DNA of 64,000 bases from Corallococcus carmarthensis (lineage in GTDB: Bacteria; Myxococcota; Myxococcia; Myxococcales; Myxococcaceae): positions 62,001 to 126,000 of the forward strand of contig NZ_RAWE01000004.1 of assembly GCF_003611695.1 (NCBI RefSeq). The letters are read 5' to 3'. Numbering within the stretch: the first letter of the stretch is position 1; every line of letters begins with the position of its first letter. Positions 1 to 64,000 of this stretch are shown one piece after another. Under the pieces are notes generated by a model. That model had not been told where the DNA came from. It did no database searches and saw nothing but the letters and a program-made list of their open reading frames with translations. Made by a program: the position numbers and the translations under genes.

Positions 1-267
1 CCCGAGGCGTCGGCGTTGCGCATCGACCCGCCGGACTGGGCCCGCGCGCGCGGCATCCTGGAGCGCTACCTCGACGTGCGCGGCCTGGAGCTGGGAGGCC
101 GCGTGTTCTGCGATGCCTACAGCGCGGACACGGATCCTTCCGTGGAGCCGCTGGCGTCAGTGCCCGGGGCCTTCGCGGTGGGCGGCGGCGCCGGGTCTGG
201 ATTCCGGCTGGCGCCCGCGCTCGCGGAGCGGGCGGTCCATGCACTCGAAGCCGGGACGGGAAGGTAG
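1..267 (+). CDS. FAD-dependent amine oxidoreductase (DAO family), C-terminal fragment
   Basis: The reading frame is already open at base 1 and ends with TAG at 265-267, so the gene starts left of the window. The visible end carries 'FAVGGGAGSGFRLAPALAE', which fits the last FAD-contacting motif of the D-amino-acid/glycine/sarcosine oxidase family (G-G-G-x-G-x-G-F-[KR]-x-[AS]-P). Proteins of this family oxidise the C-N bond of an amine or amino acid using bound FAD. Only about 88 residues are visible, so the substrate cannot be judged. The next gene starts about 50 bp downstream on the same strand. It could belong to any DAO subfamily. Confidence 0.7.
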   Translation, partial: PEASALRIDPPDWARARGILERYLDVRGLELGGRVFCDAYSADTDPSVEPLASVPGAFAVGGGAGSGFRLAPALAERAVHALEAGTGR

Positions 268-308
268 GCGCCCCCGTGGACATCGCATTCACCGCCACGT
301 CTCTTCCT

Positions 309-313
309 GGAGG
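309..313 (+). promoter_or_regulatory. Ribosome binding site (GGAGG) that decides the start at 321
   Basis: GGAGG lies 7 nt before ATG 321. The longer in-frame alternative, GTG at 276, has no comparable Shine-Dalgarno sequence, so 321 is preferred. Confidence 0.6.
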
Positions 314-320
314 ATTCCTG

Positions 321-818
321 ATGCCTGGAGCGCACCCGGCGTTCGTGCTGGACGTGGACGGAAGCGTCACGGACACGGAGCTGGCGTCCCTGCTGGACGA
401 CGTCTTCGTGAAGGCGGGACACACGAGCCCGCCCGTCGCGGAGCGGCTCTTCGCGCTGGACCGCGTGCGCGCGCGGGGCACGCTCATCACCGCGCGGGAG
501 CCGGGGGCCGGCGTGCTGATCGGGATGGTCATCCTGGTCGCCCCCGGGGCCGCGGCCCGGCAGATTTCGCGGGACGACGAGGCGGAGTTCCACCTGCTCG
601 CCGTTCGTCCGGACGCGCGGGGGCGGGGCATCGGACGCGCGCTGGTGGGCGCGGGCCTCCAGCTCGCGCGCACCCGGGGCTGGTCCCGCCTGGTGCTGTC
701 CACCCAACCCCAGATGGCCGGAGCGCAGGCGCTCTACTCAGAGGCCGGCTTCGAACGCGCGCCGGATCGGGACTGGGGCAAGTACCTCGCCTTCACCCTC
801 CAACTCGAGGCGGCCTGA
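321..818 (+). CDS. GNAT-family N-acetyltransferase
   Basis: A protein of 165 residues from ATG 321 (180 from GTG 276). The region 'LLAVRPDARGRGIGRALV' is the GNAT motif A, with the [R/Q]-x-x-G-x-[G/A] acetyl-CoA pyrophosphate loop. It is followed by 'ALYSEAGFE', the motif B helix whose Tyr is often the general acid. Such enzymes acetylate amines of small molecules, antibiotics or proteins in the cytosol; the acceptor cannot be inferred here. The N-terminal third matches nothing I recognise. The gene follows the oxidoreductase fragment by about 50 bp and is separated by 57 bp from the small Cys-rich ORF that opens the biosynthetic operon. It might be a self-resistance acetyltransferase, but position alone is weak evidence and it is more likely an unrelated flanking gene. 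Confidence 0.75.
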   Translation: MPGAHPAFVLDVDGSVTDTELASLLDDVFVKAGHTSPPVAERLFALDRVRARGTLITAREPGAGVLIGMVILVAPGAAARQISRDDEAEFHLLAVRPDARGRGIGRALVGAGLQLARTRGWSRLVLSTQPQMAGAQALYSEAGFERAPDRDWGKYLAFTLQLEAA

Positions 819-836
819 CGCGCCTCTCTTCCTGAC

Positions 837-854
837 CCGCGCGCAGTGGCGCGG
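837..854 (+). terminator. Short GC hairpin, possible terminator or 5'-leader stem
   Basis: CCGCGC (837-842) and GCGCGG (849-854) are perfect inverted repeats around a 6-nt loop. There is no T-run after it. It lies between the acetyltransferase stop and the ribosome binding site (GGAG, 863-866) of the small Cys-rich ORF. It could end the upstream transcript, or be the first stem of an attenuator-type leader for the operon. Confidence 0.3.
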
Positions 855-875
855 TCGAACCTGGAGCTACCGCAC

Positions 876-965
876 ATGCGAACGACCTTACGAAACCTCC
901 ACACGGAACAAGTCACGAGCGTCCCGGCCGGGGTGGCGTGCGCGTGTTGTTGCCAGCGGGTGTGA
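876..965 (+). CDS. 29-aa peptide with poly-Cys C-terminus (leader peptide or peptide precursor)
   Basis: ATG 876 to TGA 963-965 encodes 29 residues ending in VACACCCQRV. GGAG at 863-866 sits 9 nt before the ATG, a good ribosome binding site. Four of five consecutive codons (939-953: TGC GCG TGT TGT TGC) are Cys, two being TGT, which is disfavoured in such GC-rich DNA. A rare TTA Leu codon lies at 888-890. The stop is 5 bp before the ATG of the carrier-protein gene at 971, which has no clear ribosome binding site of its own, so translational coupling is likely. Poly-Cys upstream ORFs are known as cysteine-responsive attenuators in mycobacteria. A downstream operon with a Cys-activating NRPS and a cysteine desulfurase fits that role. 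A ribosomal precursor peptide is the alternative, but I see no YcaO, radical SAM or lanthionine-type enzyme. The function is inference. Confidence 0.6.
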   Translation: MRTTLRNLHTEQVTSVPAGVACACCCQRV

Positions 966-970
966 GACCT

Positions 971-1240
971 ATGAACAAGGACGCTTTCATCAGGACGCTG
1001 AGCGAAGCCCTCCAGCAAGAGCCCTCCCAGCTCGACCTGTCGAAGAGCTTCATCGACAACGGTGGTTACTCCCTCGCCGCGGTCCGTTGGATCGATTTGA
1101 TCTACCCCGCCACGGGGGTGGTCATGAACTTCTTCGACGTGATGGGCACGGAGCCGCTGCAAGCCCTGCTCGACGCGCCGCCGGAAGGAGCCTCCGCCGG
1201 TGCGGAAGCGTCCTCCGACGTGGATGAGGGCGTCATATGA
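971..1240 (+). CDS. Acyl/peptidyl carrier protein
   Basis: An 89-residue stand-alone carrier domain. The motif 'SFIDNGGYSLAAVRW' places the phosphopantetheine-accepting Ser at residue 34, in the G-G-x-S context typical of NRPS carriers. The last 20 residues are a flexible Ala/Gly/Ser/acidic tail. ATG 971 is chosen because an in-frame GTG at 938 lies inside the Cys-rich ORF and has no ribosome binding site. ATG 971 itself has no clear one either, suggesting coupling to that ORF, which stops 5 bp earlier. The stop overlaps the start of the large NRPS by ATGA (4 bp). In pathways such as clorobiocin, a free carrier next to a KAS III-like protein receives an acyl group shuttled from another PCP. 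The same role is inferred here; its cargo is unknown. Confidence 0.75.
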   Translation: MNKDAFIRTLSEALQQEPSQLDLSKSFIDNGGYSLAAVRWIDLIYPATGVVMNFFDVMGTEPLQALLDAPPEGASAGAEASSDVDEGVI

Positions 1241-4200
1241 CGTCCGCCGCCCCAACGCAGGCCCGTGCGACGGGCCCTGAGACCGCGCCCGCGGCCCTCC
1301 CGGCCGAGGCCGAAGAGGAGCTGCTGACCGCGGCGACGTACGACCTCGTCGAGGAGCTGAGCGAGGCCGGTGTCGAGCTGAGCGTGAAGGAGGGACGCCT
1401 GGCGTTCAAGGCGCCACCGGGGCGGCTCACCGACGCGCTGAAGGAGCGCATCCGCGAGCAGAAGGAAGCGCTGCTCGCGCTCCTGGGGCCTGACGAAGCC
1501 GTGCGGGCCCGCGCCCGCACGCTGCCGCTGTCGGAGCTTCAGCAGTCCTACTGGCTGGGCGAGGCCGGCACGCAGGGCATCGCCGGGGCAGGGTGTTGGT
1601 ACAACGGCTTCTCCGTGGAGACGCTGGACCTGGAGCGTCTCCAGGCCGCCCTCTCCGCGCTGTTCGCGCGTCACGACTCGCTGCGGATGACGGTGGGTCC
1701 GGACGGGCGCGGGCGGCTCCTGGAGCACGTGGGCCCCTTCCCGCTGGAGTACCAGGACCTGCGCGCGCTTCCGGCCGCGGAGGTGGAGCGGGAGCTGGAG
1801 CGCACGCGGACCACGATGAGCCGGCCCCGGAGCGGCGCGGAGGTCTGGCCGCTCTACCGGATGTGCGTGCAGCGGACCGCGGAGCGCTTCTACGTCCACG
1901 TCGAGGGCCGGCTCCTGGTGGGCGACGCGACGTCCTGGTTCCTCTACGTCGAGGAGCTGCGGAAGCTGCTGGAGGATCCCGCGCGCACGGACCTGCCCGC
2001 GCCGGGACGGCTGGCGAGCCTGATCCTGCGCCGCTTCCGGCAGCTCGTGTCGGCCGACTATCAGCGCGCCCGGCAGTACTGGGCGGGGCGTGCGATTCCG
2101 CCGTCGCCCGCGCTCCCGGTGCGCACGCTCGCCGAGGGCGGAGGCCGCATCCGGCGGTTGATCGCGGACCTGCCCGAAGCGGAGGCCACCGTGCTGACCG
2201 CCCGGGCCCGGGAGTTCGGGCTGACGCTGGACAACGCGCTGATGGGTGCGTTCGCGCTGGTGCTGGCGGAGTGGGCGCAGGCGCCGGACTTCAGCATCAA
2301 CGTCCTGCACGGCGGAGGGCGGCACCTCGGCCTGCCGCTCGGTCACTTCGGCGGCATCGTGCGCCTGGAGCTGAACGTCCGGCGCGAGGCGTCCTTCGCG
2401 GACCTGGCGGGCGCCATCCGTCAAAGGCTCGCCCTGGACATGGGCTATGCGTCCGTGGACGGCGTGACGGTGCAGCGGATCGCGGCGCGCCAGTCCGGCA
2501 CTCCGGTCCGCGCGGGCGTGGTCGCCTATTCGAGTGGCCTGGCCCTGGGCCGGTCCGACACGGAGATTGGCCTGGCGCAGCTGGGGTGGAAGCCGGAGGG
2601 CGCCAGCATCCAGAGCCCGGGCGTCCTCATCGACCAGCAGGTCTTCCGGACGCTGGACGGCCTCCGCTTCCACTGGGACATCGACGCGGACACGCTGTGT
2701 CCCGGCGTGGGCGAGGCGATGTTCGAAACCTTCCTGGCCGGCGTCCGCCGTCTGGCGGAGGCGCACGATTGGAAGACGCCCCTGCGGATGGGGCTGCCCC
2801 CAGCGCAGCAGGCCTCCCAGGCTCGCGCCAACGCCACGTCGGCGGAGCGCTCCGTCCACCGGCTCCACTCCCTGCTGGAGCGGCAGGTCCGCGGGCATCA
2901 CGGCGCGGCGGTGGTGACGCGCGAGCGGACGCTGTCGTTCCAGGAGCTGGGACAGCGCGCGAGCGGCGTGGCGAACGCCCTTCGTGCACGTGGCGCGAAG
3001 CCGGACGTCCCGGTGGCCATCGTCGCGAACAAGGGCTGGGAACAGGTGGTCGCCGCGCTCGGCACCGTCATGGTCGGCGCCCCCTACGTGCCCCTGGATC
3101 CGTCCTGGCCGTCCGCGCGCCTGTCGGCGGTCCTCTCCGCCGCTGATGTGGGAATGGCGCTGTGTGACGCCGCTGGCGCCGAGGCCCTTGCCCGGGAGGG
3201 CGGTGGTGCGGCCCTCGTGAGCCTCCGCATCGACGCGGTGCCCCTGGCCTCCATGGACGCGGCGGGTCCGGACACCGGCCAGCTGGCGTACATCCTCTTC
3301 ACGTCGGGTTCGACGGGAGAGCCCAAGGGCGTCGCCATCTCGCATGACGCGGTGGCCACCACGCTCGAGGACATCCAGCGCCGCTTCGGCGTGGGCCCGG
3401 AAGACTGCGTGCTGGGCGTCTCGCACCTGCACTTCGACCTGTCGGTCTTCGACATCTTCGGCGTCCTGGGCGCGGGAGGCCGGCTGGTGCTGCCTCCGCC
3501 CGCCAGCCACCCGGATCCCGCGGAGCTGTTCCCGCTGGTGCAAGAGCACCGCGTGACGGTCTGGAACACGGTGCCGGCGATCATGGAGATGCTCGTCGAG
3601 TACATGGAGTCGCGGGGCCTCCAGGCGCCGTCGCTGCGGCTCGCGCTCCTGTCGGGAGACTGGATCCCGGTCACGCTGCCCGCACGGATCCGCTCGGTGT
3701 TCCCGAACGCGCGCGTGGTGAGCCTGGGCGGCGCCACCGAAGCGTCCATCTGGTCGAACGCGTTCGAGGTCCAGGACGTTCCGGCCACCTGGTCCAGCAT
3801 CCCCTACGGCTTCCCGCTGGCGAACCAGCAGCTGCTGGTGTTGCACCCGGGCGTGGGCACACCCTGCCCGGACTGGGTCGAGGGCGAGCTGGCCATCGCG
3901 GGGCAGGGGCTCGCGGAGGGCTACTGGCGTGCACCGGAGAAGACGGCGGCGGCCTTCGTCACGCATCCAGAGACCGGCCAACGGCTCTACCTCACCGGCG
4001 ACCGCGCCCGCCGCTGGCCCGACGGCAACATCGAGTTCCTGGGCCGGACCGACGGCCAGGTGAAGATCAGCGGCTACCGGGTCGAGCTGGGTGACGTCAC
4101 CGCGGCGCTGAAGAAGTGCCCGGCCGTGGACAAGGCCGTGGTCGTGGCCGTGGGGCCGCGTGAGCACCGCTGGCTTGCCGCCTTCGTCACGCCCACGGGC

Positions 4201-5397
4201 GCGGAGCCGCCAGAGCTGCGGGACATGCTGTCCGCGCTGCTGCCTTCGTACATGGTGCCGCGCCGGATCCACTGGCTGCCGGAGCTGCCGCTCACCGCCA
4301 ACGGCAAGGTGGACCAGGCGAAGCTCCGCGAGCTCGCGCTGCTCGACCAGCCCGTCACGCTGGCGCCGCGCACGCCCGCCGAGCACCTGATGGCGGAGCT
4401 GTGGTCGCAGATCCTCGGCCGCCCCATCCGCGACACGCAGGTGAGCTTCTTCGAGGTGGGCGGTGAGTCGGTGCTGGCGGTCCGGCTCGCGAACGCCATC
4501 GAGCACCGCACCGGCGTGCGCCCCGAGCTGGCGGAGCTGCTGCGGACCGCGACCATCGAGGGCATGGCGCGGGTGATGGGCGGCCAGCGCGGTGGGGCGC
4601 ACAGCGCGCTCGTGCGCATGCAGCGGGGCGCGGAGGGCGCGCCCACCGTCGTGTGCATCCACCCCGTCGGCGGCACCGTGTACTGCTACCGCGAGCTGGT
4701 CGACCTCCTGGGCAAGCGGTTCACCGTCGTCGGGCTCCAGTCGCTGGGGCTCGAACGCGGGGACCTGTCGCTGCGCGACCTGGCGGCTCACTATGTCGAA
4801 CAGCTGGACAGCGCGGGGCTCAAGCCCGACGTGCTCTTCGGCTGGTCCCTGGGCGGCGCCGTCGCGCTGGAGGTCCAGCGCCGCCTCGAAGTCCGGGGAA
4901 CGCGCCGGGTCGCCGCCGTGCTCGTCGACCCGTGGGTCCGGAAGCCCGCCGCTTCCAAGCCGGAGATGAAGGCCCTGGAGGCGGCGTTCATCCGCGACGT
5001 CCTGCGCGGCGCCGGCACGCTCAGCCTGGAGGCGCTGGCCGAACGGCTGCGGACGCGCTCGCTGCCGGAGGTCGTCCAGTCCCTGGGCGGCGACGGACTG
5101 GCACAGCGTGCGCGCGGCTCCGAGCTCGCGGCGCTGTTCGAGCAGTTCCGCCAGAACACCTCGGCGCTGCTCGGCTACGACCCGCCCGACGGTCCCGTCG
5201 ACGCGGACGTGTGGTTCGCCGACGCGCAGCGGCCCGAGGACTTCCCGCACCTCCAGCCGTTGGACCAGTGCCGTCAGGTGCCGCGCGTCCACCGCGTGCC
5301 CGCGGATCACTACGGCATCATGGAAGGTGACGCGTTGAAGCGCATCGCCGCGGCCTTGCGGAGCCGGTTCGAAGTCACCCAGGAGGCCGCGTCATGA
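1237..5397 (+). CDS. NRPS: TubC docking - Cy-like condensation - A (Cys) - PCP - thioesterase
   Basis: 1386 residues. A TubC-type N-terminal docking domain spans about residues 26-85. The condensation domain (about 92-520) is of the heterocyclization class: 'PLSELQQSYWLG', 'YWAGRAIPPSPALP' and 'SPGVLIDQQVF' match Cy-specific cores, and no HHxxxDG is present. In the DxxxxDxxS core the first Asp is replaced by Arg ('RLLVGDATS'). The A domain (about 540-1040; P-loop 'TSGSTGEPKG', A10 'TANGKVD') reads DLFNLSLIWK by hand alignment to GrsA, one residue from the Cys code DLYNLSLIWK. A PCP ('FFEVGGES') lies near residue 1075. A thioesterase follows with GWSLGG (Ser1204) and a C-terminal His1358. Expected job: load Cys, acylate and possibly cyclise it, then release. 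It overlaps its neighbours by 4 bp on both sides, so the operon is translationally coupled. Whether a thiazoline forms is uncertain because of the Asp loss. Confidence 0.88.
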   Translation: MTSAAPTQARATGPETAPAALPAEAEEELLTAATYDLVEELSEAGVELSVKEGRLAFKAPPGRLTDALKERIREQKEALLALLGPDEAVRARARTLPLSELQQSYWLGEAGTQGIAGAGCWYNGFSVETLDLERLQAALSALFARHDSLRMTVGPDGRGRLLEHVGPFPLEYQDLRALPAAEVERELERTRTTMSRPRSGAEVWPLYRMCVQRTAERFYVHVEGRLLVGDATSWFLYVEELRKLLEDPARTDLPAPGRLASLILRRFRQLVSADYQRARQYWAGRAIPPSPALPVRTLAEGGGRIRRLIADLPEAEATVLTARAREFGLTLDNALMGAFALVLAEWAQAPDFSINVLHGGGRHLGLPLGHFGGIVRLELNVRREASFADLAGAIRQRLALDMGYASVDGVTVQRIAARQSGTPVRAGVVAYSSGLALGRSDTEIGLAQLGWKPEGASIQSPGVLIDQQVFRTLDGLRFHWDIDADTLCPGVGEAMFETFLAGVRRLAEAHDWKTPLRMGLPPAQQASQARANATSAERSVHRLHSLLERQVRGHHGAAVVTRERTLSFQELGQRASGVANALRARGAKPDVPVAIVANKGWEQVVAALGTVMVGAPYVPLDPSWPSARLSAVLSAADVGMALCDAAGAEALAREGGGAALVSLRIDAVPLASMDAAGPDTGQLAYILFTSGSTGEPKGVAISHDAVATTLEDIQRRFGVGPEDCVLGVSHLHFDLSVFDIFGVLGAGGRLVLPPPASHPDPAELFPLVQEHRVTVWNTVPAIMEMLVEYMESRGLQAPSLRLALLSGDWIPVTLPARIRSVFPNARVVSLGGATEASIWSNAFEVQDVPATWSSIPYGFPLANQQLLVLHPGVGTPCPDWVEGELAIAGQGLAEGYWRAPEKTAAAFVTHPETGQRLYLTGDRARRWPDGNIEFLGRTDGQVKISGYRVELGDVTAALKKCPAVDKAVVVAVGPREHRWLAAFVTPTGAEPPELRDMLSALLPSYMVPRRIHWLPELPLTANGKVDQAKLRELALLDQPVTLAPRTPAEHLMAELWSQILGRPIRDTQVSFFEVGGESVLAVRLANAIEHRTGVRPELAELLRTATIEGMARVMGGQRGGAHSALVRMQRGAEGAPTVVCIHPVGGTVYCYRELVDLLGKRFTVVGLQSLGLERGDLSLRDLAAHYVEQLDSAGLKPDVLFGWSLGGAVALEVQRRLEVRGTRRVAAVLVDPWVRKPAASKPEMKALEAAFIRDVLRGAGTLSLEALAERLRTRSLPEVVQSLGGDGLAQRARGSELAALFEQFRQNTSALLGYDPPDGPVDADVWFADAQRPEDFPHLQPLDQCRQVPRVHRVPADHYGIMEGDALKRIAAALRSRFEVTQEAAS

Positions 5398-6335
5398 GGA
5401 TCGGTGCGTTCACATGGCGGCTCGGGGAGCGGCGGGAGATCGACTCGCTGCCCGAGCTCGCGTCGGATGCGCGAAGGCTCCAGCGCATGAAGAAGCACGG
5501 GCTGGCCTGCTTCATGGAAGCGACCCAGTCCCGCGAAAGCCTGATGGTGGAGGCGCTCCAGGCCTCGGTGCGCGAGTCGGGGATGGATCCGCTGTCCATC
5601 GACACCGTCATCTACGCGACCGGCACCTTCGATGACCGCGAGGACGCCACGCTGATGCCCGTGGTGCTGCGCCGCTGTGGCCTGCTGAACGCGCGCCCCA
5701 TCGGGGTCTTCCTGGGCTTCTGCGCGAACTTCACCTACGCCTTCGAGGCCATCGAAGGGCTGCGCGCGCTGGGCCGCTCACGCAACGCGCTGCTGCTCTT
5801 CAGCGACGCGTACCCCGCGGGACGCACGCGGCTCATCCGCCAGGACTCCGCCGTCGGCAGTGACGGCGTGGCGTGCTGTGTCGTGTCGGACGCGCTGGAG
5901 CGCGGCTACGACGTGGGGCCCGTCCGGCATCACTACGACGCCCAGGCCACCGAGCACCTGGAGACGGGGGACATCGTCTCGTACGTCCGTGCGTACTCGA
6001 ACGGCGTGCGCACGTCCGCGGAGGCCGCGCTGGCGGCGGCGGAGGTGGGCGCGGCCGAGTGCCGGTGGCTGGTGACGGCGAACTTCAACCGCTCGGTGCT
6101 GCGCAACATCTCGGAGCTCTGTGGCATCGGGGTGGACCGCATCTACGACCGGAACATCGGCGAGCTGGGCCACTGCAGCTCCGCGGATCAGTTGATTGCC
6201 CTGGGCCAGCTCCTGGAGTCGGACCTTCCGGCCGCCACGCCGGTGCTGGTGACGGGGCCCGCGGACACCGTCTGGGGCGCGGCCGCGATGCGCGTCGTCC
6301 GGCCCGCGCCCACGCCCACGCGGGAGGCCCGGTGA
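5394..6335 (+). CDS. KAS III-like (FabH-fold) acyltransferase/ketosynthase 1
   Basis: 313 residues with thiolase fold. Cys110 in 'LGFCANFTYAF' occupies the FabH nucleophile position. The FabH 'HQAN' segment is 'ANFN' here: the catalytic His is lost and the Asn kept. At the FabH 'GNTS' Asn position there is His260 ('LGHCSSADQLI'). The second KAS III-like protein of the operon (9352-10263) shows the same rearrangement, so it is a subfamily trait and not decay. Canonical FabH decarboxylates malonyl-ACP using His and Asn; without them, acyl transfer between carrier proteins or onto a hydroxyl or amine (as for CloN2- or CerJ-type relatives) is more plausible. ATG 5394 overlaps the NRPS stop by 4 bp, and the next gene overlaps the stop by GTGA. 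Substrate unknown. Confidence 0.75.
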   Translation: MRIGAFTWRLGERREIDSLPELASDARRLQRMKKHGLACFMEATQSRESLMVEALQASVRESGMDPLSIDTVIYATGTFDDREDATLMPVVLRRCGLLNARPIGVFLGFCANFTYAFEAIEGLRALGRSRNALLLFSDAYPAGRTRLIRQDSAVGSDGVACCVVSDALERGYDVGPVRHHYDAQATEHLETGDIVSYVRAYSNGVRTSAEAALAAAEVGAAECRWLVTANFNRSVLRNISELCGIGVDRIYDRNIGELGHCSSADQLIALGQLLESDLPAATPVLVTGPADTVWGAAAMRVVRPAPTPTREAR

Positions 6336-7900
6336 CCATGCTGCTCTCCGACTTCCTCCTCCAGCACGGCAGGACCGCGCCCGAGCGCGACGCATTGGTG
6401 CACGACGGCGTCCGCTGGGACCACGCCCGGCTGGCCGCCGAGGTCGCCCGTTACCGGACCGCGCTCGCGGAGCTGGGCCTGGGACGCGGTGACCGCGTCG
6501 TTTCGCGTATGGAGGCCGACCCCGACGCCATCGCGTTGCTCATCGCCACCATGGCGCTGGGGGCCGCGTACGTGCCCGTGGCGCCGGAGCTTCCCCCAGC
6601 GCGCTTCGAGGCCATCCTCGCGCGGCTGGAGCCCGCCGCAGTCGTCGTGTCGAGCGACCTGCGCGACGCGCCGGGCGTTCCCCCTGGCACGCAGGTGGGG
6701 CCGCTGGTGGTGGCCCGCACGGCCCATCCCGTGAGCGGCGACACCACCGCGCCGGGCCCGGAGGACGCGGCCTACATCATCATGACGTCGGGCTCCACGG
6801 GACAGCCCAAGGGCATCGTGATGACCCACGGCGCCGCGGTGAACACGCTGCGCGGGTTCAGCGAGCTTGGCGTCCCGTCCTCCGCGCGCGTCGGGACCAT
6901 CTCTCCGCTCCACTTCGACTTCGCCATGTTCGACGTAGGCATGGCGCTCGGCAACGGGGCCACGCTGGTCCAGGTGCCGCGCATGCTGGCGTATCAGCCC
7001 CGGGGACTCGTCGAGTACCTGGACGAACACCGGGTGACCCAGATGCACTCCGTGCCGTCCGTGTGGCGTCCGCTCCTCACGGAAGGGGACGCGTCGCTGC
7101 TCGGGGGCCTGCGCCACCTGGACACCATCCTCTACGCCGCGGAGAGCTTCCCGGCGAAGGACGTCCACACCCTCCAGGGCTGGCGGCCGGACCTGCGCAT
7201 CGTCCAGTGCTTCGGCCACTCGGAGTCCATCGGCTGCTGCTTCAAGACGTTCGCCAACCCGGCGGCCACCTTCAAGGGCCGGCTCTCCCTGGGAGTGGCG
7301 CTGCGCGGCACGGAGATGTTCGCGCTGGACGAAGCCGGCCGGGAGATTGGAGTGGGGGAGGAGGGCGAGCTGTACGTGCGCGGGCCGCACCTCTTCCGAG
7401 GCTACTGGCGCGACGAGGCGCAGACCCGTCAACGGCTGGTGCCGGATCCGCGCACCGGTGAGGGCGCCGTCTTCCGCTCCGGCGACGTGGTGACGCGCGA
7501 CGAGCAGGGCGAGTTCTATTTCATCGGCCGGCTGGATCATCAGGTGAAGGTCGGTGGCAACCGCGTCGAGCTCTCCGAGATTGAACACGTCGTGGAGGGA
7601 GACCCTGACGTCGCGGCGGCGGTGGCCGTCGTCCCGGCGGACGAGGCGCGGGCCACCCTCACGTGCTTCGTCGTCGTGCGTGGCTCGAAGCCGTGGAACG
7701 AGCTGATGGTCCGCCTGCGCTCGCGCATGTCGGCCGCGATGCCCCGCTACATGGTCCCGCGTCACCTGCGGCGGCTCGAGTCCTTCCCGGTGCTGTCCAA
7801 CGGCAAGGTCGACCGGCTGCGACTCGCCCAGATGGCCGCCGAACCGGAGGCCCCGGCGCCGCTCCGGACGCCTCGCAACCCATCCCTGGAGGTCCCATGA
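6332..7900 (+). CDS. Free-standing adenylation enzyme 1 (amino/aryl acid-AMP ligase)
   Basis: 522 residues from GTG 6332 (GGGAGG at 6321-6326; GTGA overlap with the previous stop). ATG 6338 is a possible alternative. It is a complete A domain without fused PCP: P-loop 'TSGSTGQPKG', 'FRSGDVV' (A7-like), 'GRLDHQVKVGGNRVE' (A8) and 'LSNGKVDR' with the A10 Lys. The hand-read pocket code is about D-F-F-H-L-A-C-G-C-K, which matches no substrate I know; the starting Asp suggests an alpha-amino group. A 4-bp ATGA overlap joins it to a free PCP (7897-8166) and then a P450. This order suggests it loads that PCP and the P450 oxidises the tethered residue, as in known A-PCP-P450 beta-hydroxylation trios. 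The substrate assignment is open. Confidence 0.85.
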   Translation: MTMLLSDFLLQHGRTAPERDALVHDGVRWDHARLAAEVARYRTALAELGLGRGDRVVSRMEADPDAIALLIATMALGAAYVPVAPELPPARFEAILARLEPAAVVVSSDLRDAPGVPPGTQVGPLVVARTAHPVSGDTTAPGPEDAAYIIMTSGSTGQPKGIVMTHGAAVNTLRGFSELGVPSSARVGTISPLHFDFAMFDVGMALGNGATLVQVPRMLAYQPRGLVEYLDEHRVTQMHSVPSVWRPLLTEGDASLLGGLRHLDTILYAAESFPAKDVHTLQGWRPDLRIVQCFGHSESIGCCFKTFANPAATFKGRLSLGVALRGTEMFALDEAGREIGVGEEGELYVRGPHLFRGYWRDEAQTRQRLVPDPRTGEGAVFRSGDVVTRDEQGEFYFIGRLDHQVKVGGNRVELSEIEHVVEGDPDVAAAVAVVPADEARATLTCFVVVRGSKPWNELMVRLRSRMSAAMPRYMVPRHLRRLESFPVLSNGKVDRLRLAQMAAEPEAPAPLRTPRNPSLEVP

Positions 7901-8166
7901 CACGTGAAGAATTTCAGGCGAACATCATCCAGTACCTCGCGACCCAGGCGTCCCTCCCCGAGGGCTGGTCCTGCGGCCCCAAGGAGAACCTCTTCGACCT
8001 GGGCGTGTTGGAGTCGTTCGACCTGCCGCGCCTGGTCGCGCACATCGAGCGGATGCTGGACCGCCGCGCGGACCTGAAGTCCCGCCGCAGCGAGGTCTTC
8101 TTCACGCTCGACACCATGTACGAGGCCTTCGTCGGCGCCTCCAAGGAGGGCTCGTGCGCTCCCTAG
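7897..8166 (+). CDS. Free-standing peptidyl carrier protein
   Basis: An 89-residue carrier. 'NLFDLGVLESFDLPRL' resembles the F-D-x-G-x-x-[DE]-S phosphopantetheine site of stand-alone PCP/DltC-like carriers, with Ser40 as attachment site. It overlaps the upstream adenylation gene by 4 bp (ATGA) and the downstream P450 gene by 13 bp, so the three are almost certainly co-translated. The likely cargo is the aminoacyl group made by the enzyme at 6332-7900, presented to the P450. The KAS III-like proteins may later move the acyl group to the NRPS or to the carrier at 971. Confidence 0.8.
   Translation: MTREEFQANIIQYLATQASLPEGWSCGPKENLFDLGVLESFDLPRLVAHIERMLDRRADLKSRRSEVFFTLDTMYEAFVGASKEGSCAP
8143..8150 (+). 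promoter_or_regulatory. Strong ribosome binding site (AAGGAGGG) for the P450, inside the PCP gene
   Basis: AAGGAGGG lies within the last codons of the PCP gene, 3 nt before GTG 8154. It supports the GTG start and the 13-bp gene overlap. Confidence 0.6.
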
Positions 8167-9308
8167 ATTTCCTGTCCACGGACTACCTGGAGAATCCGTG
8201 GCCGCTCTACGCGCATTACCGGCGCGAGCAACCCATCTGGTGGTCGGACGAGATCCGGATGCACTGCGTGTTCCGCTACGAGCACGTGCACGCCATCCTC
8301 AAGGACCCGCGCTTCACCGTGGAGTTCCCCTTCCGCATCACGGAGGAGCTCTTCGGCCGGACGCTCATCGACATGGAAGGGCCGGAGCACCTGCGGCTGC
8401 GCCGGAAGGTCGCCCCGCTGGTGGGCAACGCCAACCTCGCGATCTTCGCGCGTGAGGTGTCCGAGCCCCGCATCACCGCGCTGGTCCGCGCCGCGGCGGA
8501 GCAGCCGCCCATGGAGTTCATGCGCGCCATCGCGGAGCGCGTGCCCACGCTGATGATCTCCGAGTTCCTCGGCTTCCCGCTGGAGGACGAGCGCTGGCTG
8601 TTCGAGCAGATGATGATCCTGATGGACCACCTGGACGGGAAGCGGGGCAACCGTCAGGAGGTCTATGACGTGCACACCGCGGTGAGCGCGTGGCTGGACG
8701 GCATCATCGCGCGGCTCCTGAGCGAGGGCCCGGGCACGCGCGGCTTCAAGCGCCTCATCGACGGCATCCGCGACGAGACCCCGGAGACCATCAAGATCCT
8801 CTACTGGACCTTCCTGGCCGGAGGCATCGAGACCTCCATGTGCCTGCTGGGCAACGCGGCCACGGTGCTCTCGCGAAACCCGTCCTGGTTCGAGCAGCTG
8901 GCCACCGTGCCGTCCATGGCGCGCGCCATCCTGGATGAGGTCCTCCGGTTCGAACCGGTGCAGGCGTCCACCGTGCGCTTCGCTTCGGAGACCCTCGAAC
9001 TGGGGGGCGTCACCATCAAGCGGGGCCAGGCCGTGAACCTGCTGCTCGCCAGCGCCGCGCGGGACGACTCCACGTTCGCGTCACCCGACGTGTTCGATCC
9101 CACGCGGACGCTGTCCAACTCCCTGTCGTTCGCGGTGGGCCCGCACGCGTGCGTCGGGAAGACCTTCACGATGATGAACGCGGAGATCACCCTGCGCACG
9201 CTCTGGAACACGTGGCAGGGCGTCCAGCCGGTGGAGGACGCCCCCGCGATCATCCGGGGCGCGTCGTTCCGCAAACCCCACGCACTCTTTCTCAAGGCGA
9301 AGCACTGA
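8154..9308 (+). CDS. Cytochrome P450
   Basis: 384 residues, soluble bacterial class. The heme loop 'FAVGPHACVG' fits F-x-x-G-x-H-x-C-x-G, with Cys333 as proximal ligand. The I-helix is 'LAGGIETS' (A-G-x-x-T class; acidic Glu followed by Thr). The K-helix region is 'DEVLRFE' (E-x-x-R). GTG 8154 is supported by a strong ribosome binding site. Immediately after a free PCP, the most likely role is hydroxylation or desaturation of a PCP-bound amino acid, a common arrangement for NRPS-recruited P450s. No ferredoxin or reductase gene is nearby, so electrons must come from elsewhere. Direct oxidation of the released product is the alternative. Confidence 0.92.
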   Translation: MRSLDFLSTDYLENPWPLYAHYRREQPIWWSDEIRMHCVFRYEHVHAILKDPRFTVEFPFRITEELFGRTLIDMEGPEHLRLRRKVAPLVGNANLAIFAREVSEPRITALVRAAAEQPPMEFMRAIAERVPTLMISEFLGFPLEDERWLFEQMMILMDHLDGKRGNRQEVYDVHTAVSAWLDGIIARLLSEGPGTRGFKRLIDGIRDETPETIKILYWTFLAGGIETSMCLLGNAATVLSRNPSWFEQLATVPSMARAILDEVLRFEPVQASTVRFASETLELGGVTIKRGQAVNLLLASAARDDSTFASPDVFDPTRTLSNSLSFAVGPHACVGKTFTMMNAEITLRTLWNTWQGVQPVEDAPAIIRGASFRKPHALFLKAKH

Positions 9309-9351
9309 CCCAACGCTCGCGAACTCCGCCAGCGCACACGAGGAACCCCCA

Positions 9352-10263
9352 ATGATTTTCGTCAACGGCATTCGTTATGTCCTGGGTGAGTCCAGGCCCA
9401 TCAGCAGCGTCCCCGAACTGGGAGGCGACGAGGCAGCGATCAAGTTCCTGGCGGACCGGGGCTTCAAGAACTACCGGCACTCGACGGTGGAGGCGTGGGA
9501 GCTGGGCGTGGACGCCGCGCGCCAGGCCATGCAGGCCGCGGAGGTCACCGTCGCGGACATCGACCAGGTCATCTACGCGTCGGTGAGCTCCCGGACCCCC
9601 GCGCACGGCGACCTCTCCATCGGCCTGTTTGCCCACCGCATGGAGATGCTGACCACGCCCATCACCGGCGTCTGCTTCGGTGAATGTACCAACGCGATGC
9701 TCGGCATCGAGCACGCCGCCATGCTGCTGGAGACTGGGAGGGCGCGCACCGTTCTGCTGGTCTCCACCGACGTCGCATGTAGCAAGGAACAGCGCGTCAC
9801 CACGGGACAGACCATCTGTTCCGACGGTGCCGCCGCGTGTGTCATCACGCGTGAGCCGCGAGGCTCGGCCGTTCCTTCCTTCGAGCTGCTCGGCTTCGCC
9901 AAGGCGTTCCACCACCTGTCGCGCGCAGGCATGTCCAACCCCGCGAAGAGCTTCCGCGACATCTGCGGCGCCGCCATGCGGTGCAAGAAGACGGTGCTGG
10001 CGAAGATCGACAAGCCGCTGGCGAAGTGGATCCCCAACACGGCGAACAGCGAAGTGGCCGGCGCGCTCGCGAGCGTGCTGGGCATCCCCGCGAGCATGTT
10101 CTACCTGGACAACCTCCCCGAGTACGCGCACGTCTTCTCCACGGACCAGCTGATCAACCTGGTGGACTGGGCGACGCGCTCGAAGGCGCCCTCCGGCTCC
10201 GTCGTCGCGGGGCTCGCCACGGGAACCTCCGGCAGCTCCGTCGCGGCCTGGCGGGTCGTCTGA
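9352..10263 (+). CDS. KAS III-like (FabH-fold) acyltransferase/ketosynthase 2
   Basis: 303 residues. Cys112 in 'FGECTNAMLGIE' aligns with the FabH nucleophile. The 'HQAN' segment reads 'NTAN', so the catalytic His is replaced by Asn. His260 ('YAHVFSTDQLI') occupies the FabH Asn274 region, exactly as in the protein at 5394-6335. GAGGAA precedes ATG 9352. The two proteins are clearly diverged from each other, suggesting separate acyl donors or acceptors rather than a simple duplicate. Expected to act on carrier-bound thioesters in the cytosol, either transferring the oxidised residue from the PCP at 7897 or joining it to a second carrier. A true condensing activity is less likely given the missing His/Asn pair, but not excluded. 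Confidence 0.75.
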   Translation: MIFVNGIRYVLGESRPISSVPELGGDEAAIKFLADRGFKNYRHSTVEAWELGVDAARQAMQAAEVTVADIDQVIYASVSSRTPAHGDLSIGLFAHRMEMLTTPITGVCFGECTNAMLGIEHAAMLLETGRARTVLLVSTDVACSKEQRVTTGQTICSDGAAACVITREPRGSAVPSFELLGFAKAFHHLSRAGMSNPAKSFRDICGAAMRCKKTVLAKIDKPLAKWIPNTANSEVAGALASVLGIPASMFYLDNLPEYAHVFSTDQLINLVDWATRSKAPSGSVVAGLATGTSGSSVAAWRVV

Positions 10264-10297
10264 CGCGAAGCGCCCGCTGACTCCGGTGAGCCCTCCG

Positions 10298-11881
10298 ATG
10301 CAACGTCCGAACGCCCAGTCCGTCCGGCCCCTGGCCGAGACCTTCGCGCACATCGCCGCGGCCCGTGGGGACCATCCCGCGGTCGTGGGGCCACGCGAAG
10401 CGGTGTCCTATGCCGCGCTCCAGCGGAGCGTGGTGTCGCTGTCCAGCGGGCTCGTGGGCCGGGGGCTGGAGGGCGCGGTCATCGGCATGCTCCTGCCGAG
10501 CGACCTGGCCTACGTGGCCACCATGCTGTCCATCCTGGACCGGCGAGGCGTCTTCGCCCCCATGGATGCGGCATGGCCGGAGGCCCGGCTGCGCTCCGCG
10601 CTGGAGATGACGCGGCCGGCGGCCCTGGTCATCACGCCGGAGCAGGCCGAGCGTGTCAGCGGGCTCGTAGCCACCCTGGGCTCACCGTGCGAGCTGCTGG
10701 TGGTGGAGGGCCGGGCGGCGGAGGGCTTCCGCTTCAACACCGTGAGGGCCGCGGCGGAGGCACATCCGCAGCACAATGACCTCACGGCGCCGTGGACGGA
10801 GGACTCGCTCTACCTCGTCTACACGTCGGGCTCCACGGGCACGCCGAACGCCGTCGAGGGCTCCCACCTGTCGCTCGCCGTCTTCATCGAGTGGCAGGCG
10901 CGCACCTTCGAGGTCGGTTCGGAGTGCCGTGTCTCCCAGCTCGCGCCCACCACGTTCGACGTGAGCCTGCGGGACTTCTTCCTGCCGCTGTGCACGGGCG
11001 GCACGCTCTACATCCCGGCCGCGGGCACCCGCTACCATCCCATCCTGTTTCCGCGCTGGGTGGCCGAGCACCGCATCAATCTGATGCACTCGGTGCCTTC
11101 GGTGTTCAAGCTGGCGTCGGAGGTCAGCTGGACGAACGCGAAGCTGAAGGGTTCGTTCGACTCCCTCCGCAAGCTGTTCCTGTCCGGCGAGCGCCTCTAC
11201 GTGGAGGACGCCCGGCAGCTCCAGGCGCACCTCTCCCCGGATGCGCAGCTGATCAACTTCTACGGGCCCAGTGAGTGCACGCTCATCAAGACGTGCTTCG
11301 TCGTGCCCCGGGATTGCAGTGGCCTGGAAGGCGACGTGGTGCCGCTGGGCCGGCCCATCGAGGGCTGCGAGGTCCGGCTGGACGGCGGCACTGATGCGCA
11401 GTCCGGCGAGCTGGTCCTGGAGTCGGAGTTTCTCGCCAAGGGTTACTACCGGAACCCGGAGCTGACGGCCGCGAAGTTCTCCAGCGTGGCGCGGCCGGAC
11501 GCACCCAGGCTGCGCGCGTACCGCACGGGAGACCTGGGCTACCGCGATGGCCAGGGCCTGCTCCACTTCACCGGGCGCAAGGACCATCAGATCAAGGTCA
11601 ACGGCAACCGGGTGGAGCTGGGCGAGGTGGAGCACTGCCTCCGGCGCATGCCCGGCGTCAGCGGCGCGGTGGTCGTGGCCAGCGACTCGCGTCAGGGCGC
11701 GGATCCCATCCTGTCCTGCGTCTACGCGAGCGACGGCGACCTCGCCGAGGACCAGGTCCGCGCGCACCTGCTCCAACACCTTCCCAAGTACATGGTCCCC
11801 ACGAATGTCAGGCGGATGGGCGAACTGCCGCTGCTGACGAACGGCAAGGTCGACCGCAAGCAGATCGCCTCACTTTTCTAA
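10298..11881 (+). CDS. Free-standing adenylation enzyme 2, P-loop Lys missing
   Basis: 527 residues from ATG 10298 (GGTGAG 7 nt upstream); GTG 10286 is a possible alternative. It is a complete A domain: 'YTSGSTGTPNAVEG' (A3), 'FYGPSECT' (A5), 'YRTGDLG' (A7), 'GRKDHQIKVNGNRVE' (A8) and 'LTNGKVDRK' (A10, catalytic Lys present). The A3 loop has P-N-A where P-K-G is usual, so the phosphate-loop Lys is lost. The pocket code reads roughly D-V-R-H-F-S-F-L-I-K, not one I recognise; an Arg at position 239 would put a positive charge in the pocket and could favour an acidic or oxidised substrate. It is followed after 17 bp by a PCP-C protein, whose N-terminal carrier is the likely partner. Confidence 0.85.
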   Translation: MQRPNAQSVRPLAETFAHIAAARGDHPAVVGPREAVSYAALQRSVVSLSSGLVGRGLEGAVIGMLLPSDLAYVATMLSILDRRGVFAPMDAAWPEARLRSALEMTRPAALVITPEQAERVSGLVATLGSPCELLVVEGRAAEGFRFNTVRAAAEAHPQHNDLTAPWTEDSLYLVYTSGSTGTPNAVEGSHLSLAVFIEWQARTFEVGSECRVSQLAPTTFDVSLRDFFLPLCTGGTLYIPAAGTRYHPILFPRWVAEHRINLMHSVPSVFKLASEVSWTNAKLKGSFDSLRKLFLSGERLYVEDARQLQAHLSPDAQLINFYGPSECTLIKTCFVVPRDCSGLEGDVVPLGRPIEGCEVRLDGGTDAQSGELVLESEFLAKGYYRNPELTAAKFSSVARPDAPRLRAYRTGDLGYRDGQGLLHFTGRKDHQIKVNGNRVELGEVEHCLRRMPGVSGAVVVASDSRQGADPILSCVYASDGDLAEDQVRAHLLQHLPKYMVPTNVRRMGELPLLTNGKVDRKQIASLF

Positions 11882-11898
11882 ATCTCCTGGAGCACGCC

Positions 11899-13536
11899 TT
11901 GTCCACCGACACAGCGCAACGTCTTGCAACGCTTTGCAAAGAGATTCTGAGGATCGACCACGTCCGGCCGGAGGCCTCCCTGGTGTTGCAGGGCGCGTCC
12001 TCCATGCGCCTGATGCAGCTGGTCGCGCGCCTCTACGAGGACTTCGACGTCATCGTGGACCTCAGCGAGGTCATGGGCGAGGTGACGCTGGATTGGATCG
12101 CCGCCATGGTCGAGGAGCGCCGCGCGGCGGACGGCGGCGGTGCGGCGCCCACGCCGGCCCTGGCGGAGGAGGCCCGGCGTCCCGCGGGAGGGCCCGTGCC
12201 CCTCAGCGAGCTCCAGCTCGCCTTCTGGGAGATGCGCCGCTACGCGCCGGCGATGGCCGCGTACAACGAGGGCGTCAGCCACCTGGTGAAGGGCGACCTG
12301 GACCTGGCCGTCTGCAAGAAGGTCCTGGTGGAGCTGGTCGCGCTCCAGCCCGCGCTGCGCAATGCCTACCTGGAGGTGGACGGCGTCCCGGTGCAGCGCG
12401 AAGTGCCCATGGCGGAGATCGAATCGTCCCTCAAGCTGGAGGTGACGGACCTGTCTGCGCATCCGGATCCGATGGCCGAGTGCGCCGCGCAGCACCGGGC
12501 CATGTACGCGACCCGGTTCGACCTGTCCGCGCCGCCATGCTTCCGCGTCGCCGTGTGGAAGGTGGGTGAGCGGCGCTGGGTGGTGTCGTGGGTCGTGTAC
12601 CACATCGTCACGGACTGGTGGGCGGTGGACGTCCTGCGCCGCGGCGCCGCGAAGCTGTACCGCGCGCTGATGGCGGCGGGAGTCCCGGAGTCGCGCCCGT
12701 CCGCGGTGCCGCAGGATCCGCACGCCGGCACGCGCTTCACGGCGGACGACGAGGCCTGGTGGTTGGCGAAGTTCCAGACGCCGCCGCGTCCGTTGACGCT
12801 GTCCAGCCGTCCCCGGCCGCTGATCAAGAGCTACGCCGGTGAGATGTACCTCCAGGAGCTCCAGGGCATCTCCGCCAGCCGGATGGAAGGCCTGCGCGAG
12901 CGGCTGGCCGTCACGATGTCCAGCCTCACCTACGCGGCGTTCTCGCTCCTGCTCGCGGCGCTGAGCGGCGAGGACGACGTGACGGTGGGCGTGCCGTTCC
13001 TCAACCGCCAGCACGCCGACGTGCAGGACACGGTGGGCCTGTTCGTCAACAGCCTGCCGGTGCGCATGAAGGCGGAGCACGGAGTTGCCGCGGGCGACTA
13101 CATCCGCGCGTGTCACGGCGAGCTGCTGGAGGCCTTCCGCCACGGGCGCTATCCGTCGTTCCGGCTGATGCGCCAGCTCAAGCTGCCGACGCGCTTCAAC
13201 CGGGCCCCGCTCTACGACCACCTCTTCAGCTACTACGAGAACACCGTCGTGGACGTCGTCTGCGACCAGACGAAGCTCGCGGTGACGGAGATCGAGCTGC
13301 CGCGCGGCACGAGCAAGTACGACCTGAGCCTGTTCGTGACCCGGACCGGGGACCGGCTCGACTGCAAGGCGGAGTACACCACCGCGCTCTTCTCCCAGGA
13401 GGAGACCGCCGCCTTCGTCTCCCACTACCAGGCCCTCCTCGAACGGCTTCTGACCGACTCCAGCGTGACGGTGGGCGAGCTCCTCGCCACGGTGCGCGCG
13501 CGCGTCCAGCACTCCCTTCCCCAGCAGCGGGCCTAG
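11899..13536 (+). CDS. NRPS didomain: PCP - condensation
   Basis: 545 residues from TTG 11899 (GGAG at 11889-11892, 6 nt upstream). Residues about 1-75 form a carrier domain with 'LQGASSMRLMQLV', Ser35 being the likely phosphopantetheine site. From about residue 95 ('PLSELQLAFWEM') to the end is a condensation domain with 'YHIVTDW' (His235): the catalytic second His and the Asp of HHxxxDG are kept, the first His is Tyr and the Gly is Trp. 'DTVGLFVNSLPVRM' is a typical C-domain core. No A domain is fused; the neighbouring free A enzyme (10298-11881) probably loads this PCP. The C domain probably joins an upstream acyl group to the PCP-bound unit, or passes it to the Cys NRPS, whose docking domain needs a partner. 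Confidence 0.85.
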   Translation: MSTDTAQRLATLCKEILRIDHVRPEASLVLQGASSMRLMQLVARLYEDFDVIVDLSEVMGEVTLDWIAAMVEERRAADGGGAAPTPALAEEARRPAGGPVPLSELQLAFWEMRRYAPAMAAYNEGVSHLVKGDLDLAVCKKVLVELVALQPALRNAYLEVDGVPVQREVPMAEIESSLKLEVTDLSAHPDPMAECAAQHRAMYATRFDLSAPPCFRVAVWKVGERRWVVSWVVYHIVTDWWAVDVLRRGAAKLYRALMAAGVPESRPSAVPQDPHAGTRFTADDEAWWLAKFQTPPRPLTLSSRPRPLIKSYAGEMYLQELQGISASRMEGLRERLAVTMSSLTYAAFSLLLAALSGEDDVTVGVPFLNRQHADVQDTVGLFVNSLPVRMKAEHGVAAGDYIRACHGELLEAFRHGRYPSFRLMRQLKLPTRFNRAPLYDHLFSYYENTVVDVVCDQTKLAVTEIELPRGTSKYDLSLFVTRTGDRLDCKAEYTTALFSQEETAAFVSHYQALLERLLTDSSVTVGELLATVRARVQHSLPQQRA

Positions 13537-13539
13537 GCC

Positions 13540-14790
13540 ATGCACAAATCCTTTGGAAACCTCGATGCGGCCTGGAAGGAAGCCTCCTTCGCGTACAAGA
13601 GCGTTCCGTTCTTCCGGAACCGGCCCTCCCTGACCCCCGCGGCCTCGCCCGCGGCGGGCTTCCTCGACATCCCGATGACGAGCAAGCCGGACTACCGGAA
13701 GAACTTTCCGGCGGGAGTCCTGGCGGATGGCCGCTCGGTCAACGACCCCTACGTGCAGCGGTATCAGAGCTCGGGGACGAGCGGCGACCGGCTGGTGAGC
13801 GTCATCCACGCGTTCAAGCTCGCGGACCGGATGGCGAACTGCCTCTCCGTGAACAAGAGCCTGAGCTTCCTCCTGGATGAGCCGAAGATCCGGATGTGCC
13901 GCTACGCGGCGCCCAACTGTTCGGACGTCGAGTGCAGCAACCCGAACACGCGCATGGAGGACCGCATCCTCCAGGACGGCACGCTGGTGCTGCCCGTCTA
14001 TCACGACCTGCTCACGACGCCGGAGCCCATGCTCAAGCGCGCGTTCGACGAGCTCCACTCGTACGAACCGAACGTCTGGTACGTGGACCCGATGCACCTG
14101 TCGGTGCTGATCAAGAAGGCCCGCGCGTCCGGCTGGAAGTTCGACATGAACCGCAAGGTGTCGGTGCTGCTGACCTACACCTTCGCGACGCAGGCGTTGC
14201 TGCGGCAGCTGGCCACGCTGTGCGAGGGCCACTTCCCGGTGGCCTCCGTGATGGCGATGTCCGAGTTCGGTTTCGTGGGGCTCGCCTGCGAGGAGGGCAA
14301 CCTCCACCTCAACGACAAGGACTACTACCTCGAGTTCATCAAGATGGAGGCGCCGGACGACCGCGACGACCTCTGGGAGCTGGTCATCACGAGCGTGGGG
14401 GACAAGCTGTGTCCGCACATCCGCTACCGCACCAATGACATCTACCGGCTCCTGGGACAGTGCAAGTGCGGCAGCGCGATGCCCGCCGTGGCCTTCCAGG
14501 GGCGCGTGAAGGACCTGGTGAGGCTGCCCAGCGGCCGCTACGTCACGCCCGGCGAGCTGGATGCGCTGGTGGGCGCGCCCCGGTGGATCGACATCTTCCA
14601 GCTCACCTTCCAGAAGGCCGGCAACTTCATCTTCCGCTACAGCGGTGAGGTCGAACCCAACGCGGACGAGCTGGCCACGCTGCGCTCGAAGCTGGAGGAC
14701 CTGCTGGAGTCGAAGTCACTCCGGATGGAGGCGGTCCACTACTTCCCGTTCGAGCGCGGGGGCAAGTTCCAGTTGGTCAGGACGGGGTGA
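13540..14790 (+). CDS. PaaK/F390-synthetase-like AMP-dependent ligase
   Basis: 416 residues, three bases after the PCP-C stop. The nucleotide loop is 'YQSSGTSGDR' (S-S-G-T-[ST]-G). 'HIRYRTNDIYRL' and 'FQGRVKDLVRL' correspond to A7/A8 of the ANL superfamily, but the overall pattern is that of phenylacetate-CoA ligase/coenzyme F390 synthetase relatives, not an NRPS A domain. A C-K-C-G motif (near 14461) precedes A8, and further Cys residues cluster near 13890-13940; such Cys sets can bind a metal in relatives. 'GGKFQLV' near the end may hold the A10-type Lys. Probable role: activate a carboxylic acid, probably aromatic or acyl, as adenylate and pass it to a carrier such as the one at 971. Substrate unknown. 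Confidence 0.75.
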   Translation: MHKSFGNLDAAWKEASFAYKSVPFFRNRPSLTPAASPAAGFLDIPMTSKPDYRKNFPAGVLADGRSVNDPYVQRYQSSGTSGDRLVSVIHAFKLADRMANCLSVNKSLSFLLDEPKIRMCRYAAPNCSDVECSNPNTRMEDRILQDGTLVLPVYHDLLTTPEPMLKRAFDELHSYEPNVWYVDPMHLSVLIKKARASGWKFDMNRKVSVLLTYTFATQALLRQLATLCEGHFPVASVMAMSEFGFVGLACEEGNLHLNDKDYYLEFIKMEAPDDRDDLWELVITSVGDKLCPHIRYRTNDIYRLLGQCKCGSAMPAVAFQGRVKDLVRLPSGRYVTPGELDALVGAPRWIDIFQLTFQKAGNFIFRYSGEVEPNADELATLRSKLEDLLESKSLRMEAVHYFPFERGGKFQLVRTG

Positions 14791-14832
14791 GGGCAGGGTG
14801 TCCGGCGTGATTCCACACTTGGGTGAGATGCG

Positions 14833-16062
14833 ATGATGGCTTTCGGCTCCAATGACTTGATCACCTCCGGCGCGGTGCGGGAGGACTTCCCCATCCTCAC
14901 GCGACAGGTGGATGGCGAGCGGTTCGTCTACCTGGACAGCGCTGCGACGGCGCTGAAGCCGCGGTCGGTGATTGACGCGGTGACGCGCTACTACACGGAG
15001 TGCACGGCGAACATCCACCGCGGGCGCCACCGCCTGTCGGAGGAGGCGTCCGACCTCTACGAGGAGGCGCGCGGCAAGGTGGCGCTGATGGTGGGGTGCG
15101 CGAGCAACGAGGTCATCTTCGTGCGCAACACCACGGAGGGCCTGAACCTGGCGGCCTCCTGCATGGGGCTGAAGAAGGACGACCTGGTCGTCGGGTTCCT
15201 GGACGCGCACCACTCGCAGCTGCTGCCGTGGATGCGGGGCGCGAACTACCAGGTGGTCCGCCAGGGCCCGAACTGGCAACCCGACCTGGACCACTACGCG
15301 GAGCTGTTGCGGCGGCGGCCCAAGGCCGTGGTGGTGACGCATTGCTCGAACGTCACGGGCGGCTTCCTGCCGCTGGAGACGATCTCGAAGATGGCGCACG
15401 ACGCAGGGGCGCTGGTGGTGGTGGACGCGGCCCAGTCCGTGGCGCACTGCCGCCTGCGGTTCACCGAGTCCAACATCGACTTCCTCGCGCTGTCGGCGCA
15501 CAAGATGCTGGGGCCGTCCGGCATCGGCTGCCTGGTGGGACGGGCTTCGCTGCTGCGGGACGCGGAGGCGGTGCTGGTGGGCGGCGGCGTCGTGGACTTC
15601 ACCACGCTCGAGTCCTTCCAGTACCGGAAGATCCCCCACAAGTTCGAGGCGGGAACGCCGGCCATCGAAGCCGCCTTCGGCTTCGCCGCGGCCATCGACT
15701 ACCTGGACATGGTGGGCCTGGAGCGCATCCAGGCGCACGACCACGAACTGTCGCGGGCGTTCCTGGAAGGGCTGAAGCGCAGGCCCCGGCTCAAGCTGCT
15801 GGGGCCCGACGTGGCGGAGGCCCGCGCCCCCATCTTCAGCCTCTACGTGGACGGCCTGGAGGACCTCTCCGACGTGAGCCGCGCGCTGAGCGACGCGCAT
15901 GGCGTCATGTGCCGCAACGGGCACCTGTGCGCGCAGCCTCTGGTGGACCACTACACCAGCGGCGAGGTCCTGCGGATGTCCGCCTATCTCTACAACACCG
16001 TCGAGGAAGTCGAGTACGCGCTGAGCGCCCTGGACGAAGTGGTCCGGGTCTACCAGCGGTAG
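14833..16062 (+). CDS. SufS-type cysteine desulfurase (class V aminotransferase fold)
   Basis: 409 residues. 'LALSAHKMLGPSGIG' carries the PLP Lys (Lys224). 'RNGHLCAQPL' carries the catalytic Cys366 in the R-x-G-H-x-C context of SufS/CsdA. 'YLDSAATALKP' and 'NIHRGRHRLSEEAS' are also family signatures. The enzyme takes sulfur from L-cysteine as a persulfide, leaving alanine. No SufE, IscU or Fe-S assembly gene is nearby, so it is probably a pathway-dedicated sulfur donor (as in some thiotetronate and thio-natural-product clusters) and not housekeeping. It lies 42 bp after the PaaK-like gene and 18 bp before the flavoprotein gene, same strand. A Cys C-S lyase or aminotransferase role on a carrier-bound residue is an alternative. 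Confidence 0.85.
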   Translation: MMAFGSNDLITSGAVREDFPILTRQVDGERFVYLDSAATALKPRSVIDAVTRYYTECTANIHRGRHRLSEEASDLYEEARGKVALMVGCASNEVIFVRNTTEGLNLAASCMGLKKDDLVVGFLDAHHSQLLPWMRGANYQVVRQGPNWQPDLDHYAELLRRRPKAVVVTHCSNVTGGFLPLETISKMAHDAGALVVVDAAQSVAHCRLRFTESNIDFLALSAHKMLGPSGIGCLVGRASLLRDAEAVLVGGGVVDFTTLESFQYRKIPHKFEAGTPAIEAAFGFAAAIDYLDMVGLERIQAHDHELSRAFLEGLKRRPRLKLLGPDVAEARAPIFSLYVDGLEDLSDVSRALSDAHGVMCRNGHLCAQPLVDHYTSGEVLRMSAYLYNTVEEVEYALSALDEVVRVYQR

Positions 16063-16080
16063 CGGAGGAGGGGACACGCG

Positions 16081-16647
16081 ATGAACAACATCTACGAGGA
16101 GATCAGCCCCAAGCTGCGCGACTTCATCGCGAACCAGAAGATGTTCTTCGTCGCGACGGCTCCGCTGTCCGCGGACGGGCACGTCAATCTGTCGCCCAAG
16201 GGCCACGACTCGCTGCGGGTGCTCGATGCGCACCGCGTCGCCTACCTGGACCTGTCGGGGAGCGGGGTGGAGACCATCGCGCACCTGCGGGAGAACGCCC
16301 GCATCTGCATCATGTTCTGCGCCTTCGACGGGCCGCCGAAGATCATCCGGCTGCACGGACGGGGGCGCGTGTTGACGCCGGAGCAACAGCCGGAGTTCGG
16401 CGAGCTCCTGTCGCTCTTCCCCGACCTGCCAGGGGGGAGGGCCATCATCGTGGTGGACGTGACCCGCATCGCCGGCTCCTGCGGGTTCTCCATCCCGCGC
16501 TACGAGTTCGTGGAGCAGCGCGACCAACTGGTGAAGTGGGTCAACAAGAAGGGACCGGACTGGTTGGCTGACTACCGCAAGAAGAACAACGCGGTGAGCA
16601 TCGACGAGCTGCCCGCCATCGATCCCGACCCGGAATCCGGCGACTGA
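16081..16647 (+). CDS. Pyridoxamine 5'-phosphate oxidase-family flavoprotein (split beta-barrel)
   Basis: 188 residues. The order 'KLRDFIANQKMFFVATAP', 'DGHVNLSPKG', 'ENARICIMFCAFDGPPKIIRLHGRGRV' fits the PNPOx-like FMN/F420-binding split-barrel fold. Its last third ('VKWVNKKGPDWLADYRKKNN') is a typical helical tail of this uncharacterised subfamily. It is the last gene of the operon, 18 bp behind the desulfurase. It may oxidise or reduce a biosynthetic intermediate, for example thiazoline to thiazole; that is speculation. General PLP salvage to serve the desulfurase is another option, though the PNPOx substrate residues are not recognisable. Confidence 0.75.
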   Translation: MNNIYEEISPKLRDFIANQKMFFVATAPLSADGHVNLSPKGHDSLRVLDAHRVAYLDLSGSGVETIAHLRENARICIMFCAFDGPPKIIRLHGRGRVLTPEQQPEFGELLSLFPDLPGGRAIIVVDVTRIAGSCGFSIPRYEFVEQRDQLVKWVNKKGPDWLADYRKKNNAVSIDELPAIDPDPESGD

Positions 16648-16853
16648 GAAATCGAGACATCCAACGCCTGACGCGCGGCGCCGTGCTCTCCCGTCCGTAG
16701 GGGCTGGCCAGGATGACGGTGTTGTCACTTTTATGCTTGTGTTAAACACCTCATACGTGTAGTGAGTATGTCTATAGGGCGGACGGAATATTCTTCCGTT
16801 GGTGGCCGGCCGCTCGTCGAAGCTTCTTCGACAGCCTGATCCTGAGGGGGACC
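16648..16853 (+). promoter_or_regulatory. 206-bp gap with three palindromes and a probable promoter for the SUMF gene
   Basis: The longest non-coding gap of the left half and distinctly more AT-rich than its surroundings. It holds GTGTT-A-AACAC (16739-16749), ACGGAA-TATTC-TTCCGT (16783-16799) and GTCGAAG-CTT-CTTCGAC (16816-16832, perfect 7-bp arms just upstream of the ribosome binding site). TTGTCA at 16722-16727 is a possible -35, but no convincing -10 lies at 16-18 nt. The gap probably contains both the end of the NRPS operon transcript and the regulated promoter of the next gene. Confidence 0.4.
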
Positions 16854-17744
16854 ATGGCGACATCGATTGCGGCGACGCGTGCGCTCCGTGGCGTACGACG
16901 CGCCATGGCTGTGGGCGGTACGTGTCACGGATTGCTGTTCGTGGTGCTGGCGCTCTCTGGCTGTGCCGGGGCTCCGGCTTCGCCAGATGCGAAGGGCGGG
17001 GCATTGGACGCGCCGGACATGGCGCGCATCGTGGGCGGCTCGTTCCAGATGGGCAGTGAGGACGGGCCCCCCGACGCGCGGCCCGTGCATCCGGAAGCGG
17101 TGCAAGCCTTCCAGCTGGACCGGACGGAGGTGACCGTCGCGGCATACGCACGCTGTGTCCGTGAGGGCAGGTGCGGCGAGCCAGCGGCGAACGCGGCGGC
17201 GGGCTTCCAGCAGTTCTGCAATTGGAAGCACCCCGAAGGGCGTGAGACGCATCCCATCAATTGCGTCACGTGGCTGGATGCGGACGCCTATTGCCGGGCC
17301 ATCGGAAAGCGGCTGCCCACGGAGGCCGAGTGGGAGTACGCGGCGCGCCGTCCTGACGGCCGGACGTATCCCTGGGGGGAGGCGGCGCCGGACGCGCGGC
17401 GTGCGAACGCGTGTGGTGAAGGCTGCGTCCAGAACGGCAAGGCGAAAGGCTTCGACGGTTGGAAGGCGGCCCCCTTCCCCGACGATGCGTACCCGGAGAC
17501 GGCGCCTGTCGGCAGCTTCCCGGAGGGGCAGTCCGCGGACGGGGTGATGGACCTCGCCGGCAACGTCTGGGAGTGGACCGCGAGCGGTTACGCGGCGACC
17601 TACGACGGCGTGAAGGATGAGGGCCTGCGGGTGAACCGCGGTGGGGGTGGGCGGGACGACGTGTCGACGTTCCGCGCGGCCACTCGCAGCAAGAACCGTC
17701 CCGAGACCCGGACTGGCGGCATCGGTTTCCGCTGCGCCCGGTAG
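16854..17744 (+). CDS. Lipoprotein with formylglycine-generating enzyme/SUMF1-like domain
   Basis: 296 residues; GAGGGGG precedes ATG 16854. A long n-region, a hydrophobic stretch and the lipobox 'LALSGC' (Cys37) mark a lipoprotein signal peptide. The rest is an FGE-sulfatase (SUMF1) domain: 'MARIVGGSFQMGSEDG', 'DRTEVTVAAYARCVREGRC', 'RLPTEAEWEYAAR', 'DLAGNVWEWTAS' and the closing 'GIGFRCAR'. In true formylglycine-generating enzymes two active-site Cys bind copper near the C-terminus; I see only the last Cys, so this is probably a structural or binding homologue and not a sulfatase activator. Such lipoproteins are frequent in myxobacteria. No sulfatase or kinase gene is adjacent. It precedes another lipoprotein gene by 119 bp on the same strand. 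Confidence 0.85.
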   Translation: MATSIAATRALRGVRRAMAVGGTCHGLLFVVLALSGCAGAPASPDAKGGALDAPDMARIVGGSFQMGSEDGPPDARPVHPEAVQAFQLDRTEVTVAAYARCVREGRCGEPAANAAAGFQQFCNWKHPEGRETHPINCVTWLDADAYCRAIGKRLPTEAEWEYAARRPDGRTYPWGEAAPDARRANACGEGCVQNGKAKGFDGWKAAPFPDDAYPETAPVGSFPEGQSADGVMDLAGNVWEWTASGYAATYDGVKDEGLRVNRGGGGRDDVSTFRAATRSKNRPETRTGGIGFRCAR

Positions 17745-17749
17745 TTCGC

Positions 17750-17790
17750 GCCCCCGTACCCGGGCTGGCGAACGCCGCGCGGCCGGGGGC
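17750..17790 (+). terminator. Weak inverted repeat after the SUMF gene
   Basis: GCCCCCG (17750-17756) pairs with CGGGGGC (17784-17790) across a 27-nt, itself GC-rich, loop. There is no T-run. It could be a terminator between the two lipoprotein genes or merely a GC-rich coincidence. The remainder of this 119-bp gap shows only the AAGGAG ribosome binding site before 17864. Confidence 0.25.
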
Positions 17791-17863
17791 AAGCCTTGTC
17801 GTCGTCACAACGCCTGAGCACGGGCGGCCGTACCCGCATCTCCTCGCACGAAGGAGCCTCACC

Positions 17864-19660
17864 ATGCCTGATCATCCATCCTCATCCCCGTTGTTCGGGC
17901 GGCGGTTCACGCTCGGAATCCTGATGGCCTCGCTCGCGGGCTGTACCCCGAGCGCGGAGTCGCCACCCTCGAAAGAGGGGGCCGCCCCGGCCCCGGCGCC
18001 CGTGACGGCGGCGCCCGTGTCGGCGACGACGAACGCGAAAGCGGAAGACGTCGCCATGGCCGAAACCGCCGCGGCGGCGACCGCGCTGGCGCTCTCCACG
18101 GTGGGCATCGAAGCCAACACCACGGGCCTGGAGGCGCGCGGCACGTCGACCCTGCCGCCCGGCGGCTACGACCTCATGCGCATCCTGCCCCTGCGCGCCG
18201 AGCACGTGCCCGCGCCGAAGGGCCTGCACATCGTCAACATGCCCGCGGCGGTGCAGCTGGGCAAGGCGCTGTTCTGGGACGTGCAGCTCAGTTCGGACGC
18301 GCAGACCGCGTGCGCGACCTGTCACTTCCGGGGTGGCGCGGACGACCGCACGATGAACACGGTGAACCCGGGCATCGACGGCATCTTCGCGAGCGGCGGT
18401 GTCACGGCGGCGGGCCAGCTCTTCACGCCGTCGAATGTCACCAACAACGACCGCATCGGTTCACAGGGCGCGGTGCGCTCCACGTTCATCGGCATCAACC
18501 CGGACCTCTCGCAGTCGACGGACATGTGCCAGGTCGTCTCGGCCTTCCCCTGGTACACCGAGCGCCGGGTGGGCGCGCGCAACAGCCCGACGATGATTGG
18601 CGCGGTGTACTTCCGCGAGCTGTTCTGGGACGGCCTGGCCACGCACGTCTTCAACGGCCGGGATCCCTTCGGCCACCTGGGCAACGGCAATGGGCCGTAC
18701 ACCATCGAGAACGTGGCGCTCGCGTCGCAGGCGGTGGCGCCGCCGGTGGACGACGTGGAGATGACCTGCACGGGCCGTCCGTTCAATGGTCCGAACAGCA
18801 TCGGCACGAAGATGCTCCCGCGCCCGGCGCTGCGGCTGCAGCACGTCGCGACGAACGACAGCGTGCTCGGGCCGCTGGCGAACCCCTCGGGCACGGGCCT
18901 GATCTGCGACGGTGTCCCCTGCACGTACCAGGAGCTCGTCCTTCGCGCGTTCGGACTCACGCTGGCGACCAACGCGGAGGCGGAGTTCTCGCTCATCTAC
19001 GGTGAAGCGCTCTACGCCTATCAGGCGACGCTGGTGCCGGACCGCACCCCGCTCGACAAGTTCCTGGAGGGCAACATCACGGCGCTGTCGCTCAATCAGC
19101 TGCACGGCTTCGGCGTCTTCCTGGGGCCCGCGCGCTGCAACACCTGCCACAACGGCGGCCTGCTCTCGGACGCGAGCTGGCGTGCGTACCAGGTGGCGGG
19201 AGCGCTGAACGCGGACGGAGGAGACCAGGGCTTCCACAACCTGGGCCTGCGTCCGCCCAACGAGGATCCGGGCCGTGGCCGTCTGGGCGCGCTGGGCGTC
19301 CCCGTGTCCATCAGCGGTTCGCCCTTCGACCTGGGCGCCTTCAAGACGCCTTCGCTGCGCAACATCAAGCTGACGGCGCCGTACTTCCACCAGGGCGGCA
19401 AGGCCACCATCGCTGACGTCGTGGACTTCTACGCGCAGGGAGGCCGCGACGTGCCGAACCCGCAGACCACGAGCCTGCTGCAGCCCTTCACCCTCACGAC
19501 CGCCCAGCGGGCCGCGCTCATCGACTTCCTGACGAACGCGCTGACTGACTGCCGCGTGGAGAAGGAGCGGGCGCCCTTCGATCACCCCGAGCTGCCTTTG
19601 CCCAACCGCGCGAGCGGCTTGCCGGCGATTGGCGCGACGGGCACCGGCGCCTGCCCGTAG
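17864..19660 (+). CDS. Di-heme cytochrome c peroxidase/MauG-family lipoprotein
   Basis: 598 residues; AAGGAG precedes ATG 17864. The lipobox 'LMASLAGC' follows a twin-Arg-containing n-region ('FGRRFTLGIL'). An Ala/Pro/Thr-rich linker of about 80 residues comes next. Two c-type heme sites are visible: CATCH (residues 150-154) and CNTCH (425-429). 'FKTPSLRNIKLTAPYFHQGG' near the C-terminus is the typical CCP/MauG distal-region signature ('TPSLRN...PYMHDG'). The protein is expected at the cell surface or periplasm, reducing peroxide with electrons from a donor or oxidising another substrate. It is longer than classical CCPs (about 320-350 residues) owing to the linker and insertions between the hemes, as in the myxobacterial large 'cytochrome-c peroxidase' lipoproteins. 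No clear link to the NRPS genes. Confidence 0.85.
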   Translation: MPDHPSSSPLFGRRFTLGILMASLAGCTPSAESPPSKEGAAPAPAPVTAAPVSATTNAKAEDVAMAETAAAATALALSTVGIEANTTGLEARGTSTLPPGGYDLMRILPLRAEHVPAPKGLHIVNMPAAVQLGKALFWDVQLSSDAQTACATCHFRGGADDRTMNTVNPGIDGIFASGGVTAAGQLFTPSNVTNNDRIGSQGAVRSTFIGINPDLSQSTDMCQVVSAFPWYTERRVGARNSPTMIGAVYFRELFWDGLATHVFNGRDPFGHLGNGNGPYTIENVALASQAVAPPVDDVEMTCTGRPFNGPNSIGTKMLPRPALRLQHVATNDSVLGPLANPSGTGLICDGVPCTYQELVLRAFGLTLATNAEAEFSLIYGEALYAYQATLVPDRTPLDKFLEGNITALSLNQLHGFGVFLGPARCNTCHNGGLLSDASWRAYQVAGALNADGGDQGFHNLGLRPPNEDPGRGRLGALGVPVSISGSPFDLGAFKTPSLRNIKLTAPYFHQGGKATIADVVDFYAQGGRDVPNPQTTSLLQPFTLTTAQRAALIDFLTNALTDCRVEKERAPFDHPELPLPNRASGLPAIGATGTGACP

Positions 19661-19673
19661 TGCCTTGAGGCTC

Positions 19674-19700
19674 CCCGGGCGAAGAAGCTTTTCGCCCGGG
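19674..19700 (+). terminator. Strong hairpin (10-bp perfect stem) after the cytochrome gene
   Basis: CCCGGGCGAA (19674-19683) and TTCGCCCGGG (19691-19700) form a perfect stem around GAAGCTT, 13 bp after the stop at 19660. There is no T-tract, but stem strength and position fit an intrinsic terminator in GC-rich DNA. Confidence 0.6.
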
Positions 19701-19712
19701 TGCAGACCTGTA

Positions 19713-19718
19713 TTGACA
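19713..19718 (+). promoter_or_regulatory. Consensus -35 hexamer (TTGACA), possible promoter for the JmjC-like gene
   Basis: A perfect TTGACA lies just after the hairpin and 45 nt before GTG 19763. No clear -10 is seen at 16-18 nt spacing (19735-19741 is GC-rich), so the promoter call is tentative. Confidence 0.3.
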
Positions 19719-19750
19719 CAGAGTGTGAGCCAGCCGACGCTTCCCGTAAA

Positions 19751-19756
19751 GGGAGG
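19751..19756 (+). promoter_or_regulatory. Ribosome binding site (GGGAGG) that decides the start at 19763
   Basis: GGGAGG sits 6 nt before GTG 19763. The earlier in-frame GTG at 19700 overlaps the terminator hairpin and has no ribosome binding site. Confidence 0.65.
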
Positions 19757-19762
19757 TTCTTC

Positions 19763-20740
19763 GTGGAAAAGACGGAACTGTCGGCGGAGTTCTGGGACGG
19801 CTTCGCTCGGGACTGCTGGAAGAAGAAAGCCGTGGTCCTGAAGGGTGTGCTGCCGAAGGACTTCCTGACGGGCATGGATGTCCTGGAGAGCTTCGGCGGC
19901 TATGTCGCGCACAGCCTGGGCCAGGGACCCAACGCTCCGCCGGTCAAGCAGCGCGGCGGCCACGTGCGCCTCTTCGTCGAAGGCCGCCAGATTGGCCCCA
20001 CCGAGCAGCTCAAGTTCCTGCCTCGGGGCGACGGGCTGTCGGGCTACATGAAGGAGCTCAACGCCACCTTCGACGGCGCGCGCGTCGGGATCATCCTCAA
20101 CGACGTGGAGCTCTACAACGCGCGGCTGGGCGTCTTGCTGCGCAAGCTGCTGGCGCCGCTCATCTCACGCGTGGGCATCCCCGCGCGGAACGTCGAGTCC
20201 ACCATCTTCGCCGGTGACTACGACGTGACGCCGTTCGGCATCCACAAGGATGACTCCGCCGACGTGCTCACGCTCGTCATCGAAGGGCGCAAGCGGATGC
20301 TCGTGTGGCCGGAGGCGTACTTCGACGAGCACCCCGAGCGCCTTCAGCAGCTCCAGGCCGGCAATGAGGCCATCCCGCTCTTCGAAAAGGACGCCACGGT
20401 CCTCTTGGCCGAGCCCGGCGACATCATGTACTGGCCCGGCTCCGCGTATCACGTCGCCACCAGCACCGGCGGTGTCGTCGCCACCTGCGCCATCGGCTTC
20501 TGGCACAAGGCCAACCTCTCCGAGATGATCAGCGAGCTGGTCAAGGACGTGCTCACCTCGAAGCTGGGCGGCAGGAACACCGTGGTGCAGAGCTGGCAGC
20601 CCGGCACCGTGCCCTCCGAGCTGGAGTCCTCCACCCGCGCCCTGCAGGAGCTGCTCGCCGGCGGCGAGTTCCAGGCCGCGCTCTCCAAGGCCTGGACCGA
20701 GCGCGTGGAGCGGATCGGGTTCATGGCCTACAAGGAGTAG
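19763..20740 (+). CDS. JmjC/cupin-like Fe(II)/2-oxoglutarate-dependent oxygenase
   Basis: 325 residues from GTG 19763. The metal triad is readable: 'GIHKDD' gives H161-x-D163, and 'GSAYHVATST' gives His230. 'LVIEGRKRMLVWPE' between them is the double-stranded beta-helix core of cupin_8/JmjC-like proteins, and 'PGDIMYWPG' precedes the distal His. Family members hydroxylate amino-acid side chains on proteins (ribosomal oxygenases) or in small molecules. It is bracketed by a hairpin upstream and a bidirectional terminator downstream, so it is probably monocistronic. It faces the large lipopeptide cluster tail-to-tail. It could hydroxylate a peptide residue of that product (for example Asn or Gln), which is only suggested by position. 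Confidence 0.7.
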   Translation: MEKTELSAEFWDGFARDCWKKKAVVLKGVLPKDFLTGMDVLESFGGYVAHSLGQGPNAPPVKQRGGHVRLFVEGRQIGPTEQLKFLPRGDGLSGYMKELNATFDGARVGIILNDVELYNARLGVLLRKLLAPLISRVGIPARNVESTIFAGDYDVTPFGIHKDDSADVLTLVIEGRKRMLVWPEAYFDEHPERLQQLQAGNEAIPLFEKDATVLLAEPGDIMYWPGSAYHVATSTGGVVATCAIGFWHKANLSEMISELVKDVLTSKLGGRNTVVQSWQPGTVPSELESSTRALQELLAGGEFQAALSKAWTERVERIGFMAYKE

Positions 20741-20756
20741 GCCCCCCGGGCGTCCC

Positions 20757-20787
20757 GCTCGTGGCGGACCCACTGTCCGTCACGAGC
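20757..20787. terminator. Bidirectional terminator between convergent genes
   Basis: GCTCGTGGCGGAC (20757-20769) pairs with GTCCGTCACGAGC (20775-20787) over a 5-nt loop; 13 bp with a single G-T mismatch. It lies between the JmjC-like stop (20740) and the convergent ABC transporter, and overlaps that gene's last codons. It suits both strands. Confidence 0.6.
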
Positions 20788-22408
20788 CGTGCGGGCGCAG
20801 GGCTTGTGATTCCTCCGGCAGCAGCTGGCCGTACTCCAGCCGCAGCAGCCGGTCCGCCAGGTGGAAGTAGCGGTCGTCGTGCGTGATGACCAGCACGGCC
20901 TTGCCCCGGCGCTTCAGGTCCGGCAGCAGCTGCTCGTAGAAGAGCGCCTTGAAGACGGGGTCCTGATCCGCGGCCCACTCGTCGAAGAGGTAGAACGGCC
21001 GGTCCTCCAGGTAGGCGGTCAACAGCGCCAGCCGCTTGCGCTGTCCCTGCGACAGGCTGGTGGTGGACAGCGCGCCCCCTTCGATGCGGACCTTGTGCGT
21101 CAATTGCAGACGCTCCAGGTAGCGCTGGGCCTGCTCCGCCAGGTCCTGCCGCTCCAGGCCGAGCATCCGGTCGAAGAGGCAGAAGTCCACGAAGACGCTG
21201 GAGAAGAGCTGCCGGTAGCGCTCCCAGTCGCGCTCGTCGGTGAGCGGCTTGCCGTCCAGGATGACCGCTCCGGATTCGGGCGAGTAGAGGCCGATGAGGA
21301 GCTTGGCCAGGGTCGTCTTCCCGCTGCCGTTGCCTCCCACCAGGAACACCAGCTCCCCCGGGCGCAAGGTCAGGTCGATGGGGCCCAGCAGGAAGCGGCC
21401 GTCTTCGTGGTCCCGGCGGTAGGCGTGGGTGATGGCTCGCAGCTCCAGGCGCTCGAAGGCGCGGGGCGACTCCAGCGACCCCTGTAGTTCCGGCGGTTCC
21501 TGTCCCAGGCCGAGCGCGTCCAGCTTTCCCAGCGCGACGGTGGCCTGGCCCACGCCGTGGAAGCTGTTGAGCACCGAGTCCAGCGGCTGCTGCATGTAGA
21601 GGATGGTGAGGCTGAAGCCCGTCAGCGTCGCCGAGTCCACCCCGCCGAACGTGGGCACCACGAACAGCAGCAGCCCGATGATGGCGAAGAACAGCAGCAT
21701 GCCCCAGCTGGAGTTGGCCGCGTCGATGGCGCCGCTCAGCGCGTCCACCTTGCGCAGCGAGGCGGAGGTGCCCACCAGGTCCTCGCGCAGGAAGGCCAGG
21801 CGGCGCTCGCGGTGCATCTTCAGCTCCTTGGTGCCTTCGGACAGCGTATCGAAGTGCTTGAGGAGCCGGTCGTACAGCTCACGCGCCGTCCGCATCAGCC
21901 CCAGGGAGCGCCGCGCGGGGAGCATGTACGTCGCGATGCCCACCGCCATGAAGCCCAGGGTGGTGAGCAGCAGCGGCCGGGACAGCCAGGCCATGTAGCC
22001 CAGGCACCCGATGAGGATGGCCAGGTGGATGATGAGCTGGGGCAGCAGCATCAGCCCGGCGCCGACGAAGGAGATGTCCGCGGTGAGCGCCGCCAGCAGC
22101 CGGTGGCTGCCCAGCTCCTCCAGCCGCCGCAGGGGCGTGGCGAGCATCCGCGTCCCCAGCTCCGTGCGCATCTGGAAGACGAGCCCGTGGTGCATCCAGT
22201 TGAGCACCGCGTGCGACGCGAAGCGCGCCAGCAGCGCGACCGCGCACAACGCGGCGAAGTACCACCCCATGCCCTGGGCCTTGCCCACCAGCGCGGCGCC
22301 CGTGAGCGCGAGCAGTCCGGCGCTGCTCGCGCCCGAGGCCAGTCCCGTCACCACGGCCAGCACCAGCGCCAGCCTCGAGCTCTTCAGCAACATCTTCAGC
22401 AGATTCAA
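20780..22408 (-). CDS. Cyclic-peptide/siderophore-type ABC exporter (PvdE/SyrD-like, fused TM and ATPase)
   Basis: 542 residues. The N-terminal ~300 residues contain about six hydrophobic helices. The ATPase follows with Walker A 'GGNGSGKTT' (about residue 360), signature 'LSQGQRKR', Walker B 'FYLFDEW' and 'VITHDD'. The 'LSQGQRKRLAL' signature and the D-E-W-A-A-D-Q-D-P segment are typical of the PvdE/SyrD subfamily that exports non-ribosomal peptides across the inner membrane. The start ATG overlaps the stop of the NRPS at 22405 by 4 bp, so it is co-translated as the last gene of the minus-strand operon. Expected role: export or maturation of the lipopeptide. Confidence 0.9.
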   Translation of the reverse strand: MNLLKMLLKSSRLALVLAVVTGLASGASSAGLLALTGAALVGKAQGMGWYFAALCAVALLARFASHAVLNWMHHGLVFQMRTELGTRMLATPLRRLEELGSHRLLAALTADISFVGAGLMLLPQLIIHLAILIGCLGYMAWLSRPLLLTTLGFMAVGIATYMLPARRSLGLMRTARELYDRLLKHFDTLSEGTKELKMHRERRLAFLREDLVGTSASLRKVDALSGAIDAANSSWGMLLFFAIIGLLLFVVPTFGGVDSATLTGFSLTILYMQQPLDSVLNSFHGVGQATVALGKLDALGLGQEPPELQGSLESPRAFERLELRAITHAYRRDHEDGRFLLGPIDLTLRPGELVFLVGGNGSGKTTLAKLLIGLYSPESGAVILDGKPLTDERDWERYRQLFSSVFVDFCLFDRMLGLERQDLAEQAQRYLERLQLTHKVRIEGGALSTTSLSQGQRKRLALLTAYLEDRPFYLFDEWAADQDPVFKALFYEQLLPDLKRRGKAVLVITHDDRYFHLADRLLRLEYGQLLPEESQALRPHGS

Positions 22409-25400
22409 GCGACACCCCGGCCCGTCAACGTCCCAGCGAGCGCGCCGGCGGGACCCGTCAGCGAGTCCAACCGCGCCTCTGGCTCCGCCACCACTCGTTC
22501 CAGCAGCCCCACGAAGGCCTCGCCCAGCGCCTCCACCGTCTCCTGGCGGAACAGCCCGGCACGGTATTCGAAATCGCCACTGAACCCATCCGGGCCCTGG
22601 AGCACGGACAGGGACACGTCACTCACGGTCATCTCCAGTTCCAGCGGTACGGGGCTCAGCGTGAGCCCGGGCAGCCCCTGCGTGTCCTCGCCGCCCTGGG
22701 CGAAGGAGAACCCCGCGGGCAGCGCTTTGGTGCTGCTTGCTCCCAACAATCGCATCAGTTCGGCGTGGGGCAGCCCCGCGTGGTCGAACGCTTCCAGGTA
22801 GGCGGTGCGCGCCCGGCGCAGCACCTCGCGGAAGCCTGGGTTGCCCGCGAGCGGCGTGCGCACCACGAGCAGGTTGGCGAACATGCCCGGCATCCGCTCC
22901 AGCTCCGGACGAACCCGGTGCGCGTGGGCGAAGGCCACCAGGGCTTCGTCGTGGCCCGAGGCCCGCGCCAGCACGACCTGGAAGGCCGCCATCAGGAGGA
23001 TGAACGGCGTCACGCCCTCACGGCGGCTCAAGGCGACGAGCTGCCCGGAGACCTCTGGCGGCAGCGTGAAGGGCACGTTCCTGGAGGCGTGCGCGCTGTG
23101 CCCGGCCTCGAGCGACGGCTCCGGAGTCAACGCTGGCAGGGGCAGGGGCGCTTCCAGTTTCCGTTCCCACCAGTTCCGCAGACCGTCCAGGACTCCATCG
23201 CGGAGCCATGCGTGCTGCCAGCGCGTGAAGTCGCGGTACTGCAAGGCGGGCTCGGGGAGCGGCGACTCCCGTCCCTCCTGGAAGGCGCCGTAGAGCACCG
23301 CCAGCTCCGACACCAGCACCTGCCCGGACACGAGGTCGGTGAGCGCATGGTGCAGGTTGAGGAGCAGCAGGTGCTGCTCTTCCGACCGCCGCAGCAGGAG
23401 CGCGCGCATCAGCGGGCCCTGCTCCAGGTTGAAGGGACGCCAGGCCTCTTCGTGGAGCCGTGACAGGACAGCCTCCTGATCCGGCAGGGCTCCCAGGTCG
23501 AGGCGTTCCAACGGGAGGACACTGGAGGCCGCGATGCGCTGGACGGGCACTCCGTCCACGACGGGGAACGTGGTGCGGAGGATTTCATGCCGTCGCACCA
23601 GCTCCGTCAGCGCCTGGGAGAGCGCCGTCTCGTCGAGCGGCCCGTCCACGCGGAAGGCCATGGGCACGGAGTTGAGCGGACTCGAGGGGCCTCCGCGCTC
23701 AGGAGACCAGTACGTCTGTTGGGAGAGGGAGAGCGGGAGCTCGTCCACGGTTTCGCCGGGCTCCACCGGAGGCGGCGCGGCGTGGAGGGCCTCCTGGGCC
23801 GAGCCGAGCTTCACCGCCAGCGCGGAGACGGTGGGAGCCTCGAACAGATCGTTGAGCGACAGCTCGCGGTCGAAGGTGGCGCGGATCCGGGTGATGAGCT
23901 GCGCGGCCAGCAGGGAGTGCCCGCCCAGCTCGAAGAAGTCGTCCGCCACACCCACGCGCTCGTGTCCGAGCATGTCGGCCCAGAGCCCCGCCAGCAGTTC
24001 CTCCGTGGGAGTCCGGGGCGCGACGTAGCTGTCCGTGAGCCCCTGCTGCTCCGGAGCAGGCAGGGCCTTGCGGTCGACCTTGCCCGCGGCCGTGAGAGGC
24101 AGCGAGTCGAGGAGGACGAAGGCGGAGGGGACCATGAAGGAGGGAAGACGCTGCTCAAGGAAGGAGCGCAGCTCGGAGTGCTGGGGCGGCTGGGAAGCGG
24201 TGACGTAGGCGACGAGGCGCTTGTCGCCAGGGACATCCTCGCGCAGCAACAGGGCAACGTCGGTGAGGAAGGGGTGGAGGCGCAGAGCGGCTTCCACCTC
24301 ACCCAACTCGATGCGGATGCCGCGCAGCTTCACCTGGTCATCGAGGCGGCCGAGGAACTGGAGGGAGCCATCCGGGAGCCAGCGGGCCCTGTCACCCGTG
24401 CGGTAGAGGCGTGCGCCGGGCGACGAGGAGAAGGGGTGCGGAAGGAAGCGCTCGGCGGTGAGGGAAGGCTGGCCAAGGTATCCGCGCGCGAGGCCGACGC
24501 CGGAGATGAAGAGCTCACCCGGAGCGCCGAGGGGAACGGGGCGCAGGGAGGAGTCGAGGACGAAGAGGGAGGTGTTGGGCCAGGGGGAGCCGATGTGGAG
24601 GGAGTCGGGGCCGAGGCGCGGGTTGATGGAGGCGCAGACGGAGGCCTCGGTGGGGCCGTAGGCGTTGAGGAGGTTGCGGCCCGGGGCCCAGCGGCGGGAG
24701 AGCTCGGGAGGGCAGGCCTCGCCAGCGGAGATGACGGTGCGAAGCGAAGGAAGCGCTTCGGGCTCGAGGAGAGCGAGGACGGAAGGGGTGAGGGTGGCGG
24801 CGGAGATGGAGTGGGCCGCGAGGAAGGACTGGAGGGGCGCGCCCGGCAGGAGTGCGTGGGCGGGAGCGAGGACGAGGCAGGCGCCCGCGAGGAGGGAGGA
24901 GAAGACTTCGCAGACGGAGGCGTCGAAGGAGGGAGAGGCGAACTGGAGGACGCGAGAGGAAGGGGAGAAGCCGTGGCGAAGGACGGCGGCCTGGGCGGTG
25001 TTGCAGAGGCCGCGGTGGTGAAGAAGGGTGCCCTTGGGCCTTCCAGTGGAGCCAGAGGTGTAGATGACGTAGGCGAGGTGGTCCGGCAGGACGCGGGAGG
25101 TGGGCGCCTGCGTGGGCTGACGGGCGATGGCGCGCCAGTCGTCGTCCAGGCACACGACCTGTTCACCCTGCGAGGGCAGCTCGTCGGCGATGGCGGACTG
25201 GGTGAGCAGGATGGGCGCGGCTGCGTCGCGCAGGATGAACGCGATGCGCTCCGGCGGATGGCCCGGGTCGAGCGGCAGGAACGCGCCGCCGGCCTTGAGG
25301 ATGCCGAGCATGCCGATGACCAGCTCTGGCGAACGCTCGCAGCACAGGCCCACGGGCGTGTCCGGTCCCACACCCGACAGGCGCAGGTGGTGGGCGAGCT

Positions 25401-28400
25401 GGTTGGCGCGTGAGTCCAGCTCCCGGTAGGTGAGCGTGGTGCCCTGGCACTCCAGCGCGGGGGCGTCCGGCGTGAGCGCGGCCTGGGCCTCGAAGAGGTG
25501 GTGCGCGCAGGTGTCCTGGGTGAAGGCGACGCGCGAGTCGTTCCACGCGACCAGCATGCGTTGACGCTCGTCGGGCGTCAGCAGCGTGAGGTCCGAGAGC
25601 CGGCCAGCGGGGGCCTCCAGGAGCTGCTCCATGGCGGTGCGCCACTGGCCCAGCAGCAACTGGACGGTGGCTTCGCTGAAGCGCTCCGTGTCGTACGACA
25701 ACATCAGCACCGTCGCGTCCTGGGGCATCACGCAGGCGGAGAGCGGGTAGTTGTTGCGGTCGAGCAGCTCGACGTCATCCATCTCCAGCCGCTGGGCCTG
25801 CTCCTTCACCTCGGCGGCCAACGGGTAGTTCTCGAAGACGAGGATGCTTTCGAAGAGCGCCGTGCCTCGCGGCACCTGGCTCCAGCCCTGCACCTGGACC
25901 AGCGGGCTGTGCTCGAACTGGCGCATCTCCAGCTGCTGCTCCTGGAGCTGCTGGAGCCACGGCACCAGTCCCTCTTGCGAGGGGATCCGCACGCGCACCG
26001 GCAGCGTGTTGATGAACAGGCCCACCATCCCTTCCACGCCGGGAAGCGCGGGGGGACGGCCCGAGACGGTGGCCCCGAAGACGACGTCGTCCACGCCCGC
26101 ATGGCGGCCGAGCACGAGTCCCCAGGTGCCCTGCGCCAGGGTGTTGAGCGTGACGCGGTGGCGGCGGGTGAAGGCCTGGAGCGCCTCCGTCATCGAGTCG
26201 GGCAGGCGGAGCTTCAGCTCCTTCACCGTCGGCAGTTCGCCGCTCTTTCGCACCGTGATGACGGAGTCCGGCAGCGGCGTGGGCGTCGTGAAGCCGGAGA
26301 GCGTCCGGCGCCACCAGGTCTCGGCCTCGCCCAGGTCCTGCTGCTTCAGCCAGGCGATGTAGCCCCGGTACTCCGGCGCCCGCTCCCTTTGGAGCGGCTG
26401 TCCCTGCTCGAGCGCGTCGTAGAGCGCGAAGAGCTCGTTGAACAGCAACCCCACGCTCCAGCCGTCCAGCAGCAGGTGGTGGAAGCTCCAGTGGCAGCGC
26501 CACTCGCCCTCCGCCACCCGCACCATCGCCACCCGTGACGGAGGCGTGCGCACCAGGTCGAAGCCCCGCTTCCGGTCTTCGTCCAGCAGTGCCTCCCGCC
26601 GCGCCTGCTGCTGTGTGGCGTCGAGCCCGCGCCAGTCGTGCTCCGTCCACTCCAGCGCGACCTTCGTTCGCACGACCTGGAGCGGCTGGGGGACCGCCTC
26701 CCAGAGGAAGGTGGTGCGGAGGATGGCGTTGCGCGCCACCAGCTCGCCAAAGGCGCGATGGAGCCGGGACATGTCCACCTGTCCCCGGAACGTCCACGCG
26801 AGCTGTTCGAAGTACACGCCCGAGTCGGGGCTGAGCCGCGCGTGGAAGAGCATGCCCTCCTGCACCGGCGAGAGCGGATAGAGGTCCTCCAGGTCCGGGG
26901 TCTGCTCCAGCACCTTCTCCAGCACGTGCCGGTCCAGCTCCGCCAGCGACAGGTCCACCCGGGGCAGGAGGGAGGCGCGCTGCGCGTGGTGCTCCGCGAG
27001 CAGCGCCCGCAGGGCCTCCAGGTAGCCATGGGCGAGCGACTCGATGGTGCCCCGCTCATGGAGGTTCTCGCTGTACGTCCAGGACAGCTCCAGCCGGCCC
27101 TGGAACACGCCCCCGTTCACCTCCAGGAGGTGGGAGCGCGGACCCTGGTCGCTCTGCGCGGGGCCGCTCGGTTCGGAAGCCAGCGCGAAGAGCGCCGTGC
27201 CCGATGCGAGCGAGTCCAGCTGCCCCAGGTAGTTGAAGAGCACCTGGGCGCGCGGCCGGGCCTGGAGCTTCCGCGAGTGCTCATCCCGGCGCAGGTACGT
27301 CAGCAGGCCGTGGCCCAACCCCCGCCCCGGCACCGCGCGCAGCGCCTTGCCCACCCGGCGCAGCGTGAGGAGCGGAGACTCGGAGGGCGCGGCCTCCAAC
27401 GACAGGGGCGACATCGCGGTGAACCAGCCCACGGTGCGGGAGAGGTCCACGTCGTCGAAGAGCTCCTCGCGGCCGTGGCCTTCGCGGTCCACCCGCAGCC
27501 GGGGCTGTCCCGTCCACCGCGCGAACGCGAGCACGAGCGCGGTGAGCAGCACGTCGTCCACCCGCGCGCGGAAGGTGCCGAGGGCCTCCTGGAGCAGGAC
27601 GCGCGTCTCTTCCACTTCGAGCGAGACGGTGAGCGTGCGGGCCGACGCGAGCGTGTTGTCTCCCGCCTTGTCCACGGGCAGCGGACGCACGGCCTGCGCC
27701 GGACCCGTCAGCCAGAACGGCAGCTCGCGCTCCAGGGCCTCCGAGCGCGCGTGGGCTTCCAACCGCTCCGCCCAGTTCTTGAAGGACGTCGTCTTGGGCG
27801 GCAGTGCCACGGGCTCGCCACGGCCCAGGTGCTGGTAGGCCGCTTCCAGATCCTCCAGCAGATACCGCCAGGACACCGCGTCCACCACCAGGTGGTGCAC
27901 TACGACCAGCAGCCGCTGGGAGTGGCCTTCGCCCCGGTCGAAGAGGGCGGCGTGGATCAGGGGGCCTTGGGACAGCTCGAGCCCGCGCTGCACGTGGGCC
28001 GCCGCCTGCTCCAGCGCGGAGGTTCGCGCGTCCTCGGGCACATGCGACAGGTCCACCTGGCTCAACACCGCCGTGGCCTCCGGCCCCGCGACGTGTTGCT
28101 CCCAGCCTTCCGCCGTGCGGGTGAAGCGCGTCCTCAGCGCGTCGTGGTGCCGCGTCACGTGGCCGAGCGCCTGCTCCAGCCGCGCGGCGTCCAGGCGCTC
28201 GCGGGGCTCCAGCAGCACGGACTGGTTGAAGTGGTGGGGCTCCGGCGAGGCCTGCTCGAAGAACGCGTGCTGGATGGGCGTGAGCGGCACGCGGCCGGTG
28301 ACGGGTCCCTGTTCGTCCGGGCGGGACGGGCCCTGCGTCACGACCGCTGCCAGCTCCGCGATGGTCTGGTGCCGGAAGAGCTGCTTCGGGGTGACCCGCA

Positions 28401-31400
28401 GGCCTGCCTGCCGCGCGCGGCTGCTGACCTGCATGCTGCTGATGGAGTCGCCGCCCAGCTCGAAGAAGTTGTCGTGGATGCCGATGTCCTCGCGCCGGAG
28501 CACGGAGGCCCAGACGGCGACCAGCGTGTGCTCCACGGGCGTCCGCGGCCCCGTGGCGACCCGCGCGATGGTGACGGGCTCGGGCGCCGGCAACGCCCGG
28601 CGATCCACCTTGCCGTTGACGGTGAGCGGCAGGGACTCCAGCGCCACGTACACCGTGGGGACCATGTACTCCGGAAGCCGCTGCTCCGCGTGCTCCCGCA
28701 GTGCCGCGGGAGACACCACTTCGCTCGGTGCCGGGACGACGTAGGCCACCAGGCGCGGGTGGCCCGGCGAGTCCTCGCGCACCGCGACCACGGCCTTGCC
28801 CACGGTGGAGTGCCGCGCGAGCACGCCTTCAATTTCGCCCAACTCGATGCGGAAGCCGCGCAGCTTCACCTGGAAGTCGACGCGGCCCAGGAAGTCCAGC
28901 TCGCCCGTGGCCAGCCAGCGGGCCTGGTCACCCGTGCGGTACAGCCGCTCGCCGGGGGCCGTGCCGAAGGGGTTGGGAAGGAACCGCTCGGCGGTGAGAT
29001 CCGCCCGGCCCAGGTAGCCCCGGGCGAGGCCCGCTCCGCCGAGGTACAGCTCTCCCGGCACGCCCACGGGCACGGGGTTCAGGTGGCCGTCCAGCACGTA
29101 GGCACGAGCGTTGGCCAGCGGACCGCCCAGCGTGGAGCGCGCCGCACCCCGCACCGCGCGGCAGGTGGAGTCCACCGTGCACTCGGTGGGGCCGTAGACG
29201 TTGAAGCAGTCGATGCGGGGATGCTCGGACAACGTCGCCCACAGCTCCGCGTCCACGGCCTCGCCGCCCACCAGCACGCGCAGGGGACGCCTGGAGCCCA
29301 AGCCCTCCTCCAGCAACAGGCGCAGGTGCGACGGCGAGCAATCCAGCACGTCCACCGCGTGGCGCTCCAGCCAGGCCACCAGCAGGGCCGCGTCCGCACG
29401 GGCTTCCTGAGGCACCACGCACAGCGCGTGTCCGTCCGCGAGCTGCACCAGCTGCTGCACGGAGGCGTCGAAGACGAGCGGGGCGTTGAGGGTGACGCGC
29501 AGCGGGCCCCGGCGCTCCGCGTGCGCGGTGTTCGCGAGCGCACCGCGCAGGTTCATCACCGACGCGTGCTGGATCATCACGCCCTTGGGCCAGCCGGTGG
29601 AGCCCGACGTGTAGATGACGTACGCGAGCTGCTCCGCACGGCCCGCGCGCGGCGGAGTGAATACGCTCTCACGGCCGAGCGCCTCGCGCACGGCGACGTC
29701 ATCCATGCACAGCACGGCCACCCCCGGCGCGTCGAAGCGCGGCGCGAGGTGCGTCTGGGTCACGACAAGCTGGGTCCCGCTGTCCTTCACCACGAAGGCC
29801 TGGCGCTCGTGCGGATAGGCCGGATCGATGGGGACATAGGCGCCCCCGGTCTTGAGGATGGCCTGCACGGTGACCACCAGGTCCACGCCGCGCTCCAGGC
29901 ACAGGGCCACGCGCGACTCGGCACCCACGCCCTGTTGCATCAGGTACCAGGCGAGGCGATTGGCTTGCGCATCCAGCTCCCGGAAGGTGAGCGTCCGGGT
30001 GTCGTCGAGGACGGCGAGCGCGTCCGGTGTGCGGAGGGCCTGGGCCTCGATGGCGTGGTGGAGGCAGTCCTCGCCCGGGAAGGCAGTGTCCGTGGCGTTC
30101 CATTCGCGCAGCAGCTGGCGCGCCTCCGCCTCTGGCAGCAGGGAGAGGCGGGAGAGGGGCAGGCCCGGCTGCGCGATGGCGGCACGCAGCAGGTGCTGGA
30201 GGTGCCCGGCCATGCGCTCGAGCGTCGAGGCGTCGAAGAGGTCCGCGTTGTATTCGAACGCGCCGCTCAGGCCTTCGGGCGTGACGGTCAGGAAGAGCGT
30301 GAGGTCGAACTTGGACGTGCGCTGCTCCACGCCCAGCGGGCGCAGGGTGAGGTCCGGCAACGCCAGCTCCCGCCGCTCGTCCTGGTCGTGGACGAACATC
30401 ACCTGGAAGAGGGGCGGACGGCTGAGGTCGCGCGCGGGCCGGAGCGCTTCCACCAGCCGCTCGAAGGGCAGGTCCTGGTGGGCATAGGCGCCCAGTGTTG
30501 TCTCCCGCACCTGGGCCAGCAGCTCGCGGAACGTGGTGGCTTCACCCAGCCGCGCGCGCAACACCAGGGAGTTGACGAACAGGCCGATGAGGTCTTCGGA
30601 CTCCGCCACGTTCCGGCCCGCGATGGGGGAGCCGACGCTGATGTCGTCCTGGCCCGAATAGCGGTGCAGCAGCACCTGGAAGGCGGCCAGCAGCAGCATG
30701 AAGGGCGTGACGCCCTCGCGCTGGCTCAGCTCGCGCACGGCCAGGGCCAGCTCCGCGGGCATGCGCACCGGGACGGTGGCGCCCCGGAAGGTCTGGGTCG
30801 CGGGGCGGGGCCGGTCGGTGGGCAGATCCAGGACGGGCGCCGCGCCTGAAAGCTGTTTCCTCCACCAGTCGAGCTGCGCATCCAGCGCCGGGCCGTGCAG
30901 CCAGCCGCGCTGCCAGGCCGCGAAGTCGGCGTACTGGAACGCCAGCTCCGGCAGGGGCGAGGGCTGGCCCGCGTGGAACGCCGCGTAGAGCGCTCCCATC
31001 TCCCGCACGAGCAGTCCCATGGACCAGCCGTCGGACACGATGTGGTGCATCGTCAGCACCAGCACGTGCCGGCGTGGATCCAGCCGCATCAGGCGCGCGC
31101 GCTGGAGCGGGCCCGTGGCCAACGCTAAGGGGCGCTGGGCCTCCTCCTGCGCCAGCCGCAGGGCCTCGGACAGGCGCTCCGTTTCCGGCAGGTGGCCCAG
31201 GTCCATCTGCTCCAGGGTGCGCGGAGCGGCCGTGGCGACGCGCACGAAGGGTCCGGCGTCATCGACGTGGAACGTCGTGCGGAGCGACTCGTGACGGCGG
31301 AGCACCTCGGACAGGGCGCCTTCGAGCGCCCCGGCGTCCAGGGCACCCTCCAGCAGCACCACCGCGGGGATGTTGTAGAGCGGGCTGTCCGGTTCGAGTT

Positions 31401-34400
31401 CTTCGAGGAAGAGCAGCCGCTGCTGGGCGAAGGAGGGCGACAGCCGGCCCTCGCGCGAGGTGCGCTCCAAGGGCGGCCGGTGCACGCCCTGACCGCGCGC
31501 GATGGCGGCCTCCACGGCGACGGACAACCCCGCCACGGTGGGCGCGTCGAACAGATCGCGCAGGGGGAGCTCCACCTGGAAGACCTTGCGGATCCGCGAC
31601 AGGACCTGCGTGGTGAGCAGCGAGTGGCCGCCCAGTTCGAAGAAGTCGTCGTGGAGCCCGACGCGCTCCACGCGCAGCAGCTCCGACCAGACGTCCGCGA
31701 GCTGGCGCTGCACGTCGGTGCGGGGGGCCGCGTATTCACGCTCGCGCGCCGCGCCCTGGACGGGAGCGGGCAGGGCGGCGCGGTCCAGCTTGCCGTTGGG
31801 TGTGAGCGGCAGCGCGTCCATCACGACGAAGGCGGACGGCACCATGTAGTCGGGCAGCGCGTCCTTCAGCGCGCGGCGGAGCACCACGGCGTCCAGCGTC
31901 TGGCCGGACGCGGGGACGACGTAGGCCACCAGCCGCTTGTCACCCGGCACGTCCTCGCGGACGAGCACGCCGGCGTCCTGGACCTCCGGACGGCTCCTCA
32001 CCGCGGCTTCCACCTCTCCCAGCTCGATGCGGAAGCCGCGCACCTTCACCTGCGTGTCCGCGCGGCCCAGGTACGCGAGCTGGCCGTCCTCGCGGAAGCG
32101 CACCACGTCGCCCGTGCGGTACAGCCGCTGTCCCGCGGCCGTGGCGAAGGGGTGCGGGACGAAGCGCTCGGCTGTCAGCGCCGGCTGGCCCAGGTAGCCC
32201 CGGGCCAGGCCCGCGCCCCCCAGGTACAGCTCACCGCGAACGCCGGGAGGCACCGGCGCAAGCCGCGAGTCGAGCACGTACACCTCCACGTGCCCCAGCG
32301 GCCGGCCGATGGGGGGCGCCTCTGCTTGCGCCACGCACTCCGTCAGCGTCGCCACCACCGTGCCTTCCGTGGGGCCGTAGGTGTTGAAGAAGCGCCGACC
32401 GGTGCCCCAGCGCGACACGAGCTCCGCGGGGCAGGCCTCTCCACCGGAGATGACGACGCGCAGCGCGGGCAGGTCCTCCGAGGGCGTCGCCGCGAGGACC
32501 GCCGGCGTCAGGCTCGCCACCGTGATGGCGGCCTCCCTCAGGTGATGCTGGAGCGGCTGGCCCGGAGCCAGCGCCTCCGCGGGCGCGAGGCAGAGCGTGG
32601 CGCCCGAGGTCAACGCGGTGAAGATCTCCTCCACGGAGATGTCGAAGCTGATGTTCGCGAACTGGAGCATCCGGCTTCCCGGGCCCACGCCGTAGAGGGG
32701 CGTCTCCGCGGACACCAGGGTGCATGCCGCGCGGTGCTCGATGAGCACGCCCTTGGGCCTGCCCGTGGAGCCGGACGTGTAGATGACATACGCGACGTGT
32801 CCGGGGCCGACTGCGGAGGGCAGTGCATCCCCGGGCTCGCGTGCGATGTGTTCCCAGTCCGAGTCCAGGCAGAGCACCCGGGCCGCATGTTCGGGCAGCT
32901 CCGACAGGAGCCGCTGCTGGGTCAACAGCACCGGCGCGGCGCTGTCCGCGAGCAGCAGGGCGAGCCGTTCCCGCGGCAGCGCGGGATCCATGGGCACGTA
33001 GGCGCCACCCGCCTGGAGGATGCCCATCATGCCGATGATGAGCTCCAGCGAGCGCTCCACGCACAGGCCCACGCGCACGTCCGGGCCCACGCCCAGCGCG
33101 CGCAGGTGCGCCGCGAGTTGACGCGAGCGCGCGTCCAGCTCCCGGTATGTGAGCGATCGCTCCTGGAAGACGATCGCGACCGCGTCGGGCGTGCGCGCCA
33201 CCTGCTCCTCGAAGAGCGTGTGCAGGCAGGTCTCCAGCGCGGGCTTCGCGCTGGCGTTGCTCCACGTGCGCAGGACCTGGTGCCGCTCGGCCTCCGCCAT
33301 CAGGGGAAGCGCCCATGCCCGCTGGGACGGATCCGCCACCAGGCCGTCCACCAACGCGAGGTAGCGCTCGCCCAGGCGGGCGATGGTGGCCGGGTCGAAC
33401 AGGTCGGTGCTGTATTCGAAGAGCCCGTTCAGCCCCTGCTCGTGCGGGGCCAGCGACAGGCTCAGGTCGAACATCGACGTGCCCGGGTGCAGGTCCAGCG
33501 GGCTGAGCGTCAGCCCCGCGAGGCCCTCCTGGCTCGAGGACGGGGACGTGTTCTGCAGGTTGAACATCACCTGGAAGAGCGGCGTGCGGCTCAGGTGCCG
33601 CTCCGGCTGGAGCGCCTCCACCAGCGTCTCGAAGGGCAGGTCCTGGTGGGTGTAGGCCCCCAGGCAAGCCTCACGCACGCGGCGCAAGAGCTCTCGGAAG
33701 GACGGGTCCCCGGACAGGTCCGTGCGCAGCACGAGCGTGTTGATGAAGAAGCCGATGAGCCCTTCCGTCTCGCGCCGGTTGCGGCCGGCGATGGGCGTGC
33801 CCACCACCAGGTCCTCCTGGGACGCATGGCGCGCGAGCAGCAGCTTGAAGACCGTCAGTAGCGCCATGAACGGCGTCACGCCCTCCTGGGCACAGAGGGC
33901 CTCCAGCTTGCGCCGCGTGGACGCGGGCAGGAGGAAGGAGTGCGTGGCGCCCCGCTGCGTGAGCGTGGCCGGACGCGGCCGGTCCGAAGGCAGCTCCAGG
34001 ACGGGGAGCGTGCCGCCCAGCCGCTGCTTCCAGTAGTCCAGTTGCGTGCGCAGCACGTCTCCCTGGAGCCAGTTCCGCTGCCACGCGGCGAAGTCGGCGT
34101 ACTGCAAGGGCAGGGGCGCGAGCGCGGCGGATGTCCCCGAAAGCCGCGCGGCGTAGAAGGTCACCGCCTCGCGGACCAGCACCTCCAGCGACCAGCCGTC
34201 GGAGATGATGTGGTGCATGGTCAGCAGCAACAGGTGCTCTCGCTCCGAAAGCTGCAAGAGCCCCACGCGCAAGAGCGGACCGTGCTCCAGGTCGAAGGGG
34301 CGCTGGGCCTCCTCCCGGGCCAGCCGAAGCGCTTCGGCCTCGCGCGCCGCTTCTGGCAGCTCGCGCAGATCCACGAGCGCGACCCTGGGCTCCAGTGACG

Positions 34401-34755
34401 GCAGGATGACCTGGAAGGGCTGTCCGTCCCGCTCCGTGAAGACGGTGCGCAGCGCTTCGTGCCGCCGCACCAACTGGGCCAGGCCGTATTCGAGCGCGGC
34501 CACGTCCACCGTGCCACGCATGCGGAAGGCGGCGGGGTTGTTGTAGAGCGCCGTGCCCGGCTGCAACCGTTCCAGGAACCACAGCCGCTGCTGGGCGAAG
34601 GACAGGGGCGCGGGCTGGGCCGGATCGCGCGCGGGCAGCGCTGGCGCCGCGGCCTTCGCCCCGGCCTGCGCGGCCTCCTTCTCCGCGAGCCGCCGCAGCA
34701 ACAGCGCGCGCTTCTCCGGAGGCAGGCTGGCGATCCGCTGGTCGATGTCACTCAT
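22405..34755 (-). CDS. Three-module NRPS with terminal condensation domain: C-A-T / C-A-T-E / C-A-T / C
   Basis: 4116 residues, ATG 34755; the ribosome binding site GGAG overlaps the preceding PKS stop. Approximate domain order: C1 48-480 (HHIISDG near 180), A1 500-1000, T1 Ser near 1045, C2 1085-1525 (HHIVSDG), A2 1545-2050, T2 (GGDS, near 2100), E 2140-2600 (HHLVVDA), C3 2610-3060 (HHLLLDG), A3 3080-3570, T3 near 3608, C4 3665-4090 (HHALTDL). Pocket codes by hand: A1 DIESIGTVVK (basic, Lys-like), A2 DAQDLGVVDK (Gln), A3 DACTIAAVCK (aromatic, Phe-like). No thioesterase or reductase is present; the protein ends in a condensation domain. It acts after the PKS at 34762, being third in a colinear assembly line, and the exporter gene follows it with a 4-bp overlap. 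Confidence 0.93.
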   Translation of the reverse strand: MSDIDQRIASLPPEKRALLLRRLAEKEAAQAGAKAAAPALPARDPAQPAPLSFAQQRLWFLERLQPGTALYNNPAAFRMRGTVDVAALEYGLAQLVRRHEALRTVFTERDGQPFQVILPSLEPRVALVDLRELPEAAREAEALRLAREEAQRPFDLEHGPLLRVGLLQLSEREHLLLLTMHHIISDGWSLEVLVREAVTFYAARLSGTSAALAPLPLQYADFAAWQRNWLQGDVLRTQLDYWKQRLGGTLPVLELPSDRPRPATLTQRGATHSFLLPASTRRKLEALCAQEGVTPFMALLTVFKLLLARHASQEDLVVGTPIAGRNRRETEGLIGFFINTLVLRTDLSGDPSFRELLRRVREACLGAYTHQDLPFETLVEALQPERHLSRTPLFQVMFNLQNTSPSSSQEGLAGLTLSPLDLHPGTSMFDLSLSLAPHEQGLNGLFEYSTDLFDPATIARLGERYLALVDGLVADPSQRAWALPLMAEAERHQVLRTWSNASAKPALETCLHTLFEEQVARTPDAVAIVFQERSLTYRELDARSRQLAAHLRALGVGPDVRVGLCVERSLELIIGMMGILQAGGAYVPMDPALPRERLALLLADSAAPVLLTQQRLLSELPEHAARVLCLDSDWEHIAREPGDALPSAVGPGHVAYVIYTSGSTGRPKGVLIEHRAACTLVSAETPLYGVGPGSRMLQFANISFDISVEEIFTALTSGATLCLAPAEALAPGQPLQHHLREAAITVASLTPAVLAATPSEDLPALRVVISGGEACPAELVSRWGTGRRFFNTYGPTEGTVVATLTECVAQAEAPPIGRPLGHVEVYVLDSRLAPVPPGVRGELYLGGAGLARGYLGQPALTAERFVPHPFATAAGQRLYRTGDVVRFREDGQLAYLGRADTQVKVRGFRIELGEVEAAVRSRPEVQDAGVLVREDVPGDKRLVAYVVPASGQTLDAVVLRRALKDALPDYMVPSAFVVMDALPLTPNGKLDRAALPAPVQGAAREREYAAPRTDVQRQLADVWSELLRVERVGLHDDFFELGGHSLLTTQVLSRIRKVFQVELPLRDLFDAPTVAGLSVAVEAAIARGQGVHRPPLERTSREGRLSPSFAQQRLLFLEELEPDSPLYNIPAVVLLEGALDAGALEGALSEVLRRHESLRTTFHVDDAGPFVRVATAAPRTLEQMDLGHLPETERLSEALRLAQEEAQRPLALATGPLQRARLMRLDPRRHVLVLTMHHIVSDGWSMGLLVREMGALYAAFHAGQPSPLPELAFQYADFAAWQRGWLHGPALDAQLDWWRKQLSGAAPVLDLPTDRPRPATQTFRGATVPVRMPAELALAVRELSQREGVTPFMLLLAAFQVLLHRYSGQDDISVGSPIAGRNVAESEDLIGLFVNSLVLRARLGEATTFRELLAQVRETTLGAYAHQDLPFERLVEALRPARDLSRPPLFQVMFVHDQDERRELALPDLTLRPLGVEQRTSKFDLTLFLTVTPEGLSGAFEYNADLFDASTLERMAGHLQHLLRAAIAQPGLPLSRLSLLPEAEARQLLREWNATDTAFPGEDCLHHAIEAQALRTPDALAVLDDTRTLTFRELDAQANRLAWYLMQQGVGAESRVALCLERGVDLVVTVQAILKTGGAYVPIDPAYPHERQAFVVKDSGTQLVVTQTHLAPRFDAPGVAVLCMDDVAVREALGRESVFTPPRAGRAEQLAYVIYTSGSTGWPKGVMIQHASVMNLRGALANTAHAERRGPLRVTLNAPLVFDASVQQLVQLADGHALCVVPQEARADAALLVAWLERHAVDVLDCSPSHLRLLLEEGLGSRRPLRVLVGGEAVDAELWATLSEHPRIDCFNVYGPTECTVDSTCRAVRGAARSTLGGPLANARAYVLDGHLNPVPVGVPGELYLGGAGLARGYLGRADLTAERFLPNPFGTAPGERLYRTGDQARWLATGELDFLGRVDFQVKLRGFRIELGEIEGVLARHSTVGKAVVAVREDSPGHPRLVAYVVPAPSEVVSPAALREHAEQRLPEYMVPTVYVALESLPLTVNGKVDRRALPAPEPVTIARVATGPRTPVEHTLVAVWASVLRREDIGIHDNFFELGGDSISSMQVSSRARQAGLRVTPKQLFRHQTIAELAAVVTQGPSRPDEQGPVTGRVPLTPIQHAFFEQASPEPHHFNQSVLLEPRERLDAARLEQALGHVTRHHDALRTRFTRTAEGWEQHVAGPEATAVLSQVDLSHVPEDARTSALEQAAAHVQRGLELSQGPLIHAALFDRGEGHSQRLLVVVHHLVVDAVSWRYLLEDLEAAYQHLGRGEPVALPPKTTSFKNWAERLEAHARSEALERELPFWLTGPAQAVRPLPVDKAGDNTLASARTLTVSLEVEETRVLLQEALGTFRARVDDVLLTALVLAFARWTGQPRLRVDREGHGREELFDDVDLSRTVGWFTAMSPLSLEAAPSESPLLTLRRVGKALRAVPGRGLGHGLLTYLRRDEHSRKLQARPRAQVLFNYLGQLDSLASGTALFALASEPSGPAQSDQGPRSHLLEVNGGVFQGRLELSWTYSENLHERGTIESLAHGYLEALRALLAEHHAQRASLLPRVDLSLAELDRHVLEKVLEQTPDLEDLYPLSPVQEGMLFHARLSPDSGVYFEQLAWTFRGQVDMSRLHRAFGELVARNAILRTTFLWEAVPQPLQVVRTKVALEWTEHDWRGLDATQQQARREALLDEDRKRGFDLVRTPPSRVAMVRVAEGEWRCHWSFHHLLLDGWSVGLLFNELFALYDALEQGQPLQRERAPEYRGYIAWLKQQDLGEAETWWRRTLSGFTTPTPLPDSVITVRKSGELPTVKELKLRLPDSMTEALQAFTRRHRVTLNTLAQGTWGLVLGRHAGVDDVVFGATVSGRPPALPGVEGMVGLFINTLPVRVRIPSQEGLVPWLQQLQEQQLEMRQFEHSPLVQVQGWSQVPRGTALFESILVFENYPLAAEVKEQAQRLEMDDVELLDRNNYPLSACVMPQDATVLMLSYDTERFSEATVQLLLGQWRTAMEQLLEAPAGRLSDLTLLTPDERQRMLVAWNDSRVAFTQDTCAHHLFEAQAALTPDAPALECQGTTLTYRELDSRANQLAHHLRLSGVGPDTPVGLCCERSPELVIGMLGILKAGGAFLPLDPGHPPERIAFILRDAAAPILLTQSAIADELPSQGEQVVCLDDDWRAIARQPTQAPTSRVLPDHLAYVIYTSGSTGRPKGTLLHHRGLCNTAQAAVLRHGFSPSSRVLQFASPSFDASVCEVFSSLLAGACLVLAPAHALLPGAPLQSFLAAHSISAATLTPSVLALLEPEALPSLRTVISAGEACPPELSRRWAPGRNLLNAYGPTEASVCASINPRLGPDSLHIGSPWPNTSLFVLDSSLRPVPLGAPGELFISGVGLARGYLGQPSLTAERFLPHPFSSSPGARLYRTGDRARWLPDGSLQFLGRLDDQVKLRGIRIELGEVEAALRLHPFLTDVALLLREDVPGDKRLVAYVTASQPPQHSELRSFLEQRLPSFMVPSAFVLLDSLPLTAAGKVDRKALPAPEQQGLTDSYVAPRTPTEELLAGLWADMLGHERVGVADDFFELGGHSLLAAQLITRIRATFDRELSLNDLFEAPTVSALAVKLGSAQEALHAAPPPVEPGETVDELPLSLSQQTYWSPERGGPSSPLNSVPMAFRVDGPLDETALSQALTELVRRHEILRTTFPVVDGVPVQRIAASSVLPLERLDLGALPDQEAVLSRLHEEAWRPFNLEQGPLMRALLLRRSEEQHLLLLNLHHALTDLVSGQVLVSELAVLYGAFQEGRESPLPEPALQYRDFTRWQHAWLRDGVLDGLRNWWERKLEAPLPLPALTPEPSLEAGHSAHASRNVPFTLPPEVSGQLVALSRREGVTPFILLMAAFQVVLARASGHDEALVAFAHAHRVRPELERMPGMFANLLVVRTPLAGNPGFREVLRRARTAYLEAFDHAGLPHAELMRLLGASSTKALPAGFSFAQGGEDTQGLPGLTLSPVPLELEMTVSDVSLSVLQGPDGFSGDFEYRAGLFRQETVEALGEAFVGLLERVVAEPEARLDSLTGPAGALAGTLTGRGVA
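22420..23750 (-). other. Terminal condensation domain (release domain)
   Basis: This C domain follows the last T domain and is not followed by any A or T. The active motif is HHALTDL: catalytic His and the Asp are kept, the Gly is lost. Other C cores are readable ('LPLSLSQQTYW', 'GMFANLLVVRTP'). Terminal C domains are known to release chains by cyclisation or by transfer to a free amine or alcohol. Confidence 0.75.
23800..26895 (-). other. NRPS module 8: C - A (aromatic, DACTIAAVCK) - T
   Basis: C with FHHLLLDGWS follows an E domain and is therefore DCL type. The A code DACTIAAVCK differs from the Phe codes DAWTIAAVCK/DAWTIAAICK only at position 239 (Trp to Cys) and at 330, which would deepen the pocket; Phe or a larger aromatic residue is predicted. 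T has GGHSL. The A core is shared with module 5 at DNA level. Confidence 0.7.
24050..25142 (-). repeat. A-domain core repeat, copy 1 (partner at 39651-40743)
   Basis: About 1.09 kb aligned without indels at a constant offset of 15601 bp to the copy in module 5. My count over 24061-25140 gives about 57 mismatches (about 95 % identity), with exact runs over 100 bp around 24541-24680. It covers A3 to A10. Codon choice differs from flanking modules (many CTC/CTT Leu and TCC codons). Confidence 0.85.
26900..31455 (-). other. NRPS module 7: C - A (Gln) - T - E
   Basis: C motif HHIVSDGWS. The A code DAQDLGVVDK is identical to the known Gln code. T has GGDSI, the variant preceding epimerases. E contains HHLVVDAVSWRYLLED and 'YLGQLDS'. 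The predicted product residue is D-Gln. Confidence 0.85.
31485..34620 (-). other. NRPS module 6: C - A (basic residue, Lys-like) - T
   Basis: C motif HHIISDGWS accepts the ketide from the upstream PKS. The A code DIESIGTVVK has Glu at 239, as in Lys/Orn-type pockets such as DAESIGSVxK; Lys, Orn or Arg is predicted, not certain. T has GGHSL, and no epimerase follows. Confidence 0.65.
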
Positions 34756-34761
34756 GTCTGT

Positions 34762-37700
34762 TCACTCCAACTCGGCCAGGAGGGCTTCCAGCGTCTGTGC
34801 GTCCGCCGCCGCCGCCTTGTGCTTGACGATGCTCAGCGCGAGCGCGGCGATGGTGGGGGATTCGAAGAGGCCGCGCAGGGACAGGTCCACCCGGTACAGC
34901 TCGCGCACGCGCGACAGCACCTGCGTCCCCAACAGCGAGTGGCCGCCCAGCTCGAAGAAGTCGTCCTCCACACCAGGACTCTCGATGCCGAGCAGCTCCT
35001 CCCAGCACGTGGCCAGCGCCTGCTCCACGTCGTCGCGCGGCGCCACGTACCGGGTGGCCAGGGCGGGACGCGGGTGCCGGGCGCCCACCTTCGTGGGGGC
35101 GGGGAGCGCCGCGGCCTGGAGCCAGCGCGCGGCCTGGACGGACAGGTCCGTGGTGCTGACGGCCCAGCGCGCACAGGTGGGCGCGTCCAGGAGGCGCAGG
35201 AAGGACTCGAGCCCCTCGGAGAAGGACACCGCGTGCTCGGCGGGAGGCTCCTCCCCGGCGTGCCAGCCGGGCCAGTTCACGCTCAGCCACGGCGTGCCCC
35301 CAGTGCGCGAGCGCGCGGCCGCGAAGGCGTCCAGGAAGGCATTGGCCGCCGCGTACGCGCTGAACCCCAGGCCACCCAGCACCGACGACAGCGAGGACTG
35401 GAGCAGCACGAAGTCCAGCGGCAGATCCCTCACGGCGTCGTGGAGCGCCCACGTGCCGTGGACCTTCGCCTGGAACTGCTCCTCGCACCGCGCCGGGGTC
35501 GCTTCCCGCGCGAGGAGGAACGTCTGCCCGCCCACGCTGCCGGCCGAATGGATGACGCCATGCAGCTCACCGAAGCGCGCCCGCGCCCCCACGATGGCGG
35601 CTTCCAGCTCCTCGCGCTTCGCGACGTCCGCGCGGACCAGCATCACCTCCGCGCCCCGCTGTTCGAGCGCCATCAAGCGCTCCAGTGTCTGGCGGAGTCC
35701 GTCCTGTGTGTCATGGGCGCGGACGTAGTCCTCCCAGGTGGCCCGCTCGGGCATGGCGGTGCGGCCCACCAGCACCAGCCGGGCCCGCGCCTGCTGGAAG
35801 AGCGCCTCCGCCTGCGCGAGGCCGATGCGGCCCAGGCCACCGGTGATGAGGTAGACGCCGCGCTCGCGCAGCAGCGCCGGACGTCCCGTGGGCGCGGGAA
35901 GGCGCACGGGTTCGAAGGACTCCTGCCAGCGCTGCCCTGAGCGGTAGGCCACCGCCATCCCGTCCACCGGCGCGCGCAGCTCGTCCGCGAGCCGTGCCAC
36001 CAGCCGCTCCTCTTCGGGCCCGCCTGCTTCCGGCGGCACCACGTCGATGACGCGGCAGCGGAGCGAGGGCTCTTCCTGCGGCAGCACCTTGCACGCGCCC
36101 AGCACGGTGGCCCGGCCCGGATCGAGGGGCTCGCCGCCGGTGACGTCCTGCGCGCCCCGGGTGAGGACGTTCAGCTCGAAGGGGCCCGCGCCCCCATGGG
36201 ACAGCAGCGCCCGGGCGAGGAAGAGCAGGCCGTGGAAGCCGGCGAGTGCGTCCGTGTCGCGGCCCAGGCCCGAAACCTGGACGATGCGCCGGGGGATGCC
36301 GCCGTCGGCCTGGAGCGCGGACAAGAGCGCCGCGCAGTGCTCCGGCTGCCGGACATCGAGCGTGTAGTGGCGCTCGCCCTGGCGGTGGAAGGCCCCGCCC
36401 GGCATCACCGTCACCACGGACTCGTCCTGGTTCACCAGGTGCGCGGCCAGCCGCGCGCCCAGGTCCGAGTCATCGAGCAGCACCAGCCACTGGCCGGGTT
36501 CCGCCTTCACCGGGGCGGTGGGCGGCAGGGCCCGCTTCCACACCGGCCGGTAGAACCAGTCCGCGACGTCCTTGCGCGCGGCGACGTCCCGAGGTTCCGG
36601 GATGGTGGAGGCCGCGGCGCCCGCGTCGATCCAGTAGCGCTGGCGCTGGAAGGGATACGTGGGCAGGGGCACCCGCCGCGTCGAGCCGTGAAGCTTCTCC
36701 GGCTTCAGCCGGGCGCCCGCCATCCACAGTCGCCCCGCGGTCTCCAAAAGGACGGCGGCGTCCGGCGCGGTGTCCTGGGGACGCCGCATGGAGGTGAGCA
36801 TCACGCGCCCCACCGCCAGGGGACCCGCCTGCCGGGCCAACAGGGTCAGTGTCTGGCCGGGGCCCACTTCCAGGAAGACGCGCTCGGGCTCCTGGAGCAG
36901 CGCGCCCAGGGCGTCCGCGAAGCGCACGGGCTTTCGCAGGTGCTCCACCCAGTAGCGCGGGTCCTGGGCCTGCTCCGCCGTCACCCACGCCCCCGTGACG
37001 TTGGACAGGTAGGGGAGCTTCGGTGGCGACAGCCGCGTCTGGCGCACGCGGGCCTCGAACGCGTCGAGGATGGGCGCCATCATCGACGAGTGGAACGCGT
37101 GGGAGGTGTGCAGCCGCCGGTGCTCCACGCCGCGCTCGCGCAACCGTGCTTCCAGGGCCTCCACTTCGGGCACGGGGCCCGACGCGACGCAGAGCGAGGG
37201 CGCGTTGATGGCCGCCAGCGACAGCCCGTCGCCGAGCAGCGGCCGCAGGGCCTGTTCGCCCAGCGCCACGGACAGCATGGCGCCCCCGGGCAACGACTGC
37301 ATGAGCTTGCCTCGGGCCGCCACCAGCGCGAGCGCGTCCTCCAGCGACATCACGTCCGCGAGGCAGGCCGCGACGTACTCGCCCACGCTGTGGCCCAGCA
37401 TGGCGCGCGGGCGGACGCCCAGGGACATCCACAGGTGCGCCAGCGCGTACGACGTGACGAACAAGGCCGGCTGCGCGAGCGCCGTGTCCCGCAGGCGCTC
37501 CTGGGCCTGCTCCTGTCCTCCTTCGGCGGGATGGAGCACGTCGCGCAGGTCCAGCCCCAGGTGGGGCCGGAGCAGCTCGCAGCACCGGTCCACGTGCTTT
37601 CGGAAGACGGGCTCGGACGCGTACAGGCCCTGGCCCATGCTGGCGTGCTGCGCGCCCTGTCCCGGGAAGAGGAAGACGACGGGGCTGTCCGCGCCCTCGG

Positions 37701-39268
37701 ACGGCAGGGTGAGCAGCCGCCGCGCGTCGCGCGACGTGAGGCCCTGATGCGCGTCCTCCGCGTCCTGGCAGACCAGGATGCGCCGGTGCTCGAAGCGCCG
37801 CCGGCCCGCGTGGAGCGTGTAGGCCACGTCGGCCAGCGCCACATCCGGATGGCGGTCCATCCACGCCGCCAGGTTGTCCGTCGCCGCGTCCAGCGCCTGC
37901 TCCGTCCGGGCTGACAGCATCAGCACGTGCCAGGGGCGCGCGTCTTCGGTGCGCTCGGCTTCTGGCGCCTGCTCCAGCACCACGTGCGCGTTGGTGCCGC
38001 CCATGCCGAAGGAGCTCACGCCCGCACGCCGGGGTGCGTTGTCCGGCGTCCAGTCGCGCGCCTCGGTGACGACCTGGAAGGGGCCCCGCCCGAAGTCGGC
38101 CATGGGGCTTGGCTGCTTGAAGTGAAGGCTGGGCGGGAGCTTGCCGTGCTGGAGCGCCAGCACCGTCTTCATCAGCCCCGCGACACCCGCGGCCGCGTCC
38201 AGGTGCCCGATGTTCGGCTTGAGCGAGCCCAGCGCGCAGGCACCGGCCGATGCGGGCCGGTTCTCGAAGGCCTGGTTGAGCGCGGAGATTTCAATGGGGT
38301 CCCCCAGCGCGGTGCCGGTGCCGTGGGCCTCCACGTACTGGATGTCCGCGGGCGTCAGGCCCGACATGGCCAGCGCCTCGTGGATGACGGCCGCCTGTCC
38401 CTCCACGCTCGGCGCGGTGAAGCCCACCTTCGTGGCGCCATCGTTGTTCAGCGCGGACGCACGGATGACCGCGAGGACGGTGTCGCCATCCTCAATGGCC
38501 CGCTCCAGCGGCTTGAGCACCACCAGCCCGACGCCGGAGCCCGCGACGGTGCCCTGGGCCTCCGCGTCGAAGGCGCGGCAGTGCCCGTCCGGCGAGGCGA
38601 TGGAGCCCGGCTGGTGCAGGTAGCCCACGCGGTGGGGCACGGGGATGGAGACCCCGCCCGCGAGCGCCATGTCCAGCTCGCCGTTGAGCAAGGCCTGACA
38701 CGCCAGGTGCACCGCGACCAGCGAGGTGGAGCACGCCGTCTGCACGGTGAGGCTGGGGCCCTTGAGGTCGAGCAGGTACGAAGCGCGCGTGGCCAGGTAG
38801 TCCTTGTCATTGGCCAGGGTGAGCGCCTGGGCGCCCACGGTGCGCACCAGCTCCGGCCGCGACAGCAGGTTCGACAGCAGGTAGCTGCTGGCGCTGGCGC
38901 CCGCGAAGACGCCGATGGAGACCTCTTCCTGGGAGCCGGCGTAGCCCGCCCGTTCCAGGGCCTCCCACGCGCACTCCAGGAAGAAGCGCTGCTGCGGATC
39001 CAACAGCTCCGCCTCGCGGGGCGTCAGGCCGAAGAAGCCGGCGTCGAACAGCTCCACGCCGTCCAGGAAGAAGCCGGAGCGCACGTAGTGGGGCTGGGCG
39101 CGCAGCTCCCGCGCGACGCCCGCGGCTTCCAGCTCCTCGTCGGTGAGGACGGTGCGCGCCTCCACGCCGTGGAGCAGGTTCTTCCAGAAGGTGTCCAGGT
39201 CGGGGGCGCCGGGAAAGCGGCCCGCCATGCCGATGATGGCGATGCCTTCGTTCCGCGCCGGCTGTGTA

Positions 39269-39276
<8 letters not shown>
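34762..39276 (-). CDS. Type I PKS module: KS - AT (malonyl) - KR - ACP
   Basis: 1504 residues from ATG 39276, which overlaps the upstream stop by 8 bp; longer starts up to 39333 lie inside the upstream gene. KS (about 10-435) has 'TACSTS', 'EAHGTGT' and 'KPNIGHLD'. AT (about 530-820) has 'GHSVGE' and the malonyl-type motif 'HAFHS' near residue 728. KR (about 1120-1320) has 'TGGLGRIG' and the Ser/Tyr/Asn set ending in 'YAAAN'. ACP has 'GGHSL' near 1441. No DH or ER. It extends the peptide from the first megasynthase by one malonyl unit and reduces the keto group, giving a gamma-amino-beta-hydroxy (statine-like) unit before handing on to the NRPS that begins 6 bp downstream. An internal PKS unit flanked by NRPS modules on both sides fits a hybrid lipopeptide. 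Confidence 0.93.

Positions 39277-64000
<24,724 letters not shown>

Follow-up and report, generated by a model that had tools for sequence, protein, structure and literature searches.

A short open reading frame of 29 codons (mini-ORF), ending in clustered cysteine (Cys) codons, lies directly upstream of a carrier-protein gene within a biosynthetic array of Corallococcus carmarthensis. From the 64,000-nucleotide stretch of DNA that we analyzed (the window) and its relatives, we tentatively favor the reading that the mini-ORF is translated, coupled to the next gene and regulatory, and that its Cys codons would gate translation of a Cys-using block. Arguing for this reading are the retention of the ORF in 3/3 array-bearing genomes, the frozen Cys end, its uniqueness among 496 short ORFs, and the presence of a Cys-type non-ribosomal peptide synthetase (NRPS) and a SufS-type desulfurase in the array. 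Against it stand the small sample of three closely related genomes and the overlap of the Cys end with the carrier-protein initiation region. Weak structural predictions, a carrier-protein gene with a ribosome binding site of its own, and a peptide that has no relatives elsewhere in 195 phylum genomes also count against it. Translation of the mini-ORF and its coupling to the carrier protein are moderately supported, and we infer both a response to Cys and the direction of that response.

Layout of the mini-ORF and neighboring genes

The features discussed below are listed by window coordinates and strand.

276–818, + strand: GNAT acyltransferase gene upstream of the mini-ORF, candidate counterpart of AzsS/Tri31
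863–866, + strand: Shine-Dalgarno (SD) sequence GGAG for the mini-ORF, spaced 9 nt from the ATG, by direct reading
876–965, + strand: mini-ORF of 29 codons, MRTTLRNLHTEQVTSVPAGVACACCCQRV, by direct reading
939–953, + strand: Cys codon cluster TGC GCG TGT TGT TGC, codons 22–26
940–963, + strand: possible hairpin (940–943/960–963 plus 945–949/954–958) pairing the Cys codons with the carrier-protein SD
958–962, + strand: SD-like GGGTG of the carrier-protein gene, overlapping the mini-ORF end (AGGTG in C. interemptor)
971–1240, + strand: stand-alone carrier protein with a GGYSL motif, putatively coupled gene, assigned by eye from motif and size
1237–5397, + strand: NRPS with TubC_N, Cy-like condensation, A, CP and TE domains
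14833–16062, + strand: SufS-type cysteine desulfurase, toward the downstream limit of the array

An ATG at 876 and a TGA at 963–965 bound the 29-residue frame. Direct reading agreed with the initial annotation on the coordinates of the ORF and its GGAG, the peptide sequence, four Cys codons within five (two of them TGT), one rare TTA codon and 5 bp between the ORF stop and the next gene. The Cys residues are specified by codons 22 (TGC), 24 (TGT), 25 (TGT) and 26 (TGC), and the frame closes with TGC GCG TGT TGT TGC CAG CGG GTG TGA, 5 nt before the carrier-protein ATG at 971. Among the 496 short ORFs (start-to-stop, 8–60 codons, both strands) in the 96 kb around the mini-ORF, it alone had at least four Cys in five codons. 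The TTA is codon 5 and is kept in all three species that carry the array; this codon is absent from the 5349 + 2292 (7641) codons of 19 neighboring genes.

The mini-ORF starts 57 nt past the end of a co-directional gene and fills a 152-nt gap between the GNAT and carrier-protein genes. No other gap from the MetRS-like to the PNPOx-like gene of the array is as wide; in C. interemptor this one is shorter. We saw no sigma-70-like promoter or terminator in this gap, a search that other promoter types would escape. The peptide had no match in NCBIfam, and the RNA had no credible match in Rfam. Stop-codon readthrough from the GNAT gene was considered and rejected, since the window is the only one of the three sequences in which the two genes share a frame.

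Biosynthetic context

The initial annotation took the gene at 971 to be the first of its operon. However, it is preceded by a compact run of at least five co-directional genes, which places the mini-ORF mid-array. The upstream genes share its strand and encode an AMP ligase, a GNAT, a C45/AAT-type hydrolase, a MetRS-like protein and a Lys/Orn N-monooxygenase, then a small cupin, a ThiO/DAO-type oxidase and a second GNAT ending at 818. Family matches in this upstream part were to Lys_Orn_oxgnase, tRNA-synt_1g (Met), Cupin_2, DAO, GNAT and AAT, and the upstream genes tested were syntenic in all three species. The start of the GNAT gene at 276–818 varies among the three species, and C. interemptor lacks the ATG at 321.

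Downstream, the NRPS has the A-domain code DLFNLSLIWK, read by hand against a solved-structure alignment, which we take to be a Cys code with one conservative change. The NRPS is followed by genes for a KAS III-like protein, an AMP ligase, a second carrier-sized protein, a P450 and a second KAS III-like protein, then an A domain, a CP-C protein, a PaaK-like ligase, the SufS-type desulfurase and a PNPOx-like protein. The Cys-activating NRPS and the cysteine desulfurase of the initial annotation are both supported. By eye, the Cy-like domain of the NRPS reads RLLVGDATS, in which an Arg replaces the first Asp of the DxxxxDxxS motif. The array extends from about −7537 to 16647 in window coordinates and is followed on the same strand by FGE-type, MauG-type di-heme and JmjC-type genes in a row (16854–20740).

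Judged by family and gene order alone, the array holds a hydrazinoacetic-acid cassette together with a Cy-A-CP NRPS, as in azaserine-type clusters. The azaserine and triacsin clusters share with it a Lys N-hydroxylase, MetRS-like and cupin N–N enzymes, an FAD oxidase, a GNAT, a C45-type hydrolase, an AMP ligase, carrier proteins, KAS III-like enzymes and a Cy-A-CP NRPS preceded by a carrier protein (PMC10445470). A carrier protein just before a Cy-A-CP NRPS is also the ancestral layout proposed by the authors of the azaserine study (PMC10445470). Unlike those clusters, the Corallococcus array has the cupin, MetRS-like protein and carrier protein as separate genes, and it adds a Cys-type A code, a SufS-type desulfurase and the poly-Cys mini-ORF before the carrier protein. 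The array is predicted to be an azaserine-like cluster in which Cys replaces Ser, and we infer that its product is a Cys-based compound resembling azaserine. The combination of an azaserine-type pathway and a Cys-type NRPS would make the cluster interesting in itself.

Conservation of the mini-ORF in Corallococcus

The array is known from three Corallococcus genomes: that of the window, C. exercitus AB043A (G018) and C. interemptor AB047A (G019). The mini-ORF orthologues read MRTTLRSLPTEQVMSVPAGVACACCCQRV in C. exercitus and MRTTLRSPFTEQRMSVPAGVACACCCQQV in C. interemptor, neither with an indel. The initial annotation had held that absence of the ORF or loss of its Cys codons in close relatives would speak against its proposal; instead, all three genomes retain the SD and ATG, an intact frame with its four Cys codons, and the stop/start spacing. 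No further array orthologue was found among 96 family genomes with the NRPS as query, in 195 phylum genomes with P0004 as query, or, at greater distance, in the species genome collection with the carrier protein as query. The carrier protein itself (971–1240) has no Pfam match and has relatives in the two further Corallococcus genomes only. Searching the 195 phylum genomes with the mini-ORF peptide returned the three orthologues, and the weaker matches were inspected and dismissed. Degenerate ACACCCQ matches other than the three orthologues in 92 family genomes, single hits in G017, G019 (on another contig) and G039, were likewise rejected, all lying inside long open frames.

Sequence change is distributed unevenly over the locus. 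Ahead of the mini-ORF, C. interemptor has a deletion of ~24 nt and C. exercitus an insertion of 1 nt. Among the three species, the block with the SD, start and first codons (860–893) varies at 2 of 34 sites, the middle of the ORF (894–920) at 12 of 27, and the last 15 codons (921–965), the four Cys included, at 1 of 45; the Cys cluster is identical at every base. The contrast between the middle and the Cys end has p = 1e-5 (Fisher test; three genomes only), and that between the middle and the start block has p = 5e-4 (three genomes). Within 921–956, none of the 36 sites changed, for which P = 2.6e-5 under the fourfold-site rate, or P = 0.014 if the mean coding rate is applied. By comparison, variable sites in the NRPS make up 6% of first, 6% of second and 21% of third codon positions, and 25% of fourfold sites; about 7% of its 45-nt windows are equally conserved. 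In absolute terms the Cys end is as conserved as good coding sequence, and the notable feature is the contrast inside the ORF. In the middle, 5 of the 8 changed codons are non-synonymous; therefore, strong constraint does not act on the entire peptide. Coming from three related genomes, this pattern is suggestive and not decisive. The initial annotation had proposed such an alignment as a means to separate an attenuator from a peptide precursor. With the Cys end, spacing and start block conserved and the middle most variable, it leans toward regulation.

A ribosomal peptide substrate or other small functional peptide, which the initial annotation had offered as a RiPP/NRPS hybrid, would fit the encoding of a small Cys-rich peptide beside biosynthetic enzymes. 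However, the would-be leader part is not conserved as a whole, the middle of the peptide being the most variable, and the genes scanned encode hydrazinoacetic-acid, carrier-protein and NRPS enzymes with no recognized RiPP-modifying enzyme among them. Finding neither the conserved leader nor the adjacent modifying enzymes of a RiPP precursor, we consider this explanation hardly credible. A nascent-peptide sensor is also quite improbable. Its C-terminal SVPAGVACACCCQ would arrest the ribosome or sense a metal, a thiol or a reactive product, and would not act via tRNA-Cys. A conserved C-terminus after a variable middle fits an arrest peptide too, and reactive hydrazine-type intermediates are predicted for the pathway of the array. 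Yet no homologous peptide was found in NCBIfam or the 195 phylum genomes, and third codon positions are unchanged as well, which a peptide effect does not need (a weak argument, from 12 codons).

The carrier-protein initiation region

The gene at 971 had been described as lacking a clear ribosome binding site. We identified a plausible one in the GGGTG at 958–962, 8 nt from the ATG. In each of the three species its computed pairing energy with the anti-SD is −7.2 kcal/mol, compared to −5.6 kcal/mol for the SD of the mini-ORF. This carrier-protein SD begins 5 nt past the last Cys codon, and the mini-ORF stop (963–965) sits between it and the ATG at 971. In all three species the carrier-protein frame, too, is open across 876–970, and the first start codon in it is GTG 938; therefore, the conservation of 938–970 is not uniquely that of the mini-ORF, and part of it may belong to the carrier-protein start region. 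Judging from the alignment, the conservation of 921–937 and of the upstream SD–ATG block is not accounted for by the carrier-protein start.

These observations bear on the view, which we find unlikely, that there is no functional ORF and that the conserved 3′ block is the carrier-protein initiation region, or coding sequence from GTG 938, with the poly-Cys run as a by-product. The open carrier-protein frame and usable GTG 938 are consistent with it, as are the G958A change, synonymous in the carrier-protein frame and R to Q in the mini-ORF, and the codon usage of the mini-ORF (TTA, CGA), unlike that of neighboring genes. However, this view leaves unexplained both the conserved SD–ATG block at 860–893 and the unchanged bases 921–937, before GTG 938. 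Furthermore, the carrier protein has a normal length when started at 971, where the SD is also the better one (−7.2 versus −4.5 kcal/mol).

The possible hairpin at 940–963 is marginal against dinucleotide shuffles (z of −1.6, −1.7 and −2.5 in the three species), and its pair 945/958 changes from U-G to U-A in C. interemptor. Taken as a whole, the region folds less than shuffles do (z of +1.2 to +2.4). A competing helix between a start arm and the Cys arm was rejected, as it was no better than shuffles (z of +0.6 to +1.4; duplex p = 0.5). In the predicted free RNA the carrier-protein SD is mostly paired, and it opens with a terminating ribosome at the mini-ORF stop, in a fold model that simply holds the bases under that ribosome unpaired.

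An opening of this kind is what a plain coupling mini-ORF would achieve. In this somewhat unlikely alternative, the translated mini-ORF couples translation or protects the mRNA across the 152-nt gap, by keeping the SD region unfolded and preventing Rho polarity, and its Cys codons have no part in sensing. The layout is that of a coupling cistron, with its own SD, the stop/start spacing and the downstream SD within the mini-ORF; the predicted opening of the paired SD and the mid-array position, with no promoter or terminator found in the gap, also agree with it. What it does not explain is why four Cys in five codons, two of them TGT, are kept exactly when other codons would serve.

Comparison with known cysteine-codon leaders

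Clustered Cys codons have a precedent in the polycysteine leaderless sORF attenuators of mycobacteria reportedly described by Canestrari et al. in 2020. A clustered-Cys short ORF is equally found here, with four Cys in codons 22–26. Two papers that refer to them treat the mycobacterial polycysteine leaderless short ORFs as cysteine attenuators (PMC9031893 and PMC9094748). The common ground is a clustered-Cys short ORF directly upstream of a nearby cysteine-use gene. The mycobacterial ORFs are reported to be leaderless, to stand at the 5′ end before cysteine-metabolism genes and to have a measured Cys response, whereas the Corallococcus mini-ORF has an SD, lies mid-array, precedes a Cys-consuming natural-product NRPS and has a putative Cys response. 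Its GGAG 9 nt upstream, the co-directional gene 57 nt before it and the lack of a promoter-like site in the gap speak against a leaderless ORF. Nor is it the first ORF of a cysteine-metabolism operon, because several genes precede it and the downstream genes use Cys for a product.

A second comparison is the uORFC-8-2 motif upstream of cysS in Rhodobacterales, which comprises stems and an intrinsic terminator and is known from 145 examples (PMC8632094). Both are short ORFs with tandem Cys codons and a presumed ribosome-mediated sensor (PMC8632094). Unlike uORFC-8-2, the Corallococcus mini-ORF has three examples, a different downstream gene and no terminator; after its stop we found no intrinsic terminator of that type, and only 5 nt separate the stop from the next ATG. 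By analogy, the mini-ORF possibly works like the known Cys-codon uORFs, but we do not class it as a member. The classical 5′ cysteine attenuator first envisaged for this locus is not supported, given the mid-array position, the lack of a visible terminator or promoter, and competing structures that, one marginal hairpin aside, do not rise above shuffles. No credible sister poly-Cys uORF was found beside cysDN and ten PALP-family genes of the same genome, which, for these checked sites, argues against a genome-wide set of Cys leaders. The literature searched held nothing relevant on a Cys leader in myxobacteria or on leader-peptide attenuation of NRPS clusters.

Proposed regulatory role

In the regulatory reading that we favor, ribosomes would start at 876, read the four Cys codons, stop at 963–965 and restart at 971, so that translation of the carrier protein and NRPS would be coupled to that of the mini-ORF. 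The carrier-protein gene has its own SD; therefore, coupling is not required. Because the last codons before the restart site include the Cys codons, the supply of Cys-tRNA would set the number of ribosomes that reach it. Assuming a footprint of usual size, the carrier-protein SD would lie just outside a ribosome that waits at codon 22, and one waiting at codons 24–26 would reach or cover it; therefore, either sign of Cys response is physically possible. In a feed-forward sense, ample Cys would keep coupling on and scarce Cys would turn it off, with ribosomes stalled over the SD. In the opposite sense, stalling would open the SD-hiding hairpin, as reported for mycobacteria.

We favor the feed-forward sense because the downstream block consumes Cys, an argument from purpose. 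The resulting specific proposal, that the mini-ORF licenses translation of the Cys-using carrier protein and NRPS only when Cys-tRNA is plentiful, would be a feed-forward substrate check, and we rate it as rather unlikely in this precise form. Such a check would be opposite in sense to amino-acid biosynthesis attenuators. If the regulatory reading is true, a secondary-metabolite operon would read its own building-block supply via the ribosome, inside the operon and without a protein regulator. Coupled mini-ORFs of this kind escape annotation, and they could be searched for before other NRPS genes by matching mini-ORF codons to the predicted A-domain substrate.

Follow-up and report, generated by a model that had tools for sequence, protein, structure and literature searches.

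An operon of Corallococcus carmarthensis that probably forms the distal half of a hydrazinoacetate pathway of the azaserine type

Introduction

What does the operon at the start of a 64,000-nucleotide stretch of the Corallococcus carmarthensis genome (C444:62001-126000, hereafter the window) produce? An initial annotation read it as an undescribed split nonribosomal peptide synthetase (NRPS) pathway with two KAS III-like shuttles, a cytochrome P450 and a dedicated sulfur donor. We consider it probable (about 0.8) that its genes make up the distal half of a hydrazinoacetate (HAA) pathway of the azaserine type, leading to a small, sulfur-containing peptide with a hydrazone or diazo group. Assignment to the HAA/HDA pathway class, where HDA is the hydrazone acyl group, is the most secure part of this reading, and the sequence comparisons make it highly probable. 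Azaserine is an antibiotic with a reactive nitrogen-nitrogen group, and hydrazone chemistry of its type is known from triacsin, azaserine and diazoacetone. If the reading is correct, this chemistry would be common to a genus of myxobacteria and a gammaproteobacterium of marine origin, in a form extended by amino acid units and sulfur. Gene-level leads of this kind are useful because routine isolation readily overlooks reactive hydrazone and diazo metabolites.

Gene content and extent of the cluster

The operon occupies positions 971-16647 of the window and is the distal half of an HAA cluster. Every gene named in the initial annotation was found, in the order given and on the plus strand (Table 1). 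The cluster start proposed there, position 876, has to be moved, as the cluster continues upstream past the window edge, to about 53-54 kb on contig C444, and includes a second GNAT acetyltransferase gene. This gene starts 8 bases past the end of an AzsM homologue (window position 267) on the same strand, and its product is 42% identical to the second GNAT of Thalassolituus (L099:15016-15522).

Table 1. Genes of the cluster within the window
Feature	Position	Strand	Remarks
GNAT acetyltransferase, second of the cluster	276..818	+	Pfam Acetyltransf_1 (P0031)
Stand-alone carrier, directly 5' of the NRPS	971..1240	+	DNGGYS serine motif; no Pfam match
AzsO-like NRPS: TubC docking, altered Cy, A (Ser or Cys), PCP, TE	1237..5397	+	
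KAS III-like transferase 1	5394..6335	+	AzsD-type altered active site
Free adenylating enzyme A1	6332..7900	+	Nearest solved relatives annotated as beta-aminoacyl-ACP synthetases
Stand-alone acyl carrier protein ACP2	7897..8166	+	GVLESFDL motif; no Pfam match
Cytochrome P450	8154..9308	+	Heme, ExxR and I-helix motifs
KAS III-like transferase 2	9352..10263	+	AzsD-type altered active site
Free adenylating enzyme A2	10286..11881	+	Code read as DVRHFSFLI
PCP-C didomain	11899..13536	+	C motif YHIVTDW, second His and Asp kept
PaaK-like adenylating enzyme	13540..14790	+	PNCSDVEC motif; no Pfam match; weak matches to PaaK in NCBIfam and PDB
SufS-type cysteine desulfurase, paired with PaaK-like gene	14833..16062	+	TIGR01979; catalytic-Cys motif kept
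PNPOx-like (FMN-type) flavoprotein	16081..16647	+	PNPOx_N

The E-values, the 4-base gene overlaps and the conservation in C. interemptor, C. exercitus and Thalassolituus argue against a chance assembly of genes. The set of HAA genes described below recurs, in a different order, in Thalassolituus maritimus, and it also occurs in C. interemptor (L048/L049) and in C. exercitus (L050/L051/L053). Identities to the Thalassolituus counterparts were 48% for the stand-alone carrier upstream of the NRPS, 41% for ACP2 and 58% for the PNPOx-like flavoprotein. The last of these was considered as a chance neighbour, as it is not in the examined part of L055, but this was dropped since in Thalassolituus it is a neighbour of the hydrazine genes on one contig.

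Upstream hydrazinoacetate genes

Homologues of azaserine genes lie directly upstream of the operon. They share its contig and strand, and neighbouring genes overlap or are separated by no more than 48 bases. AzsS/P/Q/T-type genes (HAA N-succinyltransferase of the GNAT type, adenylating enzyme, carrier and C45 peptidase) are found at C444:54463-57939, and AzsL/N/M-type genes (Lys N6-hydroxylase, MetRS-like hydrazine synthetase with a cupin, and DAO-like FAD oxidoreductase) at C444:57936-62267. Identities by tblastn were 40-49% (AzsP-like), 49-57% (AzsS-like), 38-52% (AzsT-like), 27-30% (MetRS-like), 38-40% (AzsL-like) and 30-35% (AzsM-like), and the assignments were backed by Pfam and by searches of the organism's own genome. 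Because these diagnostic genes lie just beyond the window edge, the azaserine/triacsin logic had been missed earlier, and clorobiocin and thiotetronate biosynthesis, then cited as resembling individual parts, give way to it as the nearest system. A clorobiocin-type pyrrole shuttle was dropped, as no acyl-CoA dehydrogenase was found in the tblastn search described below and HAA genes are present. The thiotetronate clusters likewise have a cysteine desulfurase serving a natural product pathway, but there the desulfurase (TlmS/StuS) has a thiouridylase-like partner (PMC5518548). Here the desulfurase is paired with a PaaK-like ligase, and no thiouridylase-like gene is among the annotated operon genes.

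The acyl-CoA dehydrogenase expected of an azaserine-type pathway (AzsF/Tri22/DobM) was not found. Neither AzsF, for which two homologues served as queries, nor AzsE gave a tblastn match (limit 1e-3, rows above 45 bits) in C444:20001-132912 or in the Thalassolituus contig, which leaves oxidation to the hydrazone with no assigned enzyme and counts against the reading. AzsF may be replaced by the PNPOx-like flavoprotein or by the P450, although the latter is only distantly similar to AzsG (30% over 139 aa). With AzsF absent and these two proteins as candidates, the hydrazone oxidation steps become testable.

A two-part hydrazine synthetase, Cor1-Cor2 of Corallococcus llansteffanensis, is already listed in PMC11705231 (Table 2), where its cluster and product are not given; the cluster described here likewise has separate MetRS-like and cupin genes. 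Members of the MetRS-like hydrazine synthetase family also accept Ala, Ser, Glu or Tyr in place of Gly (PMC11705231). These alternative substrates, and the identity of only 27-30% of the MetRS-like protein, are points against the HAA reading.

Proposed pathway

In the proposed pathway, HAA would be formed from lysine and glycine and succinylated. Once loaded onto a carrier, it would lose the succinyl group and be oxidised, giving the hydrazone acyl thioester. One of the KAS III-like proteins would then pass HDA to the free carrier encoded just 5' of the NRPS gene, in the way that AzsD serves the carrier domain of AzsN. After the NRPS has loaded serine (or cysteine), the altered Cy domain would join HDA to this residue, and the TE domain would release the product. 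A second acyl unit, perhaps derived from a beta-amino acid, would be made by A1, ACP2 and the P450; the remaining KAS III-like protein would transfer it, and A2 with the PCP-C didomain would add a further amino acid. Finally, the PaaK-like enzyme would adenylate a carboxylate, and persulfide sulfur from the SufS-type protein would give a thiocarboxylate or its product.

The PaaK-SufS pair

The PaaK-like and SufS-type genes are adjacent in all 43 loci collected. Such pairs occur in the same gene order in NRPS clusters of Vibrio, Klebsiella, Nonomuraea, Streptomyces, Pseudoalteromonas and others; the PaaK-like protein of the window is 41-43% identical to the Vibrio, Klebsiella and Nonomuraea copies, and its SufS-type protein 45-46% to those of Vibrio and Klebsiella. 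Most pairs are in clusters without HAA genes, a point against the main reading, and the loci of the organisms just named had none in the flanks examined, unlike the window cluster. A TauD-type oxygenase match, present in 28 of the 43 loci, is lacking in the window operon. The SufS-type protein matches TIGR01979 with 394.5 bits (E 4.9e-118), which is below the cut-off of 475.1, and belongs to the class V PLP fold. Its catalytic residue, Cys366, is kept in 43 of 44 rows, and the remaining row is a fragment. Lys409 of the PaaK-like protein is kept in the same proportion of rows (43/44). The invariance of PNCSDVE is partly due to ascertainment, since this motif was part of the search pattern, while Cys132 and Cys250 lie outside it. 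In searches free of the pattern, strong matches were confined to the two genomes that served as centres (1/394 and 1/369), and four weak PaaKs from these searches lacked PNCSDVE and had no SufS match in the flank examined. In L091 the pair is broken and was read in pieces. With p 0.475 in the one-clade test, a single origin of the paired SufS proteins is neither rejected nor shown; the SufS tree, from which L053 and L054 were omitted as near copies, contains long branches.

As a conserved gene of the cluster, the desulfurase is probably dedicated to it, in line with the earlier proposal. We slightly favour sulfur insertion as the role of the pair; that this takes the form of thiocarboxylate formation falls a little short of even odds, and a thioacid step through the pair may occur. 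The most serious alternative, to which we give a lower but considerable weight, retains the HAA pathway and has the pair insert no sulfur into the product: the PaaK-like enzyme would load an acyl group onto a carrier or onto SufS, and SufS would catalyze another PLP reaction or act as a general sulfur supplier. PaaK-like enzymes elsewhere load carriers, the pairs co-occur with many different A-domain codes, and the catalytic Cys of SufS does not by itself reveal the acceptor. Against this stand the strict adjacency of the two genes, the conservation of Cys366 and Lys409, and the further SufS-type genes found in the window's own genome and in 8 of 9 other genomes checked, owing to which general sulfur supply needs no extra copy.

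Beyond sulfur insertion in this pathway, a bolder and unlikely proposal is that PaaK and SufS form an undescribed, portable module in which two enzymes insert sulfur in nonribosomal peptide pathways, yielding thiocarboxylates, either free or bound to a peptide, with no sulfur-carrier protein involved. Acting here on a hydrazone or diazo acyl product, such a module would bring N, N and S together in the end product, for example as an alpha-hydrazono or alpha-diazo thiocarboxylate that could conceivably close to a 1,2,3-thiadiazole, a ring closure known for alpha-diazo thiocarbonyls in organic chemistry. Literature searches for a PaaK-desulfurase NRPS module, and for a Corallococcus cluster, a sulfur-linked cluster or a thiadiazole cluster, gave no match. 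The ligase-desulfurase pair is conserved in many uncharacterised NRPS-bearing loci (43 here), and its reaction could be established in vitro.

Comparison with azaserine and triacsin clusters

The azaserine clusters (azs/aza) of Streptomyces fragilis and Glycomyces harbinensis share with the present cluster the HAA genes (Lys N-hydroxylase, MetRS/cupin and FAD oxidoreductase), GNAT, an adenylating enzyme, a carrier, a C45 peptidase, an AzsD-type KAS III, a Cy-A-CP NRPS with an N-terminal docking region, a thioesterase function and a P450. Given the AzsL/M/N/S/T/P/Q/D/O-type genes, the product could be azaserine itself or a close ester analogue of the O-diazoacetyl-serine type. We regard this as very improbable, since A1, ACP2, A2, PCP-C, the second KAS III-like protein, PaaK and SufS have no role in azs, AzsF and AzsE are absent, and the Cy signature differs. 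The PNPOx-like flavoprotein is likewise an addition relative to azs. Furthermore, MetRS and cupin are separate genes here, the carrier is free and not fused to AzsN, and the TE domain is fused to the NRPS. The triacsin (tri) and 4-diazo-3-oxobutanoate (dob) pathways share with the one proposed here the loading of HAA on a carrier as a hydrazone. No polyketide synthase (PKS) gene was found in the operon, and no counterpart of diazo-forming FDO enzymes like Dob3 stood out among the genes as annotated. The combination of genes appears to be undescribed, as had been proposed, with no matching cluster in the literature searches.

The NRPS and its substrate

The NRPS is 34% identical over 1143 aa to an AzsO-like protein of Sinorhizobium. 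Its A-domain code, with positions set by GrsA numbering, is DLFNLSLIW. In azs-like clusters the corresponding codes are DLFNMSLVW and, read by eye, DLWNMSLIW; Cys-type domains have DLYNMSLIW, and in the tree the domain of the window falls inside a clade with Cys-type A domains. The A domain of AzsO was predicted to be Cys-specific and loads serine (PMC10445470), which makes the cysteine label given to the present AzsO-like protein unsafe; the code fits the serine-loading AzsO family equally well, and we lean only slightly to serine.

The Cy motif reads RxxxxD, with Arg in place of the first Asp of DxxxxD in the window, C. interemptor and Thalassolituus. Ser occupies the position of AzsO Asn414, and the heterocyclisation Asp is retained. 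This Ser/Asp pair with RxxxxD matches neither the canonical thiazoline signature (DxxxxD with Thr/Asp) nor that of AzsO (DxxxxD with Thr-to-Asn). With its Cy motif broken, a thiazoline-type module was dropped, and the thiazoline-like product suggested initially is unsupported. Ester formation is not assured either, given the two replacements and the loss of activity in AzsO D193A (PMC10445470).

It is thus very unlikely that the operon is a self-contained split NRPS making a thiazoline- or thioacid-like cysteine product, with the upstream hydrazine genes belonging elsewhere. The gene inventory with its SufS-type gene, the A code and the position in the tree would fit, but the hydrazine genes lie on the same strand only 8 bases upstream and accompany the operon in Thalassolituus despite the rearranged order, the Cy domain lacks the first Asp, and AzsO itself sets the precedent of a Cys prediction with serine loading. 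An azaserine-type role is consistent with the stand-alone carrier as well, which is the counterpart of the carrier domain ending AzsN in azs; an ancestral azs cluster with a carrier gene directly upstream of the NRPS has been proposed (PMC10445470).

KAS III-like proteins and the second acyl unit

In all 10 aligned rows of the KAS III-like family, including two azs-like Streptomyces plasmid clusters, the FabH His is absent and His is found at the FabH Asn position. The active-site Cys is kept in an 8-row alignment and in Thalassolituus KAS2, and for Thalassolituus KAS1 it is presumed from the PLGVSLG stretch only; the 8-row alignment was used for this residue because the Cys columns were misaligned in the 10-row alignment. 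Aligned residues were preferred to the KAS tree since several FabH outgroup rows came from wrong frames, only L015 and L020 reading as KAS III; the tree was weak and did not resolve the family as one clade. The gene order of L044 together with L106 agrees with that published for azs (PMC10445470). AzsD moves HDA between carriers in vitro, and Tri13 is a KAS III-family transferase of the same type (PMC10445470). Both proteins of the operon are therefore likely, by their AzsD-type altered active sites, to be carrier-to-carrier shuttles of HDA or other acyl groups, as already suggested in the initial annotation. True condensing enzymes lengthening an acyl chain with a malonyl unit would fit the Pfam and PDB matches to KAS III and the retained Cys, but are most improbable and were dropped in view of the missing decarboxylative-condensation His, the Asn-to-His change, the activity of AzsD and the lack of a PKS gene in the operon.

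The free enzyme A1 gave its best PDB matches to 7dq5, 6m01, 5jjp and 5jjq (318-327 bits, compared with 292 for the next molecule), which are annotated as beta-aminoacyl-ACP synthetases. This relates A1 to the beta-amino-acid adenylating enzymes of the HitB/IdnL1/CmiS6 type, and its substrate is perhaps a beta-amino acid.

Gene content of the cluster

We strongly favor an azaserine-type hydrazinoacetate (HAA) pathway for this cluster, in a new variant extended by additional amino acid units and by a conserved gene pair encoding a PaaK-like ligase and a SufS-type cysteine desulfurase (PaaK-SufS); the assignments of the product and of roles for A1, A2, the P450, the PNPOx-like protein and PaaK-SufS are putative. 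The gene list of the initial annotation, a split NRPS operon with two KAS III-like proteins, was borne out by translation and profile searches, and 4-base overlaps at four adjacent gene pairs are operon-like. When the upstream DNA was queried by tblastn with Thalassolituus, Sinorhizobium and Streptomyces genes, together with an own-genome search, the hydrazine gene set of Thalassolituus maritimus was recovered in the window's own contig (C444), 5′ of the window, which spans C444:62001-126000 in a genome of 10.8 Mb. The arrangement of upstream half and operon is identical in C. interemptor (L048, L049), while in C. exercitus both are present but split over separate contigs.

Features of the proposed hydrazinoacetate half and the operon on contig NZ_RAWE01000004.1 (C444)
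Feature	Position	Strand	Remark
MFS gene	C444:53050-54234		
AzsP-like	C444:54463-55932		
Carrier	C444:55981-56223		PP-binding
AzsS-like GNAT	C444:56228-56842		
AzsT-like C45	C444:56836-57939		
MetRS-like	C444:57936-59570		
Lys N6-hydroxylase	C444:59567-60835		
Cupin	C444:60826-61176		
AzsM-like	C444:61167-62267		Ends at window 267
GNAT	window 276-818		Between AzsM-like gene and operon
Carrier	window 971-1240	+	
NRPS	window 1237-5397	+	TubC docking, Cy/condensation, A, PCP, TE
KAS III-like (KAS1)	window 5394-6335	+	
Adenylating enzyme A1	window 6332-7900	+	
Carrier (ACP2)	window 7897-8166	+	
P450	window 8154-9308	+	
KAS III-like (KAS2)	window 9352-10263	+	
Adenylating enzyme A2	window 10286-11881	+	
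PCP-C	window 11899-13536	+	
PaaK-like	window 13540-14790	+	
SufS-type	window 14833-16062	+	
PNPOx-like (P0012)	window 16081-16647	+	

The 3′ neighbors at window 16854-20740 encode an FGE-sulfatase-like protein, a MauG-type di-heme peroxidase and a JmjC_2 protein, with no sign of pathway membership. Most of the remaining window (~24000-64000, − strand) is occupied by two very large NRPS open frames of 4118 and 8533 aa (own-genome scan), probably a separate cluster.

Relation to the azaserine pathway

In azaserine biosynthesis, HAA is built from lysine and glycine; AzsS succinylates, AzsP loads onto AzsQ, AzsT desuccinylates, AzsF oxidizes, the KAS III-family AzsD moves the hydrazone acyl group to a carrier, and the AzsO Cy domain couples the hydrazone acyl unit to serine (PMC10445470). 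The triacsin and dob pathways use the same front end (PMC13061610). The azaserine authors proposed that the carrier once had its own gene immediately 5′ of azsO (PMC10445470); in contrast to azs, the window has such a gene directly upstream of the NRPS, as proposed for the ancestral state.

The Streptomyces plasmid clusters retrieved via KAS2 (L042 and L044/L106) matched the azs gene order, which ties the window KAS proteins to AzsD by context. Aligned KAS rows came from the window, Thalassolituus, Rhodococcus, Sinorhizobium, Nostoc, Sphingobium and two Streptomyces. The FabH His was missing, with a His at the FabH Asn place, in 10/10 family rows, and the active Cys was retained in 8/8 rows plus the Thalassolituus KAS2 sequence, a pattern that fits acyl transfer without condensation. 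AzsD-type proteins also occur outside the Corallococcus operon, in Rhodococcus, Nostoc and Sphingobium (L039, L041, L043): the Rhodococcus and Nostoc plasmid clusters also encode NRPS parts and an acyl-CoA dehydrogenase, with no annotated hydrazine synthetase nearby, and the Sphingobium one has no annotated NRPS genes alongside. Beside the azs-like cluster on S. lavendulae pSA3239 lie genes for a seryl-tRNA ligase and a VlmB-like protein (L106:10361-14001), possibly hinting at self-resistance and diazo chemistry.

With code positions taken from GrsA numbering, the NRPS A domain reads DLFNLSLIW, versus DLYNMSLIW in Cys-type domains of the Vibrio group; the azs-like codes DLFNMSLVW and DLWNMSLIW (the latter by eye) are altered at the same residue. 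A tree built from 25 A domains placed the window and Thalassolituus domains inside a group containing Cys-type and AzsO domains alike. Since code and tree fit both types, and AzsO was predicted to load Cys and actually loads Ser (PMC10445470), the substrate may be either Ser or Cys. In the Cy domain, Arg replaces the first Asp of DxxxxD in the window, C. interemptor and Thalassolituus, Ser stands at the AzsO Asn414 place and the canonical Asp is retained; the domain matches neither the canonical nor the AzsO type.

No AzsF or AzsE homologues were found by tblastn in C444:20001-132912 or the Thalassolituus contig. As PNPOx itself oxidizes a CH2-N bond, P0012 is a fair candidate for oxidation of HAA to the hydrazone. 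The P450 has intact motifs; with AzsG it shares 30% identity over 139 aa, and orthology was rejected. The best solved relatives of A1 are annotated beta-aminoacyl-ACP synthetases (326 bits); HAA has a beta-amino-acid-like shape, yet a separate AzsP-like enzyme is present, so A1 may take HAA or another substrate. A2 matched generic amino-acid A domains and has an unusual code, DVRHFSFLI.

Distribution of the operon

The genome belongs to Corallococcus as judged from its relatives: the PaaK-like gene has its nearest copies at 98% in C. exercitus and at 96% in C. interemptor. Among 195 genomes of the phylum, full-length KAS2 copies of at least 98% were confined to this genome and two congeners (G077, G078), the remaining matches being KAS1 paralogues of those three genomes and weak KAS III-level matches. 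The entire operon recurs in Thalassolituus maritimus (L055) at 41-68% identity in rotated order: A2, PCP-C, PaaK, SufS, carrier, NRPS, KAS1, A1, ACP2, P450, KAS2. Onward on the same strand of the full contig (L098, L099) lie Lys N-hydroxylase, DAO-like oxidoreductase and cupin/MetRS-like genes and one for a PNPOx 58% identical to P0012, then genes for an acyl-adenylating enzyme, a GNAT, a C45 peptidase, an exporter assigned by eye to the EmrAB type and another GNAT. The interval from the adenylating enzyme to the GNAT yielded no carrier gene. In 369 sampled genomes of its class, KAS2 matched at that level in Thalassolituus only. Prephenate-dehydrogenase-like and aminodeoxychorismate-synthase-like genes adjoin A2 there (L098:2580-5918, by eye), as in p-aminophenylalanine pathways, and had no match above 45 bits on the Corallococcus contig.

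A literature search found neither the cluster nor the PaaK-SufS module described. The hydrazine half had already been noticed in the genus, as an entry in a review lists Cor1-Cor2 of C. llansteffanensis as hydrazine synthetase (PMC11705231). PMC10445470 and PMC13061610 nowhere mention Corallococcus, Thalassolituus or desulfurase in their main text; their supplementary cluster lists may include the cluster.

The ligase–desulfurase pair

Scanning a PaaK-like alignment against genome contigs gave 40 loci, which were compared together with three from plasmids. In all 43, the PaaK-like gene is followed on its own strand by a SufS-type match, at a spacing of at most 400 bases in 42, and a TauD gene intervenes in one. 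TauD-type matches occur in 28/43 loci, and an A-domain-like frame in the examined flanks of 41 (exceptions L077 and L079). These flanks contained no HAA-type hydrazine genes; among the loci compared here, Corallococcus and Thalassolituus are thus the only ones known to combine HAA and PaaK-SufS genes. The PNCSDVEC motif is present in the PaaK family and absent from four generic PaaKs retrieved by profile; as it was part of the search pattern, the bias-free positions are only Cys132 and Cys250, each conserved in 44/44 aligned rows. Cys250 could be part of a metal site in PaaK. PaaK-SufS is a conserved, uncharacterized ligase–desulfurase pair, for which the obvious chemistry would be adenylation of a carboxylate by PaaK and sulfur delivery from the SufS persulfide, giving a putative thiocarboxylate.

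Vibrio coralliilyticus and Klebsiella pneumoniae plasmids share a related PKS-NRPS cluster (L045:2704-25542; L046:648-22343) with a DUF6817-type gene, TauD, PaaK, SufS and CysE; an additional cysS gene adjoins the Vibrio copy, a possible sign of self-resistance. By eye, PaaK-SufS is adjoined in Pseudoalteromonas luteoviolacea (L085:5582-9796) by SbnA/SbnB-like (diaminopropionate) and Dpg-type enzyme genes, and in Streptomyces alanosinicus (L087:8941-9948) by a threonine-dehydratase-like gene.

Follow-up and report, generated by a model that had tools for sequence, protein, structure and literature searches.

The window, a stretch of 64,000 nucleotides from Corallococcus carmarthensis (contig NZ_RAWE01000004.1, positions 62,001 to 126,000 of the forward strand), contains an NRPS operon whose last genes encode a putative PaaK-like acyl-adenylating enzyme, a SufS-like cysteine desulfurase, and a PNPOx-type flavoprotein (Table 1). 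Genes from 1237 to 16647 follow one another closely (intergenic gaps from -13 to +43 bp), which bears out the earlier note in placing the desulfurase at the end of an NRPS operon.

Table 1. Predicted genes of the operon and of the cassette leading into it, in window positions
Feature	Position	Strand	Basis
FAD-dependent oxidase, 3' end (DAO family), predicted hydrazinoacetic-acid cassette	1..267	+	PF01266, 91.9 bits; starts upstream of window
GNAT acyltransferase, putative AzsS/DobB-like role	276..818	+	PF00583, 54.2 bits; role by comparison with available parts of PMC10445470 and PMC13061610
Small carrier-protein-like ORF	971..1240	+	GGYS motif only; no Pfam match
NRPS: TubC_N docking, heterocyclization-type condensation, Cys-type A domain, carrier, thioesterase	1237..5397	+	Pfam, A code
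KAS III-like protein 1	5394..6335	+	Pfam/NCBIfam, PDB; Cys kept, catalytic His lost (by eye)
Stand-alone A domain	6338..7900	+	PF00501, 225.6 bits on enclosing ORF
Small carrier-protein-like ORF	7897..8166	+	Sequence only; no Pfam match
Cytochrome P450 with heme-Cys motif	8154..9308	+	PF00067, 71.6 bits; motif by eye
KAS III-like protein 2	9352..10263	+	Pfam/NCBIfam; Cys kept, His lost (by eye)
Stand-alone A domain (AMP-binding and C-terminal domain)	10286..11881	+	PF00501, 174.2 bits
Carrier protein fused to condensation domain	11899..13536	+	PF00550, 32.6 bits; PF00668, 212.8 bits
PaaK-like acyl-adenylating enzyme, recurring desulfurase partner	13540..14790	+	Weak NCBIfam/PDB matches, AMP-forming motifs
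SufS-like (group II type) cysteine desulfurase, PaaK-paired subfamily	14833..16062	+	Aminotran_5, TIGR01979, active-site residues, clade
PNPOx-type flavoprotein, operon member but not conserved partner	16081..16647	+	PF01243

The nine-residue code of the NRPS A domain, DLFNLSLIW, is of the Cys type, and the pattern DL[FY]N[LM]SLIW is common to the window, Nonomuraea, Vibrio, and Klebsiella pC696_1 clusters. Code positions were placed by eye following the PheA numbering, with the tenth residue assumed to be Lys in each code. The code DLYNLSLIW is assigned to L-Cys in a table in the available part of PMC3777966. The condensation part of this NRPS matches the Cy domains of EpoB, Irp2, and BmdB, with Arg in place of the first Asp of the DxxxxD motif. 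The two KAS III-like proteins are likely to carry out carrier-to-carrier acyl transfer because they retain the Cys and have lost the catalytic His.

Upstream, and mostly beyond the window, are genes encoding a Lys/Orn-type N-hydroxylase (Lys_Orn_oxgnase, 346.6 bits), a MetRS-like protein, a C45 peptidase (204.4 bits; cut-off 85), an AMP ligase, a transporter, a cupin (Cupin_2, 57.1 bits), and the FAD oxidase (DAO, 91.9 bits). The MetRS-like gene scores 468.7 bits against a cut-off of 551 and is assigned by domain only (tRNA-synt_1g, 145.1 bits). Across the 20 kb upstream (locus L010, 11050-20000) and window positions 1-5397, a putative hydrazinoacetic-acid cassette of the azaserine/triacsin type leads directly into the desulfurase operon. 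By domain, azaserine/triacsin-type genes are present for the Lys N-hydroxylase, cupin, MetRS-like protein, FAD oxidase, GNAT acyltransferase, AMP ligase, C45 peptidase, and KAS III-like protein, and these, together with a Cy-A-CP NRPS, are alike in the azaserine cluster azs as described in the available part of PMC10445470. Judged from its domain content, the gene set is the predicted hydrazinoacetic-acid set of azaserine and related clusters (PMC10445470 and PMC13061610, available parts).

The window cluster differs from azs, as far as PMC10445470 is available, in its Cys-type A code (Ser in azs, AzsO), in the Arg at the first Asp of the heterocyclization motif, in carrying the cupin and MetRS-like proteins as separate genes, in a contig without an acyl-CoA dehydrogenase, and in the addition of PaaK, SufS, PNPOx, and two extra A domains. 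None of the 23 matches to the acyl-CoA dehydrogenase (AzsF/Tri22) in the genome is on C444, the contig that carries the cluster; the PNPOx flavoprotein may stand in for the missing enzyme. The operon combines the putative hydrazinoacetic-acid cassette with a Cys-type NRPS module, so its product may unite N-N and sulfur chemistry by joining an N-N unit, cysteine, and extra sulfur. On Nostoc plasmid pn4 (locus L131, 3221-12915), genes for a cupin, an FAD oxidoreductase, an acyl-CoA dehydrogenase, an A domain, and a KAS III-like protein resemble a hydrazone-type cluster.

Downstream, genes with an FGE-sulfatase domain and for a MauG-type di-haem peroxidase (16854-19660) adjoin the operon in three Corallococcus genomes, and at 1e-100 the FGE-sulfatase-domain gene is found in those same three of 16 Corallococcus genomes only. 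Positions 20780-64000 carry, on the minus strand, an ABC transporter gene (domain-scanned) and ORFs of 4116, 1523, and 8229 aa that resemble NRPS genes by size alone. Nucleotide matches to two related loci (L027 and L028) end at 19702, and the block from 20780 to 64000 is apparently unshared at that place.

The desulfurase and its neighbors

Both ORFs that the earlier note had read as a SufS-like desulfurase and a flavoprotein were found between 14833 and 16647, and their Pfam matches agree with that reading; the desulfurase ORF (409 aa) lies exactly where it had been placed. It matches Aminotran_5 at 354.5 bits (cut-off 21.5), as a SufS-type member of the class-V PLP enzymes, and TIGR01979 at 394.5 bits, below the curated cut-off of 475.1. 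Its active site is complete (Lys224, Cys366, His127, Asn173, Asp198, Gln201, and Arg381), and it has GHLC where GHHC is usual. The enzyme is like the SufS family of TIGR01979 in overall sequence, PLP Lys, catalytic Cys, and substrate-binding residues. It differs in its sub-cut-off score, a shortened loop after Trp133, a one-residue insertion, the lack of the SufU-type His, and a partner that is PaaK instead of SufE or SufU. Type II desulfurases rely on SufE, SufU, or CsdE partners, according to the available part of a review.

The PaaK-like protein has no Pfam match, and its PaaK-type NCBIfam matches are weak and far under their cut-offs (TIGR02155, 40.7 bits; cut-off 646.3). Its distant PDB relatives include PaaK ligases (4r1l at E 1.6e-12). 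Residues S78-G79-T80, R295, D300, G321-R322, E405, and G408-K409 are invariant in five aligned homologues, and we take them to be the AMP-forming motifs of ANL adenylate-forming enzymes. An AlphaFold model built from three sequences only has a mean pLDDT of 38.9. Two further loci (L083 and L085), which lack SufS, have a PaaK-like domain with alpha/beta-hydrolase-like and PqqD-like regions in one ORF (by eye).

The flavoprotein ORF (188 aa) starts 18 bp after the desulfurase and matches PNPOx_N (PF01243) at 44.2 bits against a cut-off of 28.1. No PNPOx homologue was found near other PaaK-SufS pairs, and the idea of the flavoprotein as the functional partner of the desulfurase was rejected on this lack of conservation. 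The emphasis that the earlier note put on the flavoprotein thus shifts to the PaaK-like gene upstream, which is the recurring partner.

Recurrence of the pair and a SufS subfamily

PaaK-SufS pairs occur in Corallococcus, in four other myxobacterial lineages, in Nonomuraea, and on Vibrio, Klebsiella, and Rhizobium plasmids. Used alone as query, the window PaaK matched nine of 195 Myxococcota genomes at 1e-15. Three are Corallococcus, all paired; in the other six, SufS adjoins the match in three (G155, G027, and G096) and is absent in two (G183 and G012), and one match (G141) runs into a contig end. A profile made from five such proteins, some of them paired members, matched 34 of the 195 genomes at 1e-20 and added one further pair (G090). 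Paired members went into this profile, and the high rank of paired PaaKs in it is therefore by construction. At 27 PaaK-like loci, viewed over match flanks of about 1.5 kb each (shorter where a contig ends), SufS adjoins in four and is absent in 22, with one cut by a contig end. Seven of the 22 unpaired loci were viewed over longer stretches (up to about 9 kb per side; one on a 5.6-kb contig), and no SufS was found there. PaaK-like genes without an adjacent SufS are thus common, and pairing marks a subset of the PaaK-like family.

Plasmids carry several of the pairs. The window PaaK matches seven of 72,556 plasmid records, and a class-V enzyme follows it in all five examined: Nonomuraea gerenzanensis, Vibrio coralliilyticus pOCN014, Klebsiella pneumoniae pC696_1 and pKPN-8c6e, and Rhizobium binae p6 (the remaining two, from Rhodococcus and Streptomyces, were left out). 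The window SufS matches five plasmid records at 1e-70, and its best four (Nonomuraea, Vibrio, and the two Klebsiella records) are identical to the best four for PaaK among the 72,556. In Vibrio and Klebsiella the pair ends an NRPS operon, with its genes 1 bp apart or overlapping by 4 bp, and a serine O-acetyltransferase gene follows it in Vibrio and Klebsiella pC696_1. As a control, 50 SufS-type loci (L029-L078) were chosen regardless of PaaK, and four PaaK queries found no match at 1e-6 in the viewed stretch of any of them. E. coli genomes held no near match to the Klebsiella pair. An additional cysteine--tRNA ligase gene, possibly a self-protection copy, adjoins the Vibrio cluster (locus L120, 22172-23542).

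Other pairs lie in different surroundings, and five have no NRPS in view. Three of these (L086, L084, and L115) are accompanied by ATP-grasp, radical SAM, peptidase C26 or S51, and GCS2 genes, and a fourth (L082) by an amidohydrolase gene; the fifth (L122) has no biosynthetic neighbor in view. A third conserved component was considered and rejected: a 135-aa ORF at the Rhizobium pair and a 129-aa ORF at the L082 pair are unlike by eye, and neither matches Pfam.

Paired SufS-like proteins form a distinct group. A tree was made of 39 sequences, 11 paired (three of them near-identical Corallococcus copies) and 28 unpaired, with 27 full-length representatives drawn from 50 non-Corallococcus loci after removal of near-copies, fragments, and some of the more distant matches; one of the two Klebsiella plasmids was included here and in the PaaK tree. 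The 11 paired proteins group as a single clade (support 96/88; 94% of 200 bootstrap trees; none of 500 shuffles as low). From Trp133 to residue 137, four residues lie between in all 11 paired members and eight to nine in all 28 unpaired ones, a loop deletion, and an additional residue before Asp354 is present in 11/11 paired and 2/28 unpaired sequences, a near-private insertion. The SufU-type His, whose position is presumably that of BsSufS His342, which binds the SufU zinc in B. subtilis, is found in none of the paired and in 16 of the 28 unpaired proteins. Its loss is consistent with sulfur transfer that bypasses SufU but is not diagnostic, because 12 of the 28 unpaired proteins likewise lack it. 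Cys366, Lys224, Asn173, Asp198, Gln201, and Arg381 are kept in all 11 paired members and His127 in ten (Asn in the other); Arg361 is Ser in three. All seven paired members that were scored fall under the TIGR01979 cut-off of 475.1 (346.6-425.2 for the six besides the window enzyme), whereas six of seven controls exceed it (557.2-608.6) and one archaeal control scores 464.7.

The PaaK tree has 20 sequences, including ten of the 22 unpaired loci, the contig-cut one, and a single Corallococcus row. On it, pairing requires five changes, a number matched or undercut in 63 of 500 shuffles, and a single change suffices in none of 200 bootstrap trees; the paired PaaKs are therefore not one clade. Within the NRPS-associated branch, the branching order is the same in the PaaK and SufS trees.

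A proposed role in thiocarboxylate formation

With modest confidence, we favor a reading in which the PaaK-like and SufS-like enzymes form a two-protein cassette that would make a thiocarboxylate for a natural product without a sulfur-carrier protein. PaaK would use ATP to convert a free carboxylic acid into its acyl-adenylate, while the SufS-like enzyme would draw sulfur from L-cysteine to form a persulfide on Cys366. This persulfide would attack the acyl-adenylate, bypassing SufU, SufE, and IscU, and a thiol reductant would then free the acyl thiocarboxylate. The observed basis is the gene pairing, the intact active-site residues and AMP-forming motifs, the missing SufU-type His, and the private subfamily marks; from these we infer the reaction, the order of its steps, and the reductant. 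Pairing across unrelated clusters would be best explained by both enzymes acting on one acid, on the assumption that chemically different clusters share the same reaction; PaaK could instead load a carrier or CoA. The earlier note had proposed two destinations for the sulfur. Delivery to the adenylate made by the PaaK-like enzyme gains comparative support from adjacency in several phyla and from the private SufS subfamily, and it remains a proposal from sequence. Delivery to a carrier-bound thioester leaves the pairs without an NRPS in view (L082, L084, L086, L115, and L122) unexplained.

Thiocarboxylates are made by the ThiF/ThiS and Uba4/Urm1 systems, in which an acyl-adenylate reacts with a persulfide and the acid is the C terminus of a protein. 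The chemistry proposed here is alike in using adenylate and persulfide, but a small acid would be expected as substrate, and no Ubl carrier stood out among the annotated genes of the window operon. Photoxenobactin and piscibactin share with the proposed product the thiocarboxylate end of an NRPS product; there, the thiocarboxylic acids of such NRPS metallophores are attributed to C-S cleavage off-loading in the available parts of PMC9396620 and PMC12421891, and the word "desulfurase" is absent from the main texts of both papers. No description of a PaaK-SufS cassette was found in the literature searched, whose coverage missed most subscription journals, so this silence is weak evidence of novelty. 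The type of chemistry is already known, and its two-protein use on small acids appears to be new.

A broader version of the cassette reading is more tentative, and we consider it possible but somewhat doubtful. On this view, the pair may be a thiocarboxylate synthase of two enzymes that is widespread and has been borrowed by different natural-product clusters, its SufS subfamily being dedicated to the task and having given up SufU and SufE. In Corallococcus its substrate might be a scaffold that contains a hydrazine or hydrazone; a thioacid placed next to a diazo or hydrazone group there could even cyclize, for example to a 1,2,3-thiadiazole or another S-N-N ring. If the cassette reading is correct, the pair would be a portable route by which small carboxylic acids receive sulfur with no sulfur-carrier protein involved. 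The pair together with the private SufS loop deletion would mark clusters for thioacids, metal-binding termini, and sulfur heterocycles, and the pair would offer a direct test of a group II desulfurase working without SufE or SufU.

Class-V PLP enzymes have diverse roles, and FGM3, which we take to be the class-V protein of a fungal cluster, is a distant PDB match of the desulfurase. The two enzymes might therefore have separate jobs. PaaK would be an ordinary ligase that loads an acid onto a carrier or CoA, and the SufS-like protein, rather than donating sulfur to the adenylate, would use its PLP to convert an intermediate, in a C-S lyase or another class-V reaction. The scores of paired members under the SufS cut-off and the existence of PaaK-like genes without an adjoining SufS are in keeping with this division. 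We nevertheless judge it rather unlikely, given that the catalytic Cys, Lys, Asn, Asp, Gln, and Arg381 are retained in all 11 paired proteins, that the pair recurs in unrelated clusters, and that a cysteine-supply gene adjoins it in two of them.

Thiotetronate biosynthesis offers another precedent for a cysteine desulfurase serving a natural product. In the available part of PMC5518548, stuS/stuJ and tlmS/tlmJ are described as a desulfurase with a thiouridylase-like partner, located apart from the cluster, and Cys-PCP is proposed as the TlmS substrate. By similar logic, the Cys-type NRPS module, whose A domain is common to the window, Nonomuraea, Vibrio, and Klebsiella pC696_1 clusters, would offer carrier-bound cysteine from which the desulfurase strips sulfur for insertion elsewhere. 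Carrier-bound cysteine cannot be the general donor, however, because several pairs (the same five loci) have no NRPS in view. The thiotetronate desulfurase resembles NifS and is encoded at its own locus, according to the same part of PMC5518548, while the window partner is a PaaK-like enzyme within the operon, and no thiouridylase-like sulfurtransferase is among the annotated operon ORFs. We regard this explanation as highly unlikely.

Other sulfur genes of the genome

The source assembly (530 contigs) was searched for further sulfur genes. A second SufS is encoded on contig C125, adjoined by SufU and two SufB/D-type genes, and contig C210 has a NifU_N gene beside a class-V match, a pair that from its arrangement looks like IscU and IscS. 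SufE was not detected at E 0.001 in the assembly, and NifU_N/SufU-type genes were detected only on C125 and C210, none of them in the window, in line with the earlier claim that no SufE/IscU-type acceptor is encoded there. An orthologue of the window desulfurase (E <= 1e-95) is present in three of 195 Myxococcota genomes, all Corallococcus. The earlier note had tied a housekeeping role to this gene being the only sufS of the genome; with a second SufS beside SufU and SufB/D and an orthologue in so few genomes, that argument therefore fails, and the role was rejected because the SUF set is present on C125. The related idea that the desulfurase works in the assembly of Fe-S clusters or other cofactors and is in the operon incidentally draws on its general similarity to SufS, and it is largely refuted and extremely improbable in view of the SUF set elsewhere, the occurrence of the gene in just three of 16 Corallococcus genomes at 1e-95, and the lack of a detected acceptor gene within the window. 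The serC gene upstream (locus L010) was considered as a dedicated cysteine-supply gene and rejected, because the genome search detected one copy only. In the SufS search, the closest relatives of this genome were Corallococcus exercitus and C. interemptor.
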